Assembly: GCA_932294295.1 (NCBI GenBank)
Contig: OW028580.1
Span: 36,339,336-36,403,335, forward strand
Length of the DNA: 64,000 nt
Direction: 5' to 3'
Source: Alitta virens
Lineage: Eukaryota > Annelida > Polychaeta > Phyllodocida > Nereididae
A program made the translations under genes and the position numbers. The notes below the pieces were generated by a model that saw only the letters and a list, made by a program, of their open reading frames with translations, searched no databases and was not told the DNA's origin. Below, one piece after another: positions 1 through 64,000 of this stretch. Within the stretch, counting starts at the first letter, position 1; every line of letters starts with the position of its first letter.

Positions 1-585
1 TTGCAGTAGTAGTAGTTGTAGCCGTAGTACAATAGTACTAGTAGTATTATCAGTTTTAGAAGGTAGTAGCAATACTGTATTATATCATGTATATACATAG
101 TTCAGCTTCAAAATAGTCTGTAAAACGCACGACAAAATACCTCTGGCCTAAATTGCAATGGAAGTTTGTTGCATTTCATCGATACACACCGTGACCTCAT
201 GCCTGTGAACTGATCAACTCAAAATAAAACAAGACTATCACGTGAAAACCATGCTCCTGAGGTTAACAATATTTTAAGGGGGGCTAAAATTTGAGAGACA
301 GGAGGGAGGGGTCCATGCTTATGTTGCACCCCCCCCCCCCCCCCACCATGTATATACAAAGGATGGTAGTTATTTATAGACCAACCTCAGTTACTTCAGA
401 CTTTCTGCAGGAATGCCTTAAATCATTGTACATAAAAAAGAGAGTACTATATTCCCTAAACTGCAACCATATATTTTAAAATCTACAGACGCTTTGCAAT
501 TCATTCATTCATTCGTTGGTTCGTTTGTTCGATCGTTAACAACTAATTTCCATGTTTAATTTTGCTCGCATGTATATTACAGCCA

Positions 586-767
586 AATTTAATGACTTGG
601 AAACAAATCTTATAGTATTGGAAGCTAAACTCCAGATGACGTCATGTGAATCCAGGACTCCCATTGGCTGAGCGACTGCCTTAACCAATGGGAGTCCTGG
701 ATTCACATGACGTCATCTGGAGCTCAACTTCCAAGTTCATGAGATTAGTTTCCAAGTCAATGAATTT
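586..767. repeat. Foldback MITE-like element, about 182 bp
   Basis: Almost the whole element is an inverted repeat: the left arm TGACTTGGAAAC...CTCCAGATGACGTCATG...CCCATTGG is mirrored after a spacer of about 15 nt by CCAATGGG...CATGACGTCATCTGGAG...GTTTCCAAGTCA. The inner arms of about 45 bp are nearly perfect. No target-site duplication was settled. Confidence 0.75.
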
Positions 768-1256
768 GTAAATGACTACGTATCATTTTCCAACAATGTT
801 GCCATAGAAACGACGTAAATTGTCACTGTACAGATGACACAGCAAGATGAAGACCATTGTAATTTATCACCAAAAACAACCACCCGCCCAGTAGAGTATG
901 AACTAATACCTTTTGGGGACAAAAATCATCAATTACAAGCATTTCTGGGGCACATATGTAGGATAGTCATATGATCTTGTGAGTATCTTTGCTAAAAAAA
1001 AAAAAAAATGAAAATGAATTCACTGGTGTGTTAAGTTTTATCACATCCAGACCTAATACATCATTCTTTATTTCACAGTCCAGTGAGCTGGCATCATAAC
1101 ATTATTCTAAGCACAGTTCAAGTAGAATAGTGTACTATGCTTGGGCAATGGAGTAGCTAGCTTTTTAAACCTTGCTTTCCTCTGACTAGCAATTTTGCTG
1201 CTCAAGTTACAAACACAGCCCAGGCCATGTTTCTATATTTTGCTCTCAAGATCTTG

Positions 1257-1600
1257 CAGTTTTAGAGCGAGCTTGGACAGTTGCATCCTCAGAACTTGTC
1301 TATTTATCCAAGCTCAGAACGACTTTTCAGACCGATTGAAACATTTGATAAGAATGATAGAATCATCCCAACATTTGGGCAATAAACTCATTTTCACCTC
1401 TTCTGACCAAAGTTTACCCCTTTTCTGTACAGTTGTAATGCTATTTCTGTATTCTTCTAGACTTATGGCCTATGTAGAAACGAGAAGTATTTTATGATAA
1501 GGACATTAGGAATGGGCCAGAAAGTTGGTCAATTACTTTACAATCTTTCTGATCAGTCTCTTTCACCCCTGAACTGTCCATGCTCGCTCTAAAACTGCTG
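1257..1600. mobile_element. MITE family X copy 1 (TIR CAGTTTTAGAGCGAGC)
   Basis: Terminal inverted repeats GCAGTTTTAGAGCGAGCTTGGACAG in part and CTGTCCATGCTCGCTCTAAA...CTGCTG; followed by TA. Internal sequence is about 90 percent like copy 2 at 40403-40727. A 100-residue ORF inside is incidental. Confidence 0.8.
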
Positions 1601-1738
1601 TAAATGCTCAGCTTGTCCAAATTTTCTTTCTGTGTTTATATTCCTTTACATCTGCTTCATTTGCATAATCAATGAGGGTGCAACTGGCCCCCACAACCCT
1701 TTGTTTTGATTGACTGTACATTTATGATATATAGCAAT

Positions 1739-1774
1739 GTCAGACCATGGAGTCACTTCACTCCATGGTCAGAC
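1739..1774. mobile_element. Mini-palindrome A (22 bp) with 7-bp TSD GTCAGAC
   Basis: CATGGAGTCACT joined to TCACTCCATG at 1746-1767, flanked on both sides by GTCAGAC (1739-1745 and 1768-1774). Member of the CATGGAGTC family. Confidence 0.85.
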
Positions 1775-2139
1775 TGGACCTCAGTCAACGTGGATGTTTC
1801 TACCAAAATAAACACCTCTAGCTCTCAACCTATTCACCTGGGCTTGATTCTATTCTGTTCTCCATACATTACACTAGTTAGGCTGTTACTTCATGAGCAT
1901 GAGTATGACTCCATTATTACTTATGATATGACTTCAAAGTGAGTGAACATGATTTTATCTGCTAATAACTGTATTTATCATAAACCTGACTCAATCAAAT
2001 TATTAATTAGTTAAGGCTATATTATTTTACAATAAAAGATTAACAATACTCATTTATTTTAATTGCTAATCAACATTAAATATGTGTATTGTTCATAAGA
2101 ATCTTGACAACCATAGAATTCAGTTCATGAATATTCAAA

Positions 2140-2405
2140 TTACTTTTCAATGACCTTTCCATGACCATTCACAGAATTTCCCTGACTTTCTTTCGATAAA
2201 CTCTGCACAACAAAGTCAACGATTGCAAATTATAACCGCCTCCACACACCCCTTCCGGCCGTCCTCACCACCCTTTTTTATTCCAGACAATGCTGACTTT
2301 TCCCATGACCTTTTTTCAAAATTTTCTAAAATTCCATGACTTTTTCCTGACAAATAATTTTTCCAAGATTTCCCAGGATTTTCCATGACCGTGGGAACCC
2401 TGTAT
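2140..2405 (-). repeat. Dispersed repeat ending GGGTTCCCACGGTCATGG
   Basis: Read on the minus strand it starts CAGGGTTCCCACGGTCATGG and continues with multiple GTCATGGAA / CCTGGAAA-like units. From memory, very similar interspersed sequence occurs in many aquatic animal genomes; boundaries here are approximate. Confidence 0.5.
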
Positions 2406-3176
2406 ATAATGCCCTAATATATTGGTCAACAATAACCTAAAATAATACGTATATAATGTACCAAATTTGCAAGATTATGGTCTCAATATTCAGTAACCAT
2501 GGTAACGCAAAACCAATTTAAAATTTTTTTAAGTTCTAAACTGTAGCAGCAAAATAGGGATTAAAATAGGATTAGCAGACAAGACCGGAAGTGATGTCAT
2601 GTTCGGACTCAATTGTCCAATCAAAATTTCAATTGGAATTCTTCGTAATTATTACTGGGATAATAATGTTCACATGAAATAATAAACCTCACCATTTCAT
2701 TATATACAACCAGAACACCCCCCTTGGTAATCAACTAAACTGGCTTTTATTATACTGAGCCTAGAGGCTGTCTTAGCAAATTCACTCATAATCATAACAA
2801 TAGTTAATGCTAAACTAAAGCAAAACAATCCAGATGTCTTATTACTAAGGTGATCTCAATACAAGGGTCTTCAGTATTCAGCAAGGTGAACTTCGAGCCA
2901 AAATAGCACCATAATTTATACCATGTGTTGGGAGTAGTAATTCACAGCAGGGTCAAGGCCAAGGTTAAAGCAGAAGTTGATCCAAAAAGTAGTTCAATTC
3001 CTTGAACTGGCAAACTTGTTTAACATGTGCACTTGAAAAGGTCATTTATGTTAAAAATAGTGCATCCCTCCAGGGAAAATTTCACTACTATGAACATGAT
3101 TAAGGAACCATGTCCATCAACAATAACTAAAAAAACTTTAGTTTTCAAATAAAACAAAATTTTTACAAAGTAATTT

Positions 3177-3192
3177 AAAGGGGAACTATACT
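3177..3192 (+). repeat. Solitary end of a TTAA-type element
   Basis: TTTAAAGGGGAACTA matches the end of the 52884-54169 element; no matching right end was found nearby, so this may be a fragment. Confidence 0.4.
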
Positions 3193-3393
3193 ATTTAGAG
3201 CACCCAATATTAACACCACCTTGAATTTAAGGCCTGTTTCAACCAGTCCCAAAACTGAACATTATAACATTTCGTAATTCTAGAATTAAGGCAGGCTTTG
3301 CATTGAGGGCACTGCAATGGCTAAAAAGGATGGTATAACTTATGATGTTTCATTGTACATATAAAAACATACATTGCTTTTCTTTATAAATCA

Positions 3394-3568
3394 GGGTGGG
3401 GGCCCAGCTCTGTGGTAGTGACCCGGGCTCCCAACAGCTGGGTCCCGGGTTCAATTCCCTATCAAGCCTAAGTTGGATGGCTGTTTCATCCTTCAGCTCA
3501 TTGCCATGGTCCCTGCCTGTCCTAATTAGCCCGTCAGGTGCAGAAATAGCCCTAATCCACCCACTCTG
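3394..3568 (+). mobile_element. tRNA-derived SINE family A, copy 1
   Basis: Head with degenerate A box (GCTCTGTGGTAGTG) and B box (GGGTTCAATTCCC), then the family body AAGTTGGATGGCTGTTTCAT and GTGCAGAAATA. Flanked by 9-bp repeats TATAAATCA (3385-3393, 3569-3577). Confidence 0.85.
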
Positions 3569-4276
3569 TATAAATCATATAAACTAAGTATTTAAACTTT
3601 TGTTCGACTGATCTCTGACTTGATATTGCTGAGCAGTAATATCTGAAGTCTCTATCCAGACTATTGCAGAAATGTGTTTACTACCCTGACTGGTCTAAGT
3701 ATATACCAGGGTTGAACTGGTTTTTGGCTAAGAGGCAGAAAACCTCATGCAAAAAAAGTACAAAAAAGTATACAAAATATACATAGGACTGTGTTACACT
3801 GTAACTGGTCTAGACACTGGCATAACAAATTGGGAAATAAAAATCAGAGCCGAACACCTCTGTTTTTCATATAAAAGGTTAAACACGATATCAATGTTCA
3901 TGAAACCATATGAAAATAAGTGTGTTGGTGCTTGGAGGAAGAAAATAGTAATATCTGACAGATTATCATATTTATGTCAATATTTGACAGCTTATGACAA
4001 ATTATATGTCAATGTCTTGTGTTTTAGTTGTGGTACTGAACTTATACTATGCTATATCCCAGGTGCAATTTCTATCTATCAATCCTACTAAAATGTCACT
4101 TTCTCAAAATTCAAATACACTGTGTCGAATGTATCCATTTGGCACAATCCATTGACACATTCAGGTGATCCAATCAATTGACACAAACGCGTCAAATAAC
4201 GAACTTAAGTGACACAATTTAAGGTTGATTGAACTCGATTCACAACCATTTACCAATACCTAACCATTTCTCATAA

Positions 4277-4433
4277 GGAGGTAGCTCAGTGGTAGCACGC
4301 TGGGCTTCCAACCACCGGGTTCAATTCCCGGTCGAGCCTAAGTTGGATGGCTGTTTCATCCATCACATCATTGCCTGTTCTAATCAATTAGGTGCAGAAA
4401 TACAGGAGGTAAAGCCTAAATAAACCCATCCAC
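4277..4433 (+). mobile_element. tRNA-derived SINE family A, copy 2
   Basis: Best preserved head: A box TAGCTCAGTGGTAG, anticodon loop CTTCCAA (tRNA-Gly-TCC-like), B box GGTTCAATTCC. Perfect 13-bp target-site duplication CCATTTCTCATAA at 4264-4276 and 4434-4446. Confidence 0.92.
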
Positions 4434-5263
4434 CCATTTCTCATAAAAAAAATTCCATCTTTACACTTACTTAAACGAACCATTTGACACCATCTAAACT
4501 AAAAATCGTTCATTATAACTGCCATTAACTGGGTTTTGTTATACCTGGACAATGACCTTGGCTCCAAATGTAGTGTTTATTATTTCCCCTCATTGCAGTG
4601 ATTTAGATGTCATATTCTCGAGGTTCTGTATCTATTAACATGATTAACCTTTACATCGAACAATCTCCATAATGAAATCAACAATGAGCATGATAAGACA
4701 ATGCTGAATTTCAAGGCAAAGATCCTTGTGGTGTTTGTTTCAGGCAGAAATCTAAAGTTAAATAAGCAGAAGTCACTTGTTTGTTTGGAGCACCACAGCT
4801 TATTATCATGATTACACAGCTACTGTAACTGAAGGAGCATAACCCATTTCTGTCACTGTCACCAAAACAAAACCTTGTGACATTTTCAGTTTGAAATTAC
4901 ATTCAAGTATACCCATTGTTTCAAATGTTTATATTTATATACATAAAAAGAGGTATTTAAATGATAACGATATTTTTGTGGCCAATAAAACTATTCCTGG
5001 TAGTAGAGTTAATACGGAAGTGATAAACCGATCAAATGATGATATACAAGTCGATGTCATACAACAATGTACAAATTCAGTCAATCGCTAATTTTTCAAA
5101 AACGATCACGAAACAGCACATGCCACCTGGTGTATTTGAAATTAGTTACAACAGTTTTCTAAACCAAACTTGATGAATGACCTACCACATGTTATTCATT
5201 TGATAAATTCATATAAAAAAGTAATTTTAGTGATAATTTTTTGTCTTAATGTTAGCAACTTAC

Positions 5264-6184
5264 CTATCAAGACACTGTCGGCGATAGCCTCGAAGAAACT
5301 GATCTTTTTAATCCATCTTGTCTCCATAGGCTCATCATCCAGATTGAGTCTGTCGCACATCACCTCCAATCGATTCACAGAGTTTGGCAACACGGGACCT
5401 GACTCGAACTCTAGCACAATTTTGTTGACGGTGCCTATGGAGATTTGGTCTATAGCTTTCAATTTAAGTTCTGGAAGTGGAGGGTTGTACAACCGCCCTG
5501 CATGCTTCTTGAGGTAGCCTAGGGATACGGTATTAATGACGTGATTTGCATAGAACTTTTTCCCGTTGACGCACTCGACACACACAGGGTACATACTTCC
5601 ATTTAACGTGCTGCTGTTATCCCCGCACCAAGTGATTTGCGACACGGGCTGCTCGAGCATGATGTTGGATTCTGGGATGCCTTGAGCGAGGGCGTCTACG
5701 ACCGCATGGAATCCGGGAGGAATGACGTAATGGACACCGGGGAGTTCTTCGAAACTTCCCTCCTCGCTGAGCGCCACCTCGCGCATATTGTGGCAACCGG
5801 CTATAATGGATTCGTTTAGCATCCTCTGGTGGAAGATAATGCGACGCATGTGATGGTCTTGTGTCGGAATAAGATGTAATTTCTCCTCAAACTCTCTTTC
5901 TAAGAAGGCACCTACGGAGTCGTTTTCTAACGGCGTTGGCATCTGTTGGGTATAGAAGTCTTCAACTTGGTTCATCAACATTCCAAATGTCCAGTCCACC
6001 TCTTCGACTAATTTTGCATGGATGGGGTCGCCGAGTTCCGTCAAGAACATGTGCTTCTGACCGAACTTCCTCCCCGCAAACTTTGGGTTTAGCCATTTTT
6101 TCTGGATGCATAATTTGAAGATGGGGTTCCTTTCGATGCCGTGAATCCAGTTCGCTCCGAGTTCTGCTTTCGTGTTTGCCGTTT
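5264..6184 (-). CDS. Polyamine oxidase exon 2 (substrate domain)
   Basis: 921 nt, entering with 2 nt of a split Glu codon and leaving in phase 1. The acceptor is CTTTGCAG at 6185-6192 (minus-strand reading) and the donor is GTAAGT. The reading starts ETANTKAELGANWIHG and runs open to AIADSVLI. It is clearly richer in G+C than its flanks. Shorter plus-strand ORFs over it are shadows. Confidence 0.92.
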
Positions 6185-9100
6185 CTGCAAAGACAAAATT
6201 AAGAAATTGATTAAAAATCTACTTTCAAAGCATCCATTGGATATAATGTTTGTAATACTTCACTAAAAGCAACATATTATTATAAGACTTTTAGTCTGTT
6301 TTTAGATAAATATGAGGTAGTACATTTATTTCGATTACTTATAATAATAGTATCTAATAGCAGTAACAAATGGCAAATACATATAATGAAACATGGACTT
6401 AATTTTGTAATTGAGAAGTCACTAAATTTATAAAAGACACAAAAAAGCACATTTTCAACACCACACATTGAATTCTAGTCTTACTATATAAAATTTACTA
6501 AATTTCGCCGACACAGCTCTATTTCAGAAACAGCTGCAACTAAGTTCATATGAACTAAACTGTGTACTGTATAACATAACAAAATTAATGGACGTCATTG
6601 CAAAAAATTACTTCCTGCATTTTTTTTTTCAGTCAAGATATGAATTCGTAAACAGTTTTTTTAAAAAACATCACCAGAAAAATTCAATACCAATTTAACA
6701 GCTTGACCTAAAGAAAAATCTTATTCAAACACATCCCACTCTAAGTTCAATAATCTCAAGTGTAAAACATTCTTCAAATTGGCAACATGTATTCCTGTTT
6801 TGTTTTTTCAATCAATATTTATATTAATGACCAAGGTCACATGTTGAAAATAGGCAAGGATGGGTCTTAATACTAATATTTGCCGAGAAAAACAGAGTGT
6901 TAAATTTAATAATCGAACTTGTGAATTTGATATATTCATGCAAATGATATTGACATTTTTTATCATTTTAATTGATTTGGAAATGTTGTTTTTGACACTT
7001 TATAATGTTTTTAACCCAGACACACAAACAACCACAGTATCACAGCTCTAATAACTGAACCACTCGGGTCAAAACTAAGGCAATTTTATTAACTCCAAGA
7101 GAAACCATTGAATGTTAATCATATTGTTTATAGTGACGTTTAAAACTTTTAAAAGAGCATGAGAGCATGAGAAAGGGAGACCAAAATGTGATTTTAGTCA
7201 TTTTACACAGAAGACTGGGTCCACTTAATACATTAATGTGTTACAAGAGCTTTGGCTGAGCATAAAGAGCATGAAACTTCAGGTTTTTCGACTTATGAGT
7301 CAATGAACTTTATGCCAACACGGGAATATAAATCACACCCTTTGTGGGTGGAAAACTGGGACTTATCAGCGCATACATATTAACATAACATAATTCATAT
7401 TGCAAATCATGATTACTGAGTACACTCATAGTCTCACACATGAGCCTGATGAGAGACTACACCATAGTCCATGTTCACAAGTACATGTCAACGAAAATTA
7501 CATATTTTACACGTTAATTATAGCAGATAGACTACCAGTATGCCTATATGTCAATACTGTTTGACAGAACTTAAGCTAATTACAGTGGATAGACCATGTA
7601 TTGACACACACTGTAGATACATACTTACCTATCAATCTTACTAATATACTGGTAGGTAAGCCGATTGGATACAATAATGAACACTACCCAAATACTTAAT
7701 AATACTGTACCAAGAATACTGATGGAGTACAATGAGGCACACGATAACTCAGTCAGAAATATGGACTCCTTAGAGAATAGAATCTTAACATTCCTTCAGA
7801 TAACTTGACTGTGAAGTGTATTTATCATCACAGATTATATTATCATGTGGCAGGTTCAAAATGAATGTCCAAATGGTGGGGTCATTTGAGTTGGTATCAC
7901 CTTTCAATAGTTGCGAAATTTCATAAGGTAAAGTTTTCAACTGATATACGTTGTGTCAACTTTTCAAGATGTGGTGATTGTCTTCAAACATTCGCCACGG
8001 TCCTCTTGGCGAAATTTAGGTGTGGCTAAATTAAATGCTTGTGTGGCGAAAACTTGTCAAACTTAGTGGCGAAAATGCCTCTCAAGTGTACACAAGAGAA
8101 ACTGTTGCTCCTATAAGCCAAGCACTCTGATTGGTCCTCAGAAATCTACTTTCAAAGCATCCTTTGGATATAATGTTTGTAATACTTAACTAAAAGCAAC
8201 ATATTATTATAAGACTTTTAGTCTGTTTTTAGATAAATATGAGGTAGTACAATTATTTCGATTACTTACAATAATAATAACTAATAGCAGTAATAAATGG
8301 CAAATACATATAATGAAACATGGCCTTAATTTTTTCTGATTGGTCCTCAGTATGGTTTTTGTACCATTTAACATCACAATACATTAAGTCGAGTATGTTT
8401 TTGACTGGGAATTAGAAACTTATGAAAGCTGCTTCAAATAATCGTGGCTAAAATGTCTCTGTTATGGCTAAAAAAAAAATTGGACTGCTTTAACCACAGT
8501 GGCTAAGGCTGGAATTAATTTAGAGGAAACCTAGTCTTGCTACATCTAGTTACTCATTATTCTCCAAAACGTTTCGTTAAAATACCTGAAAATATACTGC
8601 AAGAAAATAACAAAACTCAAATTTAACACAATACAAATCCCTTAGACGATTTTGTCTATCAAAAATTACCCTCTGATCATGGAGTCACTAGAGACTCCAT
8701 GCTCTGATGAATAGAACATCTCAGAATAATGACTGTGAAACTGCCCTAAAAATAGCACTAGTGTATAAGTGATGCTCAAAGTTTGTGCATAGACAGCCAG
8801 TGGCCCCAGTTACAGCTATTATCGTTTAAGCAGCAACACTTCTATCGTTCAAAATGTTTACTGTCCATTGCGATTGAAAGTTTGACAAGACACAGACCAG
8901 AGTTGTAAAATCATTAACCAACTTTCATTTCACCCCACTAGGAAAACACTTACCCTCAATATAATGTTTTGGAATTGAGCTATTTAGGTCGTTGTAAACA
9001 TGAAGGAGAATATACATACCCAAAATCCATTGAATGATAAAATTGACAGAATGATTTCACACATTTATTATTAACTCACCGATAATTTACAAATTTACAA

Positions 9101-9794
9101 AGGAGGTATGTTTCTTTAAATGTTAGTTTTGTTTGATATATTGGCACTAGGTGTGTAGAATAAACGGTATTAAACTGTCTATTCAGAGTTGTTTTGGATA
9201 TATTGGCAAAAGTATGTAGAATAAACTGTTTATTCAGAGTTGTTTTCATAATTGCATGAATTATTTTGTATTTCTTGGATTTATTATTAACATATGATTA
9301 ACTCACCGATAATTTACAAAGGAGGTATGTTTCTTTAAATTATACTATGGAGACCTACCAAACCTAGACCATACTGTGGTGTGGGGTAAACAAGTCGGTT
9401 AATAGCTTTATAACCCCATTGGTGCCTATCAAACTTTTGATCTGAAAGTTTGTGAAACTCTTTCAAAGTTCCAAGTGTTGCTGCTTAAACGCACCCTGAC
9501 AAATCAAAGCCTTGACAACACGGCACCCTCAAACAACTATACTAGGTCAAGTGATGCATATTCATGACCACCAAGATCTGGCCCCACCTCCTGACAAGCC
9601 AGCTAACACATGTTGATGTTATAAACAATGACTGCACTGTCAAAGGGTTGTGGTCAACTGGCTAGATTGAGTTTGTGGTCAACTCTAATGACTTTTTTCT
9701 GGCTAGATTTTGTCATTATTTAAGCTCTATCTACCTACCTATCTGCCTATCTATCTATCTATATATATATCTATCTATCTATCTACCTATCTGC

Positions 9795-9833
<39 letters not shown>

Positions 9834-9859
9834 CCTATCTATCTATCTATCTATCTATC

Positions 9860-9890
<31 letters not shown>

Positions 9891-12800
9891 CAATCAATCA
9901 ATCAAAATCAATCAATCAATCAATCAATAAACTATCTTTATAGCAATCAATCAGTCAATCAATCAATCAGGGTTTTTAGCTATCTATCTGTATCTAATCA
10001 ATCAATCAATCAGGCTAGCTAGCTAGCTAGTGTTATAACTGACTCTTGGCCTATATTGGGATTATGACTTAGTCATTATTTTTTGAAGATATTGAGAACA
10101 TTGGCCATCCATGGAGTGTTCTGGTGTGGCTTCATGATATTTAACATTTAAACCTGTTATTTTGAAAATTCCTTTTACCCAAACATATGGCCTCATTGGT
10201 CAGGCTGGCTAAGACATCTGGGGCACCCTGCATATATTACTGCGTAGCAAAATCCTCCAAACTCTACGCTGGAGATCTGATTGGCTGGTCATTAGAACTG
10301 GGTTGGATAAATTATAGTGGCCTGAGTGGGGCTTGTGGGCAGTGTAGCTGCATGGGAGTATGCTTAAACGAAAATAGCTGTAATGCACCCTGACAAGTAA
10401 AAGCTGCATGGGAGTATGCAGTTACTGTTTAATGCTACTACTGTAGGTGTGGTCATTGACCCCGTGGATGTCCATAAAAACCAAATGGTCTACGAGTCAA
10501 TGACCACCGTCCAGTCACTGGCATCTTGTGGAAATCATGAATGAAGTAAGAATTTTGTACAACCTCAGTCATGTAGTACTTTGGAAATTTCATTAAAAGG
10601 TCTATTACACAGCTACATATCAACATTAAAAAAATGTATTAGCCATTTATATAATAGGGGTTACATTTCAAAATATAAGTATTTTAGTGTATATAATACA
10701 CTAATCTTACAATGTGTATTATTGTTTGGAATCATACTGCTCACAAGAACTGCCTTGGGCCAATATAATGAGATGATATGATTATGAGGAGGTCAATGGA
10801 TAGGATTGAAGTGTATACCATTTTCTAAATACGTTCACTCTATGGGTGGGGTATTTTCCTTGTCTCAGCACAAGGTAATACTAATGCTTTATAACAGAAT
10901 GCACAAGGAGAACTTCCACGTACCAGGCTGAGGATTGACCTGAGAACTCTGAAGCAGGAAACTGCACACTATAACCACTAGGGAACTTAACTGCTGTATA
11001 CAAAATATCATTAATTCAGACAAATGCATACATGTACTATGTTACAATTCATTAACATATTGTAAACATGTCCTCCCACATGTACTCATGAACACACATG
11101 CTTTGTATGCACCAAAAATACTAAGCAACAATGTAACAATTCACTAAAGCTTGCCAAACTGCGCAAGGTCATACCCTCAGTGACCTTGGCAGTGGCAAAA
11201 ATGTCCTTCAAAAAAGACCCTTCGGTGCATTAATAACACTTGCATGTCATACCTTAGGGCATTACGAGCTACATTGGTGCATGTAATTCGTTTTTTGGAT
11301 GACATGTCAGTTCATTTGGTGCAAACTGATTATGACACAAATTCTGTAACAAAAAGGTCACTACACCAGGTCATATCATGCAATTGTGACGTCACAATGC
11401 ATCCGAACGTCCTCATGCTGCTATGGTTACATAATTGGTAATTGGTTAGTACTGTATGACCTGCCAGAAAAAGACCAAAAAAAAATGATATTAAAAAATC
11501 TGCAGCCAGCCAGCCACCTGTACAGCCCGGTCACCTCCCCCAGACAAATGTTCATTGTTTTACTTAAACGACCAGATAATATAAATAAATTTCCTTGAGT
11601 GAGTGACTGCCTAAAACAGGTGATGGCACGTGCATTTTACTGAAGATATCACAGGTTATAGGCATGGTTACCATATTTGGGGCATGCCATATTTTCAGAC
11701 AGGTTATATAACAATGAGCATGAGTAACTAACTTCAAACTAAAATTTCACAAAAACCAGACAAAGGCTGACAGGCTGTCATGGGTTTTTTGATAAGATGT
11801 TGCAATGAATCATATTTATCTGATTTGCTACCTGCGATATCGCCAACAAAATATGTCCAATAAACTCCGCCCCACATTGATAATGCGGAACAAATTGTTT
11901 CTTTGTTCCAAAAATCAATAAAGTTTCATGCAAAGAAATGCATGATACTATTATAGGCCTAAGACAAAATTAATTCCAGCAAAATATTACAAGTATATAA
12001 ACTGCCTTACATAGGGAATGATTTTTGCAAAAGTATAGGCAAACAGACATAAATAAGTTGCAAAACTAGTTTGTTTTGAATATTTTGTCCGGAAGAGCGC
12101 ATTTGCCATCAAACATTTCACCTGTAAACATGGTTATTTTATCCCATGTTGAAATACAGGCTCTTTGTTCAAGTTTCTGGAACTCCCGATGCAAAACTCA
12201 TGATCGTCTGCTTTTCACAATTTGTTTCAGACCTTGTCTTTGAATTCACTTTTATGCTCTGATTATATTACCCCAAAGGTACACGTGCTTTATATTTGCA
12301 GATACCCCCTTTTCGTTTTGAGAACCCAACCTTAGAAACGACTGCAAGGTCATTCACCCTAGCAACCAAAACATTGAGGCCTGTCAATGAAACGGATCCA
12401 GGTCAAGTGGGCGGAGCTTGCGCCATATAAGGAATACAACGTTCCAAATATCCCGACGGAGCCCCAGACTCAGACAACCAGACAGGACACAACCCTTAAG
12501 AACCCCCAAAAGCATTTACGCAACAGCGTGACGTCACGGGCGCAAAATAGAGCGTCGTGTTGTGCTGGTGACCCGTTTGTTGTGCTATTCTGTGCTATTT
12601 TGCTACTGGGGGCAACGCCTACTACGTTACAAATGAACACTACTCACAGTTTACGCTAAATACACAAGGCTCAGCCTTCTGCAATCATGAAGTTACATGT
12701 ATTGCCAGTTTCTTTCAACTGTCTCTATTTCAAAAGTACAATTTACAACGAAATCGCACTTATTTGATTGTATTATCATCTAGGCCATTTTCAAATCCAT

Positions 12801-15800
12801 GCCCCACTTAATTTGAACAAAAGGTCCTGTTACATTTGCACTGGCATCATCAGCTGATCTCAGTATGTCACAGAAATAAACTGGAATCACATGACAGCAA
12901 GTGCTACTTTCAATAACATCATGAATTACAATTTAATTTTTTCAAAGATCCATAGTCACTGTTCTTCAAAATCTTAAAATTCAGCGTGGCTTGTTTTTTT
13001 TCTCCAGTCAAACACTGCAGTCAAGTACTGCACTGTTACTGCAGTTTAGAGTGACAGTATGGGGTCGGGGGGGGGGGGGGGGGGGAGTCTCCAGGAAAAA
13101 TCATTACAAACATTCTTAGAATGACACTTGCGAATCCACCAATCTGGACTGGAATTTCGGTGGAGGATTGAGGGAAGTTTTTTTTTAGCTGTGGAACCAG
13201 TTTCCCAAAAGGGTCATAGCATAATTGCTCCACAACTCATGATCCAAATGCCATCATCATTTCCATCACCTAATTTGAGGTTATCTCAACAATATTATTC
13301 GAGTGTAAATAGTCATGAAGTAATCTGTGGCATTACAACATCAACCACAACTAACCCCAATGAGCTCTAAAATTTATCACAAATGTTTAATTCAAGAGCT
13401 GAATGACAGACTAACAACAGGGGGCCTGGATTCTTGGGCTGGATCATCGGATCCCTAAAAAAATATCCCTGGATCTCTCCCAGGGTTTTAGTAAGAAAAA
13501 AAAATATCTACAGTCAGTCACAGGCTGGTGAAAACACGTGCATTATATTGTAACAGGCACTTGCCGAACAAAGTATCTGTAGCACTGTATTATAAGGATT
13601 CTCCATTTTATGCTACGACCATTAATTTTATCATTGTTTTATGACACGCCGGCAAGTGCCTGTGATGCAATCGGTAAAGTTGAAAAAGAAAGAAAATAAA
13701 TAAAGAAAAAAGCAAAGAAAGAAAGGCAGATTAGATTAGAATAGATGGTAGTGGGTGGGTGGATTAGGGCTTTACATCCTGTATTTCTGCACCTGGTGGG
13801 CTAATTAGGACAGGCAGGGACCATGGCAATGAGCTGAAGGATAAAACAGCCATCCAACGTAGGCTCGTCCAGGAATCGAACCCGGGACCCAGATTAGATT
13901 ATGATAGCTAGATAGATAGGTTAGTCAGACAGACCTTTGAACAACATCTGGTAAATTTGTAGTGAAGCAATTTCGTAGCAGTTTTACACATCTATTTCTG
14001 TAAAGTAACAGGTTTTCCTACACCTACACAATAAATTACTATAGTTTTCTTTTCTCAATTTCTTCCCATATTTATATATAAATGGGGCGAACTCGCGCTC
14101 AATCACGTTACACTGTCTATTTTTAGCCCATCCTTGAGAAGAGTCCTGATCTAAATGTAGCCATGGCAACTGGCAAGGTCACCACACGCAGCCATGGTGC
14201 TAATCAGCTAATTATGATCTATTTGACACTAAATTAGGTTCTGTATATTATGTCTCACTAAGCTCATTCAAAAATAAAGTCTTTCAAAATGTTACTATGA
14301 TCATGCATACATTGCACCTGGGTCAAATTTCATTCCACAAAACAGTACCTAGATCTGTATTATGGACAAATATGACATAACTTAAGTTATCAAATTACTT
14401 CTGGTATAAATGATACAAAGCACTCAATGAACGTACTTCTCTATTTCCTAATTGCAGCCAGATCACGTAACTGAAATAGAGGGTGATACGGGCCGGGTGA
14501 TCTGCGCCATGTATGCATTACCCAGCTTGCCATTGAGAAATTACATATTGCCATTTTGGCATAATCTTAAAAGCCATTGACATAACCTTTCCAAGCATTG
14601 AAAAATAACAAAACCTTGATGCTGCAAATTTGGCTTGTATGGTGAAAATCCTTGACAAAACATAATTGCTCTGTTTATGTCCATTACTGTCAATTTCACC
14701 AATGGCATGGCCTTATAAGTTTCATGTTATGAATATTCATTAATCTGTGACACAATAGTTCATTTGATCTGTGAAACAATAATTCATCGATCATTTTATA
14801 TAATAATCAATTATTGATAGATTCCTAAACAGGGTTGAATATATTGTCTTCTAATTCCATAGTAATAGAAAGTCAATAGCAAACCTTTCGTTTGATAAAT
14901 TTTTTGCTACAAAGCACACAAAATGCACACTTTCAGAAGACTGTCACTGATATCAAAATAATAGCGCAGACAGCACTATGACGTTAGGTCATTTCTTCTA
15001 TTAGTGACGTCACATTCCTCATTTAGATGACGTCATTAAATATTGGGCAAAGCACACATTTCTATATTCTGGCTTATATAACACACAGGTTATACGAATT
15101 ATAGCATGGACATTATTACAATAGAATGTACATGTTTTATGTACTGCACAGGGAAGCATACGTGCACAGGTCTAGTGTCCTCACATGAACCTGGGCACTA
15201 CCATTCACTCGTGGGGGGTGCAGGGTCACATTTCTTATATAAAAGGGCCTAGAAATCCTTTTTTTATAATATATAACCTTATATTTTACCCCAAAGAAAA
15301 CTGAAATTAGGTTAAAATTTGCAAGCACAACAATTCACTATATAACACCTACAGTAAAATAAATCTGCTGAAGCAGTTTGTAATACTTCTAATATTTCAT
15401 ACAAGTATGTACCCCCTTGTAAATAATGGTACAACCCCATCTCACGGTCAAAACGCTGACCTTGCATCTCGACAGGAGATCTTAAACCACGTGTGTTGAC
15501 TGCGTTTACAGCTATTTTCGTTTAAGCAGCAACACTTGGAACTTTGAAAGAGTTTCACAAACTTTCAGATCAAAAGTTTGATAGGCACCAATGGGGTTAT
15601 AAAGCTATTAACCGACTTGTTTACCCCACACCACAGTATGGTCTAGGTTTGGTAGGTCTCCATAGTATAATTTAAAGAAACATACCTCCTTTGTAAATTA
15701 TCGGTGAGTTAATCATATGTTAATAATAAATCCAAGAAATACAAAATAATTCATGCAATTATGAAAACAACTCTGAATAAACAGTTTATTCTACATACTT

Positions 15801-16799
15801 TTGCCAATATATCCAAAACAACTCTGAATAGACAGTTTAATACCGTTTATTCTACACACCTAGTGCCAATATATCAAACAAAACTAACATTTAAAGAAAC
15901 ATACCTCCTTTGTAAATTTGTAAATTATCGGTGAGTTAATAATAAATGTGTGAAATCATTCTGTCAATTTTATCATTCAATGGATTTTGGGTATGTATAT
16001 TCTCCTTCATGTTTACAACGACCTAAATAGCTCAATTCCAAAACATTATATTGAGGGTAAGTGTTTTCCTAGTGGGGTGAAATGAAAGTTGGTTAATGAT
16101 TTTACAACTCTGGTCTGTGTCTTGTCAAACTTTCAATCGCAATGGACAGTAAACATTTTGAACGATAGAAGTGTTGCTGCTTAAACGATAATAGCTGTAT
16201 GTTCTAAGCATTGCTAAACACCAAAATGCCTGACAATATCCACTGCTAAGCTGTAAAACAATTCTAAGCTATTTACTAATCATCTGCTAATTGCACGTTT
16301 TATTTTCATTTCACTTCAGCTGGTCAAATTCACAGATAATTGAAAGTGTCACCTAGGGACACGGTTTTACACGAATTATTTTTCTCACTGCCAAATTCCT
16401 ACCAGAGTTAACTATAGCCATTGCATAGTATATATGTATACCTCCCCAGGACACCAGTGGCTACTCACTATCACCATGACCACATACATGAATGATTCCA
16501 TGTACATAAATCATGTCAAGTTACTGAGGTCAAATGTTAAGGACATGGAGTGTAAAAGATTCTAATAGCTACTTCACAAACCCATGGAGTCACTATATAG
16601 TACAGTGACTCCATGACAAACCTAACTTAAGTTTAAAACATATCATATGCAAATGAGAAGAGTTTATCTGTAGTGTTATCTTGATATTAGATAGATAGAT
16701 AGATAGATAGATAGATATGATAGTTGGATAGGTAGATCTATAGATAGATAGATCATAGGTAGATATAGATAGATAGATAGATAGATAAGAGAGGGAGAG

Positions 16800-16869
<70 letters not shown>

Positions 16870-19800
16870 GGAGAGAGAGGGATGGATAGATAGATAGCTA
16901 GCAAGATAGATCGATAGATGAATGAATAAACGAAGTCAGTATAGCCTTGAAGAGATCCAAGAAACACCTACATATTCACAGAAATGTGTTCCAACAACAC
17001 TGTCACACTTTCTATGAATTATTCATTGACCTCTTTCTTCTAATTTCCAAAGAACAAAATGCGCTCTAAGTTTCTTAGAACGCAATTTAAGACAGGCCAG
17101 ACGTGCTTTTGCTTCGCTAAGGTGTGACGTCAGAGACGGAGACGTTGTTTACAGATGTCACGTCGCGTAAATACGCCGTTGTCAAGGCGATGACGTTGTT
17201 TACTTTGAAGCGCAAGGTCAAAATGATTAATTCCATGACAGGTTAGGACGCAATTATGAAAGTATTAAGTTATGATAAAGGTCTAATGACCCAAATAAAC
17301 ATGTGTATCACCATGCGACAGTTTCTGTCATAAACAAATGACATATATATATATATACTCATGCTTGGGTAAAATATCCAAGTCTGTAATCTAAGTTACT
17401 GATAGAAAAATCATGACAGTTTAGATTAAATAAGCACTCATTCAATACCCCAATCTCATCTATTTCCCTAGGGTATACACTTCTCTTCTTGTTTTAAGGC
17501 AAATCTTTCTAAGCAGCTGATAGACTCCAGTCAAGCATATTGCATCAACCTTCACCAGTTGACCTTCAACAGTACATTGTCCTTGATCAATAGATATACC
17601 AACACAATGGAGTTGTATAACCCTCGTACTTGGCACTATTTACATATGCTTGAATGTCTATTTATACCTCAATAAATGAATACACACAATAGACATTACA
17701 TTATTATAATACACATTTTCAATGACTCTCAAATCACTTTTTTTTTTAATAAACCATGGTAACCACCTTTACTCATATTAACATTATCAATTTATTTTTG
17801 TTACTCTGTATAAATAAACAGGATATAATATTACAAACCTAAGATTTTATTTCTTATTACGCCAAGAGTTTGCACAAGGAAGTATAAATGTAAATTTGTC
17901 ATTTTAAATTTCCTTGTTAGTTGAGATTTTTTAGGCAGCTAACCTGAACGGGTACTAAAATCAAATTATACTTCCTTAATACGATTTTATTGACAAATAT
18001 TAAAAAAATGTATTAATAACTTGAATATTTTGCAATATTCATGCATAATTGTCACAAAACCCACCCCACCCTCTCAATTTCTTTTTCTTTTTCAACATGA
18101 TTGTTTTAGTCACGTTTTGAGCTCCTTATATATTTATTTAAATCGAGTATCCTGGGCTAAAGAATTTACAGTTCCTTGAGTTCAACTTCATGTTTAAGTA
18201 CTGATTTATCACATAGATCTTATTAAATCAGATACAATTAGATCTCTCTTGATACAACACAATGGTTGACCTTTACAAGATCTCAAGGTCAGAGGTCAAT
18301 ATTTAAAAGCACTTGTAGTGAAGTACATTCAAGTAGAGTAAAATAACGTCAGCTATACTTTAAAAAAGTTGGCAAATTTTTAGCTTCATAAGTATATGCA
18401 AGTTATCTGATTTATATTAAAGATTTATAACATTTCACAATCATATACATAAAACACATTAAGATGTAGGTATCTTATTGGTCACAAATATTATTGTAAA
18501 ATTCTTGGTACACTTTGGGTGTCATAAATAATCATATGATAAAAGCCTGTTAGATATAAGTGCCCAGTAAATATTTTATCATTATATATCAAATTGGAAT
18601 GTGGCTCAGCTTGAACAACTTGCGTAAGTTCATTTTTTCATAGCAGAATGAAATACAACCTTACTGAACATAGATCAACTTGGTCAAATAATGGTCCTCT
18701 TGAGCAATTATTTACATCCCTCTTGTCCTAATTGCTGTCATAAGTTCTCATAACAAGTCGAATACAATCTGTGTAGACCAGTACGGACTACATAGCTCAG
18801 TCAATGGACACTTCATCTTGTCAATTGAATGACTGGCATAATTCAGTCACTGTCAAGATGTATAATGAATTTAATTGACAAAAATATGTTTAATTTAATG
18901 GTCTATGCAATGTTTACGACTGGAATATGTCTATGTCAATGTGAATTGTCAATATATTATTTGAAGTACTGAATTATCATTATGTATTTAGGTTTTACAT
19001 ATCACACATGTATGATAGCTACAGCTTTTAAAAGCATATTTATGTAATGTTTTTAATTCGACACTATAGCTATAGGTTATGAACTTATGTGAATACACTA
19101 TATTTCGAAATTTGGACGTTCAGTAACAAAATTTGCTCTATGTATATTACCTTTATAAACGATTCTATTAATTACTAAATACATTATTTCGTGTGTAGTA
19201 TACTCATTTTGTTATATTTCATTATATACGAACTTGCTTTAACAATGTGGAAGTAAACTTAATCATTCAACGAACTATTTTGTCAGTTTTTCTTGAAACT
19301 GCACAAAGTTAATAAATATACAGTCTCATATTGTAAATCAAAAAAATACAATCTCTAGAGTATTTCCATTCATTCTATGAATGTGTGTTCATTGAACGTT
19401 ACAAATGCCAGGTCAATGTTTTAACAGGTTGCCAGGGAAAAACCCTTTAGCAACCATGAACACAAAGACTAACAAAGACACAGGTCTACGCTCTACAGGT
19501 CAACCACCGCTAGGACAGTGACCTTTGAGAATCCAAGAAAGATCCAAAAGAAGTCTCATCATCATGAATCATATTATATCACATCAAAAGAAATACACCT
19601 GGATCATATAAATAAATACCTGAATTTTTACTGAATCATGTCAATGACATGATGCTACATGCAGGGGATAACATGACAAGCAAAACATGTAATGCCACAA
19701 ATGGTATTTGAACAAAACCTAAGTGATCTAATAGATGTAAGTGATCTAGCATGTCAGTGTCATATTCAGATTTTCCTGGTGCATATCCATAGTATATATA

Positions 19801-22800
19801 TCTCTCTATATCGATAATATGTCCATATATCCATGATATGTATCCCTATATCCATGATATGTATCCCTATATCCATGACATATATGTCTGTATATCCCTC
19901 ATACCTGTCAGTCTCAATATATTGAAATTCCACCACCTCATAATTTAGTCTATTTAATTCAATTCTTCACTAATGATGTTCTTTATTGAGAGGTTCTACT
20001 GCATGTATACCTGAGCAGTAAGCTATTGACTATTTTCAACAAAATTCTGTCAGTAATAGTATATTTTAAGCACAGCATGACAGCACAAAATTGTAATAAT
20101 TACTTACGTAATAGAAACTAAATATCAAAGGTTATTGTCTATAATCATGATAATATAGGACATATTTCATTAAAAAATTGCAATTTCCATACAACTTTTC
20201 ATAGCTTTAATTCATAACATACATGGACAGTCACACGTAATGTTATCAAATTGATTCACAAAACATGCATTGATAATCATATATTGCTTTCCATTTTGCA
20301 ATTTGCTTATATTTACTTCAATATATGCCCACGTAAATCTAATAATCTATGTTCAAGGTTTTTGGTGAATATAAGCTCACACATAACATCTGTCTCAGCG
20401 TTAAAGTACTTTGCCATATTTAGGTGTACAATTTTCATTTTTAATATATATATAATAGTAAATACATGCATCCATATGGCTCCCTTACATATCAATAATG
20501 TCGTAAACATTCACATTGTATAAGTCTAGTCACTGGTGGACTACAATATTATATTCATGTATCCTACTATTATAATGCCATGGCAACCATATTGCTCAAT
20601 ATAACTAAACTTTTAATGTGATATGAAGTTGAGCAAAAAATGCACTTAAGTGCATAACTGAACATAATACTCCTGTGGTAATCCAAGAAAACAAAAAAAA
20701 TTATATATATAAATCATGAATTAATGTTAACAAAAATCCATATCAAATGCTGTTATAATTCGCATATATATCTGTTGGAAGAAAGATTTAATAACTTGTT
20801 TATCACACAGAATATGACACCAGATATTTTTTGAAAATTAATGCTAAAAACTCGTATTTGTTGAACTGTCAGTGTGTCATGCTTGGAGGACGAGTGACAA
20901 GGTCACTAGGTCAGTGTAAAATGCTTGCAAACCTTTTCATTATAGTGTTTAAAGTTTTATATCACAATAAAATACAGCACAAGTATACTTACTGATACAT
21001 TAAGGCTTTTTGAGGGTCTCTTAATTATTAGCATGGTAAGGTTAATGATTAACAAAATGTGGACTGCAAGTTTCTTCTCATCATTATATTTGCCTATTGC
21101 AGATGGTCATATAATCTGAAGAAGTTTCAGACTAGTAGCACAGAGGCAATGCACTGAAATGCAATTACTGTGTTGCCCTGAAAGCTAAATAACTAAACAT
21201 CTTTAATACTTATTTATAATTCCCGATATTATTAATAATGAGCATGCCCATTGATTTTTCATGTCAATTCACATTAACAAACTTGTGATAATATTGTCAA
21301 AATAGAATGCCCTTTGTCTGATACCATCTGTTCTGAAAATTATCATATACAGCTGTATGGCATTTACATGGATACCATCAATCTGTCATGAGATCTCATA
21401 AACCATGGAGTCACTATACTGACTCCATGCATAAACTTAGTACCAATATATGATTATCCATTATATATTTTGATAATTTCAATCACCAACAAAGACTCGT
21501 AGACTGGTAAACCATTGAAAAACCTGACAAAAACTTTTCCAACACCCTTTATCAATAAATATGATAATATGCCGCATTCCACAGTGACGCCACACAATAA
21601 TGTTATGGGCGTTCTGCTCTGATTGTTGTGGTCACGCTCTGGTTACCACGTGACGCCATGACCAAACTAGGGTGTCACGTTCACAAGACATGATGGGAGT
21701 GGAATTCTCATTTAATTTAAATACAATACAGAAGTAATCGAACCCAAAATTACGACTATTCCTTCAGCCCACTTATAACGAAAGTCCAGCAATAACTTAT
21801 TTATAAGAAGGTCATTGTCCGGAACACATTTCATGAATATATTTGCATATATCCATTAAATCAACTCACATAATTATATTGAAACCGGTTATAACGAAGA
21901 TTTTTGACAGTCCCAAAATCGTTCGTGATTCATAATTGGCTTGAAATGTGCTAAGTGGTTTTAATGTGCTAAGTAAGTGGTTTTAAAGTACTAAGTAATA
22001 AAGTGGTTTGAATGTAAATGGTTTGAATGTGTTAAGTGGTTTGAAATGTGCTCAGAAAGTGGTTTGAATGTTCTAAGTAAGTGGTTTGAATGAGCTAGGT
22101 AAGTAGTTTGAATGTGCTAAGTAAGTGGTTTGAATGTTCTCAGAAAGTGGTTTGAATGTGCTCAGCAAGTGGTTTGAATGTGCCAAGTAATTGGTTTGAA
22201 TGTGCTAAGTAATTGGGTTGAATGTGCTAAGTAAGTGGTTTGAATGTGCCAAGTAAGTGGTTTGAATGTGCTAAGTAAGTGGTTTGAATGTGCTAAGTAA
22301 GTGGTTTTAATCTACAAAGTAAGTGGTTTACTAACTGTTGAATGAAGAAAGCAGATAAAGTAATGTGTAATAACCAAGTCTACCATCTTATCCAGGCCAC
22401 TGTGTGCAGTGTTTCTCAATATCATTCATAGCCACTCCCATGGCCATGCATTGAGACCATTTGTCTGGGTCTAAAATAACCTAGGCGGAATTAAGACCAC
22501 CTCAGTATACTATATACCCTAAGTCTTAGTAAGATCACAGTCATTTCTAAGTGAGGTCTTAAGTGTGAGCTTCAACTGTACAAGAACGAAATATGTGGGT
22601 TTGGCAATATCATAATATCATACACCCACTCAATGTATTGATCATGGTCAAAAAATAAATAAAAAATCCCACGCCCATGCTGTTGCATTAGCCTAGACGC
22701 CCTGGACACATCACTGAAATATCATAATGAATTCACAATCCGAAAAAATACGGTAAATATTATGCACAATAAATATGCACTATCATCGTGGTCATAATAA

Positions 22801-23635
22801 AGTATCTATCTATCTATGCCACTATGCTGTGACAGATTGAATGACAGTCTTTCAGTACACATTTCTGATAAGATATATTTCATAACCACGAAATCACGAA
22901 ATATTACATATCCTTAACACCTAAAACAGGGTACAACTGCACTACTGTCCAGTCCTTAGGCCATAGGCTTATGGTATTCTATGTACCTGAGATCATTTCA
23001 AAATAATTACCTAATTTCTAACTATGTCTGAAGTATTGTAATGTATGGTACCTCATCAAAACTGGCAATTTCACACCATGAGTAAAAAGTTTTTATGAGT
23101 AGTTTTTCATTTAAACATTTTCAAATATATTCTGATATATATCTAGGTTTATAATAATTAATGAAGCTAATACATAAATTAGATAATTAATAGAGTCCAC
23201 ATGTTTTGTATTCGTACAATCAATGTGTTAACACTGATCCAGGTGATAAATCGGGTTTTTACCAAATCATACATAAAAACACAATCAAGGTGTTGCCATA
23301 GTAACCGAGAAACAACATAAGCCTTGCAAAAAAAGGACAAAGAAACTTTGGCTGGCCGCTGCGTCTGAACAATCGACCTTTTTAGTGAAAAGTTTTTACA
23401 CCATTAATGACCAATGTGTCCTTGCGCGGTTGAAAGTAGTTCGGTGCAGACCTTGGCTTTGAGGTTGAGCACCAATGATGGGAGTTAAATACTTAGTAAT
23501 TGAGATGTACTTACACCAAGTACTTATACTAAGTACATAAATTGCAACTTTAAATAGCAGCAACGATAGACAGATAGATAGATAGACAGATAGAAAGATA
23601 GATAGATAGATAGTTACTGACTTACTTACTGACTG

Positions 23636-23698
<63 letters not shown>

Positions 23699-26600
23699 GA
23701 CTGACTGACTGGCTGGCTGACTGACTGACTGACTTATATCAGACTGACTGACTAACCCACTGACTTTCTTGATTGATTGATAAGAAACAGTTCCATGATA
23801 ATTTATCTCACAAGTTCACAACAGCCCTCGTGAGCAGGTTCTTGACCCTATCATAGAGACCCAAATACCTCGTGAATACAACAATCACATAGTAAAGTTG
23901 TGTAACAAAGGGCCATCGGCATCGTTGAGTCGATGACACAGAATCAGGTGCATCCATCGATCCCAGACTCCCTGGCACTGTCCTGGCACTCTCCTGGCAG
24001 CGCACCTGTTGACCCAGACATTATAAATGACGTCATCAGAAATCGTTAATCGGGGGATTCCCCCTAATCAACATGATCGCTAAGGGTACGTAACAAACAG
24101 TTCTCAATACTCTGCTAAAATGGCAAAAAACATTCATACAGTCGATACTGCATGGCTATATGCCCACAAATGAATAATAATTGATTATGAGGATATTATG
24201 TATAAGCTATCAAATTGTATATAAAGTTATGAACTTGGACAAAATGAATACGAATCTACTTTTCACGTATGTAAATTACATTATTAGTCACTGTCTTCTG
24301 AATTCTGATAACAATGTAGTTCGATACCCCATATTATGACAAAATCGATCAGATTGACATAACAAATCTTACGTAATTGGTTTTGAAAGAACCAAATTAT
24401 TACTAATCTGAATCAGTGATCAATCATAAGTATGTTGTAAACAAAGGATGATTAACCCGTTTTAGATGTTTACAAACAATCATAACATAAACATAGACAG
24501 TATCTAATGACACAATGAGATGACCGAGATATTGGTAAACTGATTAACAAGTTAGGTCAATGCGCACTATTTTGTTCTCTTTGAAATTTAGATGAATTCT
24601 TTGTGACCAAATTAGAATGTGATAAACATGACCAAATTAAAGGAAGTGACAGTGCAAAAAATGCTACCTGCCTGACTGAACTTTATGTCCTTGCAAAATT
24701 TTTCATATTTTTTTCTAAAATGCGAATTTGGTGTATATATTTTCGCATACCGTTTTTTACGCTTCTGAGAACGTCAACCATGACGTAGAACTATTCACAT
24801 TTACTTGAAAACAAATTTTTTAAAAACATTTCAGAGAAAATGCTTCATAAAGGATTGATATTAGTTCCTTTGTATTTCACAAAAAATCCTCTCATACTAG
24901 AACATGGATATAAAAACGTGTTTTTTGCCCAAATATGTTACTTATAAGTAATATAGAACATCGTCTCCACACAAAATATTGCTCCTTTCACTGATCTCAT
25001 ACACAATGTTTGCTACACCTGCCCATATTTGTTTGCACACGTCTATTTTTAGCCCGGCTGTTGCCAAAGAAAGATTGCCATTAAGGCTAATTACATGATC
25101 CGTTTTTAGCTCTCATGCCAATAACCTAGTTGTGATGACTTGCTTCAATTAAACGTCAATGTTAACATGATTAAGCTACAGTGGTCCTAATAAGGAGGTT
25201 GCCTAATAAGGAGGTTGCCTTATTAGGAGGTTGCCTTATTAGGGAGGGCATTTAATTTGAGTGGGCAGAAATGCTGTGGCATTATGGTGAGGTGGTTTTA
25301 ACTTAGGTGTTGTCTTAATTGAGCTTTTTACAGAGGTCCATTTTAGAGAGTCGGTCTTAAAACTTTAATAAAAGGTGACTTTATAATGAGGTGGTTTTAA
25401 AGCGAGGTTCCCTTTACTTATGTCCATGCCTTTACATATGATATGTATTCGTGTAATTATATAATAATGCGAAATTTGCCCATAAATATAATAGGATAGA
25501 TATTTGCATCATAATTTCTATATTACATGCATGACATTGTATCAAGGACGTTTTATGGCCAATGACATTTATCACATTTCTAAAGTTTTTTTCAAGTTAC
25601 TAGACATTTAATAGAGCCATTGTCCAACTAATATGTTGCTGTTCGACATTTAAATTTGACAGCTACAACCTACATTCATGATGGTTGGCGGATAATGAAG
25701 AACACTGGTGACCCTTTCACAGTAAATGAAATGCTATTTTCCTGTAAATGCTGCTGAGTGTGGTGACGTCAATAACTGTTCTGAGTTCATTCAATGTATC
25801 AACATTCAAACAACATAATATTATATATCATATATGACTTTCACTGGAACTGTGCAAAACTATTGTCATTCTGTCATCACGACACCACATGGAAGCATCA
25901 TAATACAGTGTATATCTGATCATAATGAAAATATCAAATGCATTCAATTCATGGAACAACTGTTTAATTATCATCTGTATAATATAAAGGGCATCCACAC
26001 TTTCTGATTCATCAAGTTTCACATGAAAACATCATATCGTATTTAATATAATCATGGAGTCATCATCTCATACTATAATGTATAGTGACTCCATGATATA
26101 ATTATGAAATATTATCAACGTTTATAAATCATGTTTACAACCATGAGGCCATGATGGATCCACAATATATGATTCATAAAATAAACTACATGACATCAGC
26201 TGCTGTATACATAACAAGTTAAACAAATGACAATGTTCAAATACTGTGATGCGCATCTATGACCAAAGGTCAATGACCTCTCACCAAGACCATCATTCAA
26301 ACCATGGAGTCTCTGGTGACTCCATGTTCAAACAGCAGCTTATTTAATACTTATGGACCATAATATCAATCAAATTTCATCCAGATATTTATATAAATAC
26401 CAATAATTCTGAGGCTTTTGCTGGCCTAGTTATACACAAAGCCCTAAAACACATGACTGGCGTCATTGTGTCATAGCACGTGGTTCTCACGTGGGGGTGA
26501 TTCAGTCAAGTCACGTGGATCGAATGCTGCAAACTTTCTGGTCCAAGAAAATCAATATAGCGTATGAGGTGGTTGCAAGATATTGCGATCTTACCCAGAA

Positions 26601-29600
26601 AATACTTGGTCAGCAAAATGACTCATATATATACCAACTCATTCTGTGACACATTACCATGTAATTAGGTCAAGGCTAAAGTAATGATTCATTCACAGAT
26701 CCTCTCATAACCGTGGCCAATACCTGATGCTTAGTTCTATCACAGACAACATATGTTGTCTGTGGTTCTATATACCTTCACGGAGCTAAATTGGCACACA
26801 TGGTTACAATAAAAAGAAAACAAAATGATATATAAAAGATCCAAGAATATACAGTACATAGTACGTGCCAGTCATTTTTATACTCTGTTGTTGACAAGTA
26901 TTATTGTGTGCTGTGGCCTTGGAAGAACATACATTTTTTTCAAGCTGTGACTTATTTGTACAATCATGGAGTCACTATATGTATAGAGACTCCATGGTAC
27001 AATTGAACTTGGTAGGACAACAGTACCTAGGGTGGAGGCTTTGATTGTTAGGTGGTCGTACTAGTGAGGTATAATTGATTTATACAAGTTGTGGGACTGT
27101 ATTAAGAGGTGGTCTTATTGGCGAGGTGGCCATTTATAAACTTTTTGTTTTTTAGGAAAACAAGTGATGTTTCATACTGAAATTTTTATAATACAAATCT
27201 CAAATTACACAGAGATGCCCCAAGTTAAACAACTGATAATCATTTTAATTTTAACCAATTTCAACCAAACAGTCTACAATATCTTTTCTTGAAGACTTAT
27301 TTCTACTGTAATCCTACAGGTTCAGTTTACAAGATCTTTACAATCGGAATTCCCGACAGGTTGACATCTCATTACCTAACCCCGAATAGCCAATCAACGG
27401 GCATAATAACCCAACACGACAAAGCTCTTAGTGCATCTATTATCGCTCAGGACCACATGTACACAGCAGTTTTACGCAGGATATTATCGTTCGACCACAA
27501 AATGCTGGGAAATACCTTCTTTGTTTACTTTGTTCTACTTCGTGACCCCGTGACGTCAGGACGTCTTTGTTGAGCGTCATGCAAATTTTGACGTCCTGTT
27601 ACGCACTGTCACAGGGAGGGGTTAAAATTACTCATAAATCAGCTAAAACGAAACTAAGTGCTGCCCTGTTTTAAAGACACTGATGACCATAAACTTTCTT
27701 TTTTCTCCTCTTCCTTTTTTTTACCCAGTCTTGATAAGCATTAGTGGAAGTAGTTCAAAAAGTCTTCATTATCAAAACAGATCTTCTCAATATGTTATCA
27801 ATATGTCCTATGACGTAAACAATGCCTCATAGAACAACAATATTTTCATAGAACAACAATATTTTCATAGAACAACAATATGGACCAATAAGTATAATGT
27901 CAGCGAGTTTAATGTCAGCTTGACATAAAGGGATTGCTGTACCCATAGAACTTGTCCTATTTTGTGTGTCAACCATCGAGTGATATATCATACATACGCA
28001 ATAGACAAACCCAAAATCTACAATGATCTAGGTGATAAACAAAAGGAGTAAATAAGAAGTAAATAACAAATAACATCTTAACTGCACCCAGGGAACCTGT
28101 TGGGAGTGCTCAACTGGTTCTCCCATTATACCCTCCCCCCCCCCCCCTTTTTTTTCTTTTGGCTCTAATTACATGACCTTGAAATATAAGAATTTTGTTC
28201 ATCAACAAAATACACTTAAATCATTTCAACAGGACTTAACATAGACACTTAGTAGAAACTTTTAACAGGGAAAAAAATAGAAACTTTTATATACAAGGAA
28301 CTAAAACAGAAAATAATCACCAAAAAAGTTAAATTCTCAAATGTCCTGTATGTGTGTTCAACTGAACCATCCTTAATTTGAACCTTATCAAACTTATCTT
28401 ATCCAGGATATGATTACTCATTTCCTTGTGTTTTTGCAAATCAAACCTTTTTTCCTCAAAAGCATAGAAATGTAGCCTTTTGCTTCGTGTACAATACCAG
28501 GATTTTGGTAAAAGTTAACCACTGAAATTTAAGCTCATTTCAGAAAAACTTGCTCCAAACGTTCAAGTTTCAACTGACCTATTCTACAGGGTACAGCCAG
28601 GGGGGGGGGGGGGAGGGGTCCAGCCATTTATCTATTCATAGATCACGTTTAATTTAATTAATTCATGTTTTAGGGCAACAATGTATTATAAAATATATAA
28701 TATGACATAAATGCATGTATTAAGATACATCTTATTATCTTTTCGTCTTTTCATTTATAGTTTACAAAGATGTGTAAAATTTGGGGCATATTTTCTCTTT
28801 TACACCAAACCAGCTTAGCAGCATATATAACAAAATCCGGCTGTACCAATTTTCTTTTCTGCAGCCCAAAAAAAAGTTTGATTCTAATTCATCATAATGC
28901 TTTAAAACAAGAACTATTACGATTAATCAATTACAGAGATCTTATTTGAAGTTGCATGATCATCTCTGAGACAAAGGGGGTTAAATAATTAACCCCAGGA
29001 ATGGCAGAATCCTCAAGGCCTAGGTGATTACGTAACCTCCCATCAGCAATCTCCAAGGATACACGAAACCTTGGCGACGGAATCTCAGAGCAGCAGCAGC
29101 AGCAGCTATAAGCAATCTCGATCTTTTCAATACATCATAAAAAGTCAAATGAATTCATGGATATTGCTCAAAGTTTACCATTGTTTATAGCTTGCAATAT
29201 TGATAACTGTTTCATTATTTGCATTATATATAATTAGTATATATATATATTTATGTTATATGATCTGGCAGCTATATAATTTTAACCATTTAATAATGCA
29301 GTTTTCCTAGTAAGGTTAGTATCATATCAATGACATCGATAAATATATTGTAAACATTGTAACTCCCAATATATATCATGGGCAATGTACTAATACTATA
29401 ACACTAAATGTCAATTAATGTGATAAACAACTGAATATATTATAATTTATTAACATTGTATAGAGTATGCTAGTTCACTATTTTTCTAGGATTCTTAGTA
29501 ATTCCCATTTATGAATTCATTACACGTACAATTTTCAATGAGAGAGGATATTTTACAGCAAATTGCACATGTACAGATGTTTGTACCATCACAGCATGCG

Positions 29601-32386
29601 TTGTTTTTACTGCTTGTAAACACTACAGCTGTTCAGCGTTCATGCATCATGAATGCGTTTAAAATTTCACACAATGCACACATGTATATGGTTAATTTCA
29701 ATACCAACAAATTCTGGGAAATGTTATTCAATTTCATAGATAAAAGTAATTTGAAATGTCATAAAATGGTTGAATATAAATGGTATAAATGTTGCAAACA
29801 AAGCCATACGTATAAATTAAGCACATATTTCCAAATATTTAAATTGCAATCGCTATGTCATCTATAGGTAAATACTAATTTCTTGTAATATTTTTTAGCA
29901 CAATGGAAGCTACTGAAATTGTATAAAATAGTGGTTAGTGTCATTGATTCATTCAATAAATGTGGAATTTGGCTTGACTGTCCATAGGCCAGAGTCCTCT
30001 ATGCATTTGAACCTTGCTATAGTGGACACATTTTCAACTTTAATATGTGCCTTATATTTGAGATCTTTGTAAATGACACCAGGTTCTCCTAATTATATGA
30101 TAATGGCAATTAGATTAAGTAGACTGATATTTAGTGACTTAATTAAGTTAGCAACTGAAATGGCCTTGTTAATGAGGTTACCTTAAATAGAGCTTTTACT
30201 GTATCAAAGGCTAGCTCAAGGTCAAAAGTAAATGGTTCATGGACACCCTGGCAAAGCCAGTCACGTAGGCCATGTGTACACAAAAATCACCTTAGCAGTT
30301 TGCTATCAATAAGTTTATCTTTTTTTTTTATCAGAATGGAAGTATTTAATATCAGACCAACTGACACTTTGTGTGAACTCTTTTTAACCGATAAACTCCT
30401 GCCACTGTTGAGTAAATTCACAACTGCTCAATTTCACAGCTCCCAACTTTTCCGAAAAGTCTACTTAACTAGCTAAGTCTCCAAAAATAGCTAGACAACT
30501 ACGTTTGTGACACCAACAGATTTCATAATTGTCTAACTGGTTTCACAGTTAGACTTCCTGGCAACAAAGCTATAGTATCAGGAAACTTTAATAAACTTCC
30601 TTTTCTGGAAACCAGGAGTGTCAGACTTGTTGCTAGTCAGCAATATGATATCAATTTAGTAATATAAGGAAATTTGCCATTAAATGTTCTTGTATTAACA
30701 GTATTTTATGAACTTTCCACTGCTTTTTTCAAATTTGCAATATGCTAAACAACTCCATGTAAAAGTTAGCTAATTTAAACAATCTTTATTTTGTCAAAAT
30801 TGCAACGATATAATGAACTATTTAGCCAAACATAACGACATACCATGCATACCAGAGGAAAGACGATAAGATTTGCATGTATCAGGGTCACGCACGTGTG
30901 AACCATGACCCTTGAACTGAACTACTTCTATCAGGACGCGCACCCTCATCAATGACATCATCGTTCATAAAACATGCTCAATCATTCAGCTGTCAAATTG
31001 GCTTTGAAAATAATGACATATTTGGCTAGTTTTGAAAATATACCAGCCAGACAACATTCCAAAGATCTAACGGACATGCATGTCCATTGGCAAATGTGTA
31101 AAACTATTCTTCTGACAACAAAGTGAGAGGTTGACAGGTCATAGGCACATATGGGCTTATATCCTGCCAAAGCAGCTAAATATCATTTGATCACAGATAT
31201 ATATTGATCACAGAAATCCCAGCTTTATACACCGAAGTTTATGCTTTATCTCATGTGATGCCTTACATTGGCTTTTGGGGATTGACTGACCTGTCACATG
31301 GTTTCAGATTTTCAGGTCAAGGTTATTAGCAAGCAATAAAATCTAAACCCCCTAAGCACCATTTTTTGTTGTTGTTTTCTTTTTTCTTTCTTTGAAAGAC
31401 TGCACTTTTAAGGGCATCCAGTACAAAACTAAGCAAAGCTAACTTAGCCTACTTTGTGTTCTAAGATAGTTTTGAGCAGTTAATTGTTCGCTTCGATTAC
31501 AGTTTATGCAAAAAAAAATGCTAAACTTTGTTTTGGGCCAAATCCAGTCTAGTCTAGACTGTGAACGTGGTCTGGCGTCTGGCTGAGACATATAAGTATA
31601 ATATATTATACTTGTTCATGAAAATGCTAAATAAAAACAATACAATTCAACTGCATAATTTCAAATACCAATATTAAAACGATGTTTTCGACAGATATCG
31701 ACATTAACTGACAGCTGCAATATGTGCATTCTCCAATCATGTGCAACCAACATGAAAGCTCGAAAGAAACTTTTTTTTGGGCCTTGCCCTTGGTTACACA
31801 CAAAAAATGTCACACGTGACAAGCCGTAACACAAACGACAAAGAAGTTTTGAATTGAAGGCCTCATGTCATGGCTACTCTTCGGTTCCCAAACATAAGAT
31901 TAAGAGAATGATAAAATGACCCATGCAACTGAGTTTGAGAGGCTAACTTGGTGCATGAAGTTCAAAATGATCATGACCTCAAAAAACCTGAAGTTTTCGA
32001 GTGTCGTTATTCTGGAGTAACATTCAACTAAGTATTCAGACAAGATTAATTTTAAATGATATCTTTGATCTGTTAAAGAAACAGAAACTAGTTGGTTAGG
32101 AGTCTGAGCCATAGCCAGCTGGGCTAGTAAAATAAACCGATCGAAATCATGATCCAGACCATCCGACATGATGATTAAACCGAGAGAAGCGGGACTCACC
32201 CAAATCAATGGTGGCAATTCGACCTCCTGTGCGATTTGTCGCTTCCAAAATGACGAAGTCGGTGAATCCAGCATTAGCCAAATAGTTGCCAGCAGTTATT
32301 CCTGAAATTCCAGCTCCAATAATGACGATTTTCGGCTGTTCTCTCCAGCCATTGCCAGTTTGCCCCTCATCGCTATCTTCGGCCAT
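5264..32386 (-). CDS. Polyamine oxidase-like flavin amine oxidase (two exons visible; 3' part off window)
   Basis: FAD-dependent oxidase of the PAOX/SMOX family, which oxidises (acetyl)spermine and spermidine using O2. Exons seen: 32200-32386 and 5264-6184, joined in phase 1 across a 26,015-bp intron with GTGAGT donor and TTTGCAG acceptor. They give about 369 residues of an expected 480-500. Residues 20-29 hold the Rossmann dinucleotide-binding motif (GAGISG, 24-29), then E48 and GGRI at 54-57; ELGANWIHG at 70-78 is the family hallmark. Further on come a V-S-L-G-Y-L-K segment and IGTVNKIVLEFE. Exon 2 ends in AIADSVLI with a GTAAGT donor at 5263. The FAD-binding C-terminal part and any peroxisomal PTS1 signal were not found in 1-5263 and must lie beyond the left edge. 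The start is the first ATG after an in-frame TAG 60 nt upstream. Amine oxidase family is certain; exact substrate class is inferred. Confidence 0.92.
6215..6406. repeat. Source-like copy of a 192-bp duplicated segment
   Basis: About 95 percent identical to 8142-8334. It starts 31 bp from the polyamine oxidase exon 2 acceptor, inside the intron. AATTGA occurs on both sides, a weak possible target duplication. Confidence 0.8.
6407..8125. other. Intron sequence, nothing recognised
   Basis: AT-rich part of the polyamine oxidase intron. An open frame at 6860-7051 has intron-like composition and no recognisable domain. Confidence 0.5.
8126..8350. repeat. Inserted copy of the 192-bp segment with 16-bp direct repeats
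   Basis: The insert at 8142-8334 copies 6215-6406 in direct orientation. It is flanked by perfect 16-bp repeats TCTGATTGGTCCTCAG (8126-8141 and 8335-8350). Confidence 0.88.
8671..8708. mobile_element. Mini-palindrome B (24 bp) with 7-bp TSD CTCTGAT
   Basis: CATGGAGTCACTA joined to GAGACTCCATG at 8678-8701; CTCTGAT at 8671-8677 and 8702-8708. The two ends differ (CACTA versus CTC after CATGGAGT). Confidence 0.88.
8813..9491. mobile_element. MITE family Y copy 1
   Basis: Starts CAGCTATTATCGTTTAAGCA after TA (8811-8812). The far end stops at CTGCTTAAACG, about 14 bp short of the full inverted repeat. Near-identical to 15509-16197 in opposite orientation. Confidence 0.85.
9493..9725. other. Intron sequence, nothing recognised
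   Basis: Short non-coding stretch between a MITE and a microsatellite. The motif CACCCTGACAA after the MITE recurs at 10386. Confidence 0.4.
9726..10012. repeat. (TATC)n followed by (CAAT)n microsatellites
   Basis: About 135 bp of TATC/TACC units changes to about 150 bp of CAAT units. ORFs rich in Ile-Tyr-Leu-Ser here are pure repeat artefacts. Confidence 0.95.
10447..10509. repeat. Imperfect hairpin with TGGTCATTGAC arms
   Basis: TGGTCATTGAC and its complement GTCAATGACCA enclose about 38 bp with further partial pairing. No flanking duplication seen. Confidence 0.5.
10510..12380. other. Intron sequence with one possible tRNA-like relic
   Basis: Around 10905-10985 the minus strand has an A-box-like TAGTGGTTATAG and AGGTCAATCC, a possible decayed SINE head. 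No gene otherwise. Confidence 0.35.
12395..12640 (+). promoter_or_regulatory. GC-rich island with TATA-like and CRE-like sites
   Basis: Composition jumps above the intron background. It holds GGGCGGAGC, a CCATATAAGG TATA/CArG-like box near 12422 and a TGACGTCA cyclic-AMP-type site at about 12529-12536. It overlaps a 90-residue open frame with no known domain. May be an intronic promoter or enhancer. Confidence 0.3.
13552..13664. repeat. Short inverted-repeat element (ACAGGCACTTGCCG ends)
   Basis: ACAGGCACTTGCCG near 13552 and CGGCAAGTGCCTGT near 13664 are perfect complements enclosing about 85 AT-rich bp. MITE-like, no clear target duplication. Confidence 0.5.
13739..13890 (-). mobile_element. 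SINE family A, copy 3, head-truncated
   Basis: Minus-strand copy that begins at the B box (GGGTCCCGGGTTCGATTCC) and lacks the A box. Flanked by AGATTAGATTA at 13728-13738 and 13891-13901, so truncation predates or accompanied insertion, as with incomplete reverse transcription. Confidence 0.85.
13902..15506. other. Intron sequence, nothing recognised
   Basis: AT-rich with scattered TGACGTCA-like motifs near 15005-15035. The open frames at 13984-14169 and 15137-15328 show no domain. Confidence 0.45.
15509..16197. mobile_element. MITE family Y copy 2, inverted relative to copy 1
   Basis: 689 bp with about 30-bp terminal inverted repeats CAGCTATTTTCGTTTAAGCA... and ...TGCTTAAACGATAATAGCTG, flanked by TA (15507-15508, 16198-16199). 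No coding capacity. Confidence 0.88.
16576..16622. mobile_element. Mini-palindrome C (33 bp) with 7-bp TSD ACAAACC
   Basis: CATGGAGTCACTATATAG... joined to ...CAGTGACTCCATG at 16583-16615; ACAAACC at 16576-16582 and 16616-16622. Confidence 0.9.
16690..16905. repeat. (GATA)n with (TA)n core microsatellite
   Basis: GATA arrays on either side of about 40 bp of TA. A 124-residue minus-strand ORF across it is a repeat artefact. Confidence 0.95.
16906..19795. other. Intron sequence with a CG-rich patch
   Basis: At 17055-17225 several ACGTC/GACGT motifs occur (for example TGACGTCA at about 17127). The remainder is AT-rich and featureless. Confidence 0.4.
19800..19895. repeat. About 22-bp tandem repeat (ATCCATGATATGTATCCCTAT unit)
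   Basis: Three to four degenerate units of roughly 21-22 bp, each containing TATCCATGA and TATCCCTA. Confidence 0.7.
19896..21396. other. Intron sequence, nothing recognised
   Basis: AT-rich. The overlapping frames at 20251-20523 on both strands have intron composition and no domains. Confidence 0.45.
21397..21436. mobile_element. Mini-palindrome D (26 bp) with 7-bp TSD CATAAAC
   Basis: CATGGAGTCACTATAC joined to TGACTCCATG at 21404-21429; CATAAAC at 21397-21403 and 21430-21436. Confidence 0.9.
21940..22330 (+). repeat. 22-bp minisatellite (AAGTGGTTTGAATGTGCTAAGT)
   Basis: About 17 head-to-tail copies with substitutions in the CTAAG part (CTCAG, CCAAG, TCTAAG). Units at the left edge are shorter and more diverged. 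Confidence 0.92.
22331..23565. other. Intron sequence, nothing recognised
   Basis: AT-rich, no coding signal seen. Confidence 0.45.
23566..23755. repeat. (GATA)n, (CTTA)n and (CTGA)n microsatellite
   Basis: Three successive tetranucleotide arrays: GATA/GACA, then about 70 bp of CTTA, then CTGA. Confidence 0.95.
24047..24069. promoter_or_regulatory. NF-kB-type palindrome between TAATC repeats
   Basis: GGGGGATTCCCCC at 24052-24064 contains a consensus kappa-B half-site pair and is bounded by TAATC on both sides. Whether it is functional is unknown. Confidence 0.35.
25190..25255. repeat. About 16-bp tandem repeat (TTGCCTAATAAGGAGG)
   Basis: Four degenerate units, all containing TAAGGAGGTTGCC or the TTAGGAGG variant. 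Confidence 0.75.
26046..26102. mobile_element. Mini-palindrome E (43 bp) with 7-bp TSD ATATAAT
   Basis: Longest member, 26053-26095: CATGGAGTCATC... to ...TATAGTGACTCCATG, flanked by ATATAAT at 26046-26052 and 26096-26102. Confidence 0.88.
26296..26333. mobile_element. Mini-palindrome F (24 bp) with 7-bp TSD TTCAAAC
   Basis: CATGGAGTCTCTGG joined to TGACTCCATG at 26303-26326; TTCAAAC at 26296-26302 and 26327-26333. Confidence 0.9.
26734..26771. mobile_element. Mini-palindrome H, different arm (24 bp) with 7-bp TSD GTTCTAT
   Basis: 26741-26764 is a perfect palindrome with 12-nt arms CACAGACAACAT / ATGTTGTCTGTG, flanked by GTTCTAT at 26734-26740 and 26765-26771. Same architecture as the CATGGAGTC family but unrelated arms. 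Confidence 0.85.
26958..27003. mobile_element. Mini-palindrome G (32 bp) with 7-bp TSD GTACAAT
   Basis: CATGGAGTCACTATAT... to ...TATAGAGACTCCATG at 26965-26996; GTACAAT at 26958-26964 and 26997-27003. One end has CACTATA, the other CTCTATA. Confidence 0.9.
27004..32199. other. Intron sequence with short tandem and homopolymer tracts
   Basis: A 19-bp tandem repeat (CATAGAACAACAATATTTT, three units) at about 27830-27890, a C/T tract at 28133-28155 and a G tract at 28600-28613. Small ORFs (27289-27573, 29511-29867) show no domain. Confidence 0.5.
32200..32386 (-). CDS. Polyamine oxidase exon 1 (initiator Met, FAD Rossmann motif)
   Basis: 187 nt, 62 codons plus 1 nt. Starts at ATG 32384-32386 and ends ATTGATTTGG before GTGAGT. 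Encodes the N-terminus and the beta-alpha-beta FAD-binding motif IVIIGAGISG with downstream acidic E48. An in-frame TAG lies upstream with no intervening ATG. An AG after TTTTAACTTAC near 32467 could be the acceptor of a further 5' UTR exon. Confidence 0.9.
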
Positions 32387-33057
32387 TTCTGCCTGTTCCC
32401 TCTCTTGCTCCTCAAATCTAATTTTGGCAGATGATGTTGGAGGTTTCCCTCGAATTCTCTACTTCACTGTAAGTTAAAATTTGTAAAGGCTAGTTCACAC
32501 GTGGACCAACCAAACTCCTTTCAAAGCTGGGTGGTGTTTGGAAACCCGAGATAAAGCGAAAATTCGACCTCGCTCACTGAATAGAAGCTCTTGACTGAGT
32601 ATTTGCAGCCCGCCTTCTCTGACCTCATTTGGGTCACTGCAAGGTCGGTGGGCGGGGCTCAGCAGAACTTTGACCTGACCTATTTACATCACGCTTTGGC
32701 CTATTTACATTTCATTACACATTCTGCACGTGCTTTTTGTCGTCTGCTAGGAAAAGCTTAGGATCTCAAAAATGGATCATTTAAATATGTTTATTTAGGT
32801 AACGTAACGTTTAATTTGCATGTATCTGTTATTAGCAAATAACTGAACACAATTCAGTACATATTTGTTTTTTAGTGATCACTGATCAAATTCAACAAAG
32901 TCTTCAAAGAGTTTAATTATCATAACTTTTGTTAGTTTTGAGGATTTGCAGTGTTTCTAGAGGGGGGGGGGGGGGGGACTAACTCTCAGAGCCAAAATAG
33001 TAAATTCTTATGTCATGAGGGGAAAATATCACAATTAAGTCAAATTAATGTTGTTGT

Positions 33058-33089
<32 letters not shown>

Positions 33090-33704
33090 GGCAGCTAGAG
33101 TACTCGCGTCTGCAATGAGACAAATTAAAAATGAAATACTCGAGTCGTACATATTTGTGTAGTCTGCAGGAGTTAGAGAATCGAGCCAGCAACCGTGATA
33201 GCATTGGCATGGGTACTTTAGACTACGCTGCTGGGCTATGGCATGGGGTGAGACATAGTTCCTGCAGCTCTCTTTATATATATTGCATAATTAAAGTTTG
33301 CTGAAATTACATGTTCACTGAAATGAAAATAATGCTGCCGGATTTTAGATTGATGCGAAAAGTATATATATGATATGTGTCTGATACAGTTTGCCAGTTT
33401 CCAGAAAGATAGAAGGGGGGGGGGGGGCAGGCGCCACAGGGATTCTAGATCCAAAGATCAGTGTTGATCTTGCACTGCCTCGTGCTGCCATCTCGTGTTT
33501 ATCAGATTCATTAAATGACGCACGTTCTCAGCGTCGCGTCGTGCGTCTCAATTTGCGCTCAAACTTATCACATGGAATTTCATGTCAGAGGTAAAGTTCA
33601 AATAATAAAATGCATGATTCATGTCTATTTAGTCAGAGGTTAGATTTCATCCATGTCAATCATAATACTCACGACGTGATTTTTAATGAGATGACTCAAA
33701 TATA
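32387..33704. promoter_or_regulatory. Divergent intergenic region between polyamine oxidase and nuclear-protein gene
   Basis: 1.3 kb between head-to-head genes, so it must hold both promoters. It contains G runs of about 15-20 bases at 32961-32977, 33068-33088 and 33416-33427, and a CpG-rich patch at 33515-33560. No convincing TATA box was fixed for either gene. Confidence 0.5.
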
Positions 33705-33988
33705 ATGAAAATATCATCCTTTCTCTTGAAAGCTTTTCTAATCTTGATGACCACGTTTTCAGCTTGTAAATGCAAAGGAAAAATGGCGCAAAAAGGGAAA
33801 TTCGCAGCCCCATTTAAAACACCACCAGCCAAAAAGATCAGTTCATTTTTCTCCCAGCAAAGTACTCCTGGGATTGATGTTTCAAGGATTATTGGAATTT
33901 CGGAATCTCAAAATTCTGAAAATATTTCTGAAGCCAAAGCTTCTTGTAGTCATCAAGACCCTCCGCCGCCAAAACCTGACTCTAAAAG
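33705..33988 (+). CDS. Nuclear protein exon 1
   Basis: 284 nt, ending AAAAG before GTTCGT in phase 2. Carries the FKTPPAKKISSFFSQQ region. Coding may begin at 33783 rather than 33705; the second ATG has the stronger context. Confidence 0.7.
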
Positions 33989-36900
33989 GTTCGTTTTATT
34001 TTGCTTTGCTACATTTTGATCTGTTAAAGTCACTTAATTGTGCAACTGTTACAATTTGTGAGATTTCCCTACATTTTGTTACAATCTGTTACAATGTAAC
34101 CATTTTGTTTGTCGCAGTTGATTGCACACGCGACGTCTGAATTTGTTGATAATTCATAAAAGTTACAATTGGTTACATTTCAAAAGATTTTTAAATAAGT
34201 TGATTAAATAAGTGTGACACCCTCAATTTTTAAAATTGTTGAATGGACTACATTTGCAGCATTAACAATGATTAATGAAAAAAGAAAGTGATTTCATTTT
34301 ATTTCCAAATATTTATTTATTGAAGAATTAGGAAAGAAATTAGGAATAAGAAACACTATATAGTTAAATGCAATGCAAATTGTGGTCTAGGGAAAAGTTG
34401 AATACTTTCTGATGATTGAAATATTTGAATATCTCTGTTTTTCAGGACGTTTACCTTCAAGACTCCAAAACAAAAATCTACTGAGAATGACAACTTAAAT
34501 CAGAAAACCAAGTCACCTTTAGTGGTCAAGTGGCCCACTGCTTGGCCACATTCTTCAAAGAATAAAGCCACTGCCAAAAATCCGGCGAAGAATGCAAAAC
34601 ATGCAAAGAATGGACCGAAACAACAAAAAGGAAATGGTCAAGAAAAACCAAAAGGGCCAAATATAAACGCTGCAAAATCAACTGGCAAAAATGGTGCTGG
34701 TCAAAATGGCCAAAAAGTCAAGGAAGTTATACAGACCAAGAGTAAGAAAGCTCAAGAAAAAGTTGAAGAAAAAAAAGGCCAAACTACTAAGAAAGCCAAG
34801 AAAAGGAAGGCAAATGAACAACAAAAACAGACAAAACCAAACAAGAAACAAGAAAATGGCAAGCAAGAAAAGCAAGCAGGACCAACCAAAAAGAAAAAGG
34901 CAGTACAAGAAGTTGAGGAGAGAAAATCTGCCAATGAATTAGCACCACAGGTATAATTAATTGTTTTGTATTGTACCATCTGACTGAAGTCTTATTATGT
35001 TACATACTGTAACATAATAAGACTTCAGTTTTTTCCTATCTTGTACCTAATATGAAGTTATTAAGACAGCATTAAACTGTAAATGGAGAGCTTACCAAAT
35101 GATTTAAGTTAGATATTAAAAGTTAGACCCTTTCATGGTATGTAGACAATACAGGTCATAAATAAAATGTTCTCGTACATATAAACCTTTCAATAAATTG
35201 ATGATAAATCTATAATGAATGATGATGATGATTCTATAAATGGAACTTTAAAGATTATGGTATTATATAAATAAGGATATTTTTTGATAAGTTAATAAAT
35301 TTTAGTAAGTTAATAAATATTATGAATATTTCAGAGCAATTCAACTGAAGAGCCAAATGCTCAAGAGATGACAAATCCTTCGGAGAGCACTATCCAACAA
35401 GAATCTTCAGTTCAAGTTTCTACCATTTTGGAACCTCAGACCCCGATATTTCCTGTGGCCACTCAACCTCCATGTAGTCCGGGAATACCCAGTTACCAAG
35501 TTCCCAAGACAAGTACTCCGAAAAAACCTGGAACCCCACGTACCCCGCGAACACTGTTTTGCAGAAGGATGGCAGCGAAGAGCCCTGATGTTACACCCTC
35601 GAAAGAGATCGCTCCAAAAGCAAAGAAAGCGTCATCAGGCAAGAAGAACAAATCCAAATCAAAAGCCTTTAAGAAATCTATCAACAAGACCTTTCCGCAA
35701 TGTAGCCAAAGTGGGTTCGAATTCACCCTTGCCTCTCCATCAATTAGTAAGAAGAAAACTAGCAGCAAGAAAGGCAAAAAGAAGCAGGTGTGTCTCACAG
35801 CTTCAGTAACAGTCTGATAGCTTTTCCCTATTATCGTTGTAATAATTACGTTAAATAGCCTTTCAAACTTTTCTTCTTTATCCCAAATTATCCATGATAT
35901 CATGAGGGATTTAGTCAAACAAACTATTAACTGCTAAACTGTTTTGATTAAGTCTTAAGTTATGTCAGCTAGACTTAACAATGCTATCTTGTGTGTCTAG
36001 AGTATCGATTTTGTTTCTTTAGAAAATGAAACATGTAATTTATAACGCAAAAAAACAGGAGAAAACTGTAACACAATGCTCTTAGAATCAAGAAAAAATT
36101 GAGTGATCCTATGTAATTATTACAACGATAATAACATTTTCAATAATATAATATCTTATCTTGCTGCTGTCACTGATAAGGTTGGTGGGTTTGTTAGGGC
36201 TTTACGTCCTGTATTTCTGCACTAATTGGGCTAATTAGGACAGGCAGGGACCATGGCAATGAGATGATGAAAGAAACCGCCATCCAACTTAGGCTCGACC
36301 AGGAATTAAACCCAGGACCCAGTGGTTGGAAGCCCAGCTTGGCCCGCACCCCACTGTCACTGATAAAGGCATCATTGTATTATTTGCAACTCGCGTACAC
36401 TTTGCCAAAAAAATTTGAAAATTCATTTTATGAAATGTCGAAACATACGGGGAACTCTGAAAAACTAAACTCATATGATGTGAACACCTAGTCAATATCA
36501 GCAATACCAAAATAACTATCATGGACATATTCATAACTACTTTTCACATCAATAATTTCATGATTTTTTCTTCTTTCAGAAACAAGCAGAAGAAGAAGTA
36601 AGGAACATCATCATCAAGATGAAGAATGAACTGGTGTATTTCCGTCAAAGAAGATTGCGTCTGCTTATGGGTATGTGGTATATAGTAATCCTTTAACTAG
36701 TTAATTAACTAGTTAAATGTACAGTCAAACCTTGCCCAAGAATCTGAGCTGTTTCACTTTGGCACTCTTTTTGATTACGGATGTTTGTTGTGAGAACAAG
36801 TGAACAGCCAGACTCTCATAGGCCACTTAATACACCTAAGATTATGTGTCGCTCATTTTTTTGAGCCTATTTACCGTAGTGATGCCATGATTCGCAGATT

Positions 36901-37360
36901 TTAATCGATTATCATCAGCAAAACAAAGTAACAACTGCCAATAATCAATGCTAGTGTTGAAAAATAAATTTTTCTGTTTGTGGGACTTTGTTTACTGAAT
37001 TTAAGGTGTCATTAAAGTTTGAACGTTGAGGAGTTCATGTTCTTCTTTGGATTTGTTCTCAGTCCATGGAAAAATAAAATTGATTTAAAAATCGATTATC
37101 GCAGCGAACAGCTTACCGATTAATCGATGTCAGTTTTGAGACCGATTTGCCATCACTAAAAATTTACAGCCTTCCTTTCTTACTAAACATATGAGTCACG
37201 CGATAAAAAATGACAGAATACCAAGTTGCATTGTCAAGCAGTGGACATTAACTAAGTTATTGGCGAATTTTTCCCACCCCACAGTGTTACTTTGAGTTGT
37301 AACTGGATGTCAGCCTGTTGATTGCCTCTGACTGTTTACTAGTGTTCACAACAAATGACA

Positions 37361-37411
<51 letters not shown>

Positions 37412-39544
37412 AGTATGTCAAATTACCCTGGACTGAATATTCATTATTTACCCCTCTATTAACCCCTACCCCACCTGTGTTTAAATGGCAATCAATTTCG
37501 TTAGTTGACTGTTAAACACAGGTAGGACAGTACAATGGGTTTAGAAATCACCAAAATGGCCTAAATTTTTACATTTAACATTAATTTTGATGTTTGTTGA
37601 AAAAGGTGGCATCAAACAAATAAATCATCACATGGATAAAAACAATCTCCACTCAGTTCATCAGAGTTCTTACAAAGCCAACTTCAGCACTGAAACAGCA
37701 TTGTGCTTCTTAATGAATAATCGTTTGTGGTCCATGGAAAAGGGGGAAGTATCTATCATGGTAGCGTTAGACTTGAGTGCTGCACTTGACACTGTTGATC
37801 ACGAGGTGCTGGTGTCTGTAATGCAAAGAAATTTTGGCTGTGATGACACAGTACTAGACTGGATCATTTCTTACCTGCGAGGCAGACAGCTTCAAGTCCA
37901 ATTGAAAGACACAACATCAAGACACAACATCATCAACACGTACATTCAACTACTCTGTTCCACAAGGAAGCTGTCTTGGACCAGTGCTATTTAACATGGA
38001 TGTGAGTACGATTGCTCACTGCATTGATTCTGGTCAAGACTTGGGTGGCTATGCAGACGACCACTATATCAAAGAAAGTTTTTCCCATCTGCACCGCTTT
38101 CAAAAAATCACTGTGTCCAGCGAATTGAGAAGTCCATCGGAAATATCATTAACTGGATGTCTGCCAACTATCTTAAGATAAACCAAGAAAAGACAGAGAT
38201 TACTATATTTGGCAGTCACCAATTACTGTCAAAAGTGCAAACAAGGCATCTCAGTATTGGTCAAGAGCAGGTGTCTGTCAGTGATACCATCAAATATCTG
38301 GGAGTATATTTAGATAGTGGATTAACTCTACAAGATCATGTTATGGCTAAATGCAGAACTGCCATCTGTAACATCCGCAAGATCAAGCAGTTAGGATATT
38401 CATTGACACAAAGACAGCAACAACATTAGCATCATCGCTGGTACTAAGTCACTTGGATTACTCCAACAGTGTACTTTGTGGTCTTCCTGACAATATCATT
38501 CGCAAATTACAGAGGGTCCAAAACTGGGCAGCCAAGGTTGTTCTATGCCGTATATGACAGCTCTTCAGGGGCACTGCTGGCATTACACTGGTTGCCCATT
38601 AGACAGAGAATCGATTTTAAAATCCTTTGCTTAGTTTTTAAATGTATTCATAAGACTGCACCAACTTATCTGTCTGACTTGATACAGATTCGATCATTTG
38701 CTCGGAATACAAGATCGTCCAATAGTGACAATATCATCCTCACTGTCCCATATACAAGACGTCAACCTTTGCACGAAGGTCATTCAATGTATATGGTCCT
38801 CGTGTGTGGAACTCTTTTAAAAGCAAATTAAAGACATTTCTTTTTCAATCGATTTAAATATCATTGTACAGCCAGCGCACTTGAATTACATTTGTAAATA
38901 GTAGCGCTATAGATATTTAATAAATAATAATAATAATGTTTCACAGTTTTGGGACAAAGCAAGTGGTCTTAAAATCAATGAAATCTTGATACTTGGTGGT
39001 TTTAAATGACATTAAAGGGAGTCTTCCAGCTGAGTTTGGGGGGTCAGCATAACATCAGAAAACAACATGTAAAATAAATAATCGTCCATTATGACCTTGA
39101 AAATACTGAAAATTAAATCTATTAATATTTCAGAAAGTATTTAGGATTCTTATTTTTATTTTTTCACTGCCAAATGCAGTAGCTCAAGTATGACAATTTG
39201 GCAAATTTACATTGGATTCCAAAAGGGGCAGTTTACTCCCTTTAAGTGAGAGGTTTGGTGAACAGTGTACACCCTTGGCAGGTCAATCCAGAGTCCATCT
39301 CAATTAACACCGTGAGGGATATCCAGCCTTGAACAAGGGGTTACCCACAGTTCCTAAGCTCACAACAGTGCCATCACTGTGGCTACCTAGGGAGATAACC
39401 ATAGCCTCACCCCACCCAGGGACTTAGCAATAATTATGATAATTCCTCTATGCCATGAGGGGTTTTGAACTTGCTAGTAGTTGCATACTACCTCATGATT
39501 ATATCAGGAAAACACCTAAACCATTAGACAAGAGGTTCAACTAT

Positions 39545-39575
<31 letters not shown>

Positions 39576-41257
39576 TGGAAAGTGCAGCCCTCTAAGGCAA
39601 GTTCTTGCTACTAGCGAGGGTTAATTGATGAGGTGAGAGAGGGAGGAGTCCATCCATGTTACACATTTACCTCATGGGTGGGATCCTTTACTTGCCTCAC
39701 ATAGACAGACTGTGGATGTTTCTGTAAAGGGTTCAAACTTATATTAACACAGTATGATGGATCAGTGTGTCAAGCTCACTGACTGGACTTGACTGGATAA
39801 CAAAGTCAGAAGGTCACTGACAGTTGGTCACTGACAGTTGAATGGTCATCACAGAGTCATTCAACTTCAAACTATTTATCGCTGTCCTAAGGCCTGTAGT
39901 TCATGGTTGTTAGGACATGCACTTTGTCAAGGTTGACTGTGTGACATTGTCATGTACAATGGATGCAAATACTTCATAAAATGATTGGAGGTCTTATCAC
40001 AACTAGGTTAAGGACATTGTAACATGATGTATTTCACAACAATTCATACTTCTTGCTTGGTCACTGATAATTACAATGTCATAGGTAAATGTAATTCTTT
40101 GTAATTGTAATTTATTTGATTTCCCATGTGCTTATACATGCATTACAAGTTCATTCATATGCATGTGTACAACAATAGAGCACTTTTAAGAGACATAAGC
40201 ATATAATAAATATACATTTGTTAAATAAACACATTGGGGGTAGATGCAATAGGAATTGGCCTGTAGTCGCACCTACCTTAAAAAGGAAGGGAAAAACAGG
40301 AAATAAGATGATTGAGTTCTGTTAACTTTTTCTCCGAGTTGTGAAAAAATTAGACCATTAGGCAAAATTAATGGAGAAAAGGAACCAAATTACATGTACA
40401 TACAGCAGTTTTAGAGCGAGCATGGACAGTTGCATCTTCAGAACGACTTTTCAGACTGAGTGGAACATTTGATAACAATGATATAATCATCCCAACATCT
40501 GGGCAATAAACTTGTTTTCACCTCTTTTGACCAAAGTTTACCCCTTTTCTGTACAGTTGTAATGCTATTTCTGTATCTTCTCCACTATTGGCTTGTATAG
40601 CACAGAAAAGTATTTTATGACAAGGACATTATTAGGAATGGGCTAGAAAAGTTGGTCAAATACTTTACAATCTTTCTGATCTGTCTCTTTCACCCCTGAA
40701 CTGTCCATGCTCGCTCTAAAACTGCTGTAATTGTCTTCAATTGATGTTCAGTTATTATTTAAATGGCTAAAATTTACTCCATTGAAATCTTTGCAGTTAG
40801 GCCTATATATATAAAATGTCAAATCTTATTAATTAAATTAGTTTAATTAGGTAGTCCATTTGAATTTTATTTAAACATTAAGGATGAACTAGAGAAAGGC
40901 AGCTGGGTGATATACCACTATAGTGGTAAGACACTTGCCTGCTCCTCTGAAGGACTCCAGACGGTCTCTTGTACTCAGTGTCTATGATGAGGCAAGTAAA
41001 AGATCCCACCCATGGGGTAAATGTGTAACATGGGTGGACTCCTCCTCTCTCATCATCAATCAACCCTCAAAAGCAGCAAGAACTTGTCTTAGAAGGCTGC
41101 ACTTCCTATCTATCTATCTATCCAATGTTTACCTTAAAGTTGTTGAGAAATATCATCAATCTGTAGAATGTGACATTTGACATATTTATTTGCAGATACC
41201 TCTGATGGCCCACAAGAAATGGGAGTGATCTCTCTGATCCAACCTTTGAATATTTGA
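33705..41257 (+). CDS. Lysine-rich, probably nuclear protein with PIP-box-like motif (5 exons, complete)
   Basis: Not recognised as a named family. Exons 33705-33988, 34446-34950, 35335-35787, 36580-36670 and 41196-41257 join with consistent phases (2, 0, 0, 1) and good GT/AG sites to 464 residues. A second Met at 33783 (MAQKGKF, A at -3 and G at +4) is a plausible real start and gives 438 residues; the first Met would add a hydrophobic, signal-like 26 residues that fit poorly with a nuclear protein. From the second Met: KKISSFF at 17-23 resembles a PCNA-interacting PIP box but lacks the usual Gln. Exon 2 is extremely Lys/Gln/Asn-rich. Exon 3 has many S/T-P-x-K/R sites (TPKK, GTPRTPRT), typical of CDK targets. 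Exon 4 is a charged amphipathic helix. The last residues are hydrophobic (VISLIQPLNI). Nuclear role and PCNA binding are inference. The gene is head-to-head with polyamine oxidase and tail-to-tail with the GH3 gene. Confidence 0.75.
34446..34950 (+). CDS. Nuclear protein exon 2, Lys-rich low-complexity tail
   Basis: 505 nt between TTTTTCAG and GTATAA. Encodes RTFTFKTP, then a strongly basic Lys/Gln/Asn-rich stretch with repeated KK and KAKK clusters (nuclear-localisation-like). Antisense and +1-frame ORFs here arise from the A-rich composition. Confidence 0.75.
34983..35029. repeat. Perfect 22-bp-arm hairpin in intron 2
   Basis: Arms 34983-35004 and 35008-35029 are exact complements starting ACTGAAGTCTTATTATG, with a 3-nt TAC loop, 32 bp after the exon 2 donor. 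TTGTACC occurs on both sides at a distance, possibly by chance. Confidence 0.85.
35335..35787 (+). CDS. Nuclear protein exon 3, S/T-P rich
   Basis: 453 nt, phase 0 at both ends (ATTTCAG acceptor, CAG/GTGTGT donor). Ser/Thr/Pro-rich, with a run of TP motifs around codons 50-70 of the exon and a basic C-terminal end KKGKKKQ. Confidence 0.75.
36180..36353 (-). mobile_element. SINE family A, copy 4
   Basis: Minus-strand copy in intron 3 of the nuclear-protein gene. Perfect 13-bp target-site duplication CTGTCACTGATAA at 36167-36179 and 36354-36366. Confidence 0.9.
36580..36670 (+). CDS. Nuclear protein exon 4, charged helix
   Basis: 91 nt after TTCTTTCAG and before GTATGT, leaving in phase 1. 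Encodes KQAEEEVRNIIIKMKNELVY followed by an Arg/Leu-rich helix; heptad-like hydrophobics suggest a short coiled coil. Confidence 0.7.
36692..36717. repeat. 26-bp perfect palindrome in intron 4
   Basis: TTTAACTAGTTAA followed by its exact complement, starting 21 bp after the exon 4 donor. It has no flanking direct repeat. Confidence 0.85.
37365..37407. repeat. (TA)n microsatellite
   Basis: About 42 bp of uninterrupted TA in intron 4. Confidence 0.95.
37587..38940 (+). pseudogene. Decayed CR1/L2-type LINE reverse transcriptase fragment
   Basis: Broken frames at 37587-37994, 37984-38181, 38157-38429 and 38469-38831 read as one reverse transcriptase with frameshifts. Motifs in order: NLHSVHQSSYKANFSTETAL, LDLSAALDTVDHEVL, the catalytic box as GGYADDH, NYLKINQEKTEI, and LHWLPIRQRIDFKILCL near the end. 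It is 5'-truncated within the RT domain, lacks an endonuclease, and ends in (AAT)n at about 38922-38937, consistent with a non-LTR 3' tail. Non-functional. It lies in intron 4 of the nuclear-protein gene in the same orientation. Confidence 0.9.
39016..39241. mobile_element. TTAA-flanked MITE, 226 bp
   Basis: Ends AGGGAGTCTTCC... and ...TTTACTCCCT with TTAA on both sides (39012-39015, 39242-39245). TTAA targets are typical of piggyBac- and Kolobok-type transposons. Confidence 0.7.
39280..39545 (-). mobile_element. SINE-like tRNA-derived repeat
   Basis: On the minus strand GTCTAATGGTTTAGG (A-box-like) is followed by AGTTCAAAACCCC (B-box-like). It adjoins a GATA tract at 39545-39575. Confidence 0.5.
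39545..39725 (-). repeat. Repeat family B copy with GATA tail
   Basis: Inverse of 40930-41125: CCCACCCATGAGGTAAATGT, GGACTCCTCCCTC and a TATC/GATA tail are shared. Likely a SINE. Confidence 0.6.
40403..40727. mobile_element. MITE family X copy 2
   Basis: 325 bp with about 27-bp terminal inverted repeats starting CAGCAGTTTTAGAGCGAGC, flanked by TA on both sides (40401-40402, 40728-40729), as in Tc1/mariner-type insertions. Lies in the last intron of the nuclear-protein gene. No transposase. Confidence 0.85.
40902..41128 (+). repeat. Repeat family B copy with tRNA-like head and TATC tail
   Basis: TAGTGGTAAGACACTTGCCT resembles a tRNA A-box region. Then CTTGTACTCAGTGTCTATG, AAAGATCCCACCCATGG and a (TATC)n tail. 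Sits 70 bp before the last exon of the nuclear-protein gene. Confidence 0.6.
41196..41257 (+). CDS. Nuclear protein exon 5, terminal
   Basis: 62 nt after TATTTGCAG. The split Asp codon restores frame and gives DTSDGPQEMGVISLIQPLNI then TGA. The phase match with exon 4 is the main support across a 4.5-kb intron; a first AATAAA downstream is at 41582-41587. Confidence 0.65.
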
Positions 41258-41461
41258 ATCTTTTGAAGGAAAACACAAGTCAGGCATATGTAATTTATAC
41301 AGTATTTATTTTCCAAGTTTACATTTTACAATTTCTTGTTTATTTAAGGATGTTGCATATTTTATCGTTATTGACGTTTTGAGTTATTTTAAAACAATTT
41401 TACAACACTTAGAGCTCTCAGTATTCAATTGTATGCATTTAAAAATATTGTAATTAAGATT
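41258..41461. terminator. Convergent 3' ends: poly(A) signals
   Basis: For the minus-strand GH3 gene, AATAAA is at 41339-41344 and again at 41305-41310. For the plus-strand gene the first AATAAA is at 41582-41587, beyond the GH3 stop, so the two 3' UTRs probably overlap in antisense. Confidence 0.5.
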
Positions 41462-41559
41462 TCATGCATTGTTAATATAAGCTTGTGCTTTTAATACATT
41501 GGAACCGATGTTAACTTTTTGAGCTGGTTGCTGGCCCCCAGCGTATATTGTAACTGGTC
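41462..41559 (-). CDS. GH3 exon 12, terminal
   Basis: 98 nt after CATACTTTCAG. The split Gly codon joins in frame to PVTIYAGGQQPAQKVNIGSN and a short tail ending INNA then TGA (41462-41464). GGQQP is the usual C-terminal GH3 motif. Too short to show as a Met-started ORF. Confidence 0.9.
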
Positions 41560-44500
41560 CTGAAAGTATGAAATGGATATTAATAAATTATTGATAAATG
41601 TTAAATATATTTGAATATTCTTATTAATTAAAATACCAGTCACATTGATCATCTGAGCTAGTCTTTAGCCATCGCTCAATCAAGGACTTAAATATTCTGC
41701 CCTGTCTCTATACATACAGCCTAGCTGCCCCTTCACAAATTTCTTTCTTTTTAAATTTACATATGTATGTACTATATGGCACAGGAGGCTGCAGGAAGCG
41801 GTGAACTCGTACCTTGTACCTTCACGCCACTCTCAGCGTATGCATTATAAACACTGTATATATGGATTACTGCAAACTGAGCAAAGAGGTTTAACCTGCG
41901 CTTGGAACTTATCATTGCATTCTATTATGGATTACCTAATTATTAGTTGAATTACTTAATTACAGTTATATAGACATCAGAAATTTTAATGGTAAATTGT
42001 CAAATAAATTTTCGATTGTGACTAACCTGCCATATCGACATACGACATTTTTCTGTCATTCCACACAGCCAGTTGCTTTCTTTTGATTGCAAAATGACAT
42101 GACACTCCTTGTCCTGCAAGAATTCTGACCCTCTTGAATCCAACCAGTTGTAGTTGAGGAACAGGCAGGGAGGGGGCGCTGCGATTAGCATACACTTGCA
42201 CCACCTGGTGAAAACAAATTAATCCATAAGTTGCAAGTCAGTGCAGAAGATACTAAAGAGAGCTACTTATTTATTTCATACGTAACAGTTTATGTTTTTG
42301 CTGTTATAAATTTCAACCTAAGCAGCGTATGCGATTAGAGCATTACTGGACTCAGGTCCTATTGGACCTCTATGTCCAGATCTCACTTGGAGGGGTCGGT
42401 GTGCAATAACTCAATTTGCACACAAAAAGTGTAGCTATATACAGAGGTAGGCCGCTGGTGCTGCCTGACCAAAAACAAGACGTATGACATTTGCTGCAAA
42501 ATAAAATGGCAAGTTAATTGTTCACATCTGGATAGAAGCATAAAATTTGGCACAAACAGTAAATTTTGTCCTCTATAATATATATATATATATATAAGAC
42601 TACCTGAGATCACGTTTGGTTCTTGCATTGCTCAAGTTTTTTTTGCCCAGGGTTCAGTATTTAGAGTTATGGGCAAAAAACTGATTTTTGGACACCATCT
42701 TGAATTATGCAAGAACCAAACTTACCCAAGCTCCGCTGTTCACGTAAGCGCCGTTTGTTTTATTATCGGTTATTTGTTGTGAGCGTTAGTTCAAGTCAGA
42801 GGACATTGCATAGGCCGAGGTGACTCAGCTGTAATTCCATGTTGCATGGGTTTTGGGGTAATTAAAGAGCTGCTAATCCCAAAATGTGTGTTGCATGATG
42901 AAAATACTATTTTATTGTCTAGCGATAAATATTAACGAAGTTATAGGTGAATTTTGACCACCCGTAGTGTTATGCGTTGCATCATCTCAGCCTATGCAGT
43001 GTCCTCTGACTGAGGACTAAGGACAAATAACCGATATTAATCAAGGTCGCTTAAGTAAACAGCTCAATGTTCCGGTTTTCTAACATGAAAGAGCAGAAGA
43101 TTGACTATGTGCCAAATTTCATGCTTCATGCATTACAATCTCGGTACGCAACTACCTCGCCTACTAGCACTTGGCTAGTGGGCAGCTGCTCTTTAGCTCA
43201 ACTGTTAGAGATGCAGGAAAGTTGCACACAAGATGGTGCAGAATCCGGTCCCCTCTGGCCTCATGTGTAGGGTAGTTGGTTCGAATCCCGTTAGTGGGGT
43301 GAGGTTGTTGACTAGGAGTGGTCAAAACCTCAGGTGGCCATTGGGGATATAGTATTTCGATCTCGGTACACAACTACCTCACCTACTGGCACTTGCCTGG
43401 TGGGCAGCTCCTCTTAAGCAACAGATGCAGGAAAGGTGCACACAAGACTTCTATCAAACTGACTACATTTCACGCATAATATATTATGGAAGTGTTGATG
43501 TGATGTCATGCTGTAGTAAGAAGCTCTGGCCAATCCCTAAGTTTGTTGCTTGCCCAAATAATCGTTGATACTAGGGAGGGTGTAAAAAAATAAAATGTAG
43601 GCCAGAAGGTATTGTAGCATGTTTTAATTTTTAATTAATTGCCCCTACCCACCCATTAGTTCACTGCTGCGTGCTTTAAGCTCACACTTGCATACTTCTC
43701 ATGGTCAGTTAGGGTTAGGGTTGCTTGTAGACCGATCCATCAGTCCCTACATGTAGGTTGCTTGGACTCAGTGTAGTCAGTTTGATTGAACAAGCAGTAA
43801 CAATTATTTAGCTTATCTACTGGACTATATGAGCAGCAAACCCAGATTACACGCCACATCAGCCTAATGTTGGCCCTATAATATTGGTATAATGTTGAGC
43901 TGACCTGGCATGCTGGCTGGGAAGGAAAATTACTATGAAAGTTTCTGCAGTCATATTACCTCATCACCATCATACAGTCCAGTATTTTCGACATAAACCT
44001 CCACTTCCATTTCCACCCCATACGTCACATTGTAAGGTTTGACGGAGAGGGATCTGTACTTGAATGTTGTGTATGACAAACCATATCCAAAGGGGTAAAG
44101 CGGAGTCTCCTTGATGTATCTGTAAGTTCGGCCCTCCATCGTGTAGTTGGTTATAGCAGGAATCTGTCAAAAGAAAAGAAAAAATTGATTGTTAAAACTA
44201 AAATGATTCAGCCATTGTTCAGGATAACAGAAATTGCCTGTTTAGATCCCCAGAATTATGTACTTGTACTTCTAATACAGCTGCCCAAAATTTTCCGAAA
44301 CCATGAAAATAAATTTGAGAAATTGCAAAAGGTTCAATCCAAGAAATCAAAAATACTATTATTTTTTTAATATATAAAGATATATTTTTGCAAAATTCAT
44401 AAAAATATGAAGGAATCTGACCACCAAAATGATATTTTAACCAGAGGACCACTGGATGTGTGAGATATTGGGAAAAAAATATGAAAGTGATGGTGAACTC

Positions 44501-47500
44501 TCTTGTTGGTCAAAATTACATTGGAATAAAGGGCTTTTTTCACAATTGTATATTATTTGTCTTTTTAAAACTACTCTGGCTTCCATCTTTTTGCAAATAA
44601 GGTGGTTTTGGCCATTCATATGTGTGCAGGTGGACCATAAGAAGCAAGAAAATAAATATGAGCTCTTATTCTTGCATAGATTCCGCACAGCCCTGCAAAA
44701 TATAAAGTCTCGTTTTGCAACATTTCCCATTTTCACCCTTTTTCAGAGCATTACAGCTTGAAAAATATCACCAATAGCCCTGATGTAACGGCATACATGG
44801 ATTCAATACAACATTTTTACCTTAGATACAAAATGTCATGCCTACATTATGAATAATAAGAGAGATATGGATGTCTTAACTTGGAAATTCATGCTGTTCG
44901 GCTTTTTCGCAAAAAATTAATAAAATTTCAAATTGCTGTATCTTTTAAATGATTGATACTGGAGACCTGAAATTTTGTATTTTTCCATTAATTATATAGT
45001 CCTACAAATGCTAATTGTTTTCAAATTTTTTGAAGATGGTGACCTGGGGAGCTTTCGGTGAATTCATATGGATTGACTCAAAATTCATGTTCACAGAATG
45101 GGGAGAAAAACTATCAAACTGATAAAGGACAACTATATGACATTGTATGAATTATATCATCATTTAGTGTAACAAAAATGCCATCGCTGAATATAATATT
45201 ATGATGTCATCGCACAGTATTAATTTGCTTTGGTGCCAGTGACCTGTGGTGATACTTCTGCTTCCCATTGTCCCCAAGTAATATCTCCCACGGTCCCTGC
45301 CTAAAACCCTGTTTACTACAATTGCCGCGTCGATACCTGTTTGAGACTGATAGGCCAAGTGGCAGGTAGTCGTGCAGCAGGGTTTGCCGAGGGTTCTGAA
45401 TTGTAGATAGTCTTGAAGAGTGCTTCTCCTGCAGTTTGCGCGGGAAAGAAACATTCCAAAATGGCTGACACCTCCGGACTTTCTTGTGCCCAGCTGATGT
45501 CCAAAGGTCCAGCGTTGTATAAAACTAGAAGGACTGGGGCACCTTTGGCTGAAATTAAATGATATACAGTGTATATATGGAATATTATATAAGTAAGCTT
45601 GCAATATTATACATTCAGTAGAGCTAGGAATCGATTGAATTTTCTGCAATCGATTAATCGGAACTATTAGTACCCGATTATCGATTAAGAATCGATTATT
45701 TGATAAAACCCACGAAGTATTAATGCAATGCTACATCAATGAATATGACTTTTTACTTTTTAAAAATATTTCCAAATTTACGTTTTCTGTGAGGCAACAA
45801 ACTTCCTTTCAAATAAATCATAAGCACTTTCACTTCAACCCAGGACGTTGGCAAAATGAGTGATAACAAGGACCGCAATCTTCGAGGTACAACTAAGTAA
45901 TCGAGAATCGAAAAATTCAGAATTTCGAAAATCGTCGAGCCTTCACATTCAGGACTAAATATTATCTTTGTGAAGGGGACAATGACCTCTTAATACCTGG
46001 ACTTCCTGTATAGGTGTACTCATTATAAGCGGGTCTGCTTGTACTTTAATATATTTACAATACGTAATTATAAAACATACAAGGCTGACAAGAATAAAGG
46101 CTGTATGATGACCACCCTTAGGAATCACTGCTCAAGGATCAAGATGGTCATTTTTGGGGAACAGCGAGATGGACCCTAGGTGGTCAAACAATGTGAGTGG
46201 TTGGGTTGTTTCACTGCACTCAAAGTGGGATTTGGCAGAGATAATCTTTTAGACTCTACCTTGGACAGTAGAACAACTGACTAGGAATGGCATCTCTAGA
46301 GAATGACAGGTTTCTAGAGTTATAAATCTTCATTCACAGCTCTGTCCAATACCAAAAGGATAAGGCTGACTGCCAGTGAAAAAGATTTTTTTTTATTTCC
46401 AACCGACCCAACTTCACAAGGCCAGACCTGAATTCTTTTCAAGGACAAAAAATTTTCATTTGACACTCAATTTTTGGCTTTTTAACCTTAATTCATAGGG
46501 GGGGGGGGGGAAAATTTATTGAAAAAAATCCCCGACCTACCGTCCCAACTTTTTATACAAAATAATCGGAAACTAACTTTTTTTCAGCTGGCATTTGAAT
46601 TATCTTACCACAGTGTACTACTTCTGCGCTAAAGTCTCCTTACCATAACCAATAGCATCCTGCAGCAATTGCAATTGTTTCCCTGGAAGGTCGATGTCCC
46701 TTCGGTCATTGCCCTCCTGTTCCACTGAGGAACCTATAAAAGACATTACAGAAATATATATATGATATATATATGTCAGCTGCCTTATGTGCAGTTAGTA
46801 AATGTAAAAAATGATAAATAGCGCAAGCTAGTGAAAAGTTCAATCTTTAGATGCGCCTTACAGTCCAACTAATATAATCCAACTTAACAATCCAACTAAA
46901 ACCGTTTAGTGGAACAATTAGCGGAACTGGTTGTAACAAAGAGTTTTATGTTAAGTAAAGTTTAATAATTCATGAATGAACAAGCGCATCATGCTGTCAT
47001 TCCCTACCTGTTCCCAAACACACTATGACGATATCGCTGCCAGTAACTGCAGATTTGATTTCATTTGGATCATAATCCGGGCACTTAGGGTCAGAGTTTT
47101 TGCATCCTGCTGCCAAGACGGTTGTATTTGCCATTCCCTTGAGGCCCTGGTAAGGTGTTGTGACAAAACGAGCATCAGGGGTTGGGGCATAACCGCCATA
47201 CACGGCGTAAACATTATTGGCCAGAGGTCCAAGAATCTGCAAAAAAAGAATGTCCGGTTAAATTTTACATATTTTAAGTCCATTAAACAGCCTTTTTATT
47301 CAACTTTAACAGCTGTCAATTCTTCATGTTTGGTAAGACTTTGCATAAGCTCTAGCCAGAACCGACCTACATTGCATAAGATGCGATGTCCTGTGGACAG
47401 GGGACTTGTAGCTGCATGAGCTCTTATTTTTTCTTTAGGGGATTCATTTTACGGGGTGACCTTCAATAACAATTTTGAATGTTTTACGTGTAACAATTTC

Positions 47501-50500
47501 GATATTCATACAGCTAAATGGGTCTAATTCTAAGTCAGAACAAGTGGTTGTACAAGATAAATAATAGTTCTTTATAACATGTGTTCCTTGAAATAATAAC
47601 TTTATGCAGTTGGTTGTAAGTTTTTTGATTTTCGAATGAGCACTTAATAAGAATACTTACTGCCGCTTTGGTGAAAGCCTTCCCTTTATCAAGTGGCAAG
47701 AAGTTGTTGGTATTTTTAAGCAGAATAAAAGTTTTCATGGCTGATTCAACTGCTAATTTCCTGTGTTCATCACTCTGTACGAAGGTCTGGGGATCCAGTT
47801 TTGCATACGGATTCATTTTAGGAGGATCAAATTCTCCGAGTCTCATGCGAGTATAAAATAAGGGCTTCACAGCTTTCCTGACATCATCCATTGTAAGTTT
47901 GCCTAATTTAACAGCTTCTTTTGCGGCTAATAAATACGGTGCCACCATATCAGGACCATCTTCTAAGTTAATCCCTGAGAAAAAAAGAAGTGATTATGAT
48001 ACAGGTTTATTGTGGGATTTCAAGCTTCCAATCTATTAAATTACATAATTTTTGTGGCAAAAACATTGCAAATATTTATCACATATTTAACATTATTAAT
48101 TGATCATTAATTTTCAAGAGATTATTACCATAACCTAAGCCATTGTTTGAATCAATGTAAATACATCAGTAAAGTTTAAAGTTAATCACAAGTTCACAAC
48201 AGTGAAAAGTAAATCATGTATGCTTATTTATCACAACAGTGTTAAAAAATTAATCACTAAAGTTTATCACAACAGTAGATCAATAAATTTTATAACAAGC
48301 CTGATAAGATCAATAAAGTTTATCACAACAATGAGAAAAGTAGATGAATGAAGTTTATCACAATAGTAGATCAATAATATTTATCACAACAGTGTTAAAA
48401 ATGTTATCACTAAAGTTAATCACAACAGTAGATCAATAAAGTTTATTGTGATTTAGTAAGATTAATAAAGTTTATCACAACTTTCAAAGAGACAGTGTGA
48501 CAAACTGGATGGATGTGACATTCTTTATGTTTATCACACCAGACAAATTATTATAATTGACAGTCTGTAAAAAACCTATTATGCCAACTGAGTATTAATG
48601 ATGCTGACTTTTGGTTGGATAGATAAGATATGCCAGCACTGTCCAGCACTGTCCAGCACTGTCCAGCACGGTCCAGCACGGTCCAGCACTGTCCAGCACT
48701 GTCCAGCACTGTCCAGCACTGTCCAGCACTGACCGAGTTAGAAGACACACAGAAATGCTGGAGGCTAAAATAGCTCATATGACTAAATTACTAAAATTGA
48801 TATTTTATGATTTTTATCTCAATGGGTCTCAATAAGTATATTATGTTAGAAATAACGGAAAAAGTGCAGTAGAGCCGACCCAGATTTATGACCATATGAC
48901 GTCAATTTGTCGTCAAATGCTTGAATTCAATGTATGACGTCACAAAGGAAGGCATTTTATTTCTCTTGGGGGCTGCCACTGATCAACACAAATATTATTC
49001 TAAATGCTTCAAATTTAAGAAAAATAAAGAGATATTATTTCATATTCTGTGGACGCCAAATATGGTCATAAATGTGGGTCCGCTATACTGCACTAAACCC
49101 AAATAACCATAATTATGTATATTATCAATGATTTACGATTTCATGCTACTGTTTACAATACATTTGGAGATGAGCTTTCTTGGTAACTAGCATTAAAACA
49201 AATCAATTTAGATAGCATTAAAACAAATCAATTTCCAATTTACCCGCCAGAATTGCTACGGCTGCAGTATCTTCTTTATTAGATGTGTAGTTGTGAGCCT
49301 CCATGATTGATTCAATGGCTCCTTCGTCACTTATTACATAACCTTGGAATCCCCATTCATTTCTTAAGATGTCTGTCAACAGTTTCTTGTTGGCACAGGC
49401 TGGTATCCCATTCACACTGCAATGCAAATCAAGAGTGTATCCCAAGAAGATTTGCGATACTTTTAATGAGAAGTTCCTGGTCCTTTAAAATTAAAGAATG
49501 GACCTGTGAAACCCATGGGCTGGTTTTCATTTGGTCCATAGCCATGTAGACTGTGGGATATCACTAAATTGGAGACCTGTACCTTGTACTCAGTGCCTAT
49601 GCTAAGGCAAGTAAAAGACCCCACCCATGTCTTATTTTCTCATCATTATGTCTGCCTCTGGCAGCTGGTTATACAAGCTGATAAAGCTTCAGAGTCCAGA
49701 CCTAGTAGCATTTAGACATTGACATAAGTCTTCATTCTTAGTCCACAAATCACTAAAAAAACAACCAATCGGCTCCTTTTGAGGTCCTGCAGGATTAATT
49801 ATGTTTTGCATAATGACACAATATAGTACATTACCTGTTGTAACTGCACATGATACTGTAGGTGCCCGCTTCAACACAGGCTTGAAACTGAGGTAGGAAG
49901 GTCATTCGAAGGTCATATTCAGAAACCTGCAATTAATGAGAAATGCACCGGTGTCAATCACATTACTTATGTAGTGCACACAAATCTTCTTTTCTAGTGA
50001 GCAGTCAGATTAAGTAAAACTGATTATGATATCTGTGAATAGTGAATTTCATTACCACAGCATTGAATTGGAACCTGCTCTCTGGAATATTTTCTGGCCC
50101 ACCATAGACTGCGTAATGTTTGCATCCAGCGTTGGTCAAGATATATCTGGGATGGTCACCTTGCAGACCTAGGACAAAAGCCTTGGAGAGAAGTCCACTC
50201 ATGTAAGGGTCTTCTCCATATGTTTCCTTCAAGAGAAATGTCGCAAAATTATTTATTATAGTTGGACAGGGAATCTACATGCCCACCACTGTGTAGTAGC
50301 ATTAAAAGTGAGGCGCAGCTATATAGTGTCGTCAAAATGAGAAAGTTTTTTAAGTTAATGCTCCGATTGACTGTCAACCACCCAAAAAATTTCAAAATAA
50401 CCAAAATAAAAAACTCTTTTTTTTTAAATTTCATATTATTGTTTAGAGGTTGCTGAAATGGCCTCCAAATTATCTTCTTAGTTTATCCCCACATATGTGT

Positions 50501-51524
50501 GTGTGACAACTTATCAATAGTCTTCTTTCACTTTTTGATGTATTTCAGGTCATCATCTCCATTAAGAGACTTGCCAATAATTTCAGCAAATTAGGAGGCC
50601 TATTTGTTGCAAAAGAAAGAAGCTCTGACATTGATTTTGAATCAATTACCTAGGCTATAAGTTTACATAGATGCAACAATTTTATCACAATGAAGTATGC
50701 ATGGATAAAGGAGAGTTTTCAAATGTTTTTTTTTTAAATTTTGAACCACCCTATTAGGTGGTTATATTGGTTATATACTGCACCTGATTTCTGCCCCATC
50801 TGGGGTCCCTCATAATGTTGATAACGGGGCTCCAGCATGAGATTCCTGTATGTTGTCCATAATATCCATGAGCAGTGTAATTGTTGTGCTTGGCCCTGAC
50901 TTCTAAGGCTGTGGCTCTGGCAACTCGGAATACCACGTCTTCACTTAAAAATAATTGGAAAGATAATATATTATATATATATTTAATTTGGAGAATGACA
51001 TACTGGTTATGAGACAAGTCAGCTATGCTTAAGGTCTTGGATTCAAATCCCAGCCAGTCAAATAATTAGATGGTCCACCCTATCATATGATCACTCTCTG
51101 AGCATGAATTGTGGGGGCCAAAAAAAAAATATATATATTTCAGAGAATCTTATTTAGGCTAATAGACCTGCTACCAATAATGGGTAATATATATTAAATT
51201 AATTGATTAATCTTCATATCACCTGAAAGATGCAGCCAGGCCGATAGCCTGAGGAAAAGATGTTGCTGGTCCGGCCTCCACATCACCTCGCAGACACTCC
51301 ACGCCCCATCCATAGGGTTTAATACCTAATCGGTCAATCGCTGGGGCATGGGTCACCCGTCCTCCATACGCTATTTGATCGACAATTTCATCCAGAGTAA
51401 GACGAGACACCAAGTCATTCACCCGTTCATCCCAAGGTAATGTGATGTCACGAAAGGGAAAGTCAGTGCTGCCACCTTGTGATAATGCTAAGAATAGAAT
51501 GAAGCTGTAGAATGCTGACGTCAT
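41462..51524 (-). CDS. Secreted GH3 beta-xylosidase/beta-glucosidase-like enzyme (12 exons, 740 aa, complete)
   Basis: Glycoside hydrolase family 3 enzyme of the animal/plant beta-D-xylosidase type, which releases non-reducing-end sugars. Twelve exons total 2223 nt; every junction has GT/AG and every phase fits. Residues 1-20 form a signal peptide (hydrophobic FILFLALSQG), so it is probably secreted. N-terminal TIM-barrel: YGWGVECLRG (71-80, E76 likely at subsite -1), RDPRWGRNQETYGEDP (146-161), the KH substrate motif (K190, H191) and nucleophile D272 in YVISDEGAI. The alpha/beta sandwich starts near residue 400 (ILGPLANN), with VEQEGNDRRD at 484-493 giving E487 as probable acid/base. The C-terminal fibronectin-III-like domain has LYPFGYGLSYTTF and LQLVGFKRV. 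Length is typical of the subfamily. Exact sugar preference cannot be read from sequence. The gene is convergent with the nuclear-protein gene 204 bp away and divergent from the carrier gene. Confidence 0.94.
42027..42204 (-). CDS. GH3 exon 11
   Basis: 178 nt after TTTCACCAG. Encodes VVQVYANRSAPSLPVPQLQL, then VGFKRVRILAGQ and a strand ending SYVDMA; leaves in phase 1. Confidence 0.92.
42729..43066. repeat. Foldback element in GH3 intron 10, about 340 bp
   Basis: The left arm (CTGTTCACGTAAGCG..., TTATCGGTTATTTGT, AGTCAGAGGACATTGCATAGG) is mirrored on the right (CCTATGCAGTGTCCTCTGACT, ACAAATAACCGATA, CGCTTAAGTAAACAG). Arms of about 100 bp, no ORF. Confidence 0.75.
43139..43450 (+). repeat. Two direct copies of a tRNA-like SINE segment
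   Basis: 43139-43235 and 43360-43450 share TCGGTAC(G/A)CAACTACCTC... and ATGCAGGAAAGG/TTGCACACA. The first copy continues with an A-box-like TAGCTCAACTGTTAGAG and B box GGTTCGAATCCCG (43280-43292). Lies in GH3 intron 10. Confidence 0.65.
43960..44163 (-). CDS. GH3 exon 10
   Basis: 204 nt, phase 0 at both ends. Encodes MEGRTYRYIKETPLYPFGYG, then LSYTTF and the first fibronectin-III-like strands (VEVYVENTGLYDGDE). Confidence 0.93.
44164..45336. other. GH3 intron 9, nothing recognised
   Basis: AT-rich. The opposed ORFs at 44437-44761 are shadows of each other without domains. Confidence 0.5.
45337..45548 (-). CDS. GH3 exon 9
   Basis: 212 nt after AATTTCAG. Encodes GAPVLLVLYNAGPLDISWA and FFPAQTAGEALFKTIYN, a conserved GH3 stretch ending RLPATWPISLKQ. 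Confidence 0.92.
45549..46643. other. GH3 intron 8
   Basis: Contains ATCGATT-rich inverted motifs at 45625-45690 and 45895-45935 (a degenerate repeat) and a G run at 46498-46510. Confidence 0.45.
46644..46733 (-). CDS. GH3 exon 8 (acid/base loop)
   Basis: 90 nt after TTTTATAG. Encodes SSVEQEGNDRRDIDLPGKQ; E487 is the likely general acid/base by family position. Confidence 0.9.
47008..47236 (-). CDS. GH3 exon 7
   Basis: 229 nt after TTTTTTGCAG. Encodes ILGPLANN, YGGYAPTP and the hydrophobic strand SDIVIVCLGT of the alpha/beta sandwich. Confidence 0.93.
47661..47974 (-). CDS. GH3 exon 6
   Basis: 314 nt. Encodes residues 301-404: INLEDGPDMV, the VRKAVKPLFYTRMRLGEFD linker typical of GH3, and ILLKNTNNFLPLDK at the start of the sandwich domain. 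Confidence 0.93.
48160..48545. repeat. Degenerate tandem repeat in GH3 intron 5
   Basis: About ten diverged units of 30-40 bp built around AGTTTATCACAACAGTAGAT and CAATAAAG. Confidence 0.75.
48632..48730. repeat. 10-bp minisatellite (CCAGCACTGT)n
   Basis: Ten near-perfect units; units 3-5 include an ACGGT variant. Located in GH3 intron 5. Confidence 0.95.
49244..49416 (-). CDS. GH3 exon 5 (nucleophile)
   Basis: 173 nt after CATTGCAG. Encodes VNGIPACAN, then WGFQGYVISDEGAI with catalytic Asp272; leaves in phase 1. Confidence 0.93.
49580..49735 (+). repeat. Repeat family B copy in GH3 intron 4
   Basis: Shares CCTTGTACTCAGTGCCTATG, AAAGACCCCACCCATG and TCTGCCTCTGGCAGCTGG with the copies at 58190, 60110 and 60640. 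Confidence 0.65.
49835..49926 (-). CDS. GH3 exon 4
   Basis: 92 nt. Encodes VSEYDLRMTFLPQFQACVEA then GTYSIMCSYN, the family strand that precedes the nucleophile loop; leaves in phase 2. Confidence 0.92.
50056..50226 (-). CDS. GH3 exon 3
   Basis: 171 nt, phase 0 at both ends. Encodes ETYGEDPYMSG through CKHYAVYGGPEN, including the substrate-binding K190-H191 pair. Confidence 0.93.
50784..50943 (-). CDS. GH3 exon 2
   Basis: 160 nt after TTTTTAAG. Encodes residues 102-154 with WSPVINIMRDPRWGRNQ, a GH3 barrel signature; CAG/GTGCAG donor, phase 0. Confidence 0.93.
51223..51524 (-). CDS. GH3 exon 1 (signal peptide, start)
   Basis: 302 nt, ATG at 51522-51524, ends GCATCTTTCAG before GTGATA, phase 2. 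Encodes the signal peptide, FPFRDITLPWDERVNDLV and the start of the barrel through FPQAIGLAASF. Confidence 0.93.
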
Positions 51525-52883
51525 ACTGAGGCAGACGTACTTTCTTCAATTCTGCATAATTTGTGTTAATAGGCCGCAGGAGCGGCCCCGTAGGGGCCGC
51601 CCGTAGGGCTTTTATGACTAGAGATTGGCCAAAAACAAAATCTACTGTCATGCTATTCTCAGATGACCGGATCGGAACTATGTTGTCCTAGATATTCTGC
51701 GCGGCCATGATGCGCACAAAATAATAATGACCTACTTAGCTCAAATTACACAAAAATCGTTCTTTACTTTGGATTTTCCTGACAAACTTGAAGAAACTCA
51801 CGTTAGAACTCCATTAATGACCATTTCTAGGTGATTCCAAGACTGGACAAGCAGTAGAACTATGGTTTTGAATGTTTCATGGGACTGGATGGGAGCCATG
51901 TCCATTGCCATGAGGCTTGTCAACTAAATGAACGTTCGACCAATCAGAGTAGAGCTTATTTCTTTGCAAGGCCATTTTGCAAGGCAACGAGCTCTAACAG
52001 ACTCTGTGATTGGCTGTGGTGCTTAGGCCTTAGAAATTAATGCATAAGGCCTCATTGTTCATCAGTAAGACTACGCAAGCAACGAGCAGAAGGGAATGAA
52101 ATAAAGCTTAATTGCAGAAGGAAATATGAACTAACAGTAATGCAAACAACATCAACCTGCAGTCCATTGATAAGATATCAGTAAAGAAAGAGGAGGCCGT
52201 TATTTTCGGGAAAAGCCCTAAAATAGCACCAGGCTATAAATAGATGTGGGCGTGGCCTAATGCAAGCACGTTCTTTTGTTTATAAACCAATCTGTGTGTT
52301 GACAACTCGGTTTTGACAGCTTGCTGATAACCCGATTTTGATAGCTGATTAGTCAAATAGGTGCAGTTCGATTTCTCCTGTGTCAGAAAATGTTACCAAC
52401 AGAAACAGCTTAATCTAGTGGATAACCATAATGATTACATCAATGACTTCAATACAACATTCAACACCAGTTGAATAAATCACTTCAGTGAAATTGACCG
52501 CGACAGTGATGCTAATGAAACATCATGGGTTTTAAACATACAACAGAATATCAATGATGAATATGTATTTTCTGGATTTTGTTTAGACACTGAAATTTAA
52601 TGTCACTAATTTTCATGCTATTTCCAATAAATGGCATGTGGTATGACAGTCGCTAACCATGTAGACCAAAATTGCTACTTATAATTTTAGGTATTTTCTG
52701 AAAACTGTTTGGTACAATAAATTTAAATACGTCTGAATTTCAGTCTTATACACTTTTCTGGTGTGACATGACAGTCGCTATCCAAACTAGTACCACAAAT
52801 TAATTAATCAACCTTGCAAACATTATTTATTTATGTGTACTATATAAGATAATATATGATAAACCTGAATATATTATCTTTAA
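51525..52883. promoter_or_regulatory. Upstream region of the GH3 gene
   Basis: Contains a GC-rich perfect hairpin (GCGGCCCC, loop GTA, GGGGCCGC) at 51582-51600, 58-76 bp before the GH3 ATG and probably in its 5' UTR. The remainder shows no coding exon. Confidence 0.45.
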
Positions 52884-54169
52884 AGGGGAACTAACCCCTT
52901 GAGCACTTTACCTCTCAGATGTTAGCTTGGGTCCATAGAAACACATCCACGCTATTCAAAACTTGCATATGTGCCCTGGTAAAGCAATATCCTGCATTTA
53001 TTGCTCCGTTTTGTGAACCACGGAGGCCGCCATTTTTGATTTTCCCGGTGTTTTGCACTGACCGGAAATACGTCACTGTTGTACTATAAATCTCAGCCAA
53101 GTATTCTGGAGGCTCAGCATTGCAATTCTAGTGAGAACAACTGTCAACAACAGTTTTAGATACAGTTAATTGCATTTTCAGAGCAGTTCTTACTGAGTGT
53201 CAAGTAATTGCCATTGAACTATTTGAGACAATGCAATTAGAGAGAGAGAGAGTTTATTAGATCAAATTAAATAAAACAAACAAAAGCAGCAAGGCAAAAC
53301 AATAAGCAGTAAATAAATAAAATAAAATAAAAAAAGTCTAAATACATCTTATAATCCAATTACCTTTGATCAGGAGACATCCACTAAGTTCTTATCTACA
53401 AAACACTGACGTGGATGACCCCCTCAAACTCATATTTAAAAAAAATATATATATTATCAAATTGAAAATTAGTTTTTGATATTAAAATTTATTTTAAACT
53501 GGTAGGCCTACATTACATGTATCTAGCAACGCAAACCAACATACAATTGAAATAAGCACAATTTGGTAATTAATATATATTAATCTTGGTAAAGGAGATG
53601 ATGCCCTTAAAACATCCCCACTAACACTATATATACTCTAAATATAGATACTATGAAATATATTTATACAATAAATAATACTGCACACTGCCCCTAAGTA
53701 TTATGTAACATATTTTATTTACAAAGCAAATAAGTTTAGAAACAAAATCTTATTTGCCCATGCCTATACACCTAAATTCTTAGATTCAAATTGCTCATTG
53801 CAATTAATGCAATAATTATGCTGTATTCCCAAAAGAATTGTAATTAACACCCTTTATGTTGTTGTGCTATATGTTCTTGTTATAATTGCAATGAACAATG
53901 TAATGACTTTTAATCAACAGGATTATGAATTGATTCATATGGCTGAATGCATATATGGCCTAGCAGTGTACATAAGTGACGTCACTGTCTTGCGTGCTGT
54001 GTGCAATAATGGCGGCCCCCAGCATGTCGGCGATTGGTGCAAATTACACTTTTAATTGGCTTGAAATCATATCAAACTAGAGTTTAAGACATTTCCTTTC
54101 GCTGCAATATATTATTTAACATCTAATTGAACTTTTGAAATTAACATACAAACTTCCATTAGTTCCCCT
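52884..54169. mobile_element. Non-autonomous TTAA-flanked DNA transposon, 1286 bp
   Basis: Terminal inverted repeats AGGGGAACTAA and TTAGTTCCCCT, each bordered by TTAA (52880-52883, 54170-54173). Subterminal arms match too: GGCCGCCATTTTTG with GTCACTG on the left, CAGTGACGTCACTG and AATGGCGGCC on the right. No transposase. Piggybac/Kolobok-like by target site. Confidence 0.8.
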
Positions 54170-54173
54170 TTAA

Positions 54174-55261
54174 TATAAATATATTGTCTTTAGGTATATT
54201 TAATATCTATCTATATAAATACACAATTCATTGCATCAACAATTCAATTTAATTTAATTTTGTTATATAGAAGAACCCTTAAGTCAGGGGCAGATCCAAA
54301 ATTGTTTGCAGTGTTCCCTCTAATTTCTTATGCACAGTGATGTATTAGGCCAAGAAGGGGAGGGGGGCTAAGAGCCCCCTAGTTCAGTTACTGGACTAAG
54401 AACCCCCCTTAAACCGCCCCCCCCCCCCACCTTTGAATCTGCTACAGCTCTTAAAAAGGGGGAAAAAATGTATGCCATGGTACATGTACATGACACAAGA
54501 TTATCCATGCGGCCCCTCATGCACATTGCATTATCATATTAGTAATACCTACTGCACAACCTAGTATAGTTTATCTGGTGCAAAGAGACATAGGATCACT
54601 GAAGGGTCTCCAGCTAGGTCACCGAAACAAAGTTCAACGTGACATCTGATAAAACTTCATAATACTTGAGCTTCATCTCTGCAGCTCTGTACAAATGTAG
54701 ATATGGGTCTAGCTGTGCTGTGTGACTCTGTGAGGAAATAAAAAGTATGAGTACTTTTTAACATGAATCATTGAATGTAATCTAGGAGTTAAAGAAATGT
54801 ACTTACATAGTACTACTGATATATACGGTAACATTAAATGTAATTTACACTTAACAACTATACATCAGTACCTCACCCACAACATATATTTCCAGTAGGT
54901 CATTTCTGCGTATTTGGTGTGCAGTGATGCTTGAATTGCAATATTTACCATAGATCTCAGAAAAATAATTTAATCACGATGTGGCGCACTGTCTTCACTT
55001 GCAAATGCGCCCTCTGTAGTGTTTTTGTATGCAAATAAGGTCGAAGGTCGGGACGCGTGGCCATGTGACATGCATTCGACCAGGCTAGGCTCAGAAGGAT
55101 GTAAACAACTCATGCTGTCAGATGAGGCTTGGCATGTTGAAGTGAAATACGGGATAACTACGCCGTGTCTTTGCTTCAAGAGCAAGGAGACGTTATTAAA
55201 AGAAGTGAGGAGTGTTTTGATGGGCGTTTTTTTCGCCTGGGGTGTGTTAGTGACTGTCTAA
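54174..55261. promoter_or_regulatory. Upstream region of the SLC25-like gene
   Basis: Intergenic. A C run is at 54417-54429. The open frame at 55019-55261 ends at the TAA directly before the carrier ATG and is most likely 5' UTR. The last 250 bp are more GC-rich, as expected near a start. Confidence 0.45.
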
Positions 55262-55535
55262 ATGGTTCGTTTTGAAGACCCCAAACTTTCTGGATTCCCT
55301 ACCGATCCAAATAACAACAACATGCCGTTCCACGCTGTAGATTGGTCGGAGTTCCACGTTTGGTGTTTTCTCACTGAAGACATCCAGAAAGCTAACAAGA
55401 AATACGTGGCAATGCACAGTCTATGGAAGACTTATGACCAGAAGATGGAGCAAATGGAAGTTGTTTGTCCGACGTGTGTAGCAACAAGAAAAGCTGCCAT
55501 GACAGCTTATTGCCAATTTGCATCAGGAGCCCTAG
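55262..55535 (+). CDS. SLC25-like exon 1 with N-terminal extension
   Basis: 274 nt, ATG with G at +4, ends GGAGCCCTAG before GTAAGT (phase 1). An in-frame stop (TAA) sits immediately before the ATG. The first about 80 residues (VDWSEFHVWCFLTEDIQKAN, VVCPTC) have no recognised domain. Confidence 0.7.
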
Positions 55536-57199
55536 GTAAGTTGTTTTCTTTGGTAAAAAACAATGGGTTAGTTTTTGGTGTTTTCACTCACATGTTAATT
55601 TTGTACTAATGCAACTAATATTTTTGCAAAATGCTGCACGTGTCTTTTTACTAATTTAATGATTGAACTAGAGGTATCAAATTCAAATTTCAAATTCAAA
55701 TTACAAAAAACATTAAGCCTAAGGTATCAAACAGAATTGTACTTTTTATTTTTTGGTGCCCTGTCTGAGGCTGTGCAATGTGTGCATGGCTGTCAACAAC
55801 TTGAACAAGCATTGTCAGTTGCATATTTATCTAAACATTAATTAAGACCTTAAACAATTTATTGATTTTTTTAACGCCTCAACAAACCGTAAACATGAGA
55901 TGCTGCATGTACTCTGTTTGGTCATTTTGTACCTGACTTTTCTCACGTGGGTCTAAATATAGCACAAGGTGTCATGTTGCACGCGGTCTGCTTGATACTG
56001 ATACATATTGAGGAAAGTTAAAAGTGCTTTATATTGAAAATTATGAAGTTTAATAACAGTAATAATATGTCATGGAAAGAATATTTACCCGAACACCTCC
56101 AATGTATGATATAAAGTTCTGATTTAATAATTACCTCAAATGTTTTATATTTCATAATTCATAGATCTTCTTCTGGTCTTGCAAAATTGCAAGGTTTAAA
56201 GGAAAGCTTCAGAAATATTGTGTTGTAAATTTGATATTATTTATTACTAAGATAACTCATTAAATGTATTTAATAATATTGTTTTGTAAATTAAAATATT
56301 GATAATTGATAGGCTGTTGCAGTTTGGTGCCATTAAAAACCTGAACCAGGGTAACCCATTTTGGCCAAGTGCCCAAATCAATGGATTAACATGAAAAGCA
56401 CCCAATTGGCAACACATTATATCCTGGATCAACATGAAATTGAGAGCTACAGCATAGTACTAGCATCTTGTTGACCTCGTTTTGTCTAAATCAATCAGGG
56501 CTCCAGGATCATGTGTAGATTGAAAACAGGTTAGATTACATCATTAAATGCAACGTACGGGAGTTTTTAATTACTGAAAGGAAATTGCAGCCAGGAAAGT
56601 TTAATGGAATTTATACAAAGGTTCGCTTTTAATGGATCTGTTAAATCGTTGATTTAACTGTATGTATAACAATACCATAGAGCAAATTAAAAACATTTAT
56701 TTGTGTATTTTTACAAATTAAAGTGTACTATAATTGTATTTACTTCAGTGTGAGAAGAGCAAAAAATATGAACCCACGTGTCCAGAGTACGCATCACGTG
56801 ATCTGAAACTCCACGTGGGACGTTGGCAACAGTGTGCACGTGGGCAGAGGATGATAGCTGCTGAGGCAGAGTTGGTTAGGCTGAACTGGATCATATGTAT
56901 ACAGCACCACACTGAAAAACACTCTTACAAAAACATTTTATCATGCACCAATAGTGGTTCAACAACCCCCTCATTAGTAATTATACATAAACAATTTAAT
57001 TAAAGTACATATATCCTGTTGGCAAGAGATTTTGTTTTTCCCATTTTTCTAATATATCCAATACTTTAGGCTATTTTTTTTTTTAATGTTGTTTAATAGT
57101 AATAAGCAGTCACCAAGGTCCTGTTTATATTTATGTTTGCAAAAATATTTGTTTGCAAAACTATACCTATCTATATAATCTTATCTATCTATCTATATA

Positions 57200-57233
<34 letters not shown>

Positions 57234-60200
57234 ATAATTTATCTATCTATCTATATAATCTATCTATCTATCTATCTATCTATCTATATAATCTATCTAT
57301 CTATCTATATAATCTATCTATCTCTTTCTTTCTTGCTTACTTCATGACCAAGTGACTGATTGTGGAGTTAATATGCTGGAAAATCCGGTGACACAAACCA
57401 ATTAAAAAGAAACAGGAGATAGCTGCGAGGGCTTTGTAAAGTAAACAGTGAAAAAATATTATTGCTAATTCTTGTGTCATCTTTGAATATATTGTGACAT
57501 ATGATAAGTAGGAGAATAATCATGATAATCAACTGGGGTGTGTTTGAGACAAGTGGTGCTGAGTAACATTTATTGCTTCATAAGACTAAATTCATGTAGC
57601 ATGTGTAGTTTCAAGTCCAGTCAGTGTGCCAAAAAGCCCTGGGTGTTAGCTGGTTAGTGTTGTGTTTTAGCTTAGTGCATTTTGGTAACAGAAAAGGTTG
57701 TTGAAAAGTCAACCCACTTTCAGTTATTGAAACGAGAAATTGTAGTGCATTTTGTAGTGCATGTTTGAATACAATATTACAGAAGTACGTGAGAATTGAC
57801 ATGGACGTGGGACCACACACACATGTAAATCAATTGGCATTTCTCCTTAAAATTCACATGAAAGTATTAAAAACCACATGAACACCCACCATATTTACAA
57901 TAACAGAAAAAAAAAATGAAGAAGGAGGGTGGATTTTATGTCTGGGAATTTGAAGCAATGTGAATTATCACGTCAACAATGAGACAATGCAATGCATTAT
58001 ATAATTTATAAGGGAAGTCTCCTTAATTTTGCACAGAGCTATGTATATAGGCCTGTAGTGACTTACTAAGCTCATACCAAAGAAACATAGTTAATTTAGA
58101 GAAGCAATTTTCCATGACATCAGCTTTTACTGTTCATGTAACAGTAACCATGGTTCTAGTGGCTTCAGACGTTATATTGGAGGTCCCTTGTACTCGGTGT
58201 CTATGCTGAAGCCAATAAAAGACCCCACCCATGGGGTAAATGAGTTACATCATTCTACATGTTGTGGACTCCCAAGCATTTACCCTTATCATCTCATCAT
58301 TTCGTCTGCCTCTGGCAGCTGGTCGTTGGTTTACTTGGTGCATTTTTGTTTTATCAATAACAAACCGCTTTGGTTTGTACTAGTTATTGTGGATGCTGGT
58401 CTTATCTTAAAACCAACATTTTACAATATTGAACAATGTTGAACTATGGCGCTGTTTAGCTCCATAATTGAACATTAGAGGCGTGATTGACAATATAAAT
58501 TATATATTAATTTATTAAACAGTAAGCAGATGGCCCAGTAATATTTATGGGGGTATATCTATTTTTATAACATAAATGATAATATATTTTTGTTTGTTAT
58601 GATGTCGTTATGAATAAACCTACTGCTTAGAGCTTATAAACTGATAAATAGCAGGTATTATTAGAAAGAATGATTGGGTCATTCCGTGTCAAATCATCCA
58701 GGGGGTGCCAGGTGAGCCCCCAGAATGCCCTGAAAAAATTCATATGTGCGTATCTACCCATAGTATGAAAAACTGCCAAATATTAGGTCTATATCTCAAT
58801 TAGTTTTCGTTTTACAGCCCTTTGAAATTTAATAAATTTTTTTCAGTTTGTTTTCGCCAATGCATTTTCGGGCAAATTTGGCAGCTTATAGCTGCACTAT
58901 AAATGCTAGTGTAAGACTGAAAGTTGCTGCAATGACTATATCCCTCCCAAGGAATTTAAAAATGGTCTCAAATCAAGTGTATCTCCAGTTTATTTTGCAT
59001 GGTTAAGCTACAAAATCAGTCGAAAAACTAATATAGCAAAAAACGAGGCTTTATTTAATAAGCCATAACTCCAAGACTAATCGTGATATGGTGCTGATTA
59101 TTTTTTTTTAAGTTCCTATGATATTTCTCTGTATAAAAAAACATTCACTTTGCCTAAATCTTTAGTAGATCACCTCTAATAAATAAAATTGTATGTGGAG
59201 TTTTTCGATTTTGCAAAAAATCGCTTTATTTTGCATCATTGTTTGACCATGTCACCAGTTATTCACCTCTTTCAAATTTTTACCATGATAATATTATTGT
59301 TACTATGGTGCACATAAGATTCATCAACTGGTAAAAGTTGATTTATAATAACTACTTGTTTTTGATGGTTTACCTGGTAATCCGGATACATAAATATATT
59401 AATAGGACTTGCTTGATGGCAATGAGCAGCTGAGCAAGGTCACTTGTTGTTTACCAAAGAGGCTTTAATTTGTTGGTATTGTAACCTTGCAAATAAATTC
59501 GAATCAAAGCACTATAAACATGATAAAGAATTTTTAAAAGCAGATTTGTACAGAATGGTTCTGGTGCTTTGCTTGTGGCCTTGTGTCAAAGGTCAAGGTT
59601 AGGCCTATACAATTTGTTATTTTTTATATTTCCAAACAAACAAACTTGACCAAATATTAGGAAATCAAGCATGCGTTGAAGTACATGTGACATTTTAACA
59701 TGTTAAAATACAAAATTACAAAAGTTCATGAGAACTGACATGGATGTGGGAATTTATTTACACATGTAAATCAATTGGCATTTCTCTGTACAATGCACAC
59801 GAAAGTATTAAAAACCACACGAACACCCACCATATTTACAATAACAGAAAAAACAATGAAGGAAGGTGGAGTTTCTTATGTCTGGGAATTTGAAGCCATG
59901 TGAATTATCACGTCAACAATGGGACAATGCAGTGCATTATATAATTTATAGGGAAGTCTTCTTAATTTTGCACCTTGAGCTATATAAGCCTTTACTAACC
60001 TCATACCAAAGAAACATAGACAATTTAGAGATTCCATTTTGCATCACACTGGCTTTTACTGTTCATGTAACCATGGTTCTAGTGGCTTCAGATGTTAAAT
60101 TGGAGGTGCCTTGTACTCGGTGTCTATGCTGAAGCCAATTAAAGACCCCATCCATGAGGTAGATGTGTTACATCATTTTACATGTTGTGGACTCCAAGTA

Positions 60201-61112
60201 GTCTTATCATCTCATCCTTATATCTGCCTCTGGCAGCTGGACATGTAAGCTTCAGACCCTGTAGCACTGAGACATTGAACATTGATCGAATAAAATTAAG
60301 ACACTGAACAGTTAGAGATAAAATTTTTGTAAATTATTAATTCAGATTATTCCATGGAATTTTCTATCATGATTTCCTTCCTTGTTTGGTTGTTTTCTCA
60401 AGGTCAAATAAACCAACCAAATGAAATAAACATATGATAAACGGCGAGATAACCATGATAACAGTCTGATAAGGTGTAAGCAAGGACTATGCATTTATGG
60501 TATACATGGATTTATCAGTGTTTATCCTGAGAATTGAGCAGTGTTAGGACATGAGATCATGCAGTCAGCAAATGATATTCATGATTCAACTTCTTGAAGG
60601 TTAAATTGTTTAATAGGAGATCAATTTGTCTGGGTCCCAGTAAGCTTATTTGACCAGCTGCCAGAGGCAGAAATAATGATGAGATGATAAAGCTGCTTAG
60701 AGTACACACCATGTGACCAGCTGCCAGAGGCAGACATAATGATGAGATGATGAGACTGCTTGGAGTCCACACCATGTTACTATGGAGCCGCCAGTTCCAT
60801 GATGGGTGGTACAAGATTGGTGAAAATGTGATTAAAGTCAACGAATAAGAATATATTACACCTGGTCTGGTCTGAAAATCAGGGGAAAATCCAGAAAAGT
60901 TTTGTGCCTAAATTATCAATTTTTATATATTTACAGGCGGAGGCACAGCAACATTTGTGACGCATTGGTTGGATACCATCAAAGTGAAAATGCAGAGCTT
61001 TCCGACTTTATACCGAACGACAGGATCTTGTTTTTTGGACACATTCCGACATGATGGAATTCCGGGTCTCTATCAAGGCGCTGTGCCTGCGCTCTTCGGA
61101 CATGCTGGCAAG
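55262..61112 (+). CDS. SLC25 mitochondrial carrier, ornithine transporter-like (first two exons; 3' part off window)
   Basis: Exons 55262-55535 and 60937-61112 join in phase 1 (GTAAGT donor, TTTACAG acceptor) to 150 residues. Residues from about 80 onward, ASGALGGGTATF then LDTIKVKMQSFPTLYR and GLYQGAVPAL, are the first repeat of a mitochondrial solute carrier and most resemble the SLC25A15/SLC25A2 ornithine-citrulline carriers by the D-T-x-K-V-K-M-Q-x-F-P-x-L-Y-R run. Expected role: ornithine/citrulline exchange across the inner mitochondrial membrane. Odd points: the canonical P-x-D/E-x-x-K signature has Trp where Pro is expected (W-L-D-T-I-K), and some 80 residues precede the carrier fold, including a C-P-T-C and an acidic/aromatic stretch I do not recognise. 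A complete carrier needs three repeats (about 300 residues), so the rest lies right of the window or in exons I could not find. Confidence 0.75.
56749..56873 (+). other. Possible orphan exon, not joinable to the carrier in frame
   Basis: After ATTTACTTCAG an open frame reads CEKSKKYEPTCPEYASRDLK followed by LHVGRWQQCARGQRM, up to a GTTAGG donor-like site. The stretch is more GC-rich than its flanks and looks coding, but with this acceptor it needs a phase-0 upstream exon, whereas carrier exon 1 ends in phase 1 (joining them gives an immediate TGA). It could be an alternative exon using another donor, part of another transcript, or a regulatory block (four CACGTG sites). Confidence 0.3.
57165..57335. 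repeat. (TATC)n microsatellite with TATAATC interruptions
   Basis: Blocks of TATC separated at intervals by TATATAATC, giving a higher-order pattern. Confidence 0.95.
57768..58322 (+). repeat. Direct repeat, copy 1 (about 550 bp)
   Basis: Matches 59707-60240 through CATGGACGTGGGA, ATGTAAATCAATTGGCATTT, TGTCTGGGAATTTGAAGC, ATCACGTCAACAATG and the family B segment TCTGCCTCTGGCAGCTGG. About 85-90 percent identical by eye. Confidence 0.88.
58676..59300 (+). repeat. Likely dispersed repeat starting GGGTCATTCCGTGTCAAATC
   Basis: A distinct block with its own composition. The leading motif is one I recall from interspersed repeats in other aquatic invertebrates. The right end was not found. Confidence 0.35.
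59707..60240 (+). repeat. Direct repeat, copy 2
   Basis: Second copy of 57768-58322, 1.94 kb downstream in the same orientation. Confidence 0.88.
60640..60800 (-). repeat. Family B repeat, minus strand, partly duplicated
   Basis: ACCAGCTGCCAGAGGCAGA(A/C)ATAATGATGAGATGAT occurs twice about 60 bp apart (60654 and 60715), complementary to the TCTGCCTCTGGCAGCTGG copies. Confidence 0.7.
60937..61112 (+). CDS. SLC25-like exon 2 (first carrier repeat)
   Basis: 176 nt after TATTTACAG, ends GGCAAG before GTAAAT in phase 0. Encodes helix 1 end, the W-L-D-T-I-K signature, the matrix helix and GLYQGAVPALFGHAGK. Confidence 0.8.
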
Positions 61113-61194
61113 GTAAATCAGGGAAAAAAATAATCTGAATGGCATCATTGTAACTGAATGGAGTAAACAACAGGGCTGTACATCTGTAACTTTA

Positions 61195-61262
61195 AAACGA
61201 TACGATACATATCACGATACGGTAAAACCGACACAATATGTATCATGATACGTATCGTTAAG
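61195..61262. repeat. Imperfect hairpin built of GATACGTATC-like motifs
   Basis: ACGATACGATACATAT pairs with ATATGTATC...ACGTATCGT across a GGTAAAACC core. Confidence 0.5.
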
Positions 61263-61744
61263 CTATATCAATAGGAGAGTAAAAAAAGCCTTCAATATTG
61301 ACAATTCACAATGAAATATAATGAGCAAATCTTTATGGAATAAATCCATTCCATTGTTTAATGTCATTGCAATTAAAGTGACCTGCTGTTTTCCTTCAAA
61401 ATCAAAATCACTTTAACAAATGTCCTGTTTGCTCAAAAACGCTGCTCTGCATGCCGTTTAATTGTATGGTTATTATCAAGGATTGCAATTTGAAATAGGC
61501 CACGCGAGTGACTAGTCGCTCATGCAAAATCATCTTTGGTAACCTTGCGTGAGCTCCTGCTCACAGAATTTGATCAATGGTTCATATAAACAGTTATACC
61601 TAGCTTTGAATAAGCGAATAAGCAAGAATTCAATTGCAATCTGAAGCATAGCTTATATAAGATGGGTTTTCCTTTTGGAGTTAGGTTGCAAGACAGTTGA
61701 AAGTAGTTCTGCAACCCCTTTATCGAAACAACTCACGCTGACTG

Positions 61745-62056
61745 ATATTATTGTCCGCACAAAATATTGAACTCAATCAAAATGTGAAATATTTATGCAA
61801 ATGAATTTCATATTAATATATATTTCTGTCTTAAAAAAATACATTGCGCTTTGTGCTACAAATTGTACATGATCACGATCACCTTGCCCCTGTGTAACCT
61901 TCAAGTTCCTTTTTCTAAATGAAATTTTTCACCATCTATGATAGCATCCTGCATGCTCTAATGCTCTAGTGCTCCACAAAGGACAGAAACAAAAAGTCTT
62001 CAAAAAGGCTATTAATATTATTTGTGATTTATGCATTTGACTTGGATCGGAGCCAT
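61745..62056 (+). repeat. Direct duplication, copy 1 (312 bp)
   Basis: Nearly identical to 63639-63960 from ATATTATTGTCCGCACAAAA to ACTTGGATCGGAGCCAT. One 10-bp indel (CTTGGGTGTC-type) is the main difference, so the duplication is young. Confidence 0.93.
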
Positions 62057-62365
62057 GTGATTTTGCGTGAGCTCTCATGAATAACGATTATCATAATTAT
62101 CAATACTCGTTATCCTTGTACCAGTACAAACGTATATCAAGAACCGATGTAAGCCATATTGCAAAAGTAGTAACTAGTAAGCGGGTAAGCATCCTTGGCT
62201 GCTAGACCCAAGACTCTTTGCACTATTTGCCCTTTGGTTACATCTGAAACCACAACATTACAAAACATTTGCACTTCAGATAACACAATAACTAAACTTT
62301 TCATGTTTTTTAAAGAATAGAAGAAAAATACTTTGAAGATCCGAAAGCAAATCTATGATGTTATG

Positions 62366-63629
62366 TATGGTGGCCGAGGAGTACACTTCGCGGTCTCGTG
62401 GTTTCGTGGAGAGACAGTTACTTTCGCACCACGACAGTCCCAACTTTCGCACCACGACAGTGCCAATTTCGTGTCACGAAAGTTACCCATTTTCGCACCA
62501 GAAAAGTACCAACTTTCGTACCATGATAGTACCAACTTTCGTACCATGAAAGTACCAACTTCGTACCACAAAAGTACCGATTTTCGCACCACGAAAGTTA
62601 CCAACTTACGTGCCTAGAAACTGCTAACCTGCCCCCACCCCCCTCACCGGCGGTTTTAGTCAATTAACTTCATAAATATTGAACGTATTTGTGCTGTATT
62701 TATATCCATGGATGTCCCTATCATAGATACATCTACCACTGCAAAGAACGATGCAGTAGATGCAGCATTAATGGTCTAAAAGACAAGAAACAATTGGCAA
62801 GAGGGGGGGGGGGGGGCAGGGCCGAATCCGACAGTCAGGTAGGCTACTTATCACTGAATTTAGTTTACCTAGAATACTTGTTAATACATTATTAGACAGG
62901 TGCTCTCTTTTTCTTATTAGTAGTGGTAATATATTTCCACAGCCTTTCAGTTTGGGAACAGTCTTGAGTTGAAAATGACGCAAAATGCAACTAATTTTGT
63001 GAGTTATAAAAATCGCGTTTTGCATCGTTTTCAACTCAAGATTGTACCCAAAATAAAGACTAGAAATATGATATTATCACAATTAAGGGAGCAAGACATC
63101 ACCCAAGACATCAGCCTCTAATAAGGTACTACCCAGTATTCTAGATAAAATAGATCTATTGATATGGCTGCATTAACACAGGCTCATTAGTCACTGGTTT
63201 AATTATTGGATACCAGCCATATAGTGTATACATTGTACCTACATAATGCACGCGTGAAAGTTTTCTTATAAATGTGAAAAATATTGCATTGGTGTATGGA
63301 GGAGGAGGAGGAGAGAGGAGGAGGAAGAAGAGGAAGAAGAGGAAGAAGAGGAAGAAGAGGAAGAAGAGGAAGAAGAGGAAGAAGAGGAAGAAGAGGAGGA
63401 GCAGTTACCTTCACTTTCATGGTGCGAAACCTACACTGTCAGAGTCAACACTTTAATAAAGCTCTGGGGATTTTCGGGTTTCGTGGTGTGAAGGCTTCGT
63501 ACCACGACACCTGTCGGGGTGCGACACTCACACTTTCTTGGTAGGAAAGTTGCACTTTCGTGGTGCGAAGGTTGCTCTATCGTAGTCCGAAATTGCGAAA
63601 CCATGAAAGTAACCTCCTCGGCTTCCATA
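62366..63629. mobile_element. Foldback element with 6-bp TSD GTTATG, 1264 bp
   Basis: Ends TATGGTGGCCGAGGAG and (complement) TATGGAAGCCGAGGAG, flanked by GTTATG at 62360-62365 and 63630-63635. Both arms are arrays of about 23-bp units such as TTTCGTACCATGAAAGTACC, inverted between left (62380-62610) and right (63411-63615). The interior has a G run (62803-62815) and a (GGAAGA)n array. No transposase. Confidence 0.8.
63297..63402 (+). repeat. (GGAAGA)n purine microsatellite
   Basis: About 100 bp of GGAAGA/GGAGGA purine strand inside the foldback element. The Lys/Arg-rich and Leu/Pro-rich ORFs over it are artefacts. Confidence 0.95.
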
Positions 63630-63638
63630 GTTATGAGA

Positions 63639-63960
63639 ATATTATTGTCCGCACAAAATATTGAACTCAATCAAAATGTGAAATATTTATGCAAATGAAT
63701 TTCATATTAATATATATTTCTGTCTTAAAAAAATACATTGCGCTTTGTGCTACAAATTGTACATGATCACGATCACCTTGCCCCTGTGTAACCTTCAAGT
63801 TCCTTTTTCTAAATGAAATTTTTCACCATCTATGATAGTCTTGGGTGTCATCCTGCATGCTCTAATGCTCTAGTGCTCCACAAAGGACAGAAACAAAAAG
63901 TCTTCAAAAAGGCTATTAATATTATTAGTGATTTATGCATTTGACTTGGATCGGAGCCAT
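63639..63960 (+). repeat. Direct duplication, copy 2 (322 bp)
   Basis: Copy of 61745-62056 with a 10-bp insertion near 63838. It begins 4 bp after the target-site duplication of the foldback element. Confidence 0.93.
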
Positions 63961-64000
63961 TTGAAGAACTATGAGGAACAGCATTTTATCATACATTAAT

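Follow-up and report, generated by a model that had tools for sequence, protein, structure and literature searches.

The window analysed here, a 64,000-nucleotide stretch of the Alitta virens genome, contains short palindromes that we regard as very probable excision scars of P-superfamily transposons (at roughly 95%), each of which would mark a healed double-strand break. At these loci, locus-specific 7-bp target copies flank two inverted-end remnants with constant outer arms and variable junctions, so that the loci combine the two target copies with remains of either end and with variable junctions, as excision scars do. P-type transposases are abundant in the genome, where an element with 7-bp repeats (L139) coexists with small palindromes of its first 11-16 nt. 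Such scars are shorter than the reporting limit of most repeat finders and reveal transposase cut and germline break repair from sequence; a single arm family makes about 1,600 natural repair events available in this genome. Counts of past transposition that are based on surviving copies can overlook most of the history.

Palindromes and target repeats in the window

Seven palindromes of 22-43 bp with the ends CATGGAGT...ACTCCATG each lie between perfect 7-bp repeats, just as the first-pass annotation had described them, and in none of the seven does the repeat extend to 8 bp. When all 82 CATGG and 106 CCATG sites of the window were paired at any distance and identical 7-bp flanks were required, only these seven were returned. 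The same pairing with CATG alone gave three more pairs, separated by 17.7 to 39.4 kb, which we read as chance. A scan blind to the arms (exact 7-bp repeat, at least 8/10 terminal bases inverted, length at most 100) gave eight matches, versus none in every one of 20 Markov shuffles, the extra match being a locus with other arms, CACAGACAAC. This eighth locus, scar 7 in the list below, was absent from the earlier annotation and represents a second arm family. A ninth 7-bp match (16728-16761) was discarded, as it sits within a TAGA microsatellite. The loci of the window are as follows:

Scar 1: 1739..1774, no strand, 22-bp remnant (1746-1767) between GTCAGAC repeats
Scar 2: 8671..8708, no strand, 24-bp remnant (8678-8701) between CTCTGAT repeats
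Scar 3: 16576..16622, no strand, 33-bp remnant (16583-16615) between ACAAACC repeats
Scar 4: 21397..21436, no strand, 26-bp remnant (21404-21429) between CATAAAC repeats
Scar 5: 26046..26102, no strand, 43-bp remnant (26053-26095) between ATATAAT repeats
Scar 6: 26296..26333, no strand, 24-bp remnant (26303-26326) between TTCAAAC repeats
Scar 7: 26734..26771, no strand, 24-bp perfect palindrome CACAGACAACATATGTTGTCTGTG (26741-26764) between GTTCTAT repeats
Scar 8: 26958..27003, no strand, 32-bp remnant (26965-26996) between GTACAAT repeats

The window is a cluster of scars, with seven of the first family seen versus 0.15 expected. A search for decayed members (arms with up to 3/10 mismatches, repeat with up to 2) returned the seven known loci and one poor match, the shuffles giving 0 to 5. 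One-ended scars, sought by the arm start alone, amounted to 10 further CATG matches (shuffle mean 3.2, range 1-8) and 15 CACA matches (mean 3.95, range 0-10), an excess that consists at least partly of satellites. No self-match within the window spans any scar, hence no empty paralogue was found there, and Pfam identified no P/THAP9-type transposase in the 40 of 40 window frames of at least 95 aa.

Transposon families of the P superfamily have 7- or 8-bp target repeats, and 7 bp is the length at all eight window loci. The target consensus published for Galileo and P, in the parts of that literature covered here, is GT...AC, and this palindromic motif is found at both the window and the genome loci: 20/32 positions match in the window, as in 1 of 200,000 random draws, and 65/100 match at 25 other genome loci, where the highest of 20,000 draws was 45.

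That the scars come from another kind of transposon (hAT, Dada or Mutator) is barely credible to us. hAT excision alters the flanks by way of hairpins and is not known to leave a long arm. Dada, at which the first-pass annotation had hinted, inserts into multicopy RNA genes, and Rfam gave no match at gathering score in the window. Some hAT families are annotated with seven-bp repeats in Repbase, according to the query example in PMC4455052, but the GT...AC target and the 17-nt arms described below indicate P.

Copies in the genome and the extent of the arms

The CATGGAGT pattern occurs at 1,579 loci genome-wide, versus 2 for the reversed-pattern control. The first-pass annotation had foreseen many thousands, which overestimates the pattern; scaled up to 671 Mb, its density of 7 per 27 kb would amount to some 174,000 loci. 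The flanking repeats were assessed on the first 49 listed loci, every one on contig C1, of which 32 have a 7/7 repeat, 11 have 6/7, three 5/7 and three 4/7 or less. The repeat thus reaches at least 6/7 in 43/49 and stays at 5/7 or below in 6/49; the refutation that the earlier annotation had envisaged, by copies lacking the repeat, did not materialise. None of the 49 has an 8-bp repeat. When the left flank of one locus was compared with the right flank of another, among the first 40 loci, 2 of 1,560 pairings agreed.

Chance, or hairpins from another source, can be given practically no weight as an explanation. Palindromes with the same arms do exist in unrelated DNA, but none of 23 such control stretches has a 7/7 repeat: in 19 viral-contig stretches (14 of them distinct) with CATGGAGTC...GACTCCATG the flanks match at 0 to 3 of 7 positions, in three bacterial ones at 6, 2 and 3, and in a viral stretch that bears the second arms at 3. 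In the bacterial stretch with 6/7 (L020), the palindrome itself extends outward. The excess of the pattern over its reversed form and the empty shuffles of the arm-blind scan speak against chance as well.

The CATGGAG-family arms reach 17 nt and then stop. In the window loci the arms were parsed with a limit of 17 and a consensus derived from those same loci. Genome-wide the 17-mer has 215 copies, and among the 35 examined, 21 lead within 75 bp into a 7/7 repeat and four into one of 6/7, with 24 different forms in the six bases that follow the 17-mer. The other ten lack a repeat of at least 6/7: five run into unrelated DNA and five resemble, by eye, mutated or compound scars. Two facing 17-mers on C3, 4,420 bp apart, do not delimit an element, one end being a scar and the other continuing into unrelated DNA. 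Of the 14 loci in the list whose arms are both complete, half (7/14, hand count) measure exactly 34 bp, the facing arms abutting, and 46 of the 49 fetched loci are no longer than 34 bp, the three others having 36, 36 and 39 bp. Arms retained up to 17 nt are what a cut 17 nt inside the element end would leave, and fly P transposase cleaves 17 nt within element ends.

The interiors differ: 33 distinct ones are found among the 49 loci. The 24-bp class counts against a simple account of the junctions, as it comprises 22/49 loci, more than TATA pairing would predict. The junction of scar 2 is the most frequent genome-wide (12/49, on either strand), and scar 6 is its reverse complement except for one base, a junction shared by 2/49. 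This recurrence in both orientations, also seen in the second arm family (17 loci genome-wide, one 24-mer at 11/17), favours the view that the palindromes are themselves mobile, as inverted-repeat transposons of the smallest size that a P-type transposase mobilises in trans. The first-pass annotation had proposed either such units or scars of larger transposons; the scars are strongly supported, and the mobile units are very unlikely, given the 33 interiors where a common one would be expected. Scars give recurrent junctions too: among the fly P excision junctions in the part of PMC2895639 covered, 36 of the 44 that were kept measure 22-43 bp and the most frequent single junction accounts for 14/44. 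In addition, P transposase requires internal binding sites, for which a 24-bp unit has no space, the arms agree with a 17-nt cut, and a 3.9-kb element has the same first bases as such palindromes.

P-type transposases and a proposed history of excision

At least 150 matches to the GTP-binding domain of P transposase were found in the genome, in line with the earlier hint at the P group. Among 11 transposase loci fetched, ends were located for L110, L111 and L139 and are doubtful for L113. L139 (3,910 bp, 7-bp repeat ATACAGT) carries a P/THAP9-type transposase in which Pfam recognises three P-transposase domains (RNase H, GTP-binding, HTH), and its inverted CACAGAC ends, which agree at 29 of the first 30 bases, resemble those of scar 7. 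Palindromes with L139 arms occur at ten loci, nine of them with exact 7-bp repeats, and retain 11-16 nt of the L139 end, never more; the remaining locus (L146) has no repeat (1/7), and three that have one common target (L147-L149) are probably a single event copied. L110 and L111 have 8-bp target repeats, and the 8-bp families have CACTGACCT ends. Since the genome holds both scars and a P-superfamily element whose ends are intact and whose arms recur in scar-like palindromes, the 17-nt cut of flies becomes testable in a distant animal.

Neither the 11 fetched transposase loci nor the 35 of 215 17-mers examined revealed an intact CATGGAG-ended element, and the CATGGAG family is therefore placed in the P superfamily by likeness. 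It is possible, and we suggest it tentatively, that this family has been (almost) wholly excised from the genome, a ghost P-superfamily lineage for which some 1,600 scars are the only evidence. If so, these scars preserve a record of its ends, of its 7-bp insertion and 17-nt cut, and of how the host joins ends, and those in the window would mark a series of local hops.

The excision reading would imply that an element inserted at GT...AC-like sites with a 7-bp stagger, and that its transposase later cleaved the 3' ends right at the border but the opposite strand some 17 nt further in. This would have left the chromosome ends with 3' tails that hold at most 17 nt of the element. As inverted repeats of each other, such tails could anneal through short self-complementary motifs (TA, CATATG). 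Alternatively, tails may have been joined blunt (giving 34 bp), trimmed, or lengthened by copied filler, before host end joining closed the breaks; the remnants would be inert, and the parent elements would have moved elsewhere or been lost. Scar 5, at 43 bp, counts against this model in that it requires filler; exceeding two 17-nt arms, it is read as having a middle of filler that contains the arm 6-mer ACTATA. Programmed removal in body cells ranks low, because the one-mismatch repeats (11/49) suggest scars of different ages.

Comparison with known systems

A literature search, mostly of openly accessible papers, listed none that reports scars of this kind from an annelid. MITEs resemble them in having inverted ends, target repeats, high copy number and no coding capacity. 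MITE copies have a common interior and usually measure at least 100 bp, whereas the interiors of the scars are mostly private junctions.

Within the P superfamily, zebrafish Pdre2 and THAP9 (PMC10983969, PMC7776569, parts covered) likewise represent P-type transposons beyond insects with short inverted ends, yet they have 8-bp repeats and 13-bp inverted ends. Galileo of Drosophila likewise has 7-bp repeats and the GT...AC consensus, but consists of long elements with long inverted ends, and scars are not among the features described in the covered parts of its literature (PMC2775673, PMC4168063, PMC3573991). The arm is alike to the Drosophila P end at 10/17 positions (1,696 of 200,000 shuffles), a likeness that does not exceed chance once CATG is excluded (6/13, 41,998 of 200,000 shuffles). 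The Drosophila P excision junctions (Chan et al. 2010, PMC2895639), as far as that source was covered, were made in mutant flies and have 8-bp repeats, whereas the Alitta virens scars are natural, many and flanked by 7 bp. Both have a target repeat around a CATG...CATG palindrome that retains at most 17 nt of either element end, and both include AT/TA and blunt joins, filler that is templated, and recurrent junctions.

Palindromes and repeats within the window

The seven palindromes of the CATGGAG arm type lie where the first-pass annotation had placed them, each within a perfect 7-bp repeat that does not extend to 8 bp, and no further CATGG-ended unit with a 7-bp repeat is found in the whole 64 kb. 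When the window was scanned without regard to the arms, 7-bp repeats gave 8 matches versus 0 in each of 20 shuffles, and the eighth locus (26734-26771) has arms unlike those of the other seven. In the same scan, repeats of 5 bp (2 versus 2.1 in shuffles) and 6 bp (1 versus 0.65) stayed at chance level; those of 4 bp were above it (19 versus 5.3), microsatellites making up 8 of the 19. The sole 8-bp match is an AT microsatellite; of the two 10-bp matches, one is an AT microsatellite and the other a longer palindrome. At 58445-58466, GTTGAAC TATGGCGCTGTTTAGCTCCATA ATTGAAC may be an old scar left by a related family; similar matches occurred 1-4 times in shuffles. The window also carries the following features:

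5199-6218: amine-oxidase gene; nearest named relatives Paralvinella (55%) and Ridgeia (54%), other relatives up to 91%, pointing to a probable annelid source
8811-9491 and 15519-16199: inverted pair of 681 bp, 100% identical; in the second copy the inverted ends sit at TA; most likely a non-autonomous Tc1/mariner-like element of very recent origin
45319-45606 and 32150-32458: minus-strand exons, from a glycosyl hydrolase of family 3 and from an amine oxidase (Pfam, above cut-off)
37545-38426: remains of reverse transcriptase, scoring below the cut-off of Pfam RVT_1
62413-62611 and 63531-63596: a 22-23-bp unit with ACTTTCG/CGAAAGT, repeated in tandem

Probable scar families and P-type elements in the genome

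Across the 671 Mb searched (23 contigs), in which the window is C8:36339336-36403335, CATGGAGT...ACTCCATG (gap of at most 30) occurs at 1,579 loci, versus 2 for the reversed pattern. The proposal that such copies carry flanking 7-bp repeats was not refuted by the first 49 loci on the list, all from one stretch of contig C1: the two repeats agreed at 7/7 bases in 32 and 6/7 in 11, the remainder being weaker (5/7 in 3, below that in 3), and 8-bp repeats were seen at 0 of the 49. These scars measure 17-39 bp (46 of 49 at most 34 bp) and comprise 33 distinct interiors, the most frequent 24-mer accounting for 12 loci.

The 17-mer CATGGAGTCACTATACA, used to examine the 17-nt edge of the arms, has 215 genome copies, 102 on one strand and 113 on the other; among 100 places listed there are 14 closely facing pairs, 7 of exactly 34 bp and the rest of 35-53. 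In the 35 copies read, 24 different hexamers follow base 17, the target recurs within 75 bp after the 17-mer at 7/7 in 21 and 6/7 in 4, and three are 19-bp scars in which one end retains 17 nt and the other about 2. At ten copies no repeat reaches 6/7: five of these continue into unrelated DNA, different each time, and the remaining five have the look of mutated or compound scars. No shared element end shows up in any of the 35 copies, and no intact CATGGAG-ended element was found among them or in the 11 transposase loci fetched.

The second arm family, CACAGACAAC...GTTGTCTGTG, has 17 loci genome-wide (0 for the reversed control), the window's own 24-mer making up 11; ten loci fetched gave repeats of 7/7 in 8, 6/7 in 1 and 5/7 in 1.

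Of 374 candidates in this genome, at least 150 gave scored matches to PF21788, the GTP-binding domain of P transposase; many of these lie in open frames of 816 or 818 aa. The 14 control genomes had no match, a result informative only insofar as animals are among them. Three of the transposase loci are:

L110 (C7): P-superfamily element of 4.0 kb, 8-bp repeats, CACTGACCT ends, open transposase frame of 816 aa
L111 (C2): P-superfamily element of 3.9 kb, 8-bp repeats, CACTGACCT ends, open transposase frame of 818 aa
L113 (C1:2909700-2915300): P-type transposase of 745 aa

Judged by score, the first two have many near-identical copies, and we report them as recently active 8-bp families alongside 7-bp ones. 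The L113 transposase possibly lies inside a 3.1-kb element (repeat ATTCATT, ends CATGTGATTA / CACATGATTA) and is a doubtful candidate for a 7-bp CATG-ended element. A further element, L139 (3,910 bp, 7-bp repeat ATACAGT, ends CACAGACTAGCCCATACAGACA), was tested and belongs to the P superfamily, its 575-aa frame passing the Pfam cut-off for four P-transposase families. Palindromes bearing its arms occur at 10 loci genome-wide, nine with exact 7-bp repeats and the tenth (L146) without. They match the element end over 11-16 nt; the inverted ends of L139 continue to 30, with 29 of the first 30 bases matching. Five of the ten share an identical 30-mer joined at TA, and three of these five, having a common target, are probably one event, copied. 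CACAGAC, the first seven bases of the L139 end, is also present in the window's eighth locus.

Clustering of the probable scars

At a mean density of 1 per 425 kb, 0.15 scars would be expected per window, and seven are present. The 264 kb around the window hold ten scars, including the second arm family and two past the window end (locus L078), all between 1.7 and 66 kb in window coordinates; none occurs in the 100 kb preceding the window or in the last 97 kb of the stretch after it. The two beyond the end are:

65120: CATGGAGTCACCAGTCTCTGGTGACTCCATG in CTCAGAA repeats
66039: CATGGAGACTCTTGTCTCCATG in ATTTCAT repeats

Four of the eight window scars, of two arm families, fall within 958 bp (26046-27003); four in 1 kb arose in 99 of 100,000 random placements within the window alone, cluster tests being post hoc, with the cluster already seen and the window itself perhaps chosen for it. 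Because P elements prefer nearby targets and hot regions (excerpts of PMC7776569), the cluster can fairly be read as a trail of local hops, short of proof; the four scars at 26046-27003 may represent either an insertion hot spot or such a trail.

Target site and probable excision compared with known P-type elements

A GT...AC target is known from Galileo (excerpts of PMC2775673, PMC4168063 and PMC3573991). Scored for this motif, the window's eight repeats reach 20/32 (1 in 200,000 random draws) and its CATGGAG seven 17/28 (6 in 200,000), these repeats having been seen before scoring; 25 other genome loci, scored with the motif already fixed, reach 65/100 (0 in 20,000 draws, the highest being 45).

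From the scar anatomy and the fly work we infer an excision mechanism, and the CATGGAG family probably belongs to the P superfamily.

P transposase makes one cut at the 3' border and the other strand's 17 bp inside (excerpts of PMC7776569), and repaired P sites in flies read target, CATG...CATG, target (excerpts of PMC2895639). In Table 1 of the latter, 44 isolates with both targets whole were kept from the 66 counted (68 according to the paper); the 22 excluded had lost part of the target, and such scars would be overlooked by the present genome scan too. The kept junctions span 7-44 bp (median 30), 36/44 falling in 22-43 bp and 30/44 at or below 34 bp, and their most frequent joins are AT (14) and TA (5). 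In two scars of the present genome, L104 (50 bp) and L094 (34 bp), the filler repeats pieces of the arm, resembling the templated filler of fly P excision.
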